Shown here one piece after another: positions 1 to 64,000 of a stretch of 64,000 nt of DNA (positions within the stretch are counted from its first letter, which is position 1; each line of letters opens with the position of its first letter). The stretch is from Echinarachnius parma (taxonomy: Eukaryota > Echinodermata > Echinoidea > Clypeasteroida > Echinarachniidae), in NCBI GenBank assembly GCA_037951105.1, contig JBAMJV010003104.1, positions 62,001 to 126,000 on the forward strand. The letters run 5' to 3'. A program made the translations under genes and the position numbers. The notes under the pieces were generated by a model. The model was not told where the DNA came from and did no database searches. It saw nothing but the letters and a program-made list of their open reading frames with translations.

Positions 1-3000
1 TAGTTTTTTTAAACGCCTTACCAAAATCCAGAAAAAACAGATGTTTCATGGTCACTTTCTGCATTGCGTTTTGTGAACGTCGATTTCACTAGCGATCTTC
101 GCGATGGGGATCGGCGGGGGATCGTTTAGCCGATGCGTGCGGCGCGGTGCAGTGCACAGTACAGCAACACACGCAGCCAGCGGCCACGGTGATTGGCGAT
201 TGCATGTCAATCGCGCGCTGTCCCGATTGAATTTATGCATGATATCAGGAAATGTAAATAGATATATTGTATTTAATAAATTAATACATATCTATTAGTA
301 TTAATACAATAATAATTATATACTTTTAATAATCTAGGCTGATTAGTTTTATAAGTTTTGTTAAGACTAAAATAGGCTAAATAAAAATAAACAAACGTTT
401 ATAATAGTTATGACATTATGATGAATTCTTTATCAACCCATCTTACCTTGATTTTTTTCTCTTTTATTTTACAGGGCTCGGCAGATTATATTTACTTCAG
501 GAGAAGTAAGAAATAACCGACAACATGATCTTCAAAAGATGAATGTTAATCACCAGATTTGTAAAGAGCGACACAACATAGTACTTACTTCCCAAGTCGC
601 TTTTGATCTTGAGCTTATTTGAATCAACCATGTGACCATATTGATAAGTAATTTAAAGATATAATAGGATAGTGGCACATCCACCCCATTTATTCTAGAA
701 AAGAAAACAATATAAAACATGAGATGACATTTAAAAAAAGGAATGTATACTGTGTGCCCCTCCTCCCCCAATAAATTTAGTGTACCCCCAATCAGACTGA
801 CCATATGCTACTACCCCACTGATATGGGGGTCTTTAAAAGATATGTAGGTAATTTCATAACGCAGCGTTACCACACATATACATATCATTCTTCCCGATA
901 TTGATTCGGCGATGAACAAGATAGTTCCCCGTAGTACCCATTTGTTTTTAATTACCCTTATGATATTATCTGCAAACTTTGATTATAAATGATCTGCGCA
1001 ATACAAGTTTGTATAACTTCATTTCATGTCGCCTGGTTGTTCTTTATGTGTAATAAAGTGCAACATTATTATAGTACTTGCAATTTCATTTCATGTTAGA
1101 ATAAAAGATGAAAGTTAAAAAGACATGTACGCAACATGGCATGCAATATGAACAGCAATTAAAGAACAGGTGGAACAAATCATGCAATAATAAACTTGAC
1201 ACCCGACAGTTTAAATCTCATCCCAACATATAAAAGTTGAAGGTAGCAACATATTCATTATAATATTTACCCATGTTTTGAAAAGATGTGTTTTATTCTC
1301 CTTTAGTCTTTACTATTATGTTGATCAATTTATCAGTAGCCTAATCATGCAATGTTTATAATTATGCAATGAATATATTTCTTTATCATTCAATTTGTAT
1401 AAATCATAATTATTGTTCAATATGTTGAAAATAAATAAAGAAAAAATCTAACAACATGACACATCAAAATCATTCAACCCGAGGTGAGGTCGACGTGAGC
1501 GACCTTGTACCTCACAAACATCCATCATGAAGCAAGCTTGACGTTAGCAAACTTGCATCGTTGTACAAGGCTGACGTTAGCAACCTTGCGTCTTGTCCCA
1601 GGACGGGTTAGCGATGGCAACTCGACCTCGCACTGCCGTTGCCAGCATGAGGTAAGCATTCATATTATTTATATGATTTTCCTGTGTTAGAATTTTAAAA
1701 AATGAAGAAACAAGTTAATAATGAATTTTATCAAAGAAAGACACAAGTCGGGTATAATTACATGAAATTGTTACACATTTCCTGCGTAAACCAAAACTAG
1801 GAATTTCAATTCTAGATTAGGATTTATAGACCGTAGTATAACTATAAAATAGTAAGATATTCACATGAACATTTTTTAGAAGGGATTAAGTAATAGTTAA
1901 ACACTACTCAAAACATTCTAGACTAAACAATTCTGAGAAATCTGAATAAAAATTGATCCAAATGACCAAAATTAAATTGGAAAATGTTTAACTATCAGTC
2001 ACTATCATCAGTCATTTTCCAGCTCAAAATTAGTGGATATGGTTGGAAATTTTGAAAACTGTATTAATATCTGCAATAAGAATACAAAATCACCCGAATG
2101 TGACCGAAATTAATAAATGTGCACATCTCAACAACTGGTAGTGTAACTCCTGTATCGCCGCATGATTCGTGCGCGCGCGTGCGACAAAAGCTCCGCCCGA
2201 GCTTCGGCTTACACAGGCATGACATGTGGTATACGCCTGGTATACCGCTAAATCCGTATGGCGAGTCCGCTTTTGTTTGCCCCTTCGCGCTCGGTTGTTA
2301 AGCGGAAGTTACCGTTCGCTAGTGAAAATCCCCGGATGTCCGACCGAGAGAATGCAATGATGATTGATGCGGACGATCGCGACTTGCATGCATGGCTACG
2401 CGCCAGGTACTGGGTGTGCATCTAGCGGGGATGCGTCGGCCCAGTCGACGATGACGAAACATAACACAACAAAACAGCTCCAGTGACTCTGAGCTGGGGC
2501 TCAAGAAAATACGACAACGAACCACAAAAGTGCATCCTATAAAATTAATAAATCGCCCACTTATACCAATACTACATAATTATTAATGGCCACATCATTT
2601 TCATAGGTATGTCTCCAATCAAATCGATATAATCATAATTCATATTACCATCACACAATCACGAACGTCTTCCACAAATTTCGGATCCCCACCTCCAGCA
2701 CTGCACTGCATACTGCATGCGAGTTGCGATAATACACGCATATTGCGCATAACAGCTGGTATGTAACCCCTCAGATCGGACTTTGACCCCGGTCTTTGCA
2801 TGCAGAAGCGGCGCCAGGGGGCATTTCTGCCCCCATCGCCCCCCGCCCTTTAATCATGTTGTTTGTTTGCTCCATTTTGCTCGGTTTTGCTCCAGTCACA
2901 ATGTTATTTGTTCTTTGGGGTTGATATGGTTTGACCACTGTAAACCAGGGGTGGTATTCTGTAAGGAAAAGTCGATGGATCAACTCCCATAGTGCATTTG

Positions 3001-4960
3001 CCCACTAAAACATCGCCATCGGATGGGGGAGGGCGGGAATATTACATCAGTGGGACACCAATATTGCTTGCATGGGGCGCTCAAATGTTTATTTGGCTCC
3101 TTGGCCTTTAGCCTCTTTTATGGCTTTATGCTAGTATATTATGTGATGATCGCTAGTATAGGCCAATGCCAGCTCTGTAAAGGCGCTCAAATGAATCCTT
3201 TTTTATACAATCATGTTTATTTGGCTCCGATAGGCCTTTTAGCCTCTTTTATTTTATGGTTTTATATAGGCCAATGCAACTAAGTGGTCTGTATACTGAA
3301 AATGACGGTAGGATATTTTGTTTATTATCTTCTCCCCCCCCCCCCCCCCCCTCTCCCCAACCTCTATTTCTCTCCCTCTCTCTCAGGTTTTTTATTTTAT
3401 TTTTAATCTCATTCGTCAGTGTGTTTAGGACGTATAATTGTTTATTCACATGGCCTATACTACAGTGGAACCTTGCTATAAAACGCTTTGATATAACAAA
3501 CACCCTCCTATATATAACAATTTAAATTTGATGGTCCAGGCATTCCTTCAATAAAATCCTTTCTTTATTTAACCTGATATATTAATATAACGATTGAGAT
3601 ACCTAGCTGATATACCAGGGTAATGTTTATGGTACAAATTAGGACCATGATATATAAAGAGGATTCCACTTATTACCTTGGTCAGATGAAACATCAATCA
3701 AGCACTGTATATGCACTCTCGATCTTCACTCCCTAGGGAGCATTCCACCATTTATGTCACATCACTGTACTGCACATCATCGTGCATCATACTGCACACA
3801 CTCTTAATCATAGAAGTTATTTTGAAGGACCCTTCCAAGTATACCCATTACAGTGTGAACTAGTTTACAATGAGCCCTGTTATAACGATCGTACCTGAGA
3901 TCTTTAGGGATGTAATTTCACAGGTCCATGTTCTATGTACCTGATACAAAATATATTGTTTGTTTTTCATGAGGTCTCACTTTGTTAGTGGGTCAGGAGC
4001 AGCAATGTTGATGGAAATGTTTTGCCCCAAACATTAAAGGCCTGCATGGGCATCGATCATTACAAATTGCCCATTTGATTGAGGCTGCAACAGTTCAATC
4101 ATGTATGTTTCTTGCCATACTATGGCCCTTTAATTACCACCAAAAAAAAAAAAAAAACAATAATAAAAACAGTGTTAAATTATTCTGCAACAATTCACTT
4201 GGCCAAGTTCTTTTGACAAGATAACATTCCGAGAATGTAATCAATGTATAAAAAGTAAGATTTGCTGCAAAAAGTAGTCTGAGCGGCTTCAATTTTATGC
4301 AATTAATTCCAGTCAATTATATATTGTGAGCAATTCTATGAATATTGTGAACGTAGTTGAACACGGCACTTAATTGGAGGTTTGATTAACCTGTTGGAGA
4401 CAATATGCTCTTGATTTCCCTGCACATACCGCAACCAGAGACATTCAGCATCATGTACATCAGGCACATCAGGTGTATAAACAAAGGACTAATAATGCAA
4501 TTCAAGTTGAGTGAATAGAAAAATCTGCGCTATTATAATTATTTACAATCAAAGGACAGAACCAAAGTGGAACTATATCAAATTATATTCAAGCTTGTTT
4601 GACTCTCAAGACTATAATTGACAAGAAACCCATTTGCTTTATAAATAACATTTCTAAAATAACGACATTTACGTCCAATGAACCCAATGTGTGAGCGATG
4701 TATATCTGCAACATATACACATATTATCCATGCAAGCATTATGCAAATATGACACATATTACAATGAATATATATAGTATAGACATTGAGTAGGTCTATG
4801 AAACAAATTTGATCCAAATTGAGAAAAACACCTAGTGGATTATTTTGATTACAAATGCGTAGGCACGCGTACTTACAAATTCAAAATTCAAAGCACTCTA
4901 AAAAGTAATGGAATACACAAATAGAACATAAGGAAGGAGACGCACAACTGACCCTGTATC
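1..4960. other. Downstream flank, no gene seen
   Basis: No credible exon. 1485-1640 has imperfect repeats of TGACGTTAGCAACCTTGC. 2150-2480 is GC-richer with CpG-containing runs and no supported ORF. A poly-C run lies at 3330-3350. A degenerate MITE ending in ACAGTGGAACC spans about 3462-3670. Confidence 0.
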
Positions 4961-5468
4961 ATTAGAATACCGCCAAACAACAAACAGTTATTGTGGAAGA
5001 AAATACAGTATTTCTTTACAATGAAGACTACGAAAAGTCACCTATAACATTACTTTAGTGCAACATACAGCAATAACTTCATTAGAATACCGCCATACAA
5101 CAAACAATTATTGTGGAAGAAAATACAGAATATGTATTTCTTTACAATGAAGACTGCGAAAAGTCACCTATAACATTACTTTTATTAGTGCAACATACAG
5201 CAATAACTTCATTAGAATACCGCCATACAACAAACAATTATTGTGGAAGAAAATACAGAATATGTATTTCTTTACAATGAAGACTACGAAAAGTCACCTA
5301 TAACATTACTTTTATTAGTGCAACATACAGCAATAACTTCATTAGAATACCGCCATACAACAAACAATTATTGTGGAAGAAAATACAGAATATGTATTTC
5401 TTTACAATGAAGACTGCGAAAAGTCACTCATAACATATATACTTTAGTGCAACATACAGCAATAACTT
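4961..5468. repeat. Tandem repeat of 120-130 bp, four units
   Basis: Units start at 4961, 5081, 5211 and 5341 with ATTAGAATACCGCCA and are nearly identical; the first and last lack an internal short segment. A young minisatellite with no coding capacity. Confidence 0.
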
Positions 5469-8236
5469 TTTTTCGAAAGAAAAGCACAAAGTTTTAACAA
5501 AAATTGTATATCTACCTTTTTGCAGACACTTACAGCATTTAGAGATAAAAAAGTATGCGTACCTAATATGTATAATAATACAATGTGAAGCTTTGGCAAC
5601 ACTACAATTGACTGTAGAATAAATACAACAGTGCATCAGCCTATTCTGAATATTAGCAGCTAAAAATTGAACAATATTTATAAATAGAAATTTAAAAAGG
5701 TTAACAACATAAATGTATATTGCGTAACATGATAGACTGTACAAAACATCACATCCAAGAATACATATCTTACTCTAACTATCTGCCTACTGATATATCT
5801 ATTCTTTTTTACATAAAAAGAAAGAAAAAAATCCTTAATCAAACATCAGCATTTTCCCTATATTCAGCCTTTGCCAGAGAATTTGAATACCCTTTTCATT
5901 TCAAAGAATAATACAAATCTGAAGTCTGACAGTGAGCAAGATTTATGCAGCAACATACAGGCAACAATTTCACAAGATAATAGAAATGGTGTACACGAAC
6001 TACAATTCTCTATTATTCAGCCTTTACATGTATCATGGAATTCAAATATGACTGTCTGTTTTTTTTTTTTTACCTGAATAGAATACAATACCTCAAGCTA
6101 TTAATACAGCAATAATATACATCCAACAAATGTCATATTATATACACTTTTCACCAAAAAAATCTTTAATGTTTGAAGAAATGCAGGGGGTGTATTCTGA
6201 AAACGATTTTAAGTTAAAGTCTATTGTTCATATCTATGTCACTAAAATATATTATAGCAAATCGCTATTCCTTAAGTACAGTTTCAGAATACCTATTTGG
6301 CTAGAAATATTTTAGTGACATAGATACAATCCAATCAACTTTCAGCTTTAAATCGCTTTCAGAATACACCCCCAGGTCTTCAATTGTAGTGAAAAATTAC
6401 ATCATTATACACGCAACAAAGTTATACAAATAAGACATCACTGAAACCTGACTTATTTCAAGGTTGCTCAAATAAAGCAGATAATGAGATATTTCTAATG
6501 ACCACTATCTGAACTTGGTAACTATATTTTCTATTGTCTAGACTATACGAAAATGAACTTTAGTCAAACAGAACATGTAATAGGCACTTCAACTGGCTCA
6601 AACATATCTCTGGTCAATTTGGATGCTAGTATATTTCCTTGTTCATACAAAGAGGCACAAACAAATCAGCCTCTAAAAAATATCAGTCAGTGGCATAGCT
6701 ATGAGGGGTGAGGGGCCTGTGCCCCCCAATATTTTGAAGAAAAACAATAAGGGGAACATTCTTTAAAAAAAAAAACAATACATAAGGTGAGTGCACCCCC
6801 CCCCCCCCCCCCCTCCGCCCTCAATCAGCTGACCCTGCTAAGCCACTGTGTTATCATGAGTTCATTGTCCCCCACAGCACCTTTTCAAACCTGATTTCTT
6901 TTTGAACAAGATTTATCAGATGATTACAATCATTTGGGCACATACTGGATGAAGCAGAACTATTTATAGGCATTATGAAATAATAAACAAATACCCCTGT
7001 TTCTGAAGCATGAAAAGGCAATAATAATTGCTATATTACGTATTATTTTTATGACTGATTTGTATTCGTCTGATTTGTATTTGAACAATAAGAGCACATA
7101 TTGGAAAATCAGTTTATATTTATAGGCATTATGAAATGATTAACAAATATCCCTGTTTCTTTGGCATGGAAAGCTAATTAGGCAATAATAATTGTAATAT
7201 CATATAACAGGAACATGATGCAGCCCTGTGATCAAACTTTGTTATCAAACATGTAGCAAAGGTAACATCTGCATGACAGTTATATGATACCATAATGCAT
7301 ACAAAAACGAGACAGTATGCAATTTCTTTTACGATGAAGTTGCGATTATGATGAACGTTACAACAAAACATGATCATGTATTTACAGAATTGTGCTTTGT
7401 ACAGCGAACTTCATATCCAATGCTTATTTTCATGTATTTATAAAAGTTAGCATTTCACTAAAAAAGGCAAACAAACCAAATGAGAATAATTATGTACAGC
7501 AAATAGTATACAAAAATAGTACTGCTCTTCTTATTACGAATTAACACTGTACACATTTGTTTTACTTGAAACACGAAGATGGAAAAAAAGCTGAAATAAT
7601 TACACATGTTCTGAATTCGGTATTCCTATAATTCTTAAGTTGTAAACAATTCAAAATGTCATATGAAATAACATAACTAGTAATCTGTCCCCAGTATCAC
7701 CTTCCATATCACTGGTCCAAACCATAATTAGTCTAGATATGGGTTCTTGGTCCTATAGATGTTCTTTTGGTTCTACATGTCGCTGGTAAAAACAAATTAA
7801 TCACAACAATTTTTTATTACAAATTCAACGAAAGTAAATACAAGCATAGAGGAAACTGACCATAATTATACATGCATATAAGAAATAAATGAAAAAATGT
7901 CACCGAAATTAAATCATGAACAAAGAGAGTCGAGTTTCGTAGGAAATCAAATTCTAGACCTTGAGATTAAAAGACAAGTGTTCTCACCAATGACCATTTA
8001 TTATAAAAGCGGTCTGGCAACTCGGGATATTGCTTTTGATATTCGGTGATGCCTAATTTTCTTTGCTCATTTGTATTTATTTTATTTATTGCCCACCATG
8101 TTATAATTAAAATTTTATAGAGAATAAAACAAAATGCACAGGTATGCACCATTTAGACCTCTTGACTGTTTCACATTTATAATGAAAATTCAGCCTTTTC
8201 TTTAAAATAATTAACAATACTGGTATTATACATGTA
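5469..8236. other. Downstream flank or distal 3' UTR
   Basis: AT-rich without an ORF above background. Contains the MITE at 6186-6374, a poly-C run near 6797-6813 in a dispersed GTGGCATAGC-type repeat, and a diverged direct repeat (6940-7030 and 7090-7200, sharing TTATAGGCATTATGAAAT). Minus-strand AATAAA-like motifs near 8073-8090 could be distal poly(A) signals. Confidence 0.
6186..6374. mobile_element. Foldback MITE, 190 bp
   Basis: Inverted termini GGGGGTGTATTCTGAAA and their complement, with further inner pairing (TCTATGTCACTAAAATAT). No coding sequence. Superfamily not recognised. Confidence 0.
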
Positions 8237-8975
8237 CGTAATCTCTCCGTTATAAGGCATTAGAGGGCCATCTGAGTTTATATTACATATCAATGCTTCT
8301 TTGGACCTGGTTGGAAATGGTTAAAGTGGCTGGGTCGTCAAGCAAGGTGGAGTTTTCCATAGAGCACACAGGCAGCCGCTATGTTGTTACCCCCGACACA
8401 AGCTATGTAAACTATAGGTTACACTAAGGCATTGCGATCGAGAGAGTTATACTCCTGTACAGTTCATGTGGTAACTCTCTCCATAATAAGGCATCATTAG
8501 AGGGCCATCTGAGTTTATATTACACATCAATGCTTCTTTGGACTTGGATGGAAATGGTGAAAGCCGCTGGGTCGTCATGCAAGATGGAATTTTTTTTCCA
8601 AGAGCTAAGAGGGATGGGGCTCCATGTTAAAACAATCACTTCACACTATGTATACATTACTCTAAAGGGTTGCAAGAGTGTTGCACCCTTGAACATTAGA
8701 GATGGTAACTCCCTCTGCGATAAGGCATAAAAAAGGCCAGCTGAGTTTACATTACACATTGGTGCATCATCCAAGCTGGAATGAATAATGAGGCTGGGGC
8801 GTCATCGCACACAGGGAGTTGCAATGTTAATACACATGACACAAGCTGTGTATATGTTACGCTGAAGAGTTGCATGATGATCGTCACATCCACATGTATG
8901 ATTAAGCCTGCTTCTAATGACAAGGCGCTGCTCTGTAAACATAAATTGATGTCCCATAAAAAGCCCATTAAGTGT
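8237..8975. repeat. Tandem repeat of ~235 bp
   Basis: Three units starting near 8241, 8476 and 8709, each with a block like AAGGCAT then GGCCATCTGAGTTTA and a Trp-rich-looking GGACCTGG region. The last is the most diverged. Probably within the 3' UTR or just past it; no conserved ORF across units. Confidence 0.
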
Positions 8976-8976
8976 T

Positions 8977-9340
8977 GACGATCATGTCCTTGTAACTTAT
9001 GTCCTACTCCGCATGGTTCTAAAAACATAGCTCAGCTCTACATTCAGCACTGCTCAGCTCCCTCATTCCTGAAAACGCCCTCTCGAGTTGACGACCGTGT
9101 TCCTTTAATTTATGTTTTCCTTCAAATACCTGGTTCTAAAGACACAGTTCTGTTCTGCTCTGCTCTTTTATTCCTGAAAACGCCCTCTCGATTTGACGAC
9201 CGTGTTCCTTTAATTTATGTTTTCCTTCAAATACCTGGTTCTAAAGACAGTTCTGTTCTGCTCTGCTCTTTTATTCCTGAAAACGCCCTCTCGATTTGAC
9301 GACCGTGTTCCTTTAATTCATGATTTCCTTCAAATACCAG
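8977..9340 (-). repeat. Tandem repeat of ~104 bp at the start of the 3' UTR
   Basis: About 3.5 units starting near 8977, 9068, 9173 and 9276, with shared blocks such as GAAAACGCCCTCTCGA and CAAATACCTGGTTCTAAAGA. It begins 8 nt after the stop codon, so it is very likely transcribed in the 3' UTR. Confidence 0.
9167..9275 (-). terminator. Possible polyadenylation hexamers
   Basis: AATAAA on the minus strand at 9275-9270 and 9172-9167, 73 and 176 nt past the stop. Both occur at the same place in successive units of a tandem repeat, so they may be accidental. Many other AATAAA motifs lie further down to about 8.0 kb, and the true 3' end cannot be fixed from sequence. Confidence 0.
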
Positions 9341-9347
9341 CTGCAGA

Positions 9348-9390
9348 CTACTTCCCTTCCAAGCTCTCCCAATCCTTTATGCTGTCACCC
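9348..9390 (-). CDS. NCAM: NCAM-like exon 17: tail end and stop codon
   Basis: Terminal coding exon with a good acceptor (a T-rich tract then CACAG). It joins phase 2 from exon 16 and encodes GDSIKDWESLEGK followed by TAG at 9350-9348. The 3' UTR follows toward lower coordinates and opens directly into a tandem repeat. The protein thus ends with a short tail as in NCAM-140, not the long tail of NCAM-180. Confidence 0.
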
Positions 9391-12300
9391 CTGTGAAAGA
9401 TAAAAAGTGAGACAAGAAAAAAAACCCATATATTAAACATTTGAAACAAACCCTTCAGAGAAAAATGTAGGCCTATATGATTATAAACATAGAGGCCCAA
9501 ATTCTCATCAGTGGCCCAACTCTGGTCTGGCCTAAACAGACTACCAGTAACCAGTTAAACTGCTTTGCACCTGTGGACCATTGATTGTTGCTATTTACCA
9601 CCAGAGATATTCTAATTGCTTCCTTCCATAATCCCTCTAGTTCTGCTGATGAATCAGGACATGCTGCTTGCCATTTCAGTAATACAGTGGAACCTCGTTA
9701 TAACGAGGTCCGTAATTGGGACCATGAAAATTACCTTGTTATATCAGGTTTCTCATTATATCAGGGTAAAAAAAACAAAGCAATATACAGGGCTGGGACC
9801 AGCAAAATTACCTTGTTATAAGAGGGTTTTGTTATATCCGACCTCTTTATAACAAGGTTCCACTGTAGTATTACCGGTCACCAGTAATACAATGTCCTGG
9901 ATGATCCAGGACGCAATTTCGCTGATGACCGACTATACTATGACTTGAATTTCAAGAGGCTCATTGTTCTGACGCCTATAAGCAGAACTCAAGAGATTGA
10001 CTGGATACTGAAAGGAAACAATTAGAATATCTCTGGTGGCGAATGGCAACAATCAATGGTTTTGCAGGTGCAAAACGGTTTAACTGGTTACTGGTAGTCT
10101 TTGTCTTTTTAGCCCAGACTAAAGTTGAGCCACTGATGAGAATTCCGGCCAAAGGGACTAGAGGAAGGAGCTACATATGTAGGGTTTGAGTAGCTCTGTC
10201 GGTACAAGCAATCCAGAGGTCACTCGTTTCTTCTTCTTCTTCCAATTTAAGTACAGACCGCCATTGGCGTATTATCGTACTATCACGCGCTCGGCTCAGC
10301 GGAGCCTAACCTGTGCCACCTCCTTCTTGAATATATCCAAGGAGGTGCTTCCAAGTATCTCTGATGGCAGGGCATTCCACAGCCTAGTTGCATCAGGAAA
10401 AAATGACTTTTGGTAGACTTGGTTTTTTGCATAGGGTATTTGAAACTTGTTTGAGTCCCAACAAAGTCTAAATTTGCTATGTCAGGCGCTTATAAAAAAA
10501 AATGTACTTGATTTGGTATGGAACGCATGTATGTATACATGTACTTGGTAGACCTATAGATTTAAAAAGAGCAAATAAAATGGGATTTCTCTGGGAAACG
10601 AATGAAACCCAACAGAGTACTGGAACTTTACTGAGATAGTGTTAGACATGACTCTATGCAGATTTAACTGGTGATGAGCTGGAATATGTCCATGGGAGTG
10701 GAAAAAGTTCAAATGTTTTAATATATCAACATTGTTACGCTTACTTAGTACCAATATTCTATTCAGTGCAGTAGAGCACAGGCACTTGTGACAAAAGATA
10801 ATACAGCAAACTGGAATGCAAAAACAGAAAGTGTTAGAATAAATAATGATGAAATGCCTTTCATCAAAATCCATCGCTAAAAGAGGTAGGGCATACAATG
10901 TATTAATGACAAATATAGACTACCATTCAGAGCATCTACAGTATGTATACAATGATTAAACTATGAATTTATAGTTATTAATGGAATAAATATATGTACT
11001 TCTACAACTAATTTGTTAATGCGAACCAGTACAATTCCCATTATGTACACAAAATTAATGTTTGCATTAAGTCATAAAAAATGTACACAAATTCAGACAG
11101 AGAAGTAGATCTGATAACAAAATGATGAAAAAAGCAAGAGAGCTAGCTAGGCGTGTTGAAAGAAGACAAACTAAAATTCTGAAAATGCTGAAAATAAAAA
11201 TACATTTATATGGTAACGTAAATAAAACTGTAATGATATGCTAACCTCAAATTAATGGTGATGTGATAAGTAAAACGATTTCACAACTGAATCCACATAA
11301 ATAATAGTTGACTGAACATGCTTGTTAGACCAAACTCTTCTCACCAACTTTGCTAAATGTAAAATGTTATTTGCGAAATAGTCTCTTCCCCATGCAAACA
11401 AACCAACAACAGGGAGGAAAAACAAAGAAGCAAATAAATCAATTAAACAATAACGGTTGATGAACCCATTCGGGACTGGTCCTAAATGCATTTAGCCTAC
11501 CTGATAGGCATCGTGCTGTCTGGCAGGTTCTACCGGCAGTGTACTAACCGCGATATGCCTAGTTTGAGCGTGCAGCGCGAAGCCTATCGTCAGTCATGAA
11601 CGTGAAAAGTTTTTATTTTCTTTATTTGCATTGATTTACATTGATTCTTCGTAGGATTTCTACGAACCCCCTGCAAAGCTATTTCATGAATATTTATGTG
11701 ACATTGACCAAAATAGGCCAATGAGCGATGAGGCTGTAACGTCATATGAACTCTGTAGTGCATGCAGTGGCCAGAGAACTCGGCCGGGCAGTCACACATA
11801 GCACAGTGCGCCATGCATGCGCTATGCGACGTCTCTCTCTTCCTCTCTCTCTCTCTCACACAATTTATCTCTGACTACGGGAACTGGTTGGTCTGAGTGC
11901 AAAGTTTATGGCGATTTCAGAATCATGAAGGGAGTGGGTTAAAGACCTCAGTTTAGGCCATAAATTGAGGTCGGTACAAGCGACTCTGTTACCTCATGGT
12001 AACGTCATACATACAATAAACATATATGAATAATGATGAGTAAATGACTGATGATAGGCGGATGCGCTCCGCGCATCGGGTTCGAGATCACTGGTTTTCC
12101 GTCTCCATAACGCGATTAGTACTTGCCAGAAAGCTCAGACGCCTATCGGTTAGGCTAAAATGCATTTGGGCTGGGGTCTATGGCGGTTGCATTTTATATG
12201 AACATCAATCAGTCTTGAAAGGGTTAAGAGGTACATGTAGATGCCTAAACAAAAGAATGAGGTCGTGGGTTCAAAACTTGACTGGATCATACTGCGCACA

Positions 12301-15300
12301 AATGTAACAAAAGATAGACCACTTACACCAATGGAACCAACTGCCTTGTCTAAGCAAAACATTATCATCTGAACAACATTTCTGGCAATATAACACAGTC
12401 ACTTAATTCACAGACATACATTTACATGTAAAAAACAAACATAAACAAGTGAAACAAATACAACTCATTGCACCTTCTGCTTTTTTGGTTAGTTGCAAAG
12501 CGTAAGGATTCATGGACTGTGGAACCAAGGAGGTGAGGGTGGGGGCGGGGCGAGGAGGGGTGGGGGCGGGGCGAGGAGGGGAGGGGGGGGCGGGGGAGAG
12601 CAGGGAGGCTGGAGGGCCTCCAACCCTGCCCCTCCACCTTTTTAGGCAAATACAAATAACTAGAAAGCCATTATTCTCCTTTAATCTTATAAATAGTCGG
12701 TATCTCCACTCTCCGCAGCCCCTGTATTGCACACCATGTTTGAATCCCTACATCCTCATTGAAACAATTGCATGTATATGCTTCAAATCATGGGCCTATA
12801 GAGACTGAAATCAACCAATGCCCCAGGATTCATGTCCTTCAGCAAGGTCCTTCCACATGCTCTCCACAATCATGCTCTCTACCCTATATATAGTTATATA
12901 ATTGATACTCGGTCTGGTGTTTATTATCCTGTAGCACATTGATGGAGCAGCTCATTCTATAATGCTCCCGTGGGAGTTGAGATAATGCACAAGATGAACG
13001 TGAGGGTTAACCGCTGCTGACCAAGGATAATAATAATAGTAATAACGCCCCTCTGAATAGTGCACCTACATGTTGATACATACATTTTGCACTCAATACA
13101 GGCTTAGCTGGCGCTTTATAAATGCTATGTAAATGGTGATATTGATCTGGATGACACATACTTGCTTAATTCCTCCATCTCACATTCTCTGTCATTGAGT
13201 GACGGTTCGTGCTCCATCTCATCAAACATAGGCCTATATTGACATAAAATTGACAATAACAATAGCTATAAAGATGACGATGACGACGGCGACAACGACG
13301 ATGATGCAATGATGGTGATAACGATGTGTGAAGATGCAATGACAACAATGACAATGACCATGACATTGACAAACGACAATGAAAACAATTACAATGACAA
13401 GGACGATGACGACAATGCAAAACGTGTCACTCTTTAAAAAATAATAATCAAATTTGTAATATCTAAAATAACTTATAATTATTGAACGCATCACGTCACA
13501 TGCATATTTTCACATGCATATTTTCACACCCATTGCCATTATTTTGGCACACAATCATGCACACAAAACGCATTGGCCCAAATGCTCTCTAATTAGCAAA
13601 CTTGGATAGTAGAAAGATTACACACATGCGGTCCTACCTTTTGTACCAAGTGCAGTTCTTTCACCTCAGAGTCTTCTATTAAAGGGGACCACCAGGCAAA
13701 GAACAACACATAATTACAGGTTTTGGTACCATTTTGTGATATCAAATAGATAAATATACAGTCAAACCTGTCTTAGTGGCCACCTGTCTATAGCAGCCAA
13801 CCTGTCTATAGTCGCCATCAAAAGTTATCCCCTGCAAGGAAAAACAGTGCTATTGAACCTGTCTATAGTGGCCACCTGTCTACAATGGCCACTATTCTTG
13901 ACTCCCTTGGGTGGCCACTATAGACAGGTTTGACTGTATACCCAACATTTTGCAAAGGGTTGTGTAAATTCATAAACAAAGCAATAAATTACCATCACTT
14001 ACGGAACCACTATTATTTCCTGGTACCGTACGGGCCAAACATTTGCGAGTGCGCAAATGCTATTTATGCGTACGTTTGGAGACAAAAGAATCCCGGACGA
14101 TTCGTTCACTCTGAACAAAGTAGTCTTCGTCCATGAAGACCCATGAATGCATGTTTAAGAAAGGTGATGCATTTTCCAATTATATATATTTTTTCTGGAA
14201 ACATATTTTTGTGAATTTGTTGATGGAATGGACTACTAAAGATGTTACCTTTCATTTATAAGAATATTACTTTTGGGTGACCTGGTACCCTTTAACAACA
14301 GGAGTCAAATTACAAGTATTATCAATAAAAAATTACTCAATTCTATAATGAGAAAGCAAACACAAAGCAAGGGAGACAACTTTCACCACCAGAGTAATTT
14401 TTTTGGGGAAAATGTATGTCCGTCGGACATCCCTTATCACCATCCGGCAAAGTTTGCCTGTATCCTAGGGCTAAACCATCTACCCCCCCCCCCCCTTAAT
14501 GCAGTCCATATACTGTATGCGCCATATATTTCGTGAATCAGGACTTTATGGCAATTTCGCGAGTGGTTAAATTTGCGTTAAAACTGTAAAAGCCCAGTCC
14601 AATACTGACGATTTTCACGGCGAATCACAACGATTTGACGTTCGTCGAGAAAATCGCTTAGGTCGTGTTGCATTGTATTACATCGTATCGGTTCTTCCCC
14701 AAAACCATGGGCGTAGATCTGTCATTGATACCCATTCAACTGGGGGATGATCTATTCATTCATCCCCTCTGATGAATAGGTATTACGTAAGTCGCTACGC
14801 CCATGCCCAAAAACGTGGCTAAATCGAGTCGATTCATTCTAGTAAATCGTTGCGAGTCGTTGCGAGACCCCATGAAAATCGTCCGTATGGGACTGGGCCT
14901 TTACCTGTATGCAGTTTAGGCAGCTGTGTATGTGTATGACTGTTTTGAGAGAGATGCTAGTGCAGTAAATGCATGCAATACACAAACGTTTGCATTTGGT
15001 GTCAATATTTAAGCGTGTTGTTAATTTTGAGATTCACAAGTGATTTGCAAAATTTATGAAAATAAAACCCTCATGAAATACATATAGCTTATACAGTATA
15101 GAAACACTAATAGAGAACATAAAACGTACCCGTCTTCCATCTCGCCCATCTCGATCTCCTCTTTGGTCAAGCTAGGTGTCTTTCGGCAACACGTAACGCA
15201 GATAAACATGAGCAAACTAAATTATTAAATTCTACCACGATAAAACATACACAAAGCTTATTAGTGTACTACACCTTCTACCGCTCAAAAGAAGAAAGTT

Positions 15301-18300
15301 AAAAATTTTAAAATGGAGAAATTCGACATACCCATATTCAGTCTCCCCCATCTCGATCTCCTCTTTGGTCGAGCTAGGCGTCTTTCCGCAGCACGTGACG
15401 CAAATGAACATGAGCAGACCGCAATCGTTGACGCAGAAGCAGCAGACGTCGGTGATGATGAGGAACGCGGCGAAGATGACGAGGACGGTGATGACGATGA
15501 CGATGGTAGCATTCTCATTGTACAGGCCGAGGAATCCCCGGTTCTTTGGCCGTGCTATTAAGTATAGGAATAATTGAAAACTTCATTCTATGAATGATGA
15601 ACGATGAAGATTCTAACAAATACAAAATGGAGAGAATATAATGAAATCATATTCATCCCCCCAACCCCCCAATGTAATATTTATGATGACAACAATGCTT
15701 GCATTCTCATTGTAAAGGCCACATAATCAATCATAGTCAAGAATTGAAAAAAAACATATTTTCTGTTTAGTAACATTGTCCAAATCCTCAAAATCCAATT
15801 GGAAAACTAGCAGTTCTCTCATACCTTGTTTTGTTCGTATTGGCAAAACAACATGGTACAGGTTTCTTTTTTTTCAAATTTCCCTTTCATTACAAAGATA
15901 TGAACGATTGAAGTTTTCAGATAATAAAATATCCGTTGGAGTTTTGAAACCGTGTACAAAGTGAGTGCTGTGAGTTAGTGAATATCACTTAGCATTTTTG
16001 CTCGTTACTCGGCCATATAACGTCCATTTGACTTGAAATTTTCACACAATAGCCTGTGGACATAATAGATAACAACAATATACATTATATCAACCAATCA
16101 TCACTTTTTGCACATGTCAACAAAGTTAATAGATCCCTTTAATATACAACCTTACACTTAACAATTAAATATCCGTTGAAGCACCAAATCAATCTGGCTT
16201 TCCTAGCTGTCTCCACATTTACAAACATTTGTTTTAAATTATGTCTTGCACTTTTGTACCAATGTAATTTGTACATTTTGTTATTGCATTTACTCTGTTT
16301 TCTTATCATGAATATGAAATCACAATCAAATTCATGATCAAATGCTACACAACATGGGTGCGTGTCTGAGCATGTTACAAAATATACCAATTGTACCTCA
16401 CTATCTGACTAATGGTTATTACTATTTGCAAAGTTACAAAAAAAAAATACAAACTCACTATCTGGCGTCGTCAGAAAGTTAAAGGTTCCCGCCGTTTCGA
16501 CGTTGATCTTCGCGGGTTCCCCTTTCCCTAGACTGTTTTCGGCACGCAGCTCTATGTGGTAATACCTGCCTCGGTTTAATCCGTAGATCTCGTGATGTCG
16601 ATCCGTGGAGTCTGCTTTCTCTTCGACGAACCGAGGCCCAAGAGACTGCGTATCTCTGAACTCGATCTTTGGAAATAAGAGAGTGGGATAATTTGCTGAT
16701 TAATACAGAAATAAACAACTTAGCTGATTAACAAATCTTATCAACCAACCCTCAAAGAGAGAGAGAGTGTTTATTAGAAAGTTCTTTGTTGGAATATAAT
16801 TACACACCCCTGTTAAAGTGATCCAGTAACTTTATAAATTAAATATTTTCCAAAAGAAAACAAATTGAGACTTCACATTGTTGTGGGGGGTGGGGCTATT
16901 TTTTTTTTTTTTTTTGGGGGGGGGGAACAACATTCTAAAATTCATGTTGTTACTTGCCTGAATGGCCAAGAAGAAAACAAGTTTTTGGTGATAATACTAT
17001 GTATCCCCATTTGATGACACACGCGGTACCCCGGGGTACCGTTGTACCCCGGGGTACCGCGTGTAGCGCCATCTTGTGTCCACTCGAATCATAACCGTAT
17101 TGCGTTGTGCATGCAGTGCAGCGTGCGCAAGTATGCACGCTATACCCCGGTACAGCCCTAAAAAATAAATAAATAATTAAACAAAATGGCGGATATTCGT
17201 TTGGTACCCCAGGGTACCATTTATGTCATCATTTACAAAATATATCCAGAAATACTCAATTTTTTTGTCTGTTAATATCTGACGATGTATCTCGTAATGT
17301 CAATGGGGAAACAAAATTGAATAACTCATGATATTACTTGCCTGGATGGCTAAGATGAAATTTTTTTGTGGATGATATAGTGTGTTTTCCCATAATTAAA
17401 GGGATAGTTGAGTATTGGTCAAACTTAACTTTAGGGCAATTCCACGGTAATGGAAGGACATTCAGACGCAATTTTTGAAATTTAATCAAATAATTCCAGG
17501 ATCCTGCTTATGATTCATCATTGTAAATAACATTTTTTGAGACTCTTGGTGGGACACCTTTGATTTCCTATTTGTTTTGTGTTTTTGTTACATTACGTTT
17601 ATTAGATATGGACACTAATGAGGCCGGTAACGGAAGGACGGCAAAATGGACATGGATTTTCAAGTTCTTTAGTTATGATCCAATCTCTATGAAGTTTCAA
17701 ATGCTATCATGTTATATTGGCTCATAGTCCATTCCCTAATGTTCAAAGAGTATTACAACATTTATTTGAAAATAATATGTCTATTGGTATATTAATTACA
17801 AGAAGTAAATTGCTTCACTGTTCGGTAACGGAAGGACAGTAACGGAAGGACAGAGTTTTTGATTCATTAAAAATATACTTTAGAGCTCTCAAAAAACTGA
17901 AATGTTGATGTGAACATATATTGTGATATCCAATCATCTAATTTGGTACCTTAAAACAGAAAAATAATAGAAAGGAATGCAAAAAATGAAGAAAATCTAG
18001 AAAAATTTGTGTTCATGTGTATGGGTTCATGTATTGTGTCTGTTTCTCCTATCAGGAGACGCCCAATATTTTTTTTTATCATGTAAACTGAAAGATATCA
18101 TTATGTGATCATGATTTACATGTATGATAAAATAATACAGAAAAAATAAACAAGATCAGAACAAATCCTCATTTGATTTTTCCACTTTTGGCTCATTTGG
18201 CGTGGAATTGCCCTTTAGTAACCAAAACCTGCACCATTAACGGTACAAACTAATAGTTATAACTCCACCATGCTCGAAAAGTATACACAATTACACTAAC

Positions 18301-21300
18301 GACTAAGTAAAACCCCTGTTATCATTTTTTTAAAAGAGCCGTTACAACTCAAGAGGGCGCTTTCTAAAAAACTCATTGGTATTAGCCATTTTTCATACAA
18401 AATTGTGCATTTGATGTTTTGTTAAAATAATGATTCAATAGAGATATCATCAACAACTTTTTAAAAACCTATTTAGATTTTTTTCAAAGTAGTCTATAAG
18501 CATTTTTTATAATTTTTCTAAAAAGTCAAAATGTCCCCTGGCGGAGAACTTTTGAATAAAAATACGTTTATGGATATTTCAGCGGTTTCTGAACCGATTT
18601 TGATCAAATAAAGTTTATTCTGTGATTAAAATTGTATGTTCATTCAAATTTGACAGTCAGTTTTTCATTATCTCACAAAAAAAAATTTGTTGTGCCCTCT
18701 TTACCAAAACTCAAATATCCCATTAATTTGTATTCATAATTTGATTTGCATGCAGTATACTTTTGTTTTACATAATTTATAGCCTGTTATATCAATGTAT
18801 TTACTTTGTTCCACATGAATTTGAATTATAACCAGTTTTTACTTTATACATGACTATGTAATTCAACCTTCGGTTGCGAATACGTAATTTTCAATAAAAC
18901 CTTCATTCAATTCAATGATATCAAATACAAATATTTTTCCGAAATATTTTAGTCTTTTACCTGTGAATAATATCTGATGATGTAACTCTCAATGTCAATT
19001 CAATTAAATAAAATACAAACATTTTTCCGAAATATTTTAATCTTTTACCTGTGAATATCTGATGATGTACCTCTCAATGTCAATTCAATTAAATTAAATA
19101 CAAACATTTTTCAGAAATATTTTAATCTTTTACCTGTGAATATCTGATGATGTACCTCTCAATGTCAATTCCTCCATCATCGATTGGAGCCTCCCACTTT
19201 AGGTCATAACGGTCCTCGAAATCTGATATGGGCCTCGATATGATGCTGGGTGGGTCAGGTCTCTCTGCAAGACAAAATGGTTGAAAACAGATAATAACTA
19301 GATGCAGCGCACTCAGCGAGTGCATGTACCTCCGCCAACACTCAAATTTGTACGACTGGTCGGTGCGGAGATACATACATGAACCAAGTTTGGTGAGAAT
19401 CCGTCAATCGGTTCTTGAGATCACAAGCTATTTTTGCATTTATAATGAGCCCTGCGACCTTCGACCTCATGACCCCAAAATGTACTGGGTTCTATTCTAG
19501 ATGAACACGAAGCTTCTACAAAAAATTGGTTGAGATATCTGTAAAATTGTGCGCAGGAAACTGGTGACGCACTGACAAACGTGATCCCCTGCAGAGAAAC
19601 ATGGAACCTGTCCATAGAGGTCAAATTTAGTGGACACATTTTCTGTGTACCCATAATAGGTGGTCATTATGCAGGTCTGATTGTATCTTATTTATTATTT
19701 AAAATTAGAAATTATACATTGACCACACCACTGGCATATGCAGTACTGAAGCAAATTACCGTATTTGCAGGTGTATAAACCACACCCATGTATTAACCGC
19801 ACCCCCAACTTTGGGTGGTCATTTAAAGCCAAATAACAGTTTGGAAAAGTTACCCAAAACATCTATATTGCCCAAACTAATTTATCGTGCGCAAATTCAG
19901 AAAGGTCCTTTTTATCGGTCTCGGCCATCTAATCAGTGGTCTTGGGCAATGATCAATCTTGTTGATGACCCACCCCCCCCCCCCCCCCTTACACAACAAA
20001 ACTAGTAGTTTTCTGTTTGTGATGGACACTTCCCCAACCCCCAATTTTTTCTCTATCTCTGTCGACTCTGTGTATCAACCGCTTAACCCTTTATGTGTGT
20101 GTCTCGATCAGGGAAAAGAATGCAGAAAATTATATACACGTAAGTAAATAGGGCATGCAACTTACTCTCATCTTCTGTGTTGACAGTCCTGTTCTCAGTA
20201 AAGTCTCCTGTACCCAGTTCGTTTTTCGCTGCTACTCGAACCACATAGATACTCTGTGCACTCAACCCAGTCAGCAAAATATCAGTCTCTGAAAACACAG
20301 AAAAATATAAATTCATTATCTACTTTTTTTCTCTATAAAATGCAAATTGAACAATATCCCATCAGAGATTTGAAGGGGCTTCGGAAAGCTAATCAAATGT
20401 GACTGGCTATAGCATAACCCGGCACTTGTCGGTAAAAATCAAAATGTAGATTTTCACACCATTAGAAAGGCCTCATCACAAGCTTTCATTTGATGATTTG
20501 GTCTAACAAATTGGTAAATAATTGGCGAAGAAATGATTGTTTCAATTTTACAATCATAGGTCTCTTTACACACACTGTGTGAATTTAAAGTGCCCATTTC
20601 TTCAAAACATGAATAACCGACAAGTGCCGGGTTTTGCTATAGCGGGTCACAAATGGTTTACTGCAGCTCAAGTACCAAGGAAAGGAAAAAAAAATACACA
20701 AGAAAAGGAAAACAATTATGGGGTGAACAAGACCCCAGAAAACAAATGATAATCTAGAAAGGAGGTAAACATGCGCACAGCTTTAGAAGACCATTGATAG
20801 AGATGTTTCGAACAACTGAGTCGGGAAGACTGTTCCAGATCCGCAATGCGGAGTAATTGAAGCTCCTGCCCAAGAATTACGCATTGGCATCTGGGAGTGT
20901 AAGAGCATGTTCCAGCATAGATGTGCAAAGGCGGGTCACTCGCCGTCTTTCCATGGAGGGAGGGAGCACAGGGTAGGAATTAATTTTTTTCTAAGGGGGC
21001 TACTTTTCACCTGGCCTCAACAAATCAAGGGGGTTACTTTTGTAAATATTGTTTTTAAATTTTGGAGGCCCATCAAAACAAGCCGACGTACAAAGAAAAA
21101 CAATAACAATAATCTTAATTAGGGCCGAGTTATTACGGTTATTTGACTAACCGTTTAAACGTTGTCTCTGAACGGTTTAAACGTTTACAATAAAGAATTT
21201 GTGGTCGCCCCTTGAAGTTAGATTTAGGGGGCTATTTTGAGACTCACGCGGGCGAAATCTTGTTTACACAAAGTTTTCTTGGGCTAAAATGGCAGCATAT

Positions 21301-23381
21301 CTGAGTGGGGTCGTCACAATAGGTGAAATTCTCCCTCCGTAAGGCTGTGTTCAGATTTATAAAAATTAAAACCCAATGCTCGTGTAAATCAGTCATATCA
21401 ATTTACTCACGCTCTGCTGTTGTGGGTCTGTTCACACAAAGTTTTCTCGTGCTAAAAGGGCAGCATATCTGGTTGGCGTCATCGCAATAGTTGAAGCACT
21501 CCCTCTGTGTGGCTGTGTTCGCTGGTGGCAGCACTTCGCTACACAACTGCTGATCACTAACAGCTGGTCAAAAATATAACAAACACAATAATGAAATCAG
21601 ATATATAGAGAAACTGACCAGAATAATGTATAACATTAATGAACTAGATGGGTCTTCAACTGCGCGCAGTCGAAAATGATGCCTCCCCTATCACACGATT
21701 TTTTATATCCAGCCCAAATTAATATGCATTGAATTCATTCTGTAAACTCAATTTTGATAGTATTCCATCAACGGAATCTTAGGAAATATCACAATTACTA
21801 GCTATTTCTGTATACATGAATCCTGTGACCTTGACCCCAAAATTGTGTGGCTGCCTTGGCTCCCTAAGATACATTCAGCTAGTACCAAGTTTGATTAAAA
21901 TCTGACATTCAGTTCTTGAGTTTGTACAATTGCAAGCTATTTCAAACTATTATAATGAGTCCTGTGACCTTGACCTTTGACCCCCAAATTGTATGGCTAC
22001 ATCGGCTTGCTATGATCATGTACCAAGTTTGATTCAAATCTTACACACAGTTCTTGAGATTTTGCCATTACAAGTTTTTTTTTGCATATATAATGAGTCC
22101 TTTGACCTTGACCTATGACCTCATGAGACCAAAAATCTACACAGATCATTGTCACCCCAATATGAACACTCATACCAAGTTTGAAATTGATCCGCCTACT
22201 GGTTCTTGAGATATAGCGAGAACGAAAACAGGATGGACGGACGGACAACCAAAAAACATAATGCCTCCGGCCACTTCGTTGGGGGAGGCCTAAAAAGAGC
22301 CACAATAAGGATTTCCCTGGGAATTGTATGAAGTGAAACACATTTAGATCAAACAGTTTACAAATGTTCGACATTTACACTAACTTACAGTTAACCAGAA
22401 GTCAACATGTACTTGCAGGTCATCAAACCTTTACATTTCTTGCTATATAATAGAATTGTCAGAACATCAATTGGCTTGAAATCGTGAGTCCAGGAACCCA
22501 TGATTGGAAGATATGGGGCACATCCATGGGGGGAGGGGGGGGGGGGGGGGGGGTCAGACTCATACAAAAGCGTTACCCACTCGTGTCCATCAACCTCTGA
22601 AATGGACCCTAAATGACGTAACGCACCATCGTAAGTTTACGCCTCTAAACGGCATAATGCTGTGAAAAACCTACCTTAATGGCGCAAAATGCACCTGAAA
22701 AGGTACCCTTTTTTGTGATTTTGTTTTGACGAGTGCTGAAAACCACCCCTTTTTTAAGGAAAATGTTGGCGACACCTCATAGCGAAAAAAATGATACCCT
22801 TTCGACCCTTTTTTTGGATGCCGGTGCGTAGCCAGTCCTGTTGGAAGTGATCACCCAGGATCACATCACTCCACAAAGCAACCACACAACCTACCATTTT
22901 CATAATTCTTGGTGGTTACACCTTGTGTACCGCGGACATGAAAAGAAACGGCGTAGCCCAGAACCCGCAAACCACCATCATCAAGCGGAGGTCTGAAACG
23001 GATGCTCATTGTGGAAGAACTGACATCATATATTTCAAAAGCTACTGGCTGTGATGGTTTAGCTGTAAGAAAAAAGAGAATACGTTTTGATAGAATAGCA
23101 ATTAAGGAGGAAACAAGTTTCAAAATCAGAAAATGGGTCCTCACCACGTGAAGACATGGCAGCATGGATGGGTAAAAAAGAACTTTAATACACGTCTAGA
23201 ATCGTTTTTCTTCCTATTCACTGTTATTATTATTCAATTCAATTATCAAGGAGGGATTTAACAAACTCCTGTCCAATGCTGAGATATACCTTAGTGCTGT
23301 AACTGACCTTGATGATCGGATCGTTTGATCGGATCGGCAAAATTGTATCGATCTTCGAAATGATCGGGATCGGATGATCGG

Positions 23382-23436
<55 letters not shown>

Positions 23437-26400
23437 ATTCATGTGATTAATTTGGCGTAACCTTTCAGAAACGCATGGGACTAAGCTCAAAATCGGCGCG
23501 AATAATTTTGTAAAAGGAGAGGTAATCAGTTTTAAATGAAAGCATACCCATACAAGATTACCTTGGGCTTATTCATATGGATATATGTTGCTTTGGTATT
23601 CATTTATATTCCCAAAATATGTTTTTTGGGATCATTTTCCAAAGAAAAAAAAACGTTTTTTTTTTTTTTTTGCCGATCCGATCTTCCGATTTTTTCTGCA
23701 TGATCGGAAATCGGCAAAAACGGTCCGATCATGTATGATCGGATCGTGATCGGCATGCCGATCCGATGATCGGTTACAGCACTAATATACCTCCCTGCTG
23801 ATCTCATTGTAGAATTATTATTCATACCATTATATTATTTCCACCATCGAAACCAGCATAATCATCATCATCATCATCATTGTCACCATCCTCATCCTCA
23901 TGATGATGATCATGATGACGACGATGATGATGATGATGATGGTAATGAGGATCATCATCATCAACATCATCACCCTTATCTTCAACATCATTATTGTCAC
24001 CACAATCATCACCATCACCATCATATCGTGGTATATTAGTTTGGATATTCGTCTTTAAATACGATGGTCGTGGGTTCGATTCCCAACCGCGGCACGTGTG
24101 CCCTTCAGCAAGACACTTTATCCACATTTGCTGCTCTCAACCCAGGTGTAGTAAATGGGTACTTGGCAGGAATTTATCCCTTGAAATGGTTGTGCGCTTG
24201 AATAAGGCTGCTCGGCTAAAGCCAAGGGTAATATATGCTCTACGTATTATTATTATTATCATCATTATCATCATCATCTTCAAGACCATCATTACCATAA
24301 TCACCATAATGACCATCACCATCGTTATTATAGACGTCGTCGTCATCATCATTGCCATCATTGTCATCATCATCATAATCATTATCTTCATTATCATCGC
24401 CATCATTATCATCTTCATAATCGTCATCATAAATCAAACTGGAAACTCGAGTTGGAAACTTACAAGCTTTCACTAGCTCCTGCCGATAGTTGAGAAATCC
24501 CTCCCTGTTGCTGCCATTGCAAAAGTATGCACCAAAGTCATTAAGTGTAGGATTAATCTAGGAACAAATCCACATAAAGACAGTTAGCTTTAGTTAGTTA
24601 GTTAGTTAGTTGGTTAGTAATCATTTGATTTTGAAAACATATTAGATCAAATCAATATATTTTCATATTTTCGTATGAAAGTACAAAACTTGCAAGAAAA
24701 ATACAAGAATTTAATTTTGGAGAACAAACAATACACTTTAACAATATGCCATAATAACATTTTTAAAATGTATTTGTTCTAAAATTCAAGGCCTTCAAAC
24801 CTTGCAAAGAATTTTTTTAGACATTTATCTGGTAGAAAATTCACAACATAATTAATATCTTTGTGCATTAATTATCTTAGTTTTTAACTATACGAGTATC
24901 AGCTTAACCCCTTGAATATGTCATAATCGGAGGGGGCATTTTGCCCCCCTCCCTTCAGATCTCAGCCGCCAAATATGTGATCGCCATTAAAAAGCATTGT
25001 GCATAGCAGCAAAAAAAATACACGGGGGCGGCGGGCGAATTCGCCCCCAAATGCCCCTGAAAAAAAAGTAGCCCCGGAAAAAAAATAAATGGGGGGGGGG
25101 ATTTTCTGTTTGGATCGTGATCAAATGCTTATAAGATGATCACTTACAGCATTAGAGCTTAATAGTAGCACCTGAAATTCGAAAAAGAGCCCGGAAATTT
25201 GTAGCCCCCAAGATGATAAAAGTAGCCCCCGAAAGTTGGAAAAGTAGCCCCCGAAATAAAATTTTTGCTGGTGCATAGCTTACTGTTACAACCGATTTCC
25301 CCGTCGTCGAGCTAGGCAGGAACTGGACGTTACTAGTAGCATTCAGTCGTTGCGTGTTCTTGTACCAAGTGATCGTCGGATTGGGGTATCCCTGAAACGT
25401 GCATGTGAGATTCGTGGGATTGCCCTCCCACGAAACCACGCGGTCTGGCGTGACCGACTGGTCGATTAGCGGAATGTCTAGCGAGGAAAAACAAGATTGA
25501 AACATGTGTTAAAGCTACATATGTGACAAATGGCTAAATGTATTTTTAACCTTCAAAAGACACTTTTTTCACTAGGGAAACACTGTACTTTTTCTTTTTA
25601 AAATATTGATTATTATGTAGACTATTACAATGACATATGGTATATGATTGAGAAGTCTCAAATATCACTTTTGGAAATATCTTGTAAAGTTAATGGATTG
25701 CTTTTACCAATTAAAATAAGCACTACCGGAGAGCAATTCACTTAACCCATTCCCTACGAGATTATGAATTCCCCATAGACTTTGTACACAACCCACTTGG
25801 TTCCCGTGGTCAAGGGGTTAAAGGTGCACCTGTAAAGAGTCTAACTCCACAAAATTTACTCTGAGCTTCCACATTTCTCTTCTACCGTGTTGTTTAGCTT
25901 ATGGTAAGAGAAGAATAAAATAGGGTTAGATTTTTTTCAAATGCACCTTTGGTATGAAGATATCATTGATAATCATTCAGCTCAAGAGCGTCTACAGGCG
26001 GTCATAAACGTCATACTATAATTAGTTGTAAAAGCTGACGCAAATTTTCACTCTTTTTAACCAGGAAAGCAGCATTGTTTTTCAATGAAACTTTCACACA
26101 TCATTCAAACATATCTTACAATGATTTTGGTATACAGGGTGTTTATAAAAAAGCGGAACCCAACTTCCACCCGCAATATTTTATTACATATACATAATTA
26201 TATTTATTGCAATATGTCATATCAAAGGTTAATTCATACTATTTCGTTTGATACCAAATATGTGGTGACAACGTCATGCATGATTGAATAAAACTAATTA
26301 AAAAAAGGTTATGTAAAAAGTACTTTGAGCACAAGAGTAGAAAGTAATTGTTAAATGCAGTGTAAAGAATGAAACAGTAGACAAATTCAAGTGACATTTC

Positions 26401-29400
26401 ATGATGTTTCTTGATTCATAGTTTTACATTTTATTCAACTTTTTGAAGAGTTGAGGGTCCATAATTATCCCCAAGGTCCTTCCACATGACCCCCATGTCT
26501 GTCCACACAGGTTTGTGCTCATGTTAAGTGGTCAGTTGCATGATCAGGCAAGGAACTGATTTAAAAAGTATCTCCGTGTTAAACTTTTTACGGAACAAAA
26601 GGATTACAAGACAAAAGAACACAAGGAGAGGTTTCCATGAATGACCATCACACCGTGTTGATGAATAGATCTAAATCTTGTGCGCACAGCAATTTTAACA
26701 TTGCTCATTTAAAATGCTTGCAATTCAATAACTACAAGCTCAATTATAAAAAATTTGGTATCAAATGAAAGAATAATAAATTATTTTTGCAATGATATAT
26801 TGCAATAAACATAACTATGTTTAATACATAAGATATTGCTGGTGGAAGTTGGGTTCCGCTTTTTTGTAAACACTCTGTATAGGATTGAAATCTCAAATGT
26901 CATTTTGGGCAATATCTGACATTTTACAGGTGCACCTTTAATTACTTACTGTAGAAACCTAGTAAATGCATGTAATTATACTTACATCTGACGTTCAAGA
27001 TGTGATCAGTGTAGACATAATAACGCTACCGAAGAGCAATTCACTTCACCCATTCCCTACAAGTTTATGAAATCCCCATAGACTTTGTACACAACCCACT
27101 TGGGTCCCGTGGTCAAGGGGTTGATTACTTACTGTACAAGCCTAGTAAATGTATGTAATTATACTTACATCTGACGTTCAAAATGTGATCAATGTAGACA
27201 TCTCCCGCCGCACTTTCACCATAGCACGTCCAGATACCCTCTTGTTCTCTCTGGACATTGCTGATGGTCAATGTTAGAGCCTGTGTGATGGGGTTTCTAG
27301 TGACCACAATCTGCTGGTTATCCGGCTATTCAAATAAAAATATAAACAATTGGGTTTTAATTTTGATTTATTCATTTTGTTTACATTTTGAGCTGCAATA
27401 TTTCTGTAGGCTGTAGCTCATCCAGACACCTTCATGTTCCTGCTGGCGTTGCTGATAGTCAGTGTAAAGCCCTCCACACACAGAGCCGACTTGACTCGAT
27501 CTGACTGGTCAGGCTAGAGTCGGTTTCGCTCAGTCGGAGCCGATCCAACATGTTGAATCGGCCTTGAATAATCTCCGACTGGCTCTTCACTGGCAAAACA
27601 TGAGTCCTTAGTCAATGAATACTGAGCTGAACCGACTTAAACCAGTCGGATCAAGTCAGCTCTGTGTGTGGAGGGCTTTAGAGCTTGCATGATGGGGTTT
27701 GAACCACTACTCGGTGATCATACGGCTATTTAAAAACAAATAGAAACGGAAATTTTTTTTTATTTGAATTGTTATACATTATATTTTGTACATTCCCAGC
27801 TGATGTTTCATTCTGTGTAGAACGTCCAGATAATTGCGTGGTGGGGTTCTGCGTGCAATTGCAGGCACATAATTCCATGAAATATGATCATCATGAAAAT
27901 TACACCTACCAGTACTTCATGTGCCCTGCACTTACAGTATAATCTTACATTAATTCTACTACTAATAATAATAATAAGATACCATAATCCCATAATCATA
28001 ATATACAAAAATTGAAATGGGTGAACTGCATGCAATGGACATATCAAATGGCATGTTCAGGACTGACTGATTTTTGCTATAACATGCATTCTCCATAGAC
28101 CCTATAGCCGGAGTATTTTCGGGTTAATGAAAAAGAAAACAGATAAAACATGTACACGAAAAGAAGAGACTGCAAAAGAAAGAAAAAAAATATATTGTAT
28201 AGCTTCAACCAACCTGTGCACCAATCACCAGCACATCCATTCTGTCTCTTCCATCACGCCTGAAGGACAACGTAACATCCGCTCCAGGATTCGTGTTGGC
28301 GCATTCAAAGGTGGCAGTTCGCGACTCTGTTTCGCCGTACTCCAAAGTGACGGGGTTGGTTAACACGGGAGGGACCAACACGTTGAGTAAGATGGACCTT
28401 GTGATCGACGTCCTGTAGAAATCAAATTAAGACCTTTGGATTAAAGGGGTAGTTCAGTTTTGGTAGAGAGGTGCTGCACATCACAATTTTGTTGTGAGGT
28501 AATGAAAAACTGAGTGTTGAATTTGAGAGAACATGCAATTTTAATGTCAGAATAAACTTGATTTTGTCAAAATCGACCCAGAAACGGCTGAAATATCAGT
28601 AAATATCTGATTTTATAATTATTTGGGGCCCAAATAATTAGATGATTTTAAAAAAAATTTAAAAAATGCTTGCACCTTTTCAAAAAATATCTCTATTTAA
28701 TCATTATTTCAATAAAACATCACATGCATAATTTTGTAATTTTGTATGCAAAATGGTTGCAACCAATGCCTTTTTAGAAAGCGCCCTCTTGTGTTGTAAT
28801 GGTTCTTTTTTAATGATAACGGGCTTTTTACTTAGTCGTTTGTAATTATGTATACCTTTCGAGCATGGGGGAGTTATAACTATTAGTTTATAATATTACT
28901 GTCCAGGTTTGGTTACTAAAGTTCAGCCTTACCAAAACTGTACTACCTCTTTAACATATCGAATAAGGAATGATGCTCCAGCGACATATAATCACCCTGA
29001 CTCTATCAATTATTTCATGATCATTTTAGGCTAAAATTTATACAAACAATACAAAAATGATAACTTTTATATATCAAAATGTATTTTTGCAATGAATTGT
29101 TTGCTTTGTTTCTCTATAATAATAATAGTGGCTACATGAACAATGCATGCTCCATCTCTCGATGCATTTCATGTGAGAATAGTAAAAATTACGCTCGTGG
29201 TTCTTTGTACAAATTACATCTGGTTATCAAATGAGGAAAATATTTTCATTACAGATCAATATCATATTGATTATTACAATTGATTATCTAAAAAGTTACA
29301 GGAGTTACAATTCTTCTGAATCATTGGAAGCAGTGCATTTTATAATGTGAGTGTTGCCAATGATGGGCAGCTGAGGATTACAAATGAACTATTATTAGTG

Positions 29401-32400
29401 AAAACTTTATCCAAATAGGTTTTGACCTATAAATGGTCAGTTTTTTTCATACAGTGCAGGATTTTGGGTTGAATATACTTAATTATTAACCATAGCAGAC
29501 ATCTGAGCAGGGCAATTTTAAAACGATATTGCCCTCGAAGTTGAATAAGCCAACAAAACTACGGGTGAAAAAAAAATGATATTGCCCGCTCAGAAAAGTC
29601 AATGGGATTTTGTGTGTGATTTGCTGGTCAATATGAACACACAGTAAACCAATGGACACAATCTTATTGCCCGCTCAGGAAAGTCAATGGGATCTTGTGT
29701 GTAATTTGCCGGTCAATATGATCACACAGTAAACCAATGGACAAAATCTTATTGCCCGCTCAGAAAAGTAAATGGGATTTTGTGTGTTATTTGAAATTTG
29801 CCGGTCAATAATATATCAGAGTATGAATGCGCGCTAACAGCGCATGAGTGCGCAAAATCATACCATACGCGCATTTATTAATGACGTATGAATGGATTTG
29901 CGCGTATCTAATTATGACGTAATAATATGTGTTGGCATCTCTGCTATAACTTACGCGCTAGCTAAGTAATGATTCTTTACAAACTGGGTTGAAGATGCAT
30001 TTGATTAAAACTTGAAGTTTAAACATTGTTCAATAATTGTAAGAATTGTGACAATTTGTACCCTTTAAATTGATATATTGCATGTTCGCTCGAGATGTCT
30101 GGATTTATTAATAATTACAATATTGACTGGACTATTTCTGGCTACACTACAAATATTGCCCTCGCTAGATCCATATTGCCCTCGTCTTCGACTCGAGCAA
30201 TATGAATCTAGTTCAGGCAATATATGTCGTGTCGCCTAGGCCTACGCCTAGGCCAGTCAATATTGTTTAAATATACACCAATACATTTGAACTTCTCAAC
30301 TCATCTCAAGTTATTACCTGAATTTCGATCCCACTGGATCATTGGACACAGTGCATTCTATGTTGTAAGTGATACCGACGGTAGGCAGCTGAAGATTCTT
30401 GATGCGCAGAATGCTGCCGTAGTCGGAAAGCTCGTATACGCCTGGGGTATGCGTGAGGTTGAAGGGGTTCCTCGTTCGGTCGACCCACGTGACAGTCGGC
30501 ACTGGGTTGCCATCGGCTAGACACTGCAGCGTCACATCCGTGTTGATGACCCCGTCTCGGTTTTGTGGCAGGACGCGCCAGGTCGGTGGTACTGCGAATA
30601 AATTAAATAGCTTAGTTAATACATATTTCTTCAAAAAATATCTATCAAAATTGCCAAAAAGGATTATTGCAAATTTTCTAACTTTTGGGTCAACCAAAGT
30701 GACAGTCGGCACTGGGTTGCCATCAGCAAGACACTGCAGCGTCACATCCGTGTTTATGACCACGTCTCGGTTTTTTGGCAGGATGCACCAGGTCGGTGGT
30801 ACTACCAATAAATGAAATAGCTTAGTTACTTAATATTTCTTCAAAAAATTGCCAAAAAGGATTATTGCGAGTTTTCTAACTTTTGGGTCAACCAAAGTGA
30901 CGGTCGGCTGCAGCGTGCCATCAGCCACAAACTGCAGCATCACATCCGTGTTTATGACCCCGTCTCGGTTTTGTGGCAGGACGCACCAGGTTGGTGGTAC
31001 TGCGAAAAAATGAAATATCCTAGTTGTTAGGTATTTGAACTAGAATTATTTTTCACAATTGCCAAACAGGATTATTGCGAGTTTTCTAACGTTTGGGTCA
31101 ACCAAAGTGATGGTCGGCTGCAGCGTGACATCAGCCACACACTGCAGTGTCACCGCCGTGTTGATGACCCCGTCTTGGTTTTGTGGCAGGACGGGCCAGG
31201 TTGGTGGTACTGCGAAAAAATGAAATTACTTTGTTGTTAGATATTTGAACTAAAATAATTTGTCACAATTGCCAAGAAGATTTATTGTGAGTTTCCGATC
31301 AAGTTTGGTTACAAACAGATGCAGGGTTGGAAAGTTATCAACCCTAATAGACTCTTGCAGGTAAAATTTCACATTTGACCTCATTTGACCTTCGACCTTC
31401 TTAAGTGACCTTTGACCCCAAAATATCATGGAGGCCAATATAGGGCACCTAACAATCATGTTCGGATACAAACAGATACAATCCGATTGAAAACCAGTCG
31501 GATCAGGTCGAGTCGGCTCTGTCTGCAGAGGGCTTTAGTCTCCCTCCACCTACGGTGGGCTCGACAACAATGTCCTATTTATTTTAGATGAAGTTAAGAA
31601 TTTATTTTAAAGATGTATCATAAAAAACAAAGTTGTATACCAGATTGAAATCCTCAACTGAAACTCTAAAGATTCATACACATGAAGATTGGGACAAAAA
31701 ATAAAAATGCTGTATTATGGTCAAATGACCTGGCTATTCATATACCTTGTACAATAACGTTGATGTCCAAGTTGTTTGAGATGGAGTTGTCAGGATAGTA
31801 GGCAGTGCATGTGTAGGTCCCTTCATCCTCTTCAATCACATTGTACACTGTCAGCTGACCAGCCACGATTGAACTGTACTTTGCTATATAAGAGAGGGCA
31901 CAAAAGGTGATTGTAATTGTAATATTGTCAAAATCTACAAAATTTAATTACAACTCTCATAATTCTTACTAAGGCTGAGTCGGTTCGGTCGATCACACCG
32001 GTTACCGACCGTTTCAATGGGGAACCGGTTTCTTTATATCGGAAACGGTGCCCCGAAAAAAAAATAAAAATAATAATAAAATGTTAACAAAGAAATTAAG
32101 ATTATCACTTAATGTAGCGGAATTCAAATAAAAACGGGGCAATCGATATCATTTAGCGGCTTGTTTCAGCTTGGTGCGATGCTGAACAAACGATCGATTT
32201 CTAGGTCCAATTTACTTCGGAAAAAATACTTTTCCTGCGAAACGTGAGTTAATTCTGGATAGTCTGTAACTATTTTCCCGTAAAGATTGATATGTAAATC
32301 CATAAAAGCGTCAATATTTGTAATGTTATTTGCATATAAAAGGAGCAATATAAGCCCCAAACAGTGCATTTTTGCCGATGCTTGCACGATTGCGTGATTT

Positions 32401-35400
32401 TACGGGTCCGAGTTTCGACGGTCAAAATTTATCGGGATACCGGGTCCCGACCGGTAAAAGTTTATCGGGACCCGGTTCCGAATATATCCGACATGACTCA
32501 GGCTTAATTCTTACACACATTGCTGCATCTGTAGTACAAATAGAAGCATGGAACAGATTTCACTTTTCCTCATTTCACTTTTGCTATGAAAATGATTGGA
32601 ATGCTTGAATTTGAATGTCTCCCTGGGAGATTTTCAACTGTGTATTAACCCGTTCAGGACTGGTCCTGAAAATACATGTCTATGGAGAATACATGTTGTA
32701 GCAAAATCAGTCCGTCCTGAATGGGTTAAAGGAACTACAGCGTCTAGATGGCCTAATTTTCACAATTCGGCTCCCTATATGTAATTTGTCCCGAAGAAAA
32801 AGAATTTGGCAGTCATTTCTCATGAAATCAATCAATTTTGGGGTAATTAGTAAATATCTAATTGTCCTGGGAACGCCCCTTTTAAATCGCCAAAATGTGA
32901 CGTCATCTAAAGAACGGACTAATGAACTAAATTCTGTAGATGACGCGTCATGACGTAAGCCAATGAATTGTCAATCACATGTTGATTACGCTGCCGATTC
33001 CGGACCATAAATGTGGGTGGGGCGTAAACTGGCTGCTAAGTGAGATTTGGCATCAGAAAACTAGTCTTAAATCTAGTAAGTCTGTGTTTATTTTCATGGA
33101 TTTTTTTTCGGCAGACCTATGTTTCAAGTCATCAACTATGGAATAAGTGTCAAAGTACGTTGTATATTCTTTAGGTCCTTTAATGATTAAAGGATAGTTG
33201 AGTTTTGGTAGAGAGGGTGCTACACATAATAATTTTTTTGTGAGATAATGAGAAACTGAGTGTAAAATTTGAAAGAGCATAATATTTTAATGACAGAATA
33301 AACTTTATTTGATCAAAATCGGTTCAGAAACAGCTGAAATATCCATAAACGTAGCCATTTGTAATAAACGTAGCCATTTGTAATAAATGTGGGGCCACAC
33401 AATTATTAGATAATTTTGAACCAACCGTTAATTTTTTTTTTAAATGCTTCCCCTTTTCAAAAATTTTCAAAATAAGTTTTGTAATAGTTGTTGATTATCT
33501 CTCTATCTAATCACTATTTTTACGAACCTTCATATGCACAATATTTTATTTAAAATGGTTTGAACCAATGAGTTTTTAGAGAGCGCCATCTTGAGTTTGA
33601 ATGGCTTTGTTTGAATGATAACAGGCTTTTTACTTAGTTGTTTGTAATTTTGAATTCCTTTCAAGCATGGTAGAGTTATAACTATTAGTTTGTAATGTAA
33701 TGGTGCAGGTTTTGGTTACTAAAATTAAGTTTGACCAAAACTGTTTTCTCTTTACCAGAACTCAACTATCCCTTTAAGTTAGGACAATGATTGAGCAAAT
33801 ATCACTTTGCTTTTTTGCTCATTACTCAGCCAGAAGGAATGTTCATACATTGCTTGGACAACTATATAGTAAGGATGTAGTGAAACGGTTACACGACGGT
33901 TAACCGACTGACAACAGCAAAAACATTTTCATTTTCATGGTTTCGGGAACCCGACAATTCTCGAACGATTTTGGCGGCTCATTTTACTACAGTAATAATT
34001 AACAATTTTTATGTTTAAAAGTCCATTAAATAGCGGAATTTAAATAAAAACGGGGGGCTTAAAGGGGTAGTTTAGTTTTGGTAGAGAGGGCGCTGCACAT
34101 CACAATTTTTTTGTGAGATAATGAAAAACTGAGTGTCGAATTTGAGAGAACATGCAATTTTAATGGCAGAATAAACTTCATTTGGTCAAAATTGGTCCAG
34201 AAACGGCTGAAATATCAATAAATATATTTGATCTTATAGTTATTTGGGGCCCAAATAATTAGATGATTTTTTCAAAAAATTAAAAAAATGCTTACACTTT
34301 TTCAACAATTTTCAAAAGCGTTTTTTAAATAGTTGTTGATGATCTATCTACTTAATCATTATTTCAATAGAACATCACATGCATTATTTTGTATGAAAAA
34401 TGGTTGAAACCAATGCCTTTTTAGAAAGCGCCCTCTTGTGTTTTAATGGCTCTTTTTGAATGATAACAGGCTTTTTACTTAGTCGTTTGTAATTTTGTAC
34501 ACCTTTCGAGCATGGTGGAGTAATAACTCTTAGTTTATAATGTTACTGTCCAGGTTTGGTTACTAAAGTTCAGCCTTACCAAAACTGTACTACCCCTTTA
34601 ATGGTGTTCAAAATACCAGACTTACTACAACCCTAATATATAGTATCAGCTATATCAACATTTTATTGGACCTTTGTTAACTTGTACACATATGCCAACA
34701 AGAATTATAATCATTTTGCGCTCTATAAATGTCTATCATTATTATTGTATTATTACCTACAAGAACAGGATTCTCTTTTAAATCATAGAACTTTGCATAT
34801 AATTCTAATGTTGAAAAGTTACATTTTCTTATAGACCAAAAGTGCCAGTGGTATGAAACATTTGTCACTGCACCTTACTTATTGTAAGGTGCGTCAATAC
34901 GCTATGAGATCTCACGCTATGTGTGTTGATCTCACGCTATGTGTGTTGCGTTATTTCATCACATTTTCTGCACCTAAATGCCATGATTATGGTCGGACTT
35001 TAAATCGTAATGTATACCTGTATCATCCGGAGACCGTTTTAACATTATCAATGCATATTGTGACAAAGAATGCTGAAGTTTGTCTGTATTATCTGAACAC
35101 TGACTGATCGCCACACCTTGCCAGTCCCAGATGTAACTTTTCATGTACTGAACATTTTCTACCGCATCATCTTCTTGCCAGTCCCAAATACTGCTTATGG
35201 TGTAAGTGACATTTCGCTGATTCATCACATCGTATGTATACTTGTATTTAGTGCCATACTAACTGACTCCTTTCCATAACTGTATTTTGATTTGACATTT
35301 CGTTATGCCACGAAAAGCAGACGCTGATAGTGGTGCACCAGGAATTGATGTCAATGAACTATGTGAAAATTCATCATTTTTGAAGATGATCGAGAAAATT

Positions 35401-38400
35401 GTGCAGAGGATAAGTGAAAACTCAAATGCCAAACTGGAAGCAGCCATGGAGAGGAGCGAGAGGAAGCTCAGTGAGCTCATCGAATGCAATCTGTCGACCC
35501 TTCACGACATCCAGGTGACAATTGACAAAAAGTTCGCAGAGCTTCAGCAGCTGCAGACGAAGATCGACGCCCATGAAGAGAAGATCAGTGGGATGACTGC
35601 CAGCCTCAACAACTTGGAGCAGTACTCAAGGCGCAACAACATCAGAGTCCTGGGTATTGCTGAGAAGGATGGTGAAAACACCGACGAGGTGGTTTGCGAG
35701 CTTGCCCAACAGATTGGTGTGCAGCTGTCTCCACGCGATATAGACTGATCGCACAGGATAGGAAAACCACCAGGTCAGCAGAAGCGCTACGTAGATGCCT
35801 TGCATTCTAACACTTCAAGATCTGACCCACCGCGACCCATCATTGTGAAATTCACATCCTACAAGCCTAAACAAGTTTTGATCAAAGAGAGGCGAAAGCT
35901 CAAAGGAACACGAACTATCATTGTTGAAGATCTTACCGCAACAAATGCCAAGCTTCTCACCGCTGCTCACAAACACACGAAAACCTGTCATACATGGTCC
36001 GTCGATGGGAGGATTTTCGTGACGGTGAAAGACTCGAACAACATGGAGAGGAAAAGACTGATATCTTGCCACTCTGACCTGAGAAACATTTGAAATGAAT
36101 TTTACACACGGTAATATATTTTGAACATATTTTATCCTACTAATTTATTGTTCAATTATTTATTGTTTTAAAAGTGCAATTACATGAGAATTTTAATATC
36201 GAAATATACGGTTTCCCGGAAGATTATAGGTGTTTTGTTTTAATCACATTTCTTCCAAACTTTTTTTTTTTTTTTTTTTTTACCCACATTTTTTATGCGT
36301 GTATTGTCTTTGTGTGTGTGTGTTTTTCAGTGTTTTGATTTACATGTGTTGATGTATGATGCCTGATCGTGCTGACATTTTAAACTTTTTACTTTCTATA
36401 AACTTGCAAAATGTTTCTGAATTTTTATCTCCTTTACATGAGGTAGACGGCAATGATGGACCAGTGCAATCTTATTATACACCTGAAGAGTATAATGAAT
36501 TCATTCATAAATTATCTGATGATATCCCCCGATCTGATGAGTTTTCTTGCGTACACATTAATTGTAGAAGTTTGAATAGTAATTTTGATGACATGAGATT
36601 GTTTTTAGATAGTGTTCAAAGGAAGTTTTCAATAATTGGTGTAACAGAGACATGGTTATCTGAATATGATTCGTATTATGATATTGATGATTATACACTT
36701 TGTGTGAATGGTAGGGCAGAAGGTAAACGAGGTGGTGGGGTAGGTGTTTATGTAAAAAATGATTTTGAATTTTTTAGACGATATGATTTAGATGTGAATA
36801 ATTCCTGTATGGAATCTATTTTTGTAGAAATAAATAACCCACAAAAGAATATTATTTTAGGTGTAATATATCGACCACCGAAACATTCTGTTCAATCATT
36901 TTTAGAGGAATTTGTACCCGTTTTAGATATTGTAAATAGAGAAAATAAGATATTGTATTTAATTGGGGATTATAATATTAATCTTTTGAATGTTCAATCT
37001 TGCCAACATGTGAATGACTTTGTTGATGTACTTATGACAAATTCATTGTCTCCTATTATCCATTGTCCAACTCGTATTACGAATAACTCACAAACTCTAA
37101 TTGATAATATTTTGACAAACAATTTAGAATGCATACATGCTGGTATATTTCTTGTGGATATAAGTGACCATTTACCTATATACTTTATTCTCCTGTATGA
37201 GTGAGCATCATGTTTGAATATTATATGGATAATTTATAACGTGCATTACATTTATACCCCATCAAGACAAGGGGCTTTTATTATTGTATATTTACCTAGA
37301 TGTATTGTTTGTATGTACGTTACTTTGCTTTACTGGGGTCGGTTTTACATAAGGCAATTACAGCCTTTCTACCGACTCCTTACACTTTATAATTTTGTCC
37401 GTATTTTGTATACTTTGTATGTAGAACTTGTATTCCTTGATTTTCTTTTGTTCTTACCTTGTCAATTTGTTGTTTTTATGAAGTGTTAAATAAACTGAAC
37501 TTGAACTTGAACTTGGATGACCGTTTATAACCCAACCAACCAATCAAATTGATTCAATCTGTAATCTGTCTTATGCCCACCTGAGTTGCCTACCAAGTAC
37601 TTATTTTGCACTGAACACCCCTCGACGTTTCCAGTGATAATTCCGCAAAGCGTGCAGGTATTGCCGCGTGACTTCATGAGTTTTTTCATTGAAGTCTTGC
37701 TCAACTTTTGACACCAAATTTGCGATGACCGGGTATAAATACCGTTCCGAAGTCACGTGACATTTTGTAAGTGAATGTCGGCCAGAAAATTGCTCTATTT
37801 TGTGATTTGTGTACAAATCCTAGATGGAAATTGATTTTTTTGCTAAAATACACAAAAGCTTCATTATTTTTCATTATAATCACTGCAATTATACGGGCCC
37901 CGTGTCACACACTCACACCCGGGAACCGACTATACTCGGTTCCGAAAATACCACACTCATGACACTATTTAATCGTCTAAAAAGCTATATTCTGAATGCA
38001 GACATACTGAATTTGTTATATCACTTGAAAGCTAATAAAATAAGCTATCGAAATATCTCAGACTTGTGACGTATCATGAGTTTTACAGCAATTGGTAACT
38101 GTATAAAGTATGTAATGTTACTTACAAAGTTGAAATAATTTCGTACAGCGGTGAATGTACGATGTACCAGCCAAAATTTAGAGAAATTGCGTTTCGCTTG
38201 GACAGCGAAATATTCCGTGCGTGCGCGCCATGCCAATAGAGATTGTACGTGATTCTGTATGGATAAGAGCTGTATACAGCTGCCTAACTGGATCTTCACT
38301 GTTGTATAGAATACATTTCTATACAAGGTTACCGGCCTTTTGTGCGTGCACCACCACAACCGAAAAAATTGATTTCTCTGCACGCACACACGGCCGCTGG

Positions 38401-41400
38401 TCTTTTGTGTGGATGCCTTGGCTCGTATAAGTGAAAAGAATCTCGTTTTGGGGGTCGATAGATGCGCTTTTATTTTCGGAAGCAACCGGTTAATTAAGTC
38501 AATATTCATGAACAAAATTAACTAGTATATTCTGAGCAATATTTAGTAATTTACAGAAAAAAGAGGATTTTTGCATAAATTTGCATAATTAATTAGAAAT
38601 CGATTATTTTTTTTCCAAAAAACTAACAATGCAATCTTTTAGATTTTGGCGCAAGATAGCGGTGTGCCAAATTTTGTGGCTGCCGCGTGTCAACGGCTGA
38701 GATCTCGGGGGGGGGTTAAGGTTAAGGCAAAGACGCTTAATGGAAAGACCGACCACTGTACAATTATCCTGTACAAAATGAACGGGCAGAACGCGATGTA
38801 CAAAATTAACACGCACTTTGATATGCAGGCTATTCATTATGACGTCACAATAACAATGTTTACTTCTCCTGACTAAAAATAATTTCAAGAACACGTGATA
38901 AAGTTTGATGACCCCAAATTTGCATATCGCGCGTGAAATTTGTTTTGCGCACTTGGTTGCGCGTACAATAATAAAGAATAATAAAGGACTGAGCGCGCGT
39001 TAACATTAAAATACGCGAGTAGCCATTGCCATTTTTTCTCTATATGGCAAGATCTTTAAATTTCAAAAATATATTTCTCACAGCTATAATTTCAAACTTA
39101 AAAACGCTATATCGACTATAATTTCTAAATATTTTTAACTAAACAAAGACAAAATTAAATAAGCAAAACAATGTGTCCCCCAGGTGTACTGAACTTGGAG
39201 ATAAGCTGATGTTCAATCGTCATACTAACCTGAATTTGCCAAGTTTAAGTAAGTACGTTCTGATCCTTATTTTTGTTTAAATTAATACTAACAAAGAGAA
39301 CATTTGTTCTAAAAAAGCTAACGACTATAATTTTAAAATGTTTTTTCATTAATTAAAATGAACAAGATTGAGTACTGAATCCAATCCTCTGGGTGTACTG
39401 AACTTTCTCTTAAGCTCGACTTGAATCTTTATTCAGTCTGAAGAAACATCGCTGCGCGACCGCAAGTGAGCTGTCTTGTAATTCTATAGTCTTTGGTTAA
39501 GGTTAATGTCAGTAGGCGCTAGTGATAATGAATGACTTACCTGGATTGCTGATGCTGACTTGACCGGAATTCTTCTGCCAGCTGACGCGCACATCCATCT
39601 GCAGCTGTGGCTGTGGTATTGGCCGGAAGGTGCATTCAATCGTCCCCGTTGTGTTGAAGAGTAGTCGTTGATTCTGTTCCTCCTCCATCCTCGGGAATGT
39701 GATTGCTTCTGTAGACACAAAAAGTTAAAAAGTTAAAGACCTCCCCGTGCCAATGTTGGCACATAAGGGGGCGCCTATCTCCGATTCATTAGCCCTAGGC
39801 CACACGTCTACTAAATGTAGCGAAAGCTACAGAAGGGGGCCAGTCCTCTGGTAACTCGTGTGATTAACTTTTCCTTCTCCATTCTATAACTGCTGAGCAC
39901 CCGGCTAGAAGGCTGAAGGTACCATTTTAAAAGTCTTTGGTATGACCCGGTCTGGGTTCGAACCCGGGACCTCCCGTGCATGAGGCAATATAGTACACTA
40001 TAGTACAATGACATTTCTAGTGAATGCTTGTTGTCTGTTGACCTTGCAAGAATAGTTCCTAGTTCCTACCATATAGTCTATGCATAGGTTACATCCGTTC
40101 CAACATTCTTTGTTTGGTCAATGCAAAACTGATTTGCAGAAGGAGAACAAAAATATATAGATGAGAGTAAGTTGTATTCTTTTTTGTTATCATTCTTACC
40201 CACAACAATGACATTTCTAGTGACCGTCTGTTGTCCGTTGACCTTGCACGCATAGTTCCCTCCGTCCGTTAAGCGCAGGTTCCGGAAATGAAGCTGGGTG
40301 ACTTTGTTGAGAGTGCTGGGATCGACAGACTCAGAGATGTACACTCTGTTACTTGAGCCTGCGGCTGAGAGAGTTAAAAACAATAAAAACACTTTTAATT
40401 TAATTAATTATTCAAAGAAATCTGACTGTAACAAACAAGAGATTCAAACTCCTTGGTTTCTCCATGGCAGATGATGAAATAATTTAACCCCCAGATTATT
40501 CTAGAATTATAAACATGCATGTTGTTTTAAGATTACTTATTCTTGGTCTTTAAATCTGTCCGGGTTTCGAAAACCCTTTCATTTGCATCGCTAAAAAAAT
40601 GTGACATCTAAGTGTGTAAGTTGACGCACTAATTCTCCCATTCATCGATACACACTTCTTTAAAAGCTATTCCAGCTTAATTTTACCGTCATTTCATCTA
40701 AGCATTTTCATATATGCACAAAACATAGCAACCTTCCAGTCTGAGCGTGCTGAACAATTGCTAAATTGCAAAATGTACCATGCATGCTACAAAATCAATG
40801 CGCGAAATGTAAAATGTCGCTCAGACTGTAAATTGTCCCAACCATTCACAAAGAAATATATTTTATCGGGTGGTGACTTACTGATGGGATCTGATATGGG
40901 ATTATCCCACGCTGGTTGGGACCCACTTGAGCCACTCGGGTTGGTGCATGTGTAGAGCCCAAATCCACCTACTGTCAACGTCAGCGGAGTGGACGGCTGC
41001 ACGATCAAGGAATCTGTGTGCAAACAAAATAAAACAAAAGCAATTAAATATCTACATACACCATTCCCTGATTAGATTCATCTGATTATAAGTAGAACCT
41101 TCAATAACTGTTATTTTCACACAATCAAATGAATCACCTTTATTTTTTAACTTGACGATTCAAACAACTTTGATGTCTTTCCTCAGATGTAAGTTCTCAG
41201 AACATTTGAAATTTGAGGAAGCTAAATTTCAGTAAGTCGATTGTCTGAAAACAACATCTTGAAAGGTTAACATTAATTAGTCTCCTACGGTCAACGTCAG
41301 TGGAGTACGTGGCTGGCTGCACGATCAAGTAATCTGTGCAGACCAAAAATTAAACAAAACAAATGCCACAAAATATAGATCTATGTTAATAAAATAAAAG

Positions 41401-44400
41401 AGCTAGTTAGCCCTATGTTGTTGTTCCCCACATGCCCCACTCGGTTGGTAAATGTGTAGAGCCCAAATCCTTCTCTGTCAATGTGAGAGGAGTGGTAGTA
41501 GGCTGTATCATACAGTGTATGATTCAGGAATCTGCCCAAAAATGTGATTAATTATCGACATGAAAAAGTTGACCCGCTATATATTCAGTAGAGTGTTAGG
41601 TTGTTCTAAATCAAGAAATATGTGCGGAAAGACAAACAAAACAAATGCGATGAAATATCAACGTAAAACAAACATTATTAAGAGATTATAGCCCGACACA
41701 GTACATGTAGTTTGAACTAGTTTCTCATTTGCCAAAGTCTCCAGGACCTTGCATGTCAGTCAACATGAGCCAATGGAGAGACAAATTAAAAGAAAATTAA
41801 ATGATGATTGAGAAAATTATGTAAAACTTGAAAGTTGAAGTGAGAAGATAGGAAAACTTAAGGATCTAAAATCTAGATTGATAATATATTGTTTATTTTC
41901 TGTTCAGATCTATAATGTGCACAAGGAATTTGTTTTATTACATGTAGTATGTACATCATTGAGAATATAATTCTTAATATCTTGGCAAGACTATCCAAAA
42001 TAGTACAGATACCCAGATACCCATGATAAAAACAGTACTCAGAAAAGAATAAGAGTTGTTAAGTAAACAATAGGAATATACATGTAGGATCATGTATGTT
42101 TATTGTACGTGCTCTTAGTCTGTTTACTTACACCAAAAAGCGCACTCGAACCAACGACTTCTATGTTTGCTCATCTTTTGTGCAGATATGTAACCATCTC
42201 AAGATATATTTGCTTTAGAAATATAAGTCTTATGAGGCTAAAAGTAAATGATTGTAGCTAACTTAGCTGACAGTGACAGTTTTATTTGCTTCTTCCCTAC
42301 TTCTACAAATATAAATGCCTGATATAATATATCTAATCTACCCAGATAAACTAAGTAGCCCCTATAATACAAATTAAATACATCCCCTCCTTCCAGAAAA
42401 GAGCCCATTGCATTCATACTTTATTTCAAGTTCAATGCATCACTATATAGTTCATACTTACTGTAGTCTGTAAGGTTTCTATAAGCTTGAAAAGTAGCCC
42501 CTCAATTGATTAATTGAATTCCCACAATTCTGAATTTTATCTAAGTACTGTACGTACTGTATGAACTAGAATTAACAAAGAAACATCTATCTAGATGTTT
42601 GATGTGTTTGTCTAATAGTTATTTGTGAAGGTTTGCAATATTGATTCATCGTCCTGCATGACTGACCCTTCGATAAACAATTCTTTCATTATTCATGCTT
42701 ATATTTTGTATATCTCTGTACATTTCCCTTTTATTGTAACGTTTCTTTGTGCTTGTTAGACAATAAACTATGCAATGTTTGTACACACAAAAAAAAAAGT
42801 AAATGTTTGCGTAGAGGCTTACAAATTTTTCCTTTGTGAGGTACATGAAATTATGCTGCAAGTTTGCAATGCACTATATAAATGCATTATTATTATTACT
42901 ATTATTATCATTATATTCCACATACTAAGAATCTTGCTCTACGATTGGTCAAGTTAATCACGTGATGAAAAATAGTTTTGCCCATCATTGATGGGAGAAG
43001 AAAAGTTTGTTACACTGTGTACTATCTTGGGTGAAAGTGCATTGCATTCACTACTATCTTGGTGAAAGTGCGTTGCACTGTGTACTATCTTCAATTGTTC
43101 GCCCGCAAGTACGCGTGCGCACGCAGAAAGGTAGCGCGCTGGTGCGCAACATTTACGCGCGGCTACGCTTAATAGACAATGGTACAAGCGTCTTTGACTT
43201 TTAATCATAAATCTTGTTCATGTGAAGGATTGACGAAAATAAAATAAAAGACTTGATCAATTGCTCAATATTCCAAACTTTTTAGCCCTTTGTGTTTAGT
43301 TAATAGGTTGTTTGTGATCAAAATAATTGATGTGGAATATAAAGCAAATAATCACCTTTTGGTTTCAGGCGATGGCAAACTATCACTTCCTCAGCGATCT
43401 GAATGTATGTATACAGTATCTTTCCTCAGCTTCGCTTCGGAAAGATAGCTACATCCAGATCGCCTCGGAAGTGAGTTTGTCCAATCACCTTCACCAACGG
43501 TAATTATTTGCTTATTACTATTTACTATCTTTATTTAGAATTATTATCAATACTATCTTCTTTATTATTATTATTGTTATAATTATTATCATATTTAAGT
43601 ACTATTATTATTCTAATCATCATTATCATTATGTAAACATTATATTATTATTATTATTAATATTACATTTTATAAAACTGGGTGGAGGAATGGCAAGAGC
43701 ATGCATATTTTGAAACATTATTACCTCTTTCAAACACCCTTTTTTGCCATTATAATTTGTGTTGTACGGACGACGTTATTACGACGCCTTTGAAAGACTA
43801 GTTTTTGCCATTATAATTTGTGTCGTTTGAATGACCTTATTATGACGTCATTAAGGCAACTTGTTATGACGTCCTAACGATCACGTATGGGGGTGCAAGT
43901 TTACGTTTTATTGATGTCAAGTTACGTCAGCTCTTAAAAATGTAATACATGACGTAAATAAATAAGGCATAAATTTTACCAGTTTCTGCTATCAGAGTTG
44001 ATGTATAAATTGTGATTAATTAATTTCTAGATTAAATTCAATTCAAAATCCTTCACATAATTGATATAATATCTCAAGCATATAATGACAATCCCACTAG
44101 TAGGCCTAAATGTTAATTTCAGGGAAAAAAGAAATAACGCAAACTAATTTTGGAAGGAAATGGGTTGAAATAGTCTCCTGTTCGAACATGCAGTGCACTT
44201 CTGAGGTGTTAATGGCTTTACCTTCTATTTTTGCTAAATTGTTGCCATATGGCAATTCGATTTGATCAATAAGTTAACGTTTCAACCATATGTTGTTAGC
44301 ATTTGAATAATTATGCAAACAAATATGTATAATAAATCTTACAATTATAAAGACACAAATTATTAATTTTGTATCCCATTGACATAATTGGCAATCAAAC

Positions 44401-47400
44401 TAATTGTAAATGTAGCATATAATCCCAATCATTAATATCCACTATCCAGCTCTTTACAAAATGATATAACAGCTTTGCAATGAAAATTCTAATATTAATA
44501 ATGCAGATTATACCACCTCTACAAAGTAAATGGTTCACTCAGGTGAACCATTTACACGCAATATATGCTAATTAGCGGGAGATAACAATACCGGCCATTC
44601 GTACACTGTTGCGTTCAACAGTTGAACGCTGTGTTTTAAGACGCATGGGTAAGGAAAACAGACGTGAAATAATCATTTTATTTCTACATTTTGCGGTCTT
44701 CAAAACAACAAAGTCGGTAATTATTATCCAAGTATATGAATTGTGGATCACATAAACGAAAGTTTTTTTGCATTTGCTGGTAAATTGAGGGAGAAATCAG
44801 CCGACAAATTTGTGTTGTTTCCGTTGGATAGTGCAGCGGGCGGAAGAGGTTGATCTACGCACAACGCTATTGTAATGGACCTATGTCATTTATGTGTGGA
44901 TTATACTACTAGTATTTACTATGGATGTGAAATGTAAATTATCAATAAACATTGAATATTCTTTCATGACTCATGACTATCACTGTGATTATATGTATAC
45001 GCCAATATGATCTGTAATTTCTGCATACTGTAATTTGTAATTGTATCATACTAGTCATACAATGGGTGCCGGACAACTCGGCCAACGGATAACTCGACCC
45101 TTACCAACTCGGCCAACGACCCTTACATACTCGGCCAACCCGAGTTGGTAGGGGTCCGGTCTGACTTCGGACAACTCGACCCCTTTTATTTTTGTTTAAT
45201 TTTCGACATTTTAAATATTTTTTTCTAAATAAAAAGTAATAAAATGGGAAGAAACGGTCTTCACGGGCATCATGTGTAAATTTTGTTACGTGAAATAAAG
45301 TATTTGTGGAGATAATTTGATTTTTGAAAGGTCATACTTCTGGTGGGTTTTTTTCCTCGTCGCCAAGATTTTGTCACGTGATATCCTCCGCACTCGAACC
45401 CACTCGACAGTCGATTTGTGCCTATTTTTCAATCAATTCGCCTTGAAACAAAATATTTAATAACTGTTCGCTTAAATTGGAGTTTTGTGAGTCTCGAGCT
45501 GTTAATTTTTTGTTGACATGAACTCTTAAACGTACATTTTCAAGCACAAAACTCTCCTAATCGCGAGTGGCTTCAAGCCCAGTTCGTATGACATCCTCCG
45601 CACTCGGCCGTTATTGGTAAGTGACTAAGTCGATGTGTGTCTAATTTTCAATCAATTCGCCTTGAAACAAAATATTAATAACTGTTCGCTTAAATTGGAG
45701 TTTTGTAAGTCTCAAACTGTTAAATTTTGTTGACATGAACTCTTAAACGTACATTTTCAAGCTCAAAACTCTCCTAATCGCGAGTGGCTTCAAGCCTAGT
45801 TCGTATGCCGTGCAGTGGCGCCGCGGTGCCCTAAGCTCCAGGGCGGCCTCGCATCGACAAGTCCGCCCGCCGCAGCGGCCTGCCCTTGTTCTGGGACTAC
45901 GCTACGCTGTGTTCGCTGGGTCGTATTGACCGAGTTATTTTGTATGAAATTCTCTTTTTTTTAGACCAATTTACAGTCCCCTATGCAAAGATTGAACCCC
46001 ACATTTTCATATTTGATGGACGATTCTTTGGATTTAGTTTCTGGTGGCCATAATAAACAACAAATTGAGCCTGGGTAAGGCCAGTAAAAATGTAACGCCA
46101 AGTTCACAACAGACCGCATAACTTGCCCCTTGCATGCCCTGTTGCTGCGGTTCACCGTTGCTGCGAATTGTGTTAGCAAGGAGTGTTAGACTCTGTCTAG
46201 TGCAGTGCATGGTTGAGTCATTTTCTAAATTTGTAACAAATTATAATAAATGCATAGAATAGATAGCAAACAAATAAATGGAATTTGTCTGACATTTTGT
46301 CCCCCAGAGTAACCAAGACAACAGTGGCGCGGTGTACCCTGCAAGTGATTGGGGGGTGGGGGGGGGGGGGGAGCATGTGCCCCCCTCCCATGAAACCCGT
46401 AGGTGTGCCACCGCAAGACAATGACGTAGCGTGGGCAGTTGGACGGTGGGCACTGAATATCTAAGAGGGGTACTACGTTGAGAAAGCGAGGCAACCGATT
46501 TGGGGGCAGGGCCTTCTTCATGTTGACTATTTTTTGTAATGTTTTGAAAATTAATTTTGTTCATTTTCTCACATTTTGAATTATATCCCACAGATTTGGT
46601 AATGTAGTGGTCAAGTAACAAAGATACCAGTGGCTTGGCGTAGTCGGAGTGATGGGGGCCATATGACTTGTGAGTTATTAATTGTGGGGCCGGGCACAGC
46701 CTATTGATGTTTCTCTATATTTTCACAGATAAACAATGAGATTGTTTTATTTTTTTTGCAAATCATTATTTTTGTTTGTTGTTGTGGGTTGGGGGGGGGG
46801 GGGGGGGGGGGGTAGTTAGGCCACCACAAGACAATGACTTAGCGTGGGCAGTTGGACGGTGAGCACCAAATATTGGAGAGGGGTGCTACATTGAGGAGGC
46901 GAGGCAACCTAGTAGGGGGCAGGGCGTTCTTCATGTTTACTATTTTGTCACATGTTTTTAACATTTATTTTGTTCATTTTCTCACACCAGATTTGATAAT
47001 GTGGCGGTCAAGTAACCTAGACAATGACGTAATGTGGAACCAGATTGGGGCAGTGTACATCAGGAGAGGAGGTAATTAGTGATAGAGCTGGGAGCAGGGT
47101 ATACTTGACAGTGGCGGATCTACGGGGGGGGGGGGGAGGTTAGGGGGTTTAAACCCCCCCCCCCCCCCCCTTGGGCTGCCAAGTGAAAAAAAAAGTGAAA
47201 AAAAAATCACTTACGGGGGTTCAAAATAGCAAAAAATTCGCCGCTTCACGGCTCGTGGACGAAAGTTACAAAAATCACTTACGGGGGTTCAAATAGCCAA
47301 AAAAAATCAGTAAAAAAGGTGAAACAAAATCACTTACGGGGGTTCAAAATAGCAAACAAAAATTCGCGGCTCGTGGACGATGCCATTGGGTCAAACCCCC

Positions 47401-50400
47401 CCTTAGCAAAAAGCTAGATCCGCCCCTGCTTGATCTCATGTCATCAAGATGTTAAAAAAAACAAATAGCATTTGGAAATTTTGAGAAAACAACTTTGAGA
47501 TTTTCTCTATCATAAGATGCAGATAATGTCAGTTGCTTTTTGTTTACATGGCATGGGTCAGGCTGTATATAGTCTAGTGGCTTAGCGTCAAATTTCTCGA
47601 TATCATTACTTGCGGATAAAATCGCCATTTTTGGTACAGGGCTTCCTTGTGAAGAAATGAACAATCTTGGCGTAGGAATACGCTTCAAATATTTAATTTA
47701 AGCGTATTGATTTGGCTTTGAGTTCTCATCTCAAGTTGAAATATGTTGACAAATATATACAGAACTCATATCAGTTTCTGGTACTATACATGGTACAAAT
47801 TGGAATCGTAAATCTTAAATTTATGAGGAATATAACAAAAAGATTCAATTTGCTATGCAGGGTGGTCCCAAAGAACGGAACGGTGCACTTCCCAAATTAA
47901 TGTATAGTAACAAAATAATAATGTCCATTAGATAGGGTGCCTTTTCCTATGAAAACAATACCAAGAACAGTAATTTCAGTTGTGTAGTTTTTGTCTTAGG
48001 GCACTCTGAGTGACACCATGTCAGGTTCCCATTTTTGTCACTTACTGCCGGTCATATCAAACAACCATGCCCATTCTCTCGGCACACAGCTGAATGAAAC
48101 AATATTCCAATATCGCACGTATTGTTCGTTGTTCAATACTATGATGGGCAGTAAGTGCGATTTTTCACGCACTGACTTGGTAAAAATTGACCAAAATAAG
48201 AGCCTGACATGGTGTCACTCAGAGCCCCCTAAAACAAAAACTACACAACCAAAATAAATTACTGTTCTTGGTATCGTTTTTCATTGGAAAAGATACCCTA
48301 TCCGATGGACATAATTATTTTGTTACTATATTTTGGAAGTGCCCCATTCCGTTTTTTGGGGATATACCCTGTATAGTGATGTTGACTTGGTTGAATTTAT
48401 AATGTCAGGCATAAATAGGAATATGTAATCTGTGATTTATATTCATTATTCTTTCTGCTATTATAGGTTTAGACTCATCAAGATCCACCTCTGATATTAA
48501 GAGAGTCAACTTACTGCATTCAAGGCCTTCATCCATCTATCGGTCCGAATACATCTTTTGGAGGAGATGAATCTTAGTTGAAGACTTTTCTGACTGTACA
48601 CCAGAATGATCATGATCATCTATGATGTAAGTTCTCTTATTTGGTAATTTTGGAGAAATCAAGAAGTTGTGGGTTGGAGCGCCACCAAGTCCACTTGTGA
48701 ATTTTTTGAGCAGTGGCATAGAATGGTCAGACCAAGTAGGGGTGGGAGCATGTGAATTATATGGGGGCACACCCTATGTTTTTATTTATTTTGAAAAGAA
48801 TTTTACCCTGTGATTTAATTGTTTAAGACAAATTATTTGAAGCACATGCCCCCATAATATTACACCACTAATGTCAGATCTCTGTGGATGTATGTATAAA
48901 GCATACAATTACAATGCAAAATAGGGATGTATACTATCTTGGTTTTATATTCATTTCATTTCATACTATTACATTATTTTGTTTTATTTCATAAAGACAA
49001 ACATAGAGAAACTACCAAGGATTATGTAATATAAATGAAACTGAGCAAAGAAAATATGGCCTCCTCAGGATTTGAACGGAGGCTCTGGGTCACCTGACCG
49101 ATGCTCTCCCGACTGAGCTAGAAAGCCTTGGAGGTGTCGGGTTTGAATCCCAGGGAAGCACTATTTTCTTTACTCATTTTCATTTATGCTTTATTTATTT
49201 TATCACATTCTTTCCACTTGTAGGCGCAGAAGATCTACGGCTGCAAGAAAGGGTGCGTTCACGGCCTTCATCTGTCGTCATCTTGGTTGTAGACTTGTCT
49301 GACTGGGTACACGAAAACGATCATAAGATCATCTTCATTATGTGAGTTGGTAACTTGTGTATGCCTGTTACTAAATATTAAATCTAACTTTACTTCACCA
49401 ATTTGTATACTTAGAACCAGTGGCAAAACCAGTGGCGTACCCAGGACTTTTTAAAGGAGGGAGTTTTATCTGAACAAAATTTCTGTTAGCGGGGGGGGGG
49501 GGGGGGGGGGGTAGTCGTAGAAAATTGTCGCAGCCAAGACCGTGAATTTTCGACATTTTCGAGGCCAAGACCACGGTTTTTCGCACTTATCGAGGCCGAG
49601 ACCATCGAAAATGACAGTAGAGTCCGCTAAAATTTGGTCTCAAGACCATTTACAACTTGAAAAGGGGGGGTCAAAGGGGGGGGGGGGTTTGAACCCCCTA
49701 ACCCCCCCCCCCCTGGGTACGCCTATGGGCAAAACTAGTATGGGGAGCGGGCACAGGGGCACATGCCCCCCCCCCCCCCCAGAAAAAAAAAAAAAAAAAA
49801 AAAAAAAATTAAGAAAAAAGAATTCTTTTTGAAAAAAAGAAAAAATAATTATAGAGACATTAGACTGGCAGCCCAGAGGGGTTTGGTGCATCAAAGAGAG
49901 AACCAATTTCTGAACATGAATATCAAGATTTGAATCCAACAAATCCAATGTATGCGTCTGACGGGGTCTACCCATTGCTTTTGGCTCCTGTGCGCCTCAA
50001 AATATACCCCTCAAAAATACAACTCCCGTAGATTCATGTGTCGATCGAAAATGTTGGTGGTCTCTGTACGATGCTTCTATTTAATTAATTCATAATAGAC
50101 GGGCGCATGCATGCTGGCGCTGGCTGGTTGGCGGCGGGCAGAAAGTCAGTTCATTTTTGTCATTTATCAACACTTTAAGCTAATTAAGACAAAATAAATG
50201 CTAGGACAATGTCACGATTATTTACTACATTGGTACTCGTCAAAGAGAAGATTGTTAAAATATAAATTAATCGAAACACATGTTTTTCTTACAGCCTTGA
50301 GAGGGTGATGTTGAAAACCCTTTACTCTTATTGATGATGAATATGTAGGCTTGTCAGAAAATATTACTTTGGGAGTTTTGAAAGACTAAATGCACGCATA

Positions 50401-53400
50401 TTGCACTAGAGAGTTTAGAGAGGGCTTCGTGTACAGAGACTATGGGTCGAAGTTCTTTAGATGACGTCACACCAATAGAGGGCAGCATAATATATTTCGG
50501 CGTTCCCAGAACAATCAGATATTTACTAATTACCCCCAAAAAAATTTTATTGAGGAAAAATTACATATAGAGAGATCAATTGTGAAAATTAGGCCATCTA
50601 GACGCTGTAGTTCCTTTAAATAAAAAATGTTTTTTTTTTTTTTTCTTGAACAAGAACAAAAAGAGGGGACATCTAGAGGTGGAGAGATTTATTCAGGGGC
50701 AAGCACTGAAGAGTGGACAGGACAAAAGAAGTGCACTAATTTGGGGTAGGTGAGGGTAGAGCTGGGAAGCTGGAAGAAAGAGCAGGATGTGGGACAAAGG
50801 GGGAGTGTGTGCAGGCAGATGCATTCATGCAATGAATGGGATATGTGGAGGGGATAAGTGTGGGGGGGGGGGGGGGGGTGCAACATGGGCATGGGTGGAT
50901 TTGCATGTGGAAAATAACTTAAAGGAACTACAGCGTCCAGATGGCCTAATTTTCACAATTCGGCTCTCTATATGAATTTTTTCCTGAAGAAAAAGAATTT
51001 GGCAGTCATTTCTCATCAATCAATTTTGGGGTAATTAGTAAATATCTAATTGTCCTGGGAACGCCCCTTTTAAATCGCAAAAATGTGACGTCATCTAAAG
51101 AACGGACCAATGAACTAAATTCTGTAGATGACGCGTCATGACGTAAGCCAATGAATTGTCAATCACATGTCGATCACGCTGCCGATTCCGGACCCTAAAT
51201 GTGGGTGGGGCGTAAACTGGCTGCTTAGTGAGATTTGGCACCATAAAACTAGTCTTAAATCACAACTGTGTTTATTTTCATGGATTTATTTCGGCAGACC
51301 TATGTTTCAAGTCATCAACTATGGAATAAGTGTCAAAGTACGTTGTATTCTTTAGGTCCTTTAAAGGTAGAATGTGCAGTTTCTCCCCTCTTCAAGTGAA
51401 ATCTTGGTGGTTTCACTACAAAGCAGTAGGTAACTTAATTTTCAGCTTCATAGAAAGCTAATTAACCTTGATGGGATAGTTCAGTTTTGGTCAAACTGAA
51501 ATTTAGTAACCAAAACCTGTACCATTACATTACAAACTATTAGTTATAACTCCACCATGCTTGCAAAATTAAAAATTGACGAAGCAAAAAGCCTGTTATC
51601 ATTTTTAGCTCATCCGGCCCGAAGGGCCCGATGAGCTTATGCCGTGGCGTCCGTCCGTCCGTCCGTCCGTCCAGTTTTCAAAATGCTTCTTCTTCGTTAT
51701 TTTTCAACCGATTTTGATTCTGATTGTTTCATAAGATAGGGCTAGGAGGGGGATTTAAAACTTCTACACAGAATTGTGAAATTCATTATCTATGGTAATT
51801 TATGCAAATTTATTCGAAATCACAAAAAATGCTTCTTCTCCTTCATTTCTTGACCGATTTTGATTTGGTTTGCTTTATCTGGTAGAGCTAACTTTGGTAC
51901 ACTAAACTTCTACACAGAATTTTGAAATTTTTCTCCATTAATTAATTATGGTAATTTATGCAAATTTATTCCAGAAATCACAAAAAATGCTTCTTCTCCT
52001 TCATTTCTCGACCGATTTTGATTTGGTTTGCTTTATCTGGTAGAGCTAACTTTGGTACACTAAACTTCTACACAGAATTTAGAAATTTTTCTCCATTAAT
52101 TAATTATGGTAATTTATGCAAATTTATTCCAAAAAAATAACAAAAATTGCTTCTCCCTCATTCCTTGACCGATTTTCATTCTGTTTGGTTTATCTAATAG
52201 GGCTAGGTTTCATAAGATAGGGCTAGGAGGGGGATTTAAAACTTCTACACAGAATCATGAAATTCATTATCTAAATTATTTTTAAAAAATGAAATAATTA
52301 AAAAAATAATTTTTTAATTAATTAATTAATTAAATTTATTTTTTTATTTTTTTTTTTTTTTTTCCCCCCATGTCGCTTCCAGGGCATCAAATTTTTATTT
52401 TTTGACCAGTTGAAAAGTGTACCACATGAAATTTGCGATATTTGATGTTGCGAGATGGCAGATGAGCGCTACGTCATTGACGTTCTGGTTAAAAAGAGCA
52501 GTTAAAACTCAAGTGGACCGGTGCTCTCTAAAAACTCATTGGTTTTAACCATTTTAAATAAAATATTGTGCATGTCAGGGACCGCAGAAAGGTTTTGAAA
52601 GTAGAGGGGGGGGGGGGGGGGGGGGGGTAATTGAGGAGTTGAACACCACCCCCTCACACCACAATGAGCATTATTTATTAAATAATTGTTATTTTATACT
52701 TATGTAATTTATTAAAAGCCAAAAATGGGGGGGGGGGGGGGGGGGAGGGGGGTGAGCAGCCCCCCCCCCCCCCCCCCCCCCCCCCGGTTCTGCCACCCCT
52801 GCATGTGATGTTTTGTTGAAATAGTGATTAGATAGAGAGATAATCAACAACTATATAAAAACCTCTTTTGTAAATATTTAAAAAGAGGTAGCACTTTTTA
52901 CATTTTGTTAACGTCTGGTTCAAAATTATAAAATGATTGTGGGGCCCCACAATTATTACAAATGGTTATGTTTATGGATATTTCGGCCATTTCTGAACCG
53001 ATTTTGATCAAGTTTATCCTGTCATTAAATCATATGCTCTTACAAATTTGACACTTAAGTTTCTCATTATCTCACAAACAAATTAGTAGGCCTATTTGTT
53101 TGTGTAGCGCCTATTTGTTTGTGTAGCGCCCTCTATACCAAAACTCAACTATCACTTTAAAACTTGATTATCTGATATAGGGAGAATCAAAATTTACCAT
53201 CTCTCTAATCAGTTACCTGTAAAATGAGTTGTATTGGTCTTGTTTGGCTGCCCTTCTTTTGATTATTCCAACAAGTTTATTCATTAGTAGCCAGACAACA
53301 AACGTATTAAAGGGATAGTTGAGTTTTGGTAGAGAGGGCGCTAGACTACTTTTTTTTTGTGAGGTAATGAAAAACTGAGTGTAAAATTTGAAAGAGCATA

Positions 53401-56400
53401 ATATTTAAATAATAATAAATAATAAATCGGTTCAGAGACTGCTGAAATATCCATAAATATAACAATTTGTAATAAAGCTGGGGGCCCAGGTTTATTAGAG
53501 AATTTTGAACCAGCCGTTGAAATTCGTTTTAAAATGCTTCCTCTTTTAAAAAATGTTCAAAAGAGGTTTTTAGATAGTTGTTGATTATCTCTCTAACCAC
53601 TATTTAAACAAAACATCACATGCACAATATGTTATTTTAAATGGTTTAAACAAATGCATTTTTTGAAAGCGGCCTCTTTAGTTTAAACAGCTCTTTTTGA
53701 ATGATAACAGGCTTTTTACTTAGTCGTTTGTAATTGTTGTATTCCTTTTGAGCATGATGGAGTTATAATTATTAGTTTGTAATGTAATGGTGCATGTTTT
53801 GGTCACTAAAATTCAGTTTGACTAAAACTGTACTCTCTCTACCAGAACTCAACTATCCCTTTAAAGTAAGCTTTTAGAAAAAATGTACTTTAAATATTTG
53901 GGACCACCAAAGGGACTGGTATGACATCTTCATTTGCCTGCCTTCAATGTCTAAGCTGGAAGAACAGATGCTGGACTCTGCTACATTGATATCTTCTTCA
54001 TTTGAAACCGTGAAGAAGAAAGTCTCCATGCATGTATTAATCACACAAATTATTTAGTCAGAATATAGAAAATGAAAATCAATCATTCACAAAGTTGCTA
54101 AGACTCGACCGACATGTTTTTATGGCATTCTACACTAAATGAAATGGAACTGAACCAAGCTGCCACACTAACTTTTTTTTTGTACTTGCCCTCTTACTTC
54201 TAGATGAGATCAACACATATGAAATAACATTGTTCTCTTTTAGTTGGAACAGTTATTTATTTGCCCAATCAGGCAAGCAAACTAGACAATTCATACCTAG
54301 CAGAATTAATTTGTCTTTTTTGTTCACATTGTTTTTATGGACAAGTAATTTTCTCTTCAGACATGTAAAACTTGAACATTCCTGATTTTGCTTGCCCAAA
54401 TGGGCAAGTAGAAAGAAAAGTTAGTGTGGAGGCTTGATTTATTTATATATGTTATCTGTTCCTTTTCAATTTGTTTCTTTCACAGCTGGAATTGGAATCT
54501 AATCTCCTTCACTAGAGGCCAAGATTGGATCAACTATAGAAGATGAAACCAGAGGCATTATGTTTTCGGGTTGTCCGTCCCTACGTACATATGTACGTCC
54601 CGTTCTCGTGATCGCGATATCTCCAGAACCGGTTGACAGATTTTAACTTATATGTATGTATCTCAAGGTCATTAGGTTAAAGGTCAAAGATCATAGTTCT
54701 CATTATATATGAGAAAATATGTAATTTATTTCTGCCACTCATGTATGCCTATCACCATGGCAACTGAGATGGAAGGACAAATCACTGGAAATTAGAACAA
54801 TATTGGTCAAGGAACAAGAACAGTAAGCAAGTTATGACTCATTTAAGATGTCCATTTGGGGTACTCAAATCGGCAACTTTAATAGGTTTGTGGACAACTC
54901 CCCATATGTTTTGTACACAAATTTCTCATCGTTCAGTTTTATATTTCTATTTAATTGTAAACAAAGGTTCATTCATATTTTTACAATACATGTAGCATAT
55001 TTAACAATTGCCCTATGGCACTTAGTCAGGTATAATTATTAGTTAATGTATATGTTTTTCAAGTGGAGTTTAATTTCATTAAAAGAATGAAATAGCATAA
55101 ATTAATATGATTGTCTTATCTATATTTTTGCAGATGTATGTGTGCATGAAAGCGCATGAATAAGCTGCTCTCCACCTAACTCTAGTGAACGCTAGCGTTC
55201 TAGGTCGATATGTGTGTGAGTGTGTGTGGGCGTGTGTGCGTGGGGTGGGGGGGGGGGGGGCTGGTGTCAGTCCCTTATTTGATCACATAAGTGTTGGAAT
55301 GAATAAAGAGGATGAAATATGGGGAACATGAGGAAATCTTTTTAAAAATACATTATTACAAAGAGTGTGGTCTAACCGCGATGCTTTCATAAAAAAACGA
55401 TATTGAATGGGAATGTGCCCCCTCCCCCCCCCCCCCACCCCCAACTACCCAGAAGCTTTTTATCACCTTGTTCTATTTTGTATTTAAATTTTTTTTTTTT
55501 TTTCAATAGTAGCTCCTTCCTCTAGTTTAAACTTCCAAAAATGTATCTGTCAGGATTTGTATGATAAATTAAATGGAGTTACTATTTTAATTAAATTTTA
55601 CATACGATTTAGGCCATCTTTTAGCTTAATTTCCACTAAAGCACTCACACACACACAGTCACACACACAAACACTTTTATGCATGGCCAAGTTTCACGCG
55701 ATAACCCAATCGTAATCCCTAGCGAATGGTATTTTAAACCTATTTGCTGTACCTTTTTAAACCCCAAAATATGTAAATAAGTATAAGTTTAACTGTGATG
55801 TTACAATACATGTTAAAGGGAGAGATCCACTTTTGCAAGCCAAAATTCAAAAGTTGCGAGGTTATTGTCTTATATGAAAGGAAATGTCATTTAATAGCAT
55901 GCCTGAAAAAAATAGGGCTTGAAATCTCTTTTTCGTGGAGTTATAGACCTAAAACTGAATAAACTGAGGGACGTCGGTTAATTAGGTACATACATATTTT
56001 CGGCCGGTGAGTAAGTTCGTACATAGATTTCACGGAGTGCCAGATCGGTATGCATGACCCCTACGTGACCCGCGCTAGCTACGTGACCCGCGCATAAGTA
56101 CTAATGTGTGAGCGTTTACCAGGCAAAATACCCAAACATCGCTTAAACTGACTACATGTAATTATATATTCTTTCTTTTTGAGATCTTTTTCCGTGACAT
56201 ACGTTAACAAATGTCGGCTTCACAATACCTTTACGAGAATTAGTACTATATTGTTGTAATATTATGCTAAATCAGTTGAACTCCTTTATTGACCGATATA
56301 TAGTTTAAATGGAGGGACGCATTCGTTTTTCCTTCGTAGAATCCAAATTAGAGGGCTGTTCGCTCTGATTTTCTTCCGTGTTACACTGATCCCCATCCGT

Positions 56401-58434
56401 CAACTGAAAGCTGTTCAGACGTTTTGTAAAAGTGGACCTGTCCCTTTAAGAAAGAAAGAAGACGGAAGTAAAAAATACCAATACATTGAAGAGCAAATAC
56501 CCAAATATTGGGGGCGACTTGGTATGGAGGCGACCTGTCCAGACAATTAGGGGGCGACTTGGTAAGGAGGCGACTTTGTATAGGAGGCGAGTATGTAACG
56601 GGGGCGACCGGACGGGGGGCGACCCGACCAGTCACCGTCCAACTGCCCACGCTACGTCATTGTCTTGCAGTGGCACAGCTACGGGTTTCATGGGAGGGGG
56701 GCACATGCTCCCCCGTGCCCCCCTCCCCCAAATAATTTGTAAAAGCAATCAAACATAATCTCATCTGCCTCCAATAAATCGCGATACATGTGCCCCCCCC
56801 CCCCCCCCCCCCAATCACTTGCAGGGTACACCGCGCCACTGTTGTCTTGGTTACTCTGGGGGGACAAAATGTCAGACAAATTCCATTTATTTGTTTGCTA
56901 TCTATTCTATGCATTTATTATAATTTGTTACAAATTTAGAAAATTACTCAACCATGCACTGCACTAGACATGAGTCTAACACTCCTTGCTAACACAATTC
57001 GCAGCAACGGTGAACCACAGCAACAGGGAATGCAAGGGGCAAGTTATGCGGTCTGTTGTGAACTTGGCGTTACATTTTTACTGGCCTTACCCAGGCTCAA
57101 TTTGTTGTTTATTATGGCCACCAGAAACTAAATCCAAAGAATCGTCCATCAAATATGAAAATGTGGGGTTCAATCTTTGCATAGGGGACTGTAAATTGGT
57201 CTAAAAAAAAGAGAATTTCATACAAAAATACTCGGTCAATACGACCCAGCGAACACAGCGTAGCGTAGTCCCATAACAAGGGCAGGCCGCTGCGGCGGGC
57301 GGACTTGTCGATGCGAGGCCGCCCTGGAGCTTAGGGCACCGCGGCGCCACTGCACGGCATACGAACTAGGCTTGAAGCCACTCGCGATTAGGAGAGTTTT
57401 GAGCTTGAAAATGTACGTTTAAGAGTTCATGTCAACAAAATTTAACAGTTTGAGACTTACAAAACTCCAATTTAAGCGAACAGTTATTAATATTTTGTTT
57501 CAAGGCGAATTGATTGAAAATTAGACACACATCGACTTAGTCACTTACCAATAACGGCCGAGTGCGGAGGATGTCATACGAACTGGGCTTGAAGCCACTC
57601 GCGATTAGGAGAGTTTTGTGCTTGAAAATGTACGTTTAAGAGTTCATGTCAACAAAAAATTAACAGCTCGAGACTCACAAAACTCCAATTTAAGCGAACA
57701 GTTATTAAATATTTTGTTTCAAGGCGAATTGATTGAAAAATAGGCACAAATCGACTGTCGAGTGGGTTCGAGTGCGGAGGATATCACGTGACAAAATCTT
57801 GGCGACGAGGAAAAAAACCCACCAGAAGTATGACCTTTCAAAAATCAAATTATCTCCACAAATACTTTATTTCACGTAACAAAATTTACACATGATGCCC
57901 GTGAAGACCGTTTCTTCCCATTTTATTACTTTTTATTTAGAAAAAAATATTTAAAATGTCGAAAATTAAACAAAAATAAAAAGGGGTCGAGTTGTCCGAA
58001 GTCAGACCGGACCCCTACCAACTCGGGTTGGCCGAGTATGTAAGGGTCGTTGGCCGAGTTGGTAAGGGTCGAGTTATCCGTTGGCCGAGTTGTCCTGGAT
58101 TCCATACAATGTATGTGAATAAGAATCAGAGACAGAAGAACGTTTGTCATTCGGTCATTTTTGTTCACTGTGAAACAAAAATGTCAAAATTCATGAAATT
58201 TGATAAATAATGTCTCTACAAACGTTCTTCTGAACTAGGAAGTAGAAAGGAGTTACTGCTCTCACGGGGGCCCTCTCACGCACCCATGTGTGCTTTACAT
58301 TTACAACCATAATCAATCATCATAATATCAATCATTGAGCAATCACCTTCCGATTTTACAATTACATCCTCATCAAACTTACCCCCAAAATTAACCAAGA
58401 CTGCCAGCAAGATGAAAATCCCCTGTAGAACCAT
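9348..58434 (-). CDS. NCAM: NCAM/Fasciclin II-family cell adhesion molecule (whole spliced gene)
   Basis: A single-pass membrane adhesion protein assembled from 17 exons, 2541 coding nt, 846 residues. Order: signal peptide 1-17; Ig1 18-116 (C40/C101); Ig2 117-218 (C142/W160/C198); Ig3 219-323 (C242/W254/C298); Ig4 324-428 (C347/C410); Ig5 429-524 (C454/W466/C506); FN3-1 525-621; FN3-2 622-734; TM about 750-771; cytoplasmic tail to 846. Every junction is GT/AG and the phases agree throughout. Five Ig plus two FN3 plus TM, and the TM-proximal DVCCFCVNDCGLLM, match the NCAM family; human NCAM-140 has nearly the same length and a similar Cys-rich segment after its TM. By family knowledge it mediates homophilic adhesion at neural cell surfaces. 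N-glycosylation sequons include N135, N263, N451, N474, N507 and N613. Ig4 lacks the usual core Trp (F360 at that place). Exon boundaries are my reading and are not supported by transcripts; ortholog versus paralog status is not resolved. Confidence 0.
9498..10147. mobile_element. Inverted-repeat element (~650 bp) with a nested Tigger-like MITE
   Basis: Outer arms share AATTCTCATCAGTGG, ACTACCAGTAACCAGTT and AGATATTCTAATTG in inverse order. Inside, 9685-9865 is a second element with CAGTGGAACCTCGTTATA ends flanked by TA, as in pogo/Tigger-type elements. The whole lies in the intron before exon 17. Confidence 0.
10227..10413 (-). pseudogene. 3' end of a LINE reverse-transcriptase ORF
   Basis: Minus-strand frame reads SFFPDATRLWNALPSEI then STSLDIFKKEVAQVRLR and a stop at 10298-10296, the typical C-terminus of a non-LTR retrotransposon ORF2, followed by a (GAA)n tail. 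The rest of the LINE is missing (5' truncation). Confidence 0.
10425..13161. other. Intron 16 remainder
   Basis: No exon seen. Contains a G-rich strip (12534-12604) and SINE-like 3' sequence near 12830-13110 (CCTTCAGCAAGGTCCTT, GCGCTTTATAAATGCTATG). Confidence 0.
12534..12604 (+). repeat. G-rich strip able to form G-quadruplexes
   Basis: At least eight runs of three or more G within 70 bp, with a ~24-bp unit (GGGCGGGGCGAGGAGGGG) repeated. In the gene's transcript this strand is C-rich, so any quadruplex would be on the coding-strand DNA complement. Confidence 0.
13162..13233 (-). CDS. NCAM: NCAM-like exon 16: cytoplasmic tail
   Basis: Exon of 72 nt, phase 2-2 (residues 809-832 plus part of 833). 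PMFDEMEHEPSLNDRECEME is strongly acidic. Acceptor ATATAG, donor GTATGT. It is the only open, phase-matched exon between the TM exon and the terminal exon. Confidence 0.
13759..13941. mobile_element. MITE with TA-flanked ends
   Basis: Ends ACAGTCAAACCTGTC and its complement, flanked by TA, with GTGGCCAC blocks repeated inside. Resembles pogo/Tc1-type non-autonomous elements. Confidence 0.
14587..14902. mobile_element. MITE with a second MITE nested in it
   Basis: Outer inverted ends AAAGCCCAGTCC and the complement, with paired TGAAAATCGTC blocks. The inner element (14706-14811) has ends CATGGGCGTAG and CTACGCCCATG. Confidence 0.
15130..15216 (-). CDS. Candidate alternative exon: in-frame duplicate of the 3' part of exon 15
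   Basis: 87 nt with a TTTAG acceptor and a GTACGT donor, phase 2-2, so it could be added between exons 15 and 16 without a frame change. It encodes LLMFICVTCCRKTPSLTKE and EEIEMGEMED, a near copy of the inner Cys-rich segment. Against exon 15 I count six silent changes and four amino-acid changes over 28 codons, more silent change than expected for drifting DNA. It lacks the TM helix, so it cannot replace exon 15. It may be a real cassette or a recent relic. Confidence 0.
15332..15554 (-). CDS. NCAM: NCAM-like exon 15: transmembrane helix and Cys-rich inner segment
   Basis: Exon of 223 nt, phase 1 to 2 (residues 735-808). ATIVIVITVLVIFAAFLIIT is the membrane helix; it is followed by DVCCFCVNDCGLLM and FICVTCCGK, close to the NCAM membrane-proximal segment, where cysteines are palmitoylated in vertebrates (family knowledge). 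Acceptor AATAG, donor GTATGT. The rest is acidic (TKEEIEMGE). The 3' part is repeated at 15130-15216. Confidence 0.
15768..16142. repeat. Dispersed repeat, copy 1 (copy 2 at 60538-60932)
   Basis: Two direct copies of about 380 bp share GTAACATTGTCCAAATCCT, CTCATACCTTGTT, TTTGCTCATTACTCGGCC and TGTCAACAAAGTTAATAG. A fragment also occurs at 33785-33840. Non-coding; class unknown. Confidence 0.
16459..16666 (-). CDS. NCAM: NCAM-like exon 14: FN3-2, second half, and juxtamembrane stalk
   Basis: Exon of 208 nt, phase 0 to 1 (residues 666-734). HEIYGLNRGRYYHIELRAEN is the E/F strand region of FN3-2; GEPAKINVET is the G strand. The last residues lead to the membrane. Acceptor CAAAG, donor GTGAGT. 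The longest ORF here is in a wrong frame; the frame given is the only one that continues from exon 13. Confidence 0.
17019..17064. repeat. Perfect 21-bp-arm hairpin of KpnI/SmaI-like palindromes
   Basis: Two perfect inverted arms (17019-17039 and 17044-17064) with a 4-base spacer; each arm itself holds the palindrome GGTACCCCGGGGTACC. A related GGTACCCCAGGGTACC is at 17202-17217. Strong hairpin/cruciform potential. Confidence 0.
17396..18726. mobile_element. TTAA-type MITE split by a 780-bp element
   Basis: Outer MITE has TTAA ends and the family signature GATAGTTGAGT...TTGG. At 17434-18213 it is interrupted by an element with ends GGGCAATTCCACG and its complement, flanked by a 4-bp TTTA duplication (17430-17433, 18214-18217). 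Other copies of the outer MITE show the uninterrupted site. Confidence 0.
18955..19085 (-). pseudogene. Two tandem copies of the 3' end of exon 13
   Basis: Units of about 86 bp repeat the last ~35 nt of exon 13 (DIERYIIRYSQ), the GTAAAAG donor and adjoining intron. Copies lie at 19041-19085 and 18955-19000; a weaker one is at 17268-17307. Each brings an extra splice donor downstream of the real one. Confidence 0.
19134..19264 (-). CDS. NCAM: NCAM-like exon 13: FN3-2, first half
   Basis: Exon of 131 nt, phase 1 to 0 (residues 622-665). RPDPPSIISRP then DLKWEAPIDDGG and IERYIIRYSQ are FN3 A to C' strands. Acceptor TTGCAG, donor GTAAAAG. Its last ~35 nt with the donor are repeated at 19041-19085 and 18955-19000. 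Confidence 0.
20166..20288 (-). CDS. NCAM: NCAM-like exon 12: FN3-1, second half
   Basis: Phase 1-1 exon of 123 nt (residues 581-621). LLTGLSAQSIYVVRVAAKNE is the typical E/F strand region of FN3, followed by the G strand. N613-R-T is a sequon. Acceptor TTTCAG, donor GTAAGT. Confidence 0.
20397..20652. mobile_element. MITE with ~35-bp inverted ends
   Basis: TGTGACTGGCTATAGCA and CCCGGCACTTGTCGG at the left pair with their complements at the right. Non-coding; in the intron between exons 12 and 11. Confidence 0.
20756..20900 (-). pseudogene. LINE ORF2 C-terminal fragment
   Basis: Minus-strand reading ALRIWNSLPDSVVRNISING resembles the end of LINE ORF2 (the WNSLP motif), of a different family from 10227-10413. 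Frameshifts lie upstream. It sits in the intron between exons 12 and 11. Confidence 0.
21248..21344 (-). pseudogene. Decayed copy of the six-cysteine cassette exon
   Basis: Aligns with the 3' two thirds of the exon at 21411-21563, sharing YCDD, QICC, FS and RKLCVN. It is open over that length and keeps an ACAG acceptor and a GTGAGT donor, but a 5-nt length change near the end puts its donor in phase 2, so it would break the frame if spliced to exon 12. Confidence 0.
21411..21563 (-). CDS. Candidate cassette exon: six-cysteine insert in FN3-1
   Basis: A 153-nt open stretch with a CCAG acceptor and a GTGAGT donor, phase 1-1, lying between exons 11 and 12. In the phase set by exon 11 it encodes 51 residues with no stop and six cysteines spaced C-X14-C-X3-C-X6-CC-X7-C (for example ECFNYCDDANQICCPF). 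Skipping it gives a normal FN3 domain, so if used it would be an optional insert in a loop of FN3-1. A diverged copy lies at 21248-21344, and conserved codons between the two suggest past selection. I do not recognise the domain. It could instead be a captured or dead exon; the acceptor has only a modest pyrimidine tract. Confidence 0.
21651..22290 (+). repeat. Dispersed repeat rich in TGACCTTTGACC units
   Basis: Begins near GACTGCGCGCAGTCGAAAA and ends with GGACGGACGG, ATAATGCCTCCGGCC. It contains imperfect ~110-bp internal units. The same family is at 61490-62222, with fragments at 19430-19500, 31340-31440 and 54590-54700. Confidence 0.
22895..23062 (-). CDS. NCAM: NCAM-like exon 11: FN3-1, first half
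   Basis: Phase 1-1 exon of 168 nt (residues 525-580). MSIRFRPPLDDGGLRVLGYA is a standard fibronectin III B/C strand region; the exon ends in NYEN before the E strand. Acceptor TTACAG, donor GTAGGT. Splicing to exon 12 gives an uninterrupted FN3 fold; the cassette at 21411-21563 could be inserted here without changing frame. Confidence 0.
23292..23784. mobile_element. hAT-like MITE with an 8-bp target duplication and a long poly(A)
   Basis: Ends TAGTGCTGTAAC and GTTACAGCACTA, flanked by the perfect 8-bp repeat ATATACCT (23284-23291 and 23785-23792). The interior has GATCGGATCGG repeats, an A tract of about 50 nt (23383-23434) and a T tract. The 8-bp duplication is typical of hAT elements. Confidence 0.
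23860..24440. repeat. (ATC/ATT)n microsatellites flanking a SINE
   Basis: Trinucleotide runs at about 23860-24015 and 24245-24440. Long ORFs here are low-complexity only. Confidence 0.
24030..24245 (+). mobile_element. tRNA-derived SINE with an ATT tail
   Basis: Has a pol III B box (GGTTCGATTCC), a conserved core-like CCTTCAGCAAGACACTTTAT and a 3' tail of ATT repeats. The 5' A-box side is degraded. The tail probably seeded the following microsatellite. Confidence 0.
24464..24557 (-). CDS. NCAM: NCAM-like exon 10: Ig5, second half
   Basis: Short exon of 94 nt, phase 0 to 1 (residues 494-524). INPTLNDFGAYFCNGS supplies C506 and a sequon at N507. Acceptor CCTAG, donor GTAAGT. An (ATC/ATT)n-rich stretch and a SINE lie just past the donor. 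Confidence 0.
25284..25477 (-). CDS. NCAM: NCAM-like exon 9: Ig5, first half
   Basis: Exon of 194 nt, phase 1 to 0 (residues 429-493). WEGNPTNLTCTFQGYPNP (C454) and ITWYKNTQ (W466) are strands B and C of Ig5. Sequons at N451 and N474. Acceptor GCTAG, donor GTAAGC after the Thr codon at residue 493. Confidence 0.
26135..26877. mobile_element. Mariner-like MITE, 743 bp
   Basis: Ends CAGGGTGTTTATAAAAAAG and the complement, flanked by TA, with arms of over 100 bp around GGAACCCAACTTCCACC. No transposase ORF. Confidence 0.
26948..27022 (-). pseudogene. Copy of the 3' end of exon 8 with its donor
   Basis: Repeats the last ~40 nt of exon 8 (DHILNVR region), the GTAAGT donor and adjoining intron nearly unchanged, then breaks off into a sequence that also occurs at 25720-25820. 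No acceptor or 5' part is present. Confidence 0.
27169..27325 (-). CDS. NCAM: NCAM-like exon 8: Ig4, second half
   Basis: Exon of 157 nt, phase 0 to 1 (residues 377-428). LTLTISNVQREQEGIWTCYG gives the F-strand Cys C410. Acceptor AATAG, donor GTAAGT. It has two damaged copies: one upstream, split by a MITE (27418-27727), and one downstream covering only its 3' end (26948-27022). Confidence 0.
27418..27727 (-). pseudogene. Copy of exon 8 interrupted by a MITE
   Basis: The two flanks (27681-27727 and 27418-27470) together match exon 8 and its acceptor, but with stops and with the WTC motif changed. A 210-bp inverted-repeat element sits between them at a TA site. Confidence 0.
27471..27680. mobile_element. 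MITE inside the damaged exon 8 copy
   Basis: About 40-bp inverted ends (AAGCCCTCCACACACAGAG). Removing it and one TA restores continuity with exon 8 sequence. A fragment of the same family lies at 31490-31535. Confidence 0.
28214..28412 (-). CDS. NCAM: NCAM-like exon 7: end of Ig3 and first half of Ig4
   Basis: Exon of 199 nt, phase 2 to 0 (residues 310-376). It starts with the G strand of Ig3 (SILLNVLVPP), then Ig4 with TATFECANTNPG (C347). Where a Trp is expected in strand C there is LSFRRDG (F360). Acceptor CTACAG, donor GTTGG, which is weaker than the others. Confidence 0.
28441..28954. mobile_element. TTAA-type MITE, intron before exon 7
   Basis: Ends TTAAAGGGGTAGTTCAG and ACTACCTCTTTAA. 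Related copies: 33187-33777, 34059-34601, 53307-53864, the split copy 17396-18726, and a copy broken up within 51471-53160. Confidence 0.
28955..30317. other. Intron 6 upstream part: inverted and tandem repeats
   Basis: 29513-30225 is bounded by ATATTGCCCTCG blocks in inverse orientation. Inside, three direct units of about 86 bp (from 29580) share TTGCCCGCTCAG and AGTAAACCAATGGAC. No coding sequence apart from exon 6. Confidence 0.
30318..30591 (-). CDS. NCAM: NCAM-like exon 6: Ig3 in a single exon
   Basis: Phase 1-2 exon of 274 nt (residues 219-309 plus part of 310). It contains almost a whole Ig domain: VPPTWRVLPQNRDG, LQCLADGNP (C242), VTWVD (W254), YNIECTVSND (C298). N263-L-T is a sequon. 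The G strand continues in exon 7. The other four Ig domains here are split between B/C and F strands, so this exon looks like one that lost its central intron. Three truncated copies of its 5' half follow upstream (30687-31209). Confidence 0.
30650..31260 (-). pseudogene. Array of three truncated copies of exon 6
   Basis: Three units of about 200 bp hold the acceptor and the 5' half of the Ig3 exon (starts at 30801, 30999 and 31209), each followed by the same intron-like sequence. All stop after TLVDP, so strand C Trp is replaced by Leu and the second half of the domain is absent. The middle copy has also lost its B-strand Cys (LQFVADG). The unit sequences grade away from the real exon, as expected from successive tandem duplication. 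Confidence 0.
31746..31883 (-). CDS. NCAM: NCAM-like exon 5: Ig2, second half
   Basis: Phase 1-1 exon of 138 nt (residues 173-218). EEDEGTYTCTAYY supplies the F-strand Cys (C198), followed by a G strand ending in INVIVQ. Acceptor TATAG, donor GTATAT. No long ORF marks it; it was found by matching the expected second half of Ig2 and the phase. Confidence 0.
31969..32505. mobile_element. hAT-like element remnant with 8-bp duplication
   Basis: Flanked by the perfect 8-bp repeat AATTCTTA (31961-31968 and 32506-32513). Ends CTAAGGCTGAGTCGG and a partly matching complement; interior has repeated CGGTTCCG/GACCGG motifs. Confidence 0.
32726..33183. mobile_element. Second TTAA-type MITE family, copy 1
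   Basis: Ends TTAAAGGAACTACAGCG and AGGTCCTTTAA. A second, about 95% similar copy by eye is at 50919-51364, and an inverted partial copy is at 50340-50619. Confidence 0.
33187..33777. mobile_element. TTAA-type MITE
   Basis: Ends TTAAAGGATAGTTGAG and CTCAACTATCCCTTTAA. It abuts the preceding element with only three bases between their TTAA sites. Confidence 0.
33872..34637. mobile_element. Element with a TTAA MITE nested inside
   Basis: Outer ends TAAGGATGTAGTG and a similar complement near TTACTACAACCCTA, flanked by a near 8-bp duplication (CTATATAG / ATATATAG), suggesting a hAT-like remnant. Nested at 34059-34601 is a TTAA-type MITE. Confidence 0.
35305..36093 (+). pseudogene. LINE ORF1 (coiled coil plus RNA-binding) with one internal stop
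   Basis: Reads 147 codons, a TGA at 35746-35748, then the same frame continues to 36093 (about 262 codons). The first part has a heptad-rich coiled coil (residues ~30-110) and then LEQYSRRNNIRVLGI, the RNA-binding region of L1/CR1-type ORF1 proteins. The part after the stop continues that fold (RPIIVKFTSYKPK, LTAANAK-like). One base change explains the stop (CGA to TGA, a CpG transition), so this copy is fairly young but dead. Confidence 0.
36356..37204 (+). pseudogene. LINE ORF2 endonuclease domain, no reverse transcriptase
   Basis: 282 residues of an apurinic-like endonuclease: HINCRSLNSN, TETWL, GGGVGVYV, GVIYRPP, GDYNINLL, SDHLPIYF. The ORF stops right after the endonuclease and only ~300 bp later the element ends in (GAACTT)n, so the whole reverse-transcriptase region is missing, most likely by internal deletion. 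The tail type and domain order suggest the CR1/L2 group. It lies in intron 4 in the opposite direction to the host gene. Confidence 0.
37205..37517 (+). mobile_element. LINE 3' end with GAACTT tail
   Basis: AT-rich 3' part ending in AATAAACTGAACTTGAACTT repeats (37489-37514), the microsatellite tail typical of CR1/L2-like LINEs. It completes the element begun near 35.3 kb. Confidence 0.
37518..39540. other. Intron 4, proximal part
   Basis: No exon seen. CpG- and CA-containing stretch at 38200-38420 with GTGCGTGC / GCACGCAC pairs, otherwise AT-rich sequence without a recognised family. Confidence 0.
39541..39708 (-). CDS. NCAM: NCAM-like exon 4: Ig2, first half
   Basis: Phase 1-1 exon of 168 nt (residues 117-172). 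TIECTF (C142) and VSWQK (W160) are the B and C strands of Ig2. N135-T-T is a glycosylation sequon. Acceptor CTACAG, donor GTAAGT. The next intron (39540 to 31884) is about 7.7 kb and holds a LINE and several MITEs. Confidence 0.
40004..40070 (-). pseudogene. Decayed copy of the 3' half of exon 3
   Basis: Matches exon 3 from the GGNYACKV region to the end of the G strand (reads NYSCKVNRQQAF then TRNVIV). The 5' half is missing and the donor is lost, so it cannot act as an exon as it stands. Confidence 0.
40200..40364 (-). CDS. NCAM: NCAM-like exon 3: Ig1, second half
   Basis: Phase 1-1 exon of 165 nt (residues 62-116). It has the F-strand motif LTDGGNYACKV with C101, which pairs with C40 of exon 2. 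Acceptor CTCTCAG, donor GTAAG. A partial copy of its 3' half lies at 40004-40070. Confidence 0.
40882..41013 (-). CDS. NCAM: NCAM-like exon 2: Ig1, first half
   Basis: Phase 1-1 exon of 132 nt (residues 18-61) with acceptor CACAG and donor GTAAGT. It carries the B-strand Cys (LYTC, C40) and the C-strand Trp (W53) of Ig1. Two decayed copies of this exon lie just upstream in intron 1 (41283-41333 and 41437-41534). Confidence 0.
41283..41534 (-). pseudogene. Two decayed copies of exon 2 in intron 1
   Basis: Copy A (41283-41333) keeps the acceptor and the first ~50 nt of exon 2 (DYLIVQP, then frame drift). Copy B (41437-41534) spans much of exon 2, including the GLYTC region, now disrupted by stops and small indels. 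Both read in the direction of the gene, upstream of the real exon. Confidence 0.
41535..45055. other. Intron 1, 3' part
   Basis: No exon seen. Holds a SINE-like tail with ATT repeats near 42860-42920, ~37-bp units (ACTATCTTGGGTGAAAG) at 43020-43090, a foldback at 43336-43507, ATT microsatellites near 43550-43670, and a short palindrome at 44528-44553 (AAATGGTTCAC...). Confidence 0.
43336..43507. mobile_element. Foldback element with a long hairpin
   Basis: AGCAAATAATCACC at the left and its approximate complement at the right enclose a hairpin whose stem includes TCCTCAGCGATCTG / CAGATCGCCTCGGA and TATCTTTCC / GGAAAGATA. Non-coding. Confidence 0.
45065..46449 (+). repeat. Left terminal inverted repeat of the 13-kb element
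   Basis: Starts with repeated CAACTCGGCCAACG motifs, then contains two ~220-bp direct subunits (about 45385-45580 and 45590-45800, sharing TAAACGTACATTTTCAAGC). A 72-codon ORF is open in both arms but shows no recognisable domain. Confidence 0.
46450..47860. other. Interior of the 13-kb element, left part
   Basis: A ~170-bp block (46430-46620) is repeated at 46840-47010. 47110-47420 is a GTGGCGGATCTACGGGG-type dispersed repeat with poly-G/poly-C runs and three short direct units (CACTTACGGGGGTTCAAA). Confidence 0.
47858..48371. mobile_element. Mariner-like MITE, 514 bp, almost fully palindromic
   Basis: Ends CAGGGTGGTCCCAAAGAAC and the approximate complement, right TA intact. Arms of about 170 bp pair (AGTAACAAAATAAT, CTGAGTGACACCATGTCAGG). 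Inside the 13-kb element. Confidence 0.
48473..49340 (+). other. Pair of similar AG/GT-bounded segments, possible non-coding exons
   Basis: 48473-48625 and 49224-49340 are diverged copies (shared GGCCTTCATC, GACTTGTCTGACTG-like and GATCATC blocks). Each starts after AG and ends at a GT donor-like site (GTAAGT, GTGAGT). No long ORF. They could be exons of a non-coding transcript carried by the 13-kb element, or repeats that only look like exons. Confidence 0.
49015..49195. mobile_element. tRNA-related inverted-repeat element (remnant)
   Basis: Minus-strand TAGCTCAGTCGGGAGAGC (A box-like) with TTCAAATCC (B box-like) faces a plus-strand GGGTTTGAATCCC. Outer parts AAAGAAAAT / ATTTTCTTT are inverted. 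Same type as 59056-59289 and 63069-63424. Confidence 0.
50919..51364. mobile_element. Second TTAA-type MITE family, copy 2
   Basis: Near copy of 32726-33183 in the same orientation with intact TTAA sites. The inverted partial copy at 50340-50619 lies just upstream. Confidence 0.
51471..53160. mobile_element. TTAA-type MITE broken up by other repeats
   Basis: MITE segments at 51471-51606, 52490-52570 and 52800-53160 are separated by a GCTCATCCGGCCCGAAGGG element (51607-52480) made of three or four ~195-bp units (TTCTCGACCGATTTTGA), and by a poly-G-rich repeat (52575-52800). Confidence 0.
53307..53864. mobile_element. TTAA-type MITE
   Basis: Ends TTAAAGGGATAGTTGAG and CTCAACTATCCCTTTAA; otherwise like 33187-33777. 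Within the 13-kb element. Confidence 0.
53865..56630. other. Interior of the 13-kb element, right part
   Basis: 54158-54436 is a MITE with CCACACTAACTTTT ends. 54590-54800 has the TCTCCAGAACCGGTTGACAG dispersed repeat. CA/GT and poly-G/C runs lie at 55215-55260, 55425-55440 and 55645-55675. 55815-56450 ends in inverted AGTGGA...CCTGTCCCTTTAA-like sequence. 56510-56620 has short GGGGGCGAC units. No transposase or other gene seen. Confidence 0.
56631..58102 (-). repeat. Right terminal inverted repeat of the 13-kb element
   Basis: Inverse of the left arm. It differs mainly by an insertion near 56730-56815 around a poly-C run and scattered single-base changes, which suggests recent insertion or arm homogenisation. 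Confidence 0.
58112..58382. other. Intron 1, 5' end
   Basis: Unique-looking sequence between the 13-kb element and the exon 1 donor, with no exon seen. Confidence 0.
58383..58434 (-). CDS. NCAM: NCAM-like exon 1: signal peptide
   Basis: ATG at 58434 opens MVLQGIFILLAVLVNFG, a classic short hydrophobic signal peptide, and the exon ends in phase 1 at a GTAAGT donor. The leftover G joins AT of the exon at 41013 to give Asp, so the two fit exactly. I chose this start because no other hydrophobic leader in the right phase lies upstream of Ig1, and because TATA, CCAAT and CRE motifs lie just upstream. The first intron is 17.4 kb. Too short to be found as a stand-alone ORF. Confidence 0.
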
Positions 58435-58537
58435 CGTAACAGATCACGTCAAAATTATCCTAGCGCCAAAACTAAACGAAATTTGTAGAAAATCAACCCT
58501 TTCGGAGTAGTATTATTGTCGCATTTTCCTCGTTGAC

Positions 58538-58545
58538 TATATATA
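58538..58545 (-). promoter_or_regulatory. TATA-like box upstream of exon 1
   Basis: TATATATA about 104 bp upstream of the exon 1 ATG. If used, transcription would start about 30 bp nearer the ATG, leaving a 5' UTR of roughly 70-80 nt. An upstream non-coding exon is not excluded. Confidence 0.
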
Positions 58546-58776
58546 TACTGCACGGCATAATACGCTTTTTGGACAATATACCACAGGTACAAAATGATGC
58601 GAGCGTGAGCGATTCGTAGTGGTGTACGGTATACGGAGCAGATTTTACCCCTTTCATCCAACGGAGTTTTCACTCCCGTTGAAAAACGGTTCGCCTTTTG
58701 TGGTTGTTGTTGTTGTTTTTCTCATCGACCGCTTTTGTTCGGAGCCGCTGGAATGTGAAACGAGGAACAGTGAATC

Positions 58777-58797
58777 ATTGGGTGCAAAATGACGTCA
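58777..58797 (-). promoter_or_regulatory. CRE (TGACGTCA) and CCAAT motifs
   Basis: A perfect palindromic CRE at 58790-58797 and a minus-strand CCAAT at 58781-58777, about 240 bp upstream of the TATA-like box. These sites bind CREB/ATF and NF-Y proteins in animals (general knowledge). Their use here is inferred from position only. Confidence 0.
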
Positions 58798-59055
58798 TGC
58801 TGATGAAAAAGATTGCCCTAACTCCCCAACTGCGAAACTGGGGGAAGGAAGCTAGAGGTTGGGTGGTGGCCCTTTGGGAAACGCCCTTCTATTTTTACAC
58901 GTTATCGCACCAAGCGGTTCCAAGATAAGGAAATGGGACATGGTAGCTTATCAGATTGAAGCTGTGACAATAAAAATCCCTTTTTTTGAATATGAAGAAC
59001 GCCAACATAATTGTTTCCCTTCTCTTGATATATGTATTCGAATTTAATTCAAGCA

Positions 59056-59289
59056 TATTATAGAGAAACTGACCAGAAACGTGATTAAAAGAGGGCAAAG
59101 AAAATGGGATTCCCGCAGGATTCGAACCCGAGACCTCCGGATTGCTAGACCGTGCTCTCCAGGGACGAGCACCGTACTAGGGTTATTTCTATAGCTCAGT
59201 CGGTAAGAGCACCGGTCTAGCAATCTGGGAGATCTCGGGTTCGAATCCTGTTGGAATCCCATTTTCTTTGCCCTCTTTTAATCACTCTA
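59056..59289. mobile_element. Foldback element with tRNA-like arms, right end truncated
   Basis: Left TIR AGAGAAACTGACCAG, then a minus-strand tRNA-like region (B box GGATTCGAACCC) and a plus-strand tRNA-like region (TAGCTCAGTCGGTAAGAGC, GGGTTCGAATCC). The right TIR is missing where the next element begins. The tRNA-like parts lack paired acceptor stems. Confidence 0.
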
Positions 59290-60268
59290 CAGAGTGGGTC
59301 AGAAAAAATGTCCCATCTTTTAAAAGTTGTCTTGTTTGAAATATGAACATTTAATCATGGGTTTTATGATATGTCTTGGTAGGGCTATCCTTCACGCATA
59401 TTTCGGTACCCTTCTCATTTGAATCTCTGCACGGATGACTGAACACAAGACAATCTTTACAATACTGCAAAAACTCACTTGCGCCAAGTGGACGGATGAG
59501 GAATAAACAGTGTTTTGAACAAAGACAGTCAGACAGACAGAAACACACACACACACACCCACACCCACAGTAAAAATTGTTTCATAATGCAGTGTTAACA
59601 TTTCCCCTTTTCTGATTAAGCATTGATTTTTAACAAGATCGCTGAATGTTTAAGTGGCAATTCCCTGACAATCTTCACCCTAACACATTCACCACCACCA
59701 CCACCACCACCATCAAGTGCACATAAATCCAATTCGCTATCTCAATACGTAGGACTGTACAATAACAATACAAATGTATCTCATTTATGTATTTTGTTGG
59801 TTTACAATGGCAATTTACAATGGATATCTGTGATCCTGTTGTACTTGCACCAAAGGGCTTGCCTGATTTGGCAGCAGTTAATTATGTTGAGCCCTTTTTG
59901 CAAGAGTAGGACAAGTACTGGAATTATGGTTCGTCCTCAGTTCACCCCGCAACAGAGATAATGTTTGGTCACCGAGTATGCAAGAACCCACCGTTATCCC
60001 AATGTTCGGTGTCCCGGCAATAAAAGTTATACATTCTTTCACAATTTGGTTTATTCCTCACCCAGCCACCTGGAGCAAGTGTGATTTTGCAGTCTTGTAA
60101 AGATTGTCTGATGTTCATTCATGCGTGCAGAGATTCAAATGAAAAGGTTACCAAAATATGCTGGGAGGATAACTCTACCAAGTCATATCATAAAACCCAT
60201 GATTGAATGTTCATACTTCAAACAAGACAACTTTTAAAAGATGGGACATTTTTTTCTGACTCACTCTG
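59290..60268. mobile_element. Mariner-like MITE, 979 bp
   Basis: Ends CAGAGTGGGTCAGAAAAAA and the complement, TA on both sides. Long arms pair over CAAGACAACTTTTAAAAG and AGACAATCTTTACAA. No transposase ORF. It abuts or cuts the tRNA-like foldback element. Confidence 0.
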
Positions 60269-60537
60269 TATAGGCCTATATATTATAAGAAAAGTAGGTT
60301 TGCAAGGGGAAATGAATTTGCAATTCTTGCATAAAACTAAAAGGGCAATAAGGGGCAATATAAGAGGGATAACAGGGCTGAACAAGCGACCAAGGCTTCA
60401 AAAATGATTTCCAATTGCCAGTTTATTTCAACTAATTATACAATCACAAATGAGTAGAATATAGCTATTTGTAGCTGTGCTGTAAGTGGGGGAATGAAGG
60501 GTGGATAATGGGATCATGCCCCCGAACAAACATTAAA

Positions 60538-60932
60538 GGGACTTACGGTAGTAACATTGTCCAAATCCTAAACAAAAAAATTGGAATTCTAGCGGTTCCC
60601 TCATACCTTGTTGTATTCGTATTAACAATCAAATCATGGGACAGGTTTTGTTTTTTCAAATTTCCCTTTCGTACGTTAAAAAGACGATCGAAGTGTTCAG
60701 ATGTTAAATAATCCAACAGATCGTGAAAACCATGTACAAAGTGAGTGCAATGAGTTTGTGAACATCACTTTGCATTTTTGCTCATTACTCGGCCATATAA
60801 CGTCCATTTGACTTGAAATTTTCACACAATACCCTGTGGACATATCAGATAACAATATGTGTACATGTTATTGTATTTGTATTAACCATTCATCACTTTT
60901 TTCACATGTCAACAAAGTTAATAGTGTACCTT
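60538..60932. repeat. Dispersed repeat, copy 2
   Basis: Same orientation as 15768-16142, with shared blocks across the full length. Non-coding. Confidence 0.
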
Positions 60933-61004
60933 TAGTTTTGGAATAGGCTTAGAGGGAGCTGCATGAAATAATTTCAAAACATGCAAACGAACTTCAATAA
61001 TCAC

Positions 61005-61140
61005 ACACACACATGCACACGCACGCATGCATGTACGCGCACACACACACACACACACACTCGCAAACATGCAAGCACTCACAACCACACCTATGTATAC
61101 GCACACAGACACATGGCCTACACACTCGCACACAAACAAA
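61005..61140. repeat. (CA)n-rich microsatellite
   Basis: ACACACAC and related CACGCACG units; no coding meaning. Confidence 0.
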
Positions 61141-61489
61141 ACAAATACAAATAAAAAATTGTTTTAAAGGGTAGCCTACCACCACCCAAAAATAATATTC
61201 TTATTATAGAAATGTAACATCTTTAGTATTCCATCCCATCAACAAGTTCACAAAAATATGTTTTCAGAAAAAAAATATAATTGGAAAACGCATCACCATT
61301 CTATAATATAATATTAATAATAATATATAATATTGCATTTTATTTCAAAATTGAAGCATCACATGATATTCAATGTATACCAACTGTACTCATTTTTACA
61401 TAGAGGGCAGTATAATCCTTTTTTAGTCAGAACCATGAAATACTAGTAGTTCTGTTTTAGTCTGGAAGTTGAAGTTATATAGACAGAAC

Positions 61490-62222
61490 TAGATGGATCT
61501 TCGACTGCGCGCAGTCGAAAATTATGCCTCCGCTATAGCATGATTTTAATATCAAGCCCAAATTTTTCATATATTCCGAGTCCTGTGACCATGTGACCCC
61601 AAACTTTGATGGCTACATTGGCTCCCTCAGGAACAATCAGGTACCAAGTTTGATTGAAATCTGACATTTAGTTCTTGAGATTTTGCCATACACGTTTTTG
61701 TGCATGTATAATGAGTCCTGTGACCTTGACCTTTGACCTCATGAGCCCAATTCTTATCAGATCATTGCCACCCTGATATGTACACTCTTACCAAGTTTGA
61801 AATTGATCCGTCAACCGGTTCTTGAGATATCGCGAGAACGAGGTATTTTGCACATATATTGAGTCCTGTGACCTTGACCTTTAACCTCATGAACCCCAAA
61901 ATATAATCAGATCATTGCCACCCCAATATGTACACTTGATCATACCAAGTTTGAAAATTGATCCGTCAACCGGTTCTTGAGATATCACGAGAACGAGGCA
62001 TTTTTGAATAGAGTACTGTAACCTTGACCTTTGACCTCATGACCCCTAAAATCTAATCAGATCATTGTCATCCCAATATGTACACTCACACCAAGTTTGA
62101 AATTCATCCGTCAAACGGTTCTTGAGATATCGCGAAAACGAAAACGGGACGGACGGACGTACGTACGGAAAGACAACACGAAAACATAATGCCTCCGGCT
62201 ACTAGGTTGGCGGAGGCATAAA
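61490..62222 (+). repeat. Dispersed repeat rich in TGACCTTTGACC units, second copy
   Basis: From GACTGCGCGCAGTCGAAAA to ATAATGCCTCCGGC, with three or four internal ~150-bp units ending in GGTTCTTGAGATATCGCGA. Same family and orientation as 21651-22290. Confidence 0.
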
Positions 62223-62530
62223 AATCCATCTCGTTCTGGAGGGGTCTTTTAATATAATGACATCATACTATCCCCCTCCATCACGAGATGGAACTCTAAG
62301 CTGTTTGTACTGTGTTGTAGCAAACCGGCTAGAAACCAGTGGTGAGTGGTGAGTGAATACAACAAACGAGGAGAAGGACTGATTTAACGGTCTACAAGTT
62401 ATATACAGTAAAACCTCATTATAATTTGATATCACAAAACGGTGCCAAAACATACAATTATGTGTTGTTCTTTGTCTGGTGGTCCACATGAGCATGCAAT
62501 GAATGTTTCTGCTTAGTTCTTAAAATAACT

Positions 62531-62722
62531 TCTCTTACTACATCTATGTTACAACAAAATAAACAAATTCATTATGTTTCTCTTACTACATCTATGTTAC
62601 AACAAAATAAACAAATTCATTATGTTTCTCTTACTACATCTATGTTACAACAAAATATACAAATTCATTATGTTTCTCTAACTACATAGATTATGTTACA
62701 ACAAAATATACAAATTCATTTT
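62531..62722. repeat. 48-bp tandem repeat, four units
   Basis: Units start at 62531, 62579, 62627 and 62675 with TCTCTTACTACAT; the first three are almost identical. Confidence 0.
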
Positions 62723-63068
62723 GTGGTTCTCTTTCCACTTCTCATTTTTGTCCTTTTCTCTGTTTTACTTTACCATAATTTATAAATCTTTAGTTCTTAT
62801 CATTTATAACAAATACACTGTATATGGTAATATACTGTTCGTAATCAAACAAAGTGTAATCAAACATCATAGCATAATTAAATTATTTACAGTAGGGAAC
62901 CAGAAGTAAAAGAAAACATTAAATTTGTTAATATACATTGCATTCTGAGTAGTTTACAAGCGGTACATTTACCAAGTTAATGGTACTGAGGGTTGACTGT
63001 AGACTGATATAAATACATCACACAGGGCTTATAAATAACAAAATAATTAATTCTAACATATATACCGT

Positions 63069-63424
63069 AGAGAAACTGACCAGAAATAAAATGTGATTAA
63101 AAGAGAGCAAAGAAAATGGGATTCACACGGGATTCAAACCCGAGACCTCCGGATTGCTAGACCAGTGCTTTTACAGACTGAGCTACAGAAAACCCTAGAA
63201 TGGCACTCGTCCCTGAAACCCTTAAATTTTCATTGCTTGAGTGGTAAAAAGCTATTATAAACCCGAAGGATGAAATCATCTTAAAGGGATATATGCGAGG
63301 GATCACCAAAGTTTTCTATAGCTCAGTCGGTAAGAGCACCGGTCTAGCAATCTGGAGGTCTCGGGTTCGAATCCCCTTTTCTTTGCTCTCTTTTAATCAC
63401 ATTATATTTCTGGTCAGTTTCTCT
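63069..63424. mobile_element. Complete foldback element with tRNA-like arms
   Basis: Inverted ends AGAGAAACTGACCAGAAAT and complement, then GATTAAAAGAGAGCAAAGAAAA pairing with its complement. Each arm has a tRNA-like block, minus strand on the left and plus strand on the right (TAGCTCAGTCGGTAAGAGC, GGGTTCGAATCC). The anticodon-loop position reads CTAGCAA (Ala-like AGC), but there is no acceptor stem. Confidence 0.
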
Positions 63425-64000
63425 TTAAATTGATTATTTTTAAAAAGCTGCATCACTTCACTAAATTACTTATTTTTGAAATTGTGGTGTTATAAACATC
63501 AATAACAGATAAGTTCTTGGCAAAATAGATACATCGGCTGCACATGCAGAGACAAGACACAATTCACAACTCACATCACAAGTCAATCAATCGATCTACG
63601 ACTACGGCTACAGTACAACGTCAACGCGGAACATGTTGAATTTTACAAGGGTAAGGCGAAACAAATTTGCTTGATAATGGAAACATGCTCTCACATTTCA
63701 AACTTTTGACCTCACTTTTCGTAAAACCTCATAAAAATTAAATAATTTCAAATTGTGGAGTCTTATTCTAAAGACTTTTCAGTCAAAACAATGTTGCGCC
63801 GCCTCATCGCCATCATCAAGTACAGCCAGATTCACAACAATATGGGATGCTCCATTCGTAAGGCGGGGGTGGGGGTAAACACAATGGAAAACAATAACAA
63901 ATATTATTCTTGATATTTCCTATCATTTTTTAAAGTTTTATAATATACAAATTGAACTGATAATAGAATCAATTTGATATCCTTCTACCTATCCCAAATG
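63425..64000. other. Upstream flank end, no gene seen
   Basis: AT-rich, with no recognised repeat or exon. Confidence 0.

Follow-up and report, generated by a model that had tools for sequence, protein, structure and literature searches.

The NCAM-like gene and its exons

The window analyzed is a stretch of 64,000 nt of Echinarachnius parma, part of a 1.2-Gb genome that is open to sampling. Its minus strand carries what appears to be an NCAM/fasciclin-II-like gene, and this gene hosts the exon copies listed in Table 1. Members of the NCAM/fasciclin-II family have five Ig domains, two FN3 domains and a single transmembrane (TM) segment, with most of the Ig domains divided between two exons. 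The exon model comprises 15 exons, the first exon and the cytoplasmic tail lying outside it. A Pfam search of the gene recovered four Ig and two FN3 stretches, while the fifth Ig domain, the TM segment and the domain order were read from the exons. In a PDB search, titin gave the top score and NCAM2 was matched at 1.4e-31. The Cys-rich cassette exon had no significant Pfam match and no PDB match. Exon 15 matches an exon of a paralogue on contig C3325.

Table 1. Exons of the NCAM-like gene and the local copies derived from them (window positions)
Feature	Position	Strand	Description or basis
Exon 2	40882..41013	-	exon model
Exon 3	40200..40358	-	exon model
Exon 6 (Ig3)	30318..30591	-	exon model
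Exon 8 (second half of Ig4)	27169..27325	-	exon model
Cys-rich cassette exon	21411..21563	-	phase 1-1, between both FN3-1 half exons
Exon 12 (second half of FN3-1)	20166..20288	-	no local copy found
Exon 13 (first half of FN3-2)	19134..19264	-	exon model
Exon 14 (second half of FN3-2)	16457..16702 (ends approximate)	-	no local copy found
Exon 15 (TM and membrane-proximal segment)	15332..15554	-	splice sites, frame; source of copy
Intron copy	41610..41670	-	copy of the intron stretch immediately upstream of exon 2; self-comparison
Exon 2, second upstream copy	41407..41495	-	interior, neither splice site, two single-nt deletions
Exon 2, upstream copy	41284..41364	-	acceptor and 5' part (46 nt), 4-nt insertion
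Exon 3 copy	40005..40059	-	55 bp of interior, without the exon's splice sites
Exon 6 copies	30592..31330	-	three upstream units, ~210 bp each
Exon 8, upstream copy	27373..27830	-	with acceptor, interrupted by element
MITE-like element in exon 8 copy	~27465-27680		35-bp inverted ends, TA flanks
Exon 8, 3'-end copy	26938..27018	-	last 33 nt and donor, 81 bp, 93%
Cys-rich cassette copy	21261..21352	-	nt 44-135, 92/153 nt
Exon 13 copies	18907..19133	-	about two further units, last 38 nt of exon and donor
Exon 13, outlying 3'-end copy	17234..17304	-	diverged, stop present, donor lost
Exon 15 copy	15130..15216	-	87 nt with acceptor TTTAG and donor GTACGT, both ends in phase 2

Structure of the exon copies

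Copies were defined as local direct matches of at least 40 bp, no more than 1.5 kb from their source and with E no greater than 1e-3, using a self-comparison of the window together with the exon model. The initial annotation had described copies of exons 2, 3, 6, 8, 13 and 15 and of the Cys-rich cassette, and the same seven were recovered (7/15 exons), with E-values of the exon-overlapping pairs from 3e-179 to 9e-8 in the self-comparison. Truncation was seen at each of the seven, and the statement that copies always lie in the direction of the gene holds, since none of the 15 exons was overlapped by a local inverted repeat in the same search.

The three units upstream of exon 6 each repeat the acceptor AG and the first 117 of the 274 nt of the exon, without the donor, and the units following exon 13 have a period of ~85-88 bp and are ~94% alike, marking them as young. 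The copy of the Cys-rich cassette has a suitably placed AG and GT, the donor being kept, and one Cys is lost; as it is 5 nt shorter on the donor side, it is out of phase. Matches to parts of the MITE-like element that interrupts the upstream exon 8 copy are present at 31493-31537 and on contig C3325 as well. Given these signs of decay (frameshifts, absent splice sites, the MITE insertion and altered phase), most of the copies look dead.

It is scarcely credible that the matches reflect chance, low complexity or transposon-borne repeats. Some repeats of the window are indeed transposon-internal or simple, such as the array at 61.6 kb and the ATC tract at 23.9-24.4 kb, and the stretch separating exon 8 from its 3' copy contains a dispersed repeat of 104 bp, but the exon-derived copies hold exon sequence of the gene itself, and it is this identity that refutes such a reading. 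A DNA search of the assembly with 26900-31400 (40 candidates scored) returned no other match to exons 6 to 8 and no second haplotype of the stretch, and the best candidates of a protein search were the locus itself, the paralogue, which is diverged, and weak matches of titin-like or FN3 type.

The exon 15 copy as a candidate cassette

The copy of exon 15 corresponds to the last ~83-86 nt of the exon, and is the only copy examined in which two splice sites and the frame are kept. It fits in frame after exon 15 with few amino-acid changes and is, judged from its sequence, a candidate cassette exon; because the transmembrane part is absent, it could serve only as an added cassette and not as an interchangeable alternative. 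It differs from the exon at 3 nonsynonymous and 8 synonymous positions. Neutral expectations under three assumed rates were 16.6, 10.6 and 7.0 nonsynonymous changes, for which a count of 3 has P values of 6e-5, 0.007 and 0.08, respectively. At 0.10, its raw nonsynonymous/synonymous ratio is the lowest in a set of 14 copy pieces, of which two have no synonymous change and hence no ratio. With the paralogue as outgroup, the copy lineage carries 3 nonsynonymous and 3 synonymous changes and the exon lineage 0 and 6, three changes being ambiguous, two of them beyond the donor. Strong purifying selection on the copy was considered and set aside, as the raw ratio weakens once polarized in this way; constraint is suggested, not proven.

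In Dscam-type genes, tandem exon copies within an IgCAM gene form mutually exclusive clusters. The present gene is alike in being an IgCAM gene with tandem exon copies, but differs in having no full in-phase alternative set. It is improbable that selection keeps the copies as a store of exons for alternative or mutually exclusive use. The two splice sites, open frame and low nonsynonymous count of the exon 15 copy would agree with such a store, as would the paralogue, where two of the three copies of an FN3 exon have a frame open across the copied part. Against it, each of the other copies has at least one splice site missing, a frameshift, an interruption or the wrong phase. Most of them have a nonsynonymous/synonymous ratio of 0.3-0.6, close to that of a neutral copy paired with a constrained exon; the small exon 8 pieces give 0.18-0.25 on few changes, though one is frameshifted, and the outlying exon 13 copy gives 0.91. 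Copies are also about equally frequent in the unrelated genes sampled. Both splice sites, the same phase and an intact frame in every copy, as in a mutually exclusive cluster, were not found here, so the likeness to such clusters that had been proposed was not supported: the exon 15 copy alone has both sites with its frame, and it is additive.

Duplication density in the gene and in the genome sample

Direct-duplication clusters number 14 in the 26.7 kb of the gene span (5.2 per 10 kb), 15 in the remaining 37.3 kb of the window (4.0 per 10 kb) and 21 in 60 kb made up of 12 random 5-kb stretches (3.5 per 10 kb). The random stretches belong to a sample of ~220 kb from outside the window, a sample and not the whole genome, which also takes in the paralogue locus (17 clusters in 25 kb), the control loci of the FN3 (24 in 52.5 kb) and kinase (21 in 29.4 kb) sets, and transposon flanks (19 in 53.2 kb). 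Density in the gene is not significantly higher than in the random stretches and transposon flanks (p 0.14). Over 230,873 sampled bp there were 112 direct and 23 inverted clusters, and a reversed-sequence null gave 23 by a loose count. Local same-strand duplications are therefore present throughout the sampled loci and are not confined to one gene.

The FN3 controls (15 loci, 17 cores) were taken from 150 listed matches, with L066 added from a protein search, and selection favored short open frames on mostly separate contigs, passing over multi-copy matches and the titin contig; titin loci L001-L008 were left out. Before pruning, 6/17 FN3 cores had copies. For the table of 52 exons, L059, which is nearly identical to L058, was removed together with two additional L061 cores, giving 4/14, and the match left for L061 is between two successive FN3 exons; the totals of 111 and 112 clusters include L058 as well as L059. 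For the kinase controls, 11 were used out of the first 13 listed entries whose open frame is shorter than 150 aa, each with 1.2-kb flanks; C1562 and C7072, the latter lying near a contig end, were excluded before their sequence was seen. The kinase listing shows a repeat in the excluded C7072. Transposon loci L010-L028 served only as a replicate, with the transposon masked. Twelve exons were recognized in the paralogue, their ends being approximate, as are those of exons 14 and 15 in the overlap counts.

Are exons preferred?

When exon positions were shifted at random, the 7 exons with copies compared with 5.0 expected within the gene span (p 0.19) and 3.8 within the whole window (p 0.06); restricting copies to those within 700 bp gave p 0.036 and 0.015, respectively. 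The same test on the paralogue gave 8/12 exons against 4.0 expected (p 0.012). Exons with copies numbered 7/15 in the gene, 8/12 in the paralogue, 4/14 in the FN3 genes and 7/11 in the kinases, with no difference between this gene and the remaining 37 exons (Fisher p 1.0). For all 52 exons, 26 had copies, compared with 24.6% of random intervals (p 7e-5) and 32.4% of intronic intervals (p 0.006). By the shift test, the copies in the gene lie only weakly above the background of the genome, and in this sample exon copies are a general genome trait, not special to the adhesion gene.

The concentration in a single adhesion gene that the initial annotation had seen was not upheld, given the kinase and paralogue fractions and the density comparison. 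It had named the same density around all genes as the outcome that would count against it, and this is what the sample shows, with the non-NCAM FN3 genes lower (4/14). Duplications fall on 45% of non-exonic intervals at the kinase loci, which are duplication-rich overall, so the kinase fraction need not be an exon effect. Since the FN3 genes are lower (3/14 without L061), the two NCAM-like genes could exceed the average gene. In the available part of a human survey (PMC9013439), adhesion genes are enriched among the top 200 genes rich in exon homologues.

The overall excess on exons is compatible with mild targeting too. Separated by age, young copies (at least 88% identity) touch 6/52 exons compared with 7.6% of random intervals (p 0.20), and copies of 80-88% identity touch 14/52 compared with 5.1% of random (p 2e-7) and 10.9% of intronic intervals (p 0.001). 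The exon excess is limited to older copies, and this pattern fits the slow decay of pairs having one frozen side, not targeting, in an age test that has little power because there are only six young cases.

Spacing, mechanism and relation to known systems

A more directed process, in which exons are preferred targets, for example through breakage or re-annealing of transcribed or nucleosome-bound DNA, and the copy is placed about one nucleosome repeat away, is unlikely. Offsets of 120-239 bp account for 73/111 clusters, with a single cluster at 240-299, the seven kinase exons that have copies show nearest offsets of 168-199 bp, and partial-profile repeats in the kinase listing are 189, 189, 183 and 303 bp apart. 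Such regularity does not carry over to the transposon flanks (5/19 offsets in 120-239, 2 in 240-359) or to the myosin listing (a single partial-profile pair, 313 bp apart), exons show no significant enrichment of young copies, and selection against over-close splice sites could produce similar spacing. Sharp nucleosome-scale spacing, strong in the first sample and weak in the replicate, was accordingly dropped as a general law and is kept as a possibility.

Our preferred reading, to which we give a probability of about 0.8, is that genome-wide, short, local, same-strand duplication followed by decay explains the exon copies. Assuming that the sample represents the genome, it would steadily produce same-strand duplications, from tens of bases to some two hundred in length, most of them beginning less than 240 bp from their source and striking introns and exons without distinction. 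Since such a piece would be roughly as long as an exon, it would usually cut the exon and take with it no more than one splice site. As intron, the copy would then decay while selection keeps the source exon, and exons would look preferred because exon-derived pairs stay recognizable longer than intron-intron pairs. Copies of mixed ages are present in the sample. The initial annotation was right to propose a local duplication process; it conserves polarity and mostly fails to make exons, in agreement with the bias towards direct clusters and with the decayed copies.

Most simply, the route may involve staggered breaks with fill-in and end-joining, or strand-annealing repair from a nearby template. 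Aligning spacer against outer flanks in 23 gapped pairs gave clear extension in four, with z above 5 (window 45409, L053, L059 at 745 and L068 at 167), and L059 at 308 reached z 4.0. The other 18, some above 90% identity, had z below 3 and no clear spacer-flank homology, four of them lying at z 2.3-2.8, including the Cys-rich cassette and exon 15 pairs of the gene. Plain head-to-tail duplication with decay is therefore insufficient as the sole model and fits only some of the pairs. A stronger version, which we put forward tentatively and regard as rather improbable, is an unusually active germline process in this lineage that makes copies of 40-180 bp about one nucleosome repeat (roughly 140-220 bp) away, leaving around half of the sampled exons with a partial copy, mostly with at most one splice site, of which a few become cassettes like the exon 15 copy.

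Doublets in other genomes reportedly show a same-strand bias. Doublets (Thomas et al. 2004) and close direct repeats (Achaz et al. 2001) are described in the available part of PMC2671141 as short and mostly tandem or nearby, but those surveys concern identical or near-identical copies under 100 bp, whereas the copies here are of mixed ages and often longer. Tandem duplications can arise from breaks with overhangs, according to the portion of PMC5730883 available, and human repair-mediated local duplications of up to 619 bp also capture exons and splice sites (Pace et al. 2009, PMC2671141). As far as the accessible text of the latter goes, the human events are alike in being short (median 147 bp), intrachromosomal, close and apt to catch exons or splice sites. 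They differ in a mean donor-acceptor distance of 1.2 kb (most here are below 240 bp), in the exclusion of pairs within 50 bp and the restriction of acceptors to the inside of transposons, and in that one of two fully copied exons was inverted, whereas none was seen inverted here. Tandem exon duplications (PMC9013439) are alike as exon homologues within introns of their own gene, and the part of that survey available gives ~2% of exonic nucleotides with a homologue of at least 80% in human, 0.08% in fly and 0.06% in worm; the present figure is 421/2563 nt (16.4%), from one gene, by another method and mostly in broken fragments.

These results carry a warning that the genome background should be measured before exon copies beside a gene are read as exon diversity. 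If the stronger, rather improbable version held, there would be a continuing supply of half-made exons, of which a few may gain the missing site and be kept as in-frame cassettes. Should the rate seen in 52 exons hold genome-wide, E. parma would offer a natural experiment on the birth and death of exons, with copies of many ages and varied splice-site combinations countable in one animal.

Organization of the gene and its paralogue

Splice sites and reading frame define exons e2 to e15 of the gene, on the minus strand, along with a Cys-rich cassette exon. The assembled protein matches the Ig and FN3 models of Pfam and PDB chains of titin, NCAM2, contactin, DCC, Robo and others, and the domain order read from the exons is 5 Ig - 2 FN3 - TM, the order typical of NCAM and fasciclin II. 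No exon 1 was identified, nor, in a comparison with a short stretch of the paralogue, a cytoplasmic tail. In a protein search of the 1.2-Gb genome, of which the window is C3103:62001-126000, one clear paralogue was found (contig C3325, 41–63% identity), the other matches being weak, titin-like and FN3. The Cys-rich cassette splits one FN3 domain, the halves of which join in frame without it; it has no significant match in Pfam (best E 0.25), none in PDB, and gave no tblastn hit against 25 kb of the C3325 paralogue. It is possibly an alternative insert into FN3-1.

Coordinates of the gene and associated features (window positions; L038 is a sampled stretch of the paralogue)
Feature	Position	Strand	Remark
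Gene, e2 to e15 and cassette	41013 down to 15332	-	
Cys-rich cassette	21411-21563	-	phase 1-1
Exon 15	15332-15554	-	
e15 copy	15130-15216	-	87 nt
Direct repeat of exon-8 3' end	26938-27201		two 81-bp copies with the ~104-bp dispersed repeat between them
Match to dispersed repeat near exon 8	25715-25819		92%
Paralogue FN3 exon	about L038:3361-3522		
Stretches with its three copies	L038:57-418, L038:3164-3489		
Inverted pair	45071-46378, 56786-58095		1.3 kb, 99% identical
Open frames	35296-35748, 36353-37204	+	
tRNA-family matches	59185-59258, 63318-63378, 63127-63185		
Repeat family, ~148-bp internal units	21818-22225, 61578-62141, about L038:977-1250		

Several other elements are present. The inverted pair, its members about 10 kb apart, has the look of a young element's long terminal inverted repeats, and the two open frames may be the ORF1 and endonuclease frames of a non-LTR retrotransposon. 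The tRNA-family matches lie within repeats recurring in the window, probably a tRNA-derived SINE.

Local copies of exons

The exons overlapped by local direct repeats are precisely the seven for which the initial annotation had named copies: e2, e3, e6, e8, the Cys cassette, e13 and e15. Copies of e2 and e6 and the longer e8 copy lie upstream; those of e3, the cassette, e13 and e15 and the short e8 copy lie downstream. Of the exon-overlapping pairs, the least alike are those of the e8 upstream copy (67.5% identity) and e2 (about 77%), and the most alike those of the e8 3' end and the e13 array (93–94%), so the copies probably differ in age. An element with 35-bp inverted ends and TA flanks subsequently split the e8 upstream copy; parts of this element have further matches in C3325 and at other places of the window. 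The 81-bp repeat of the 3' end of exon 8 brackets a ~104-bp dispersed repeat almost exactly, much as a target-site duplication of unusual length or the filler DNA of a repair joint would. All three copies of the paralogue FN3 exon have an acceptor AG; they depart from the genuine exon at one shared position in its interior and lack its donor.

The gene compared with the rest of the genome

In this sample, the gene is not special for local duplications. A concentration in this one adhesion gene is not supported: in the sample, 7 of 11 kinase exons and 8 of 12 exons of the paralogue have local copies too. A local copy was found in 24.6% of matched random intervals, in 32.4% of intervals taken from the introns of the two NCAM-like genes, and in 31% (FN3) and 45% (kinase) of non-exonic control intervals. 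Among the listed matches to the kinase profile (contigs C1746, C333, C7072 and C12035) and the myosin profile (C1237), truncated repeats covering one and the same part of the profile likewise lie near each other.

Clusters of local direct duplications and exons with a local copy
Set	Clusters per 10 kb	Exons with local copy
Gene	5.2	7/15
Rest of window	4.0	
Random stretches	3.5	
Paralogue	6.8	8/12
FN3 loci	4.6	4/14
Kinase loci	7.2	7/11
Transposon flanks	3.6	
All four exon sets		26/52

Age of the exon copies

The exon excess sits in the 80–88% identity class (14/52, compared with 5.1% of random intervals, p 2e-7, and 10.9% of intronic ones, p 0.001) and not in young copies of at least 88% identity (6/52 against 7.6%, p 0.20). 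These p values assume independent exons, although adjacent exons of one gene are not independent. In the oldest class (<80%) the excess is small (13/52, compared with 18–20%). More frequent hits on exons would surface first in the young class, where six cases give little power. Exon copies may instead stay recognizable longer, as selection holds one side of the pair, which would produce an excess at middle ages; the excess seen there fits exons being remembered longer.

Arrangement and possible origin

Copies share the polarity of their source and lie close to it. The e6 and e13 arrays are true head-to-tail units, and the spacer lacks a clear match to the outer flanks in 18 of the 23 gapped pairs tested. 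Both the tandem and the separated outcome are known from break repair: joining of breaks with overhangs yields tandem copies (PMC5730883), while annealing of a strand to a template close by yields separated ones (PMC2671141). Break repair may be the source of both here. Offsets of 120–239 bp occur in 73 of 111 clusters, a peak that suggests a chromatin length scale, but in the replicate only 5 of 19 offsets lie there.

Fate of the copies

Judged from their sequence, the copies in the gene appear mostly not to be alive, because splice sites have been lost, both e2 copies carry a frameshift, the e8 copy is interrupted by a MITE, the Cys copy has an altered phase, and the outlying e13 copy contains a stop. 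The e15 copy is different: it has an AG acceptor, a GTACGT donor and the same phase, 2, at either end. As an exon it would insert 29 residues, giving the Cys-containing membrane-proximal segment a second time. Over 83 aligned nt it differs from the exon by 3 nonsynonymous and 8 synonymous changes; for a neutral copy, three rate assumptions predict 16.6, 10.6 or 7.0 nonsynonymous changes (P 6e-5, 0.007 and 0.08, respectively). With the paralogue as outgroup, the copy lineage has 3 N + 3 S and the exon lineage 0 N + 6 S; three changes are ambiguous, two of them beyond the donor. Because no other of the 14 copy pieces tested is as extreme, the result is a lead and not proof.

Local homologues of at least 80% identity cover 421 of the gene's 2563 exonic nucleotides (16.4%). 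A published survey (PMC9013439) gives about 2% for human, 0.08% for fly and 0.06% for worm, by another method and as an average over all genes. What surprises is this difference in rate, which, on the present sample, is a property of the genome and not of the gene.
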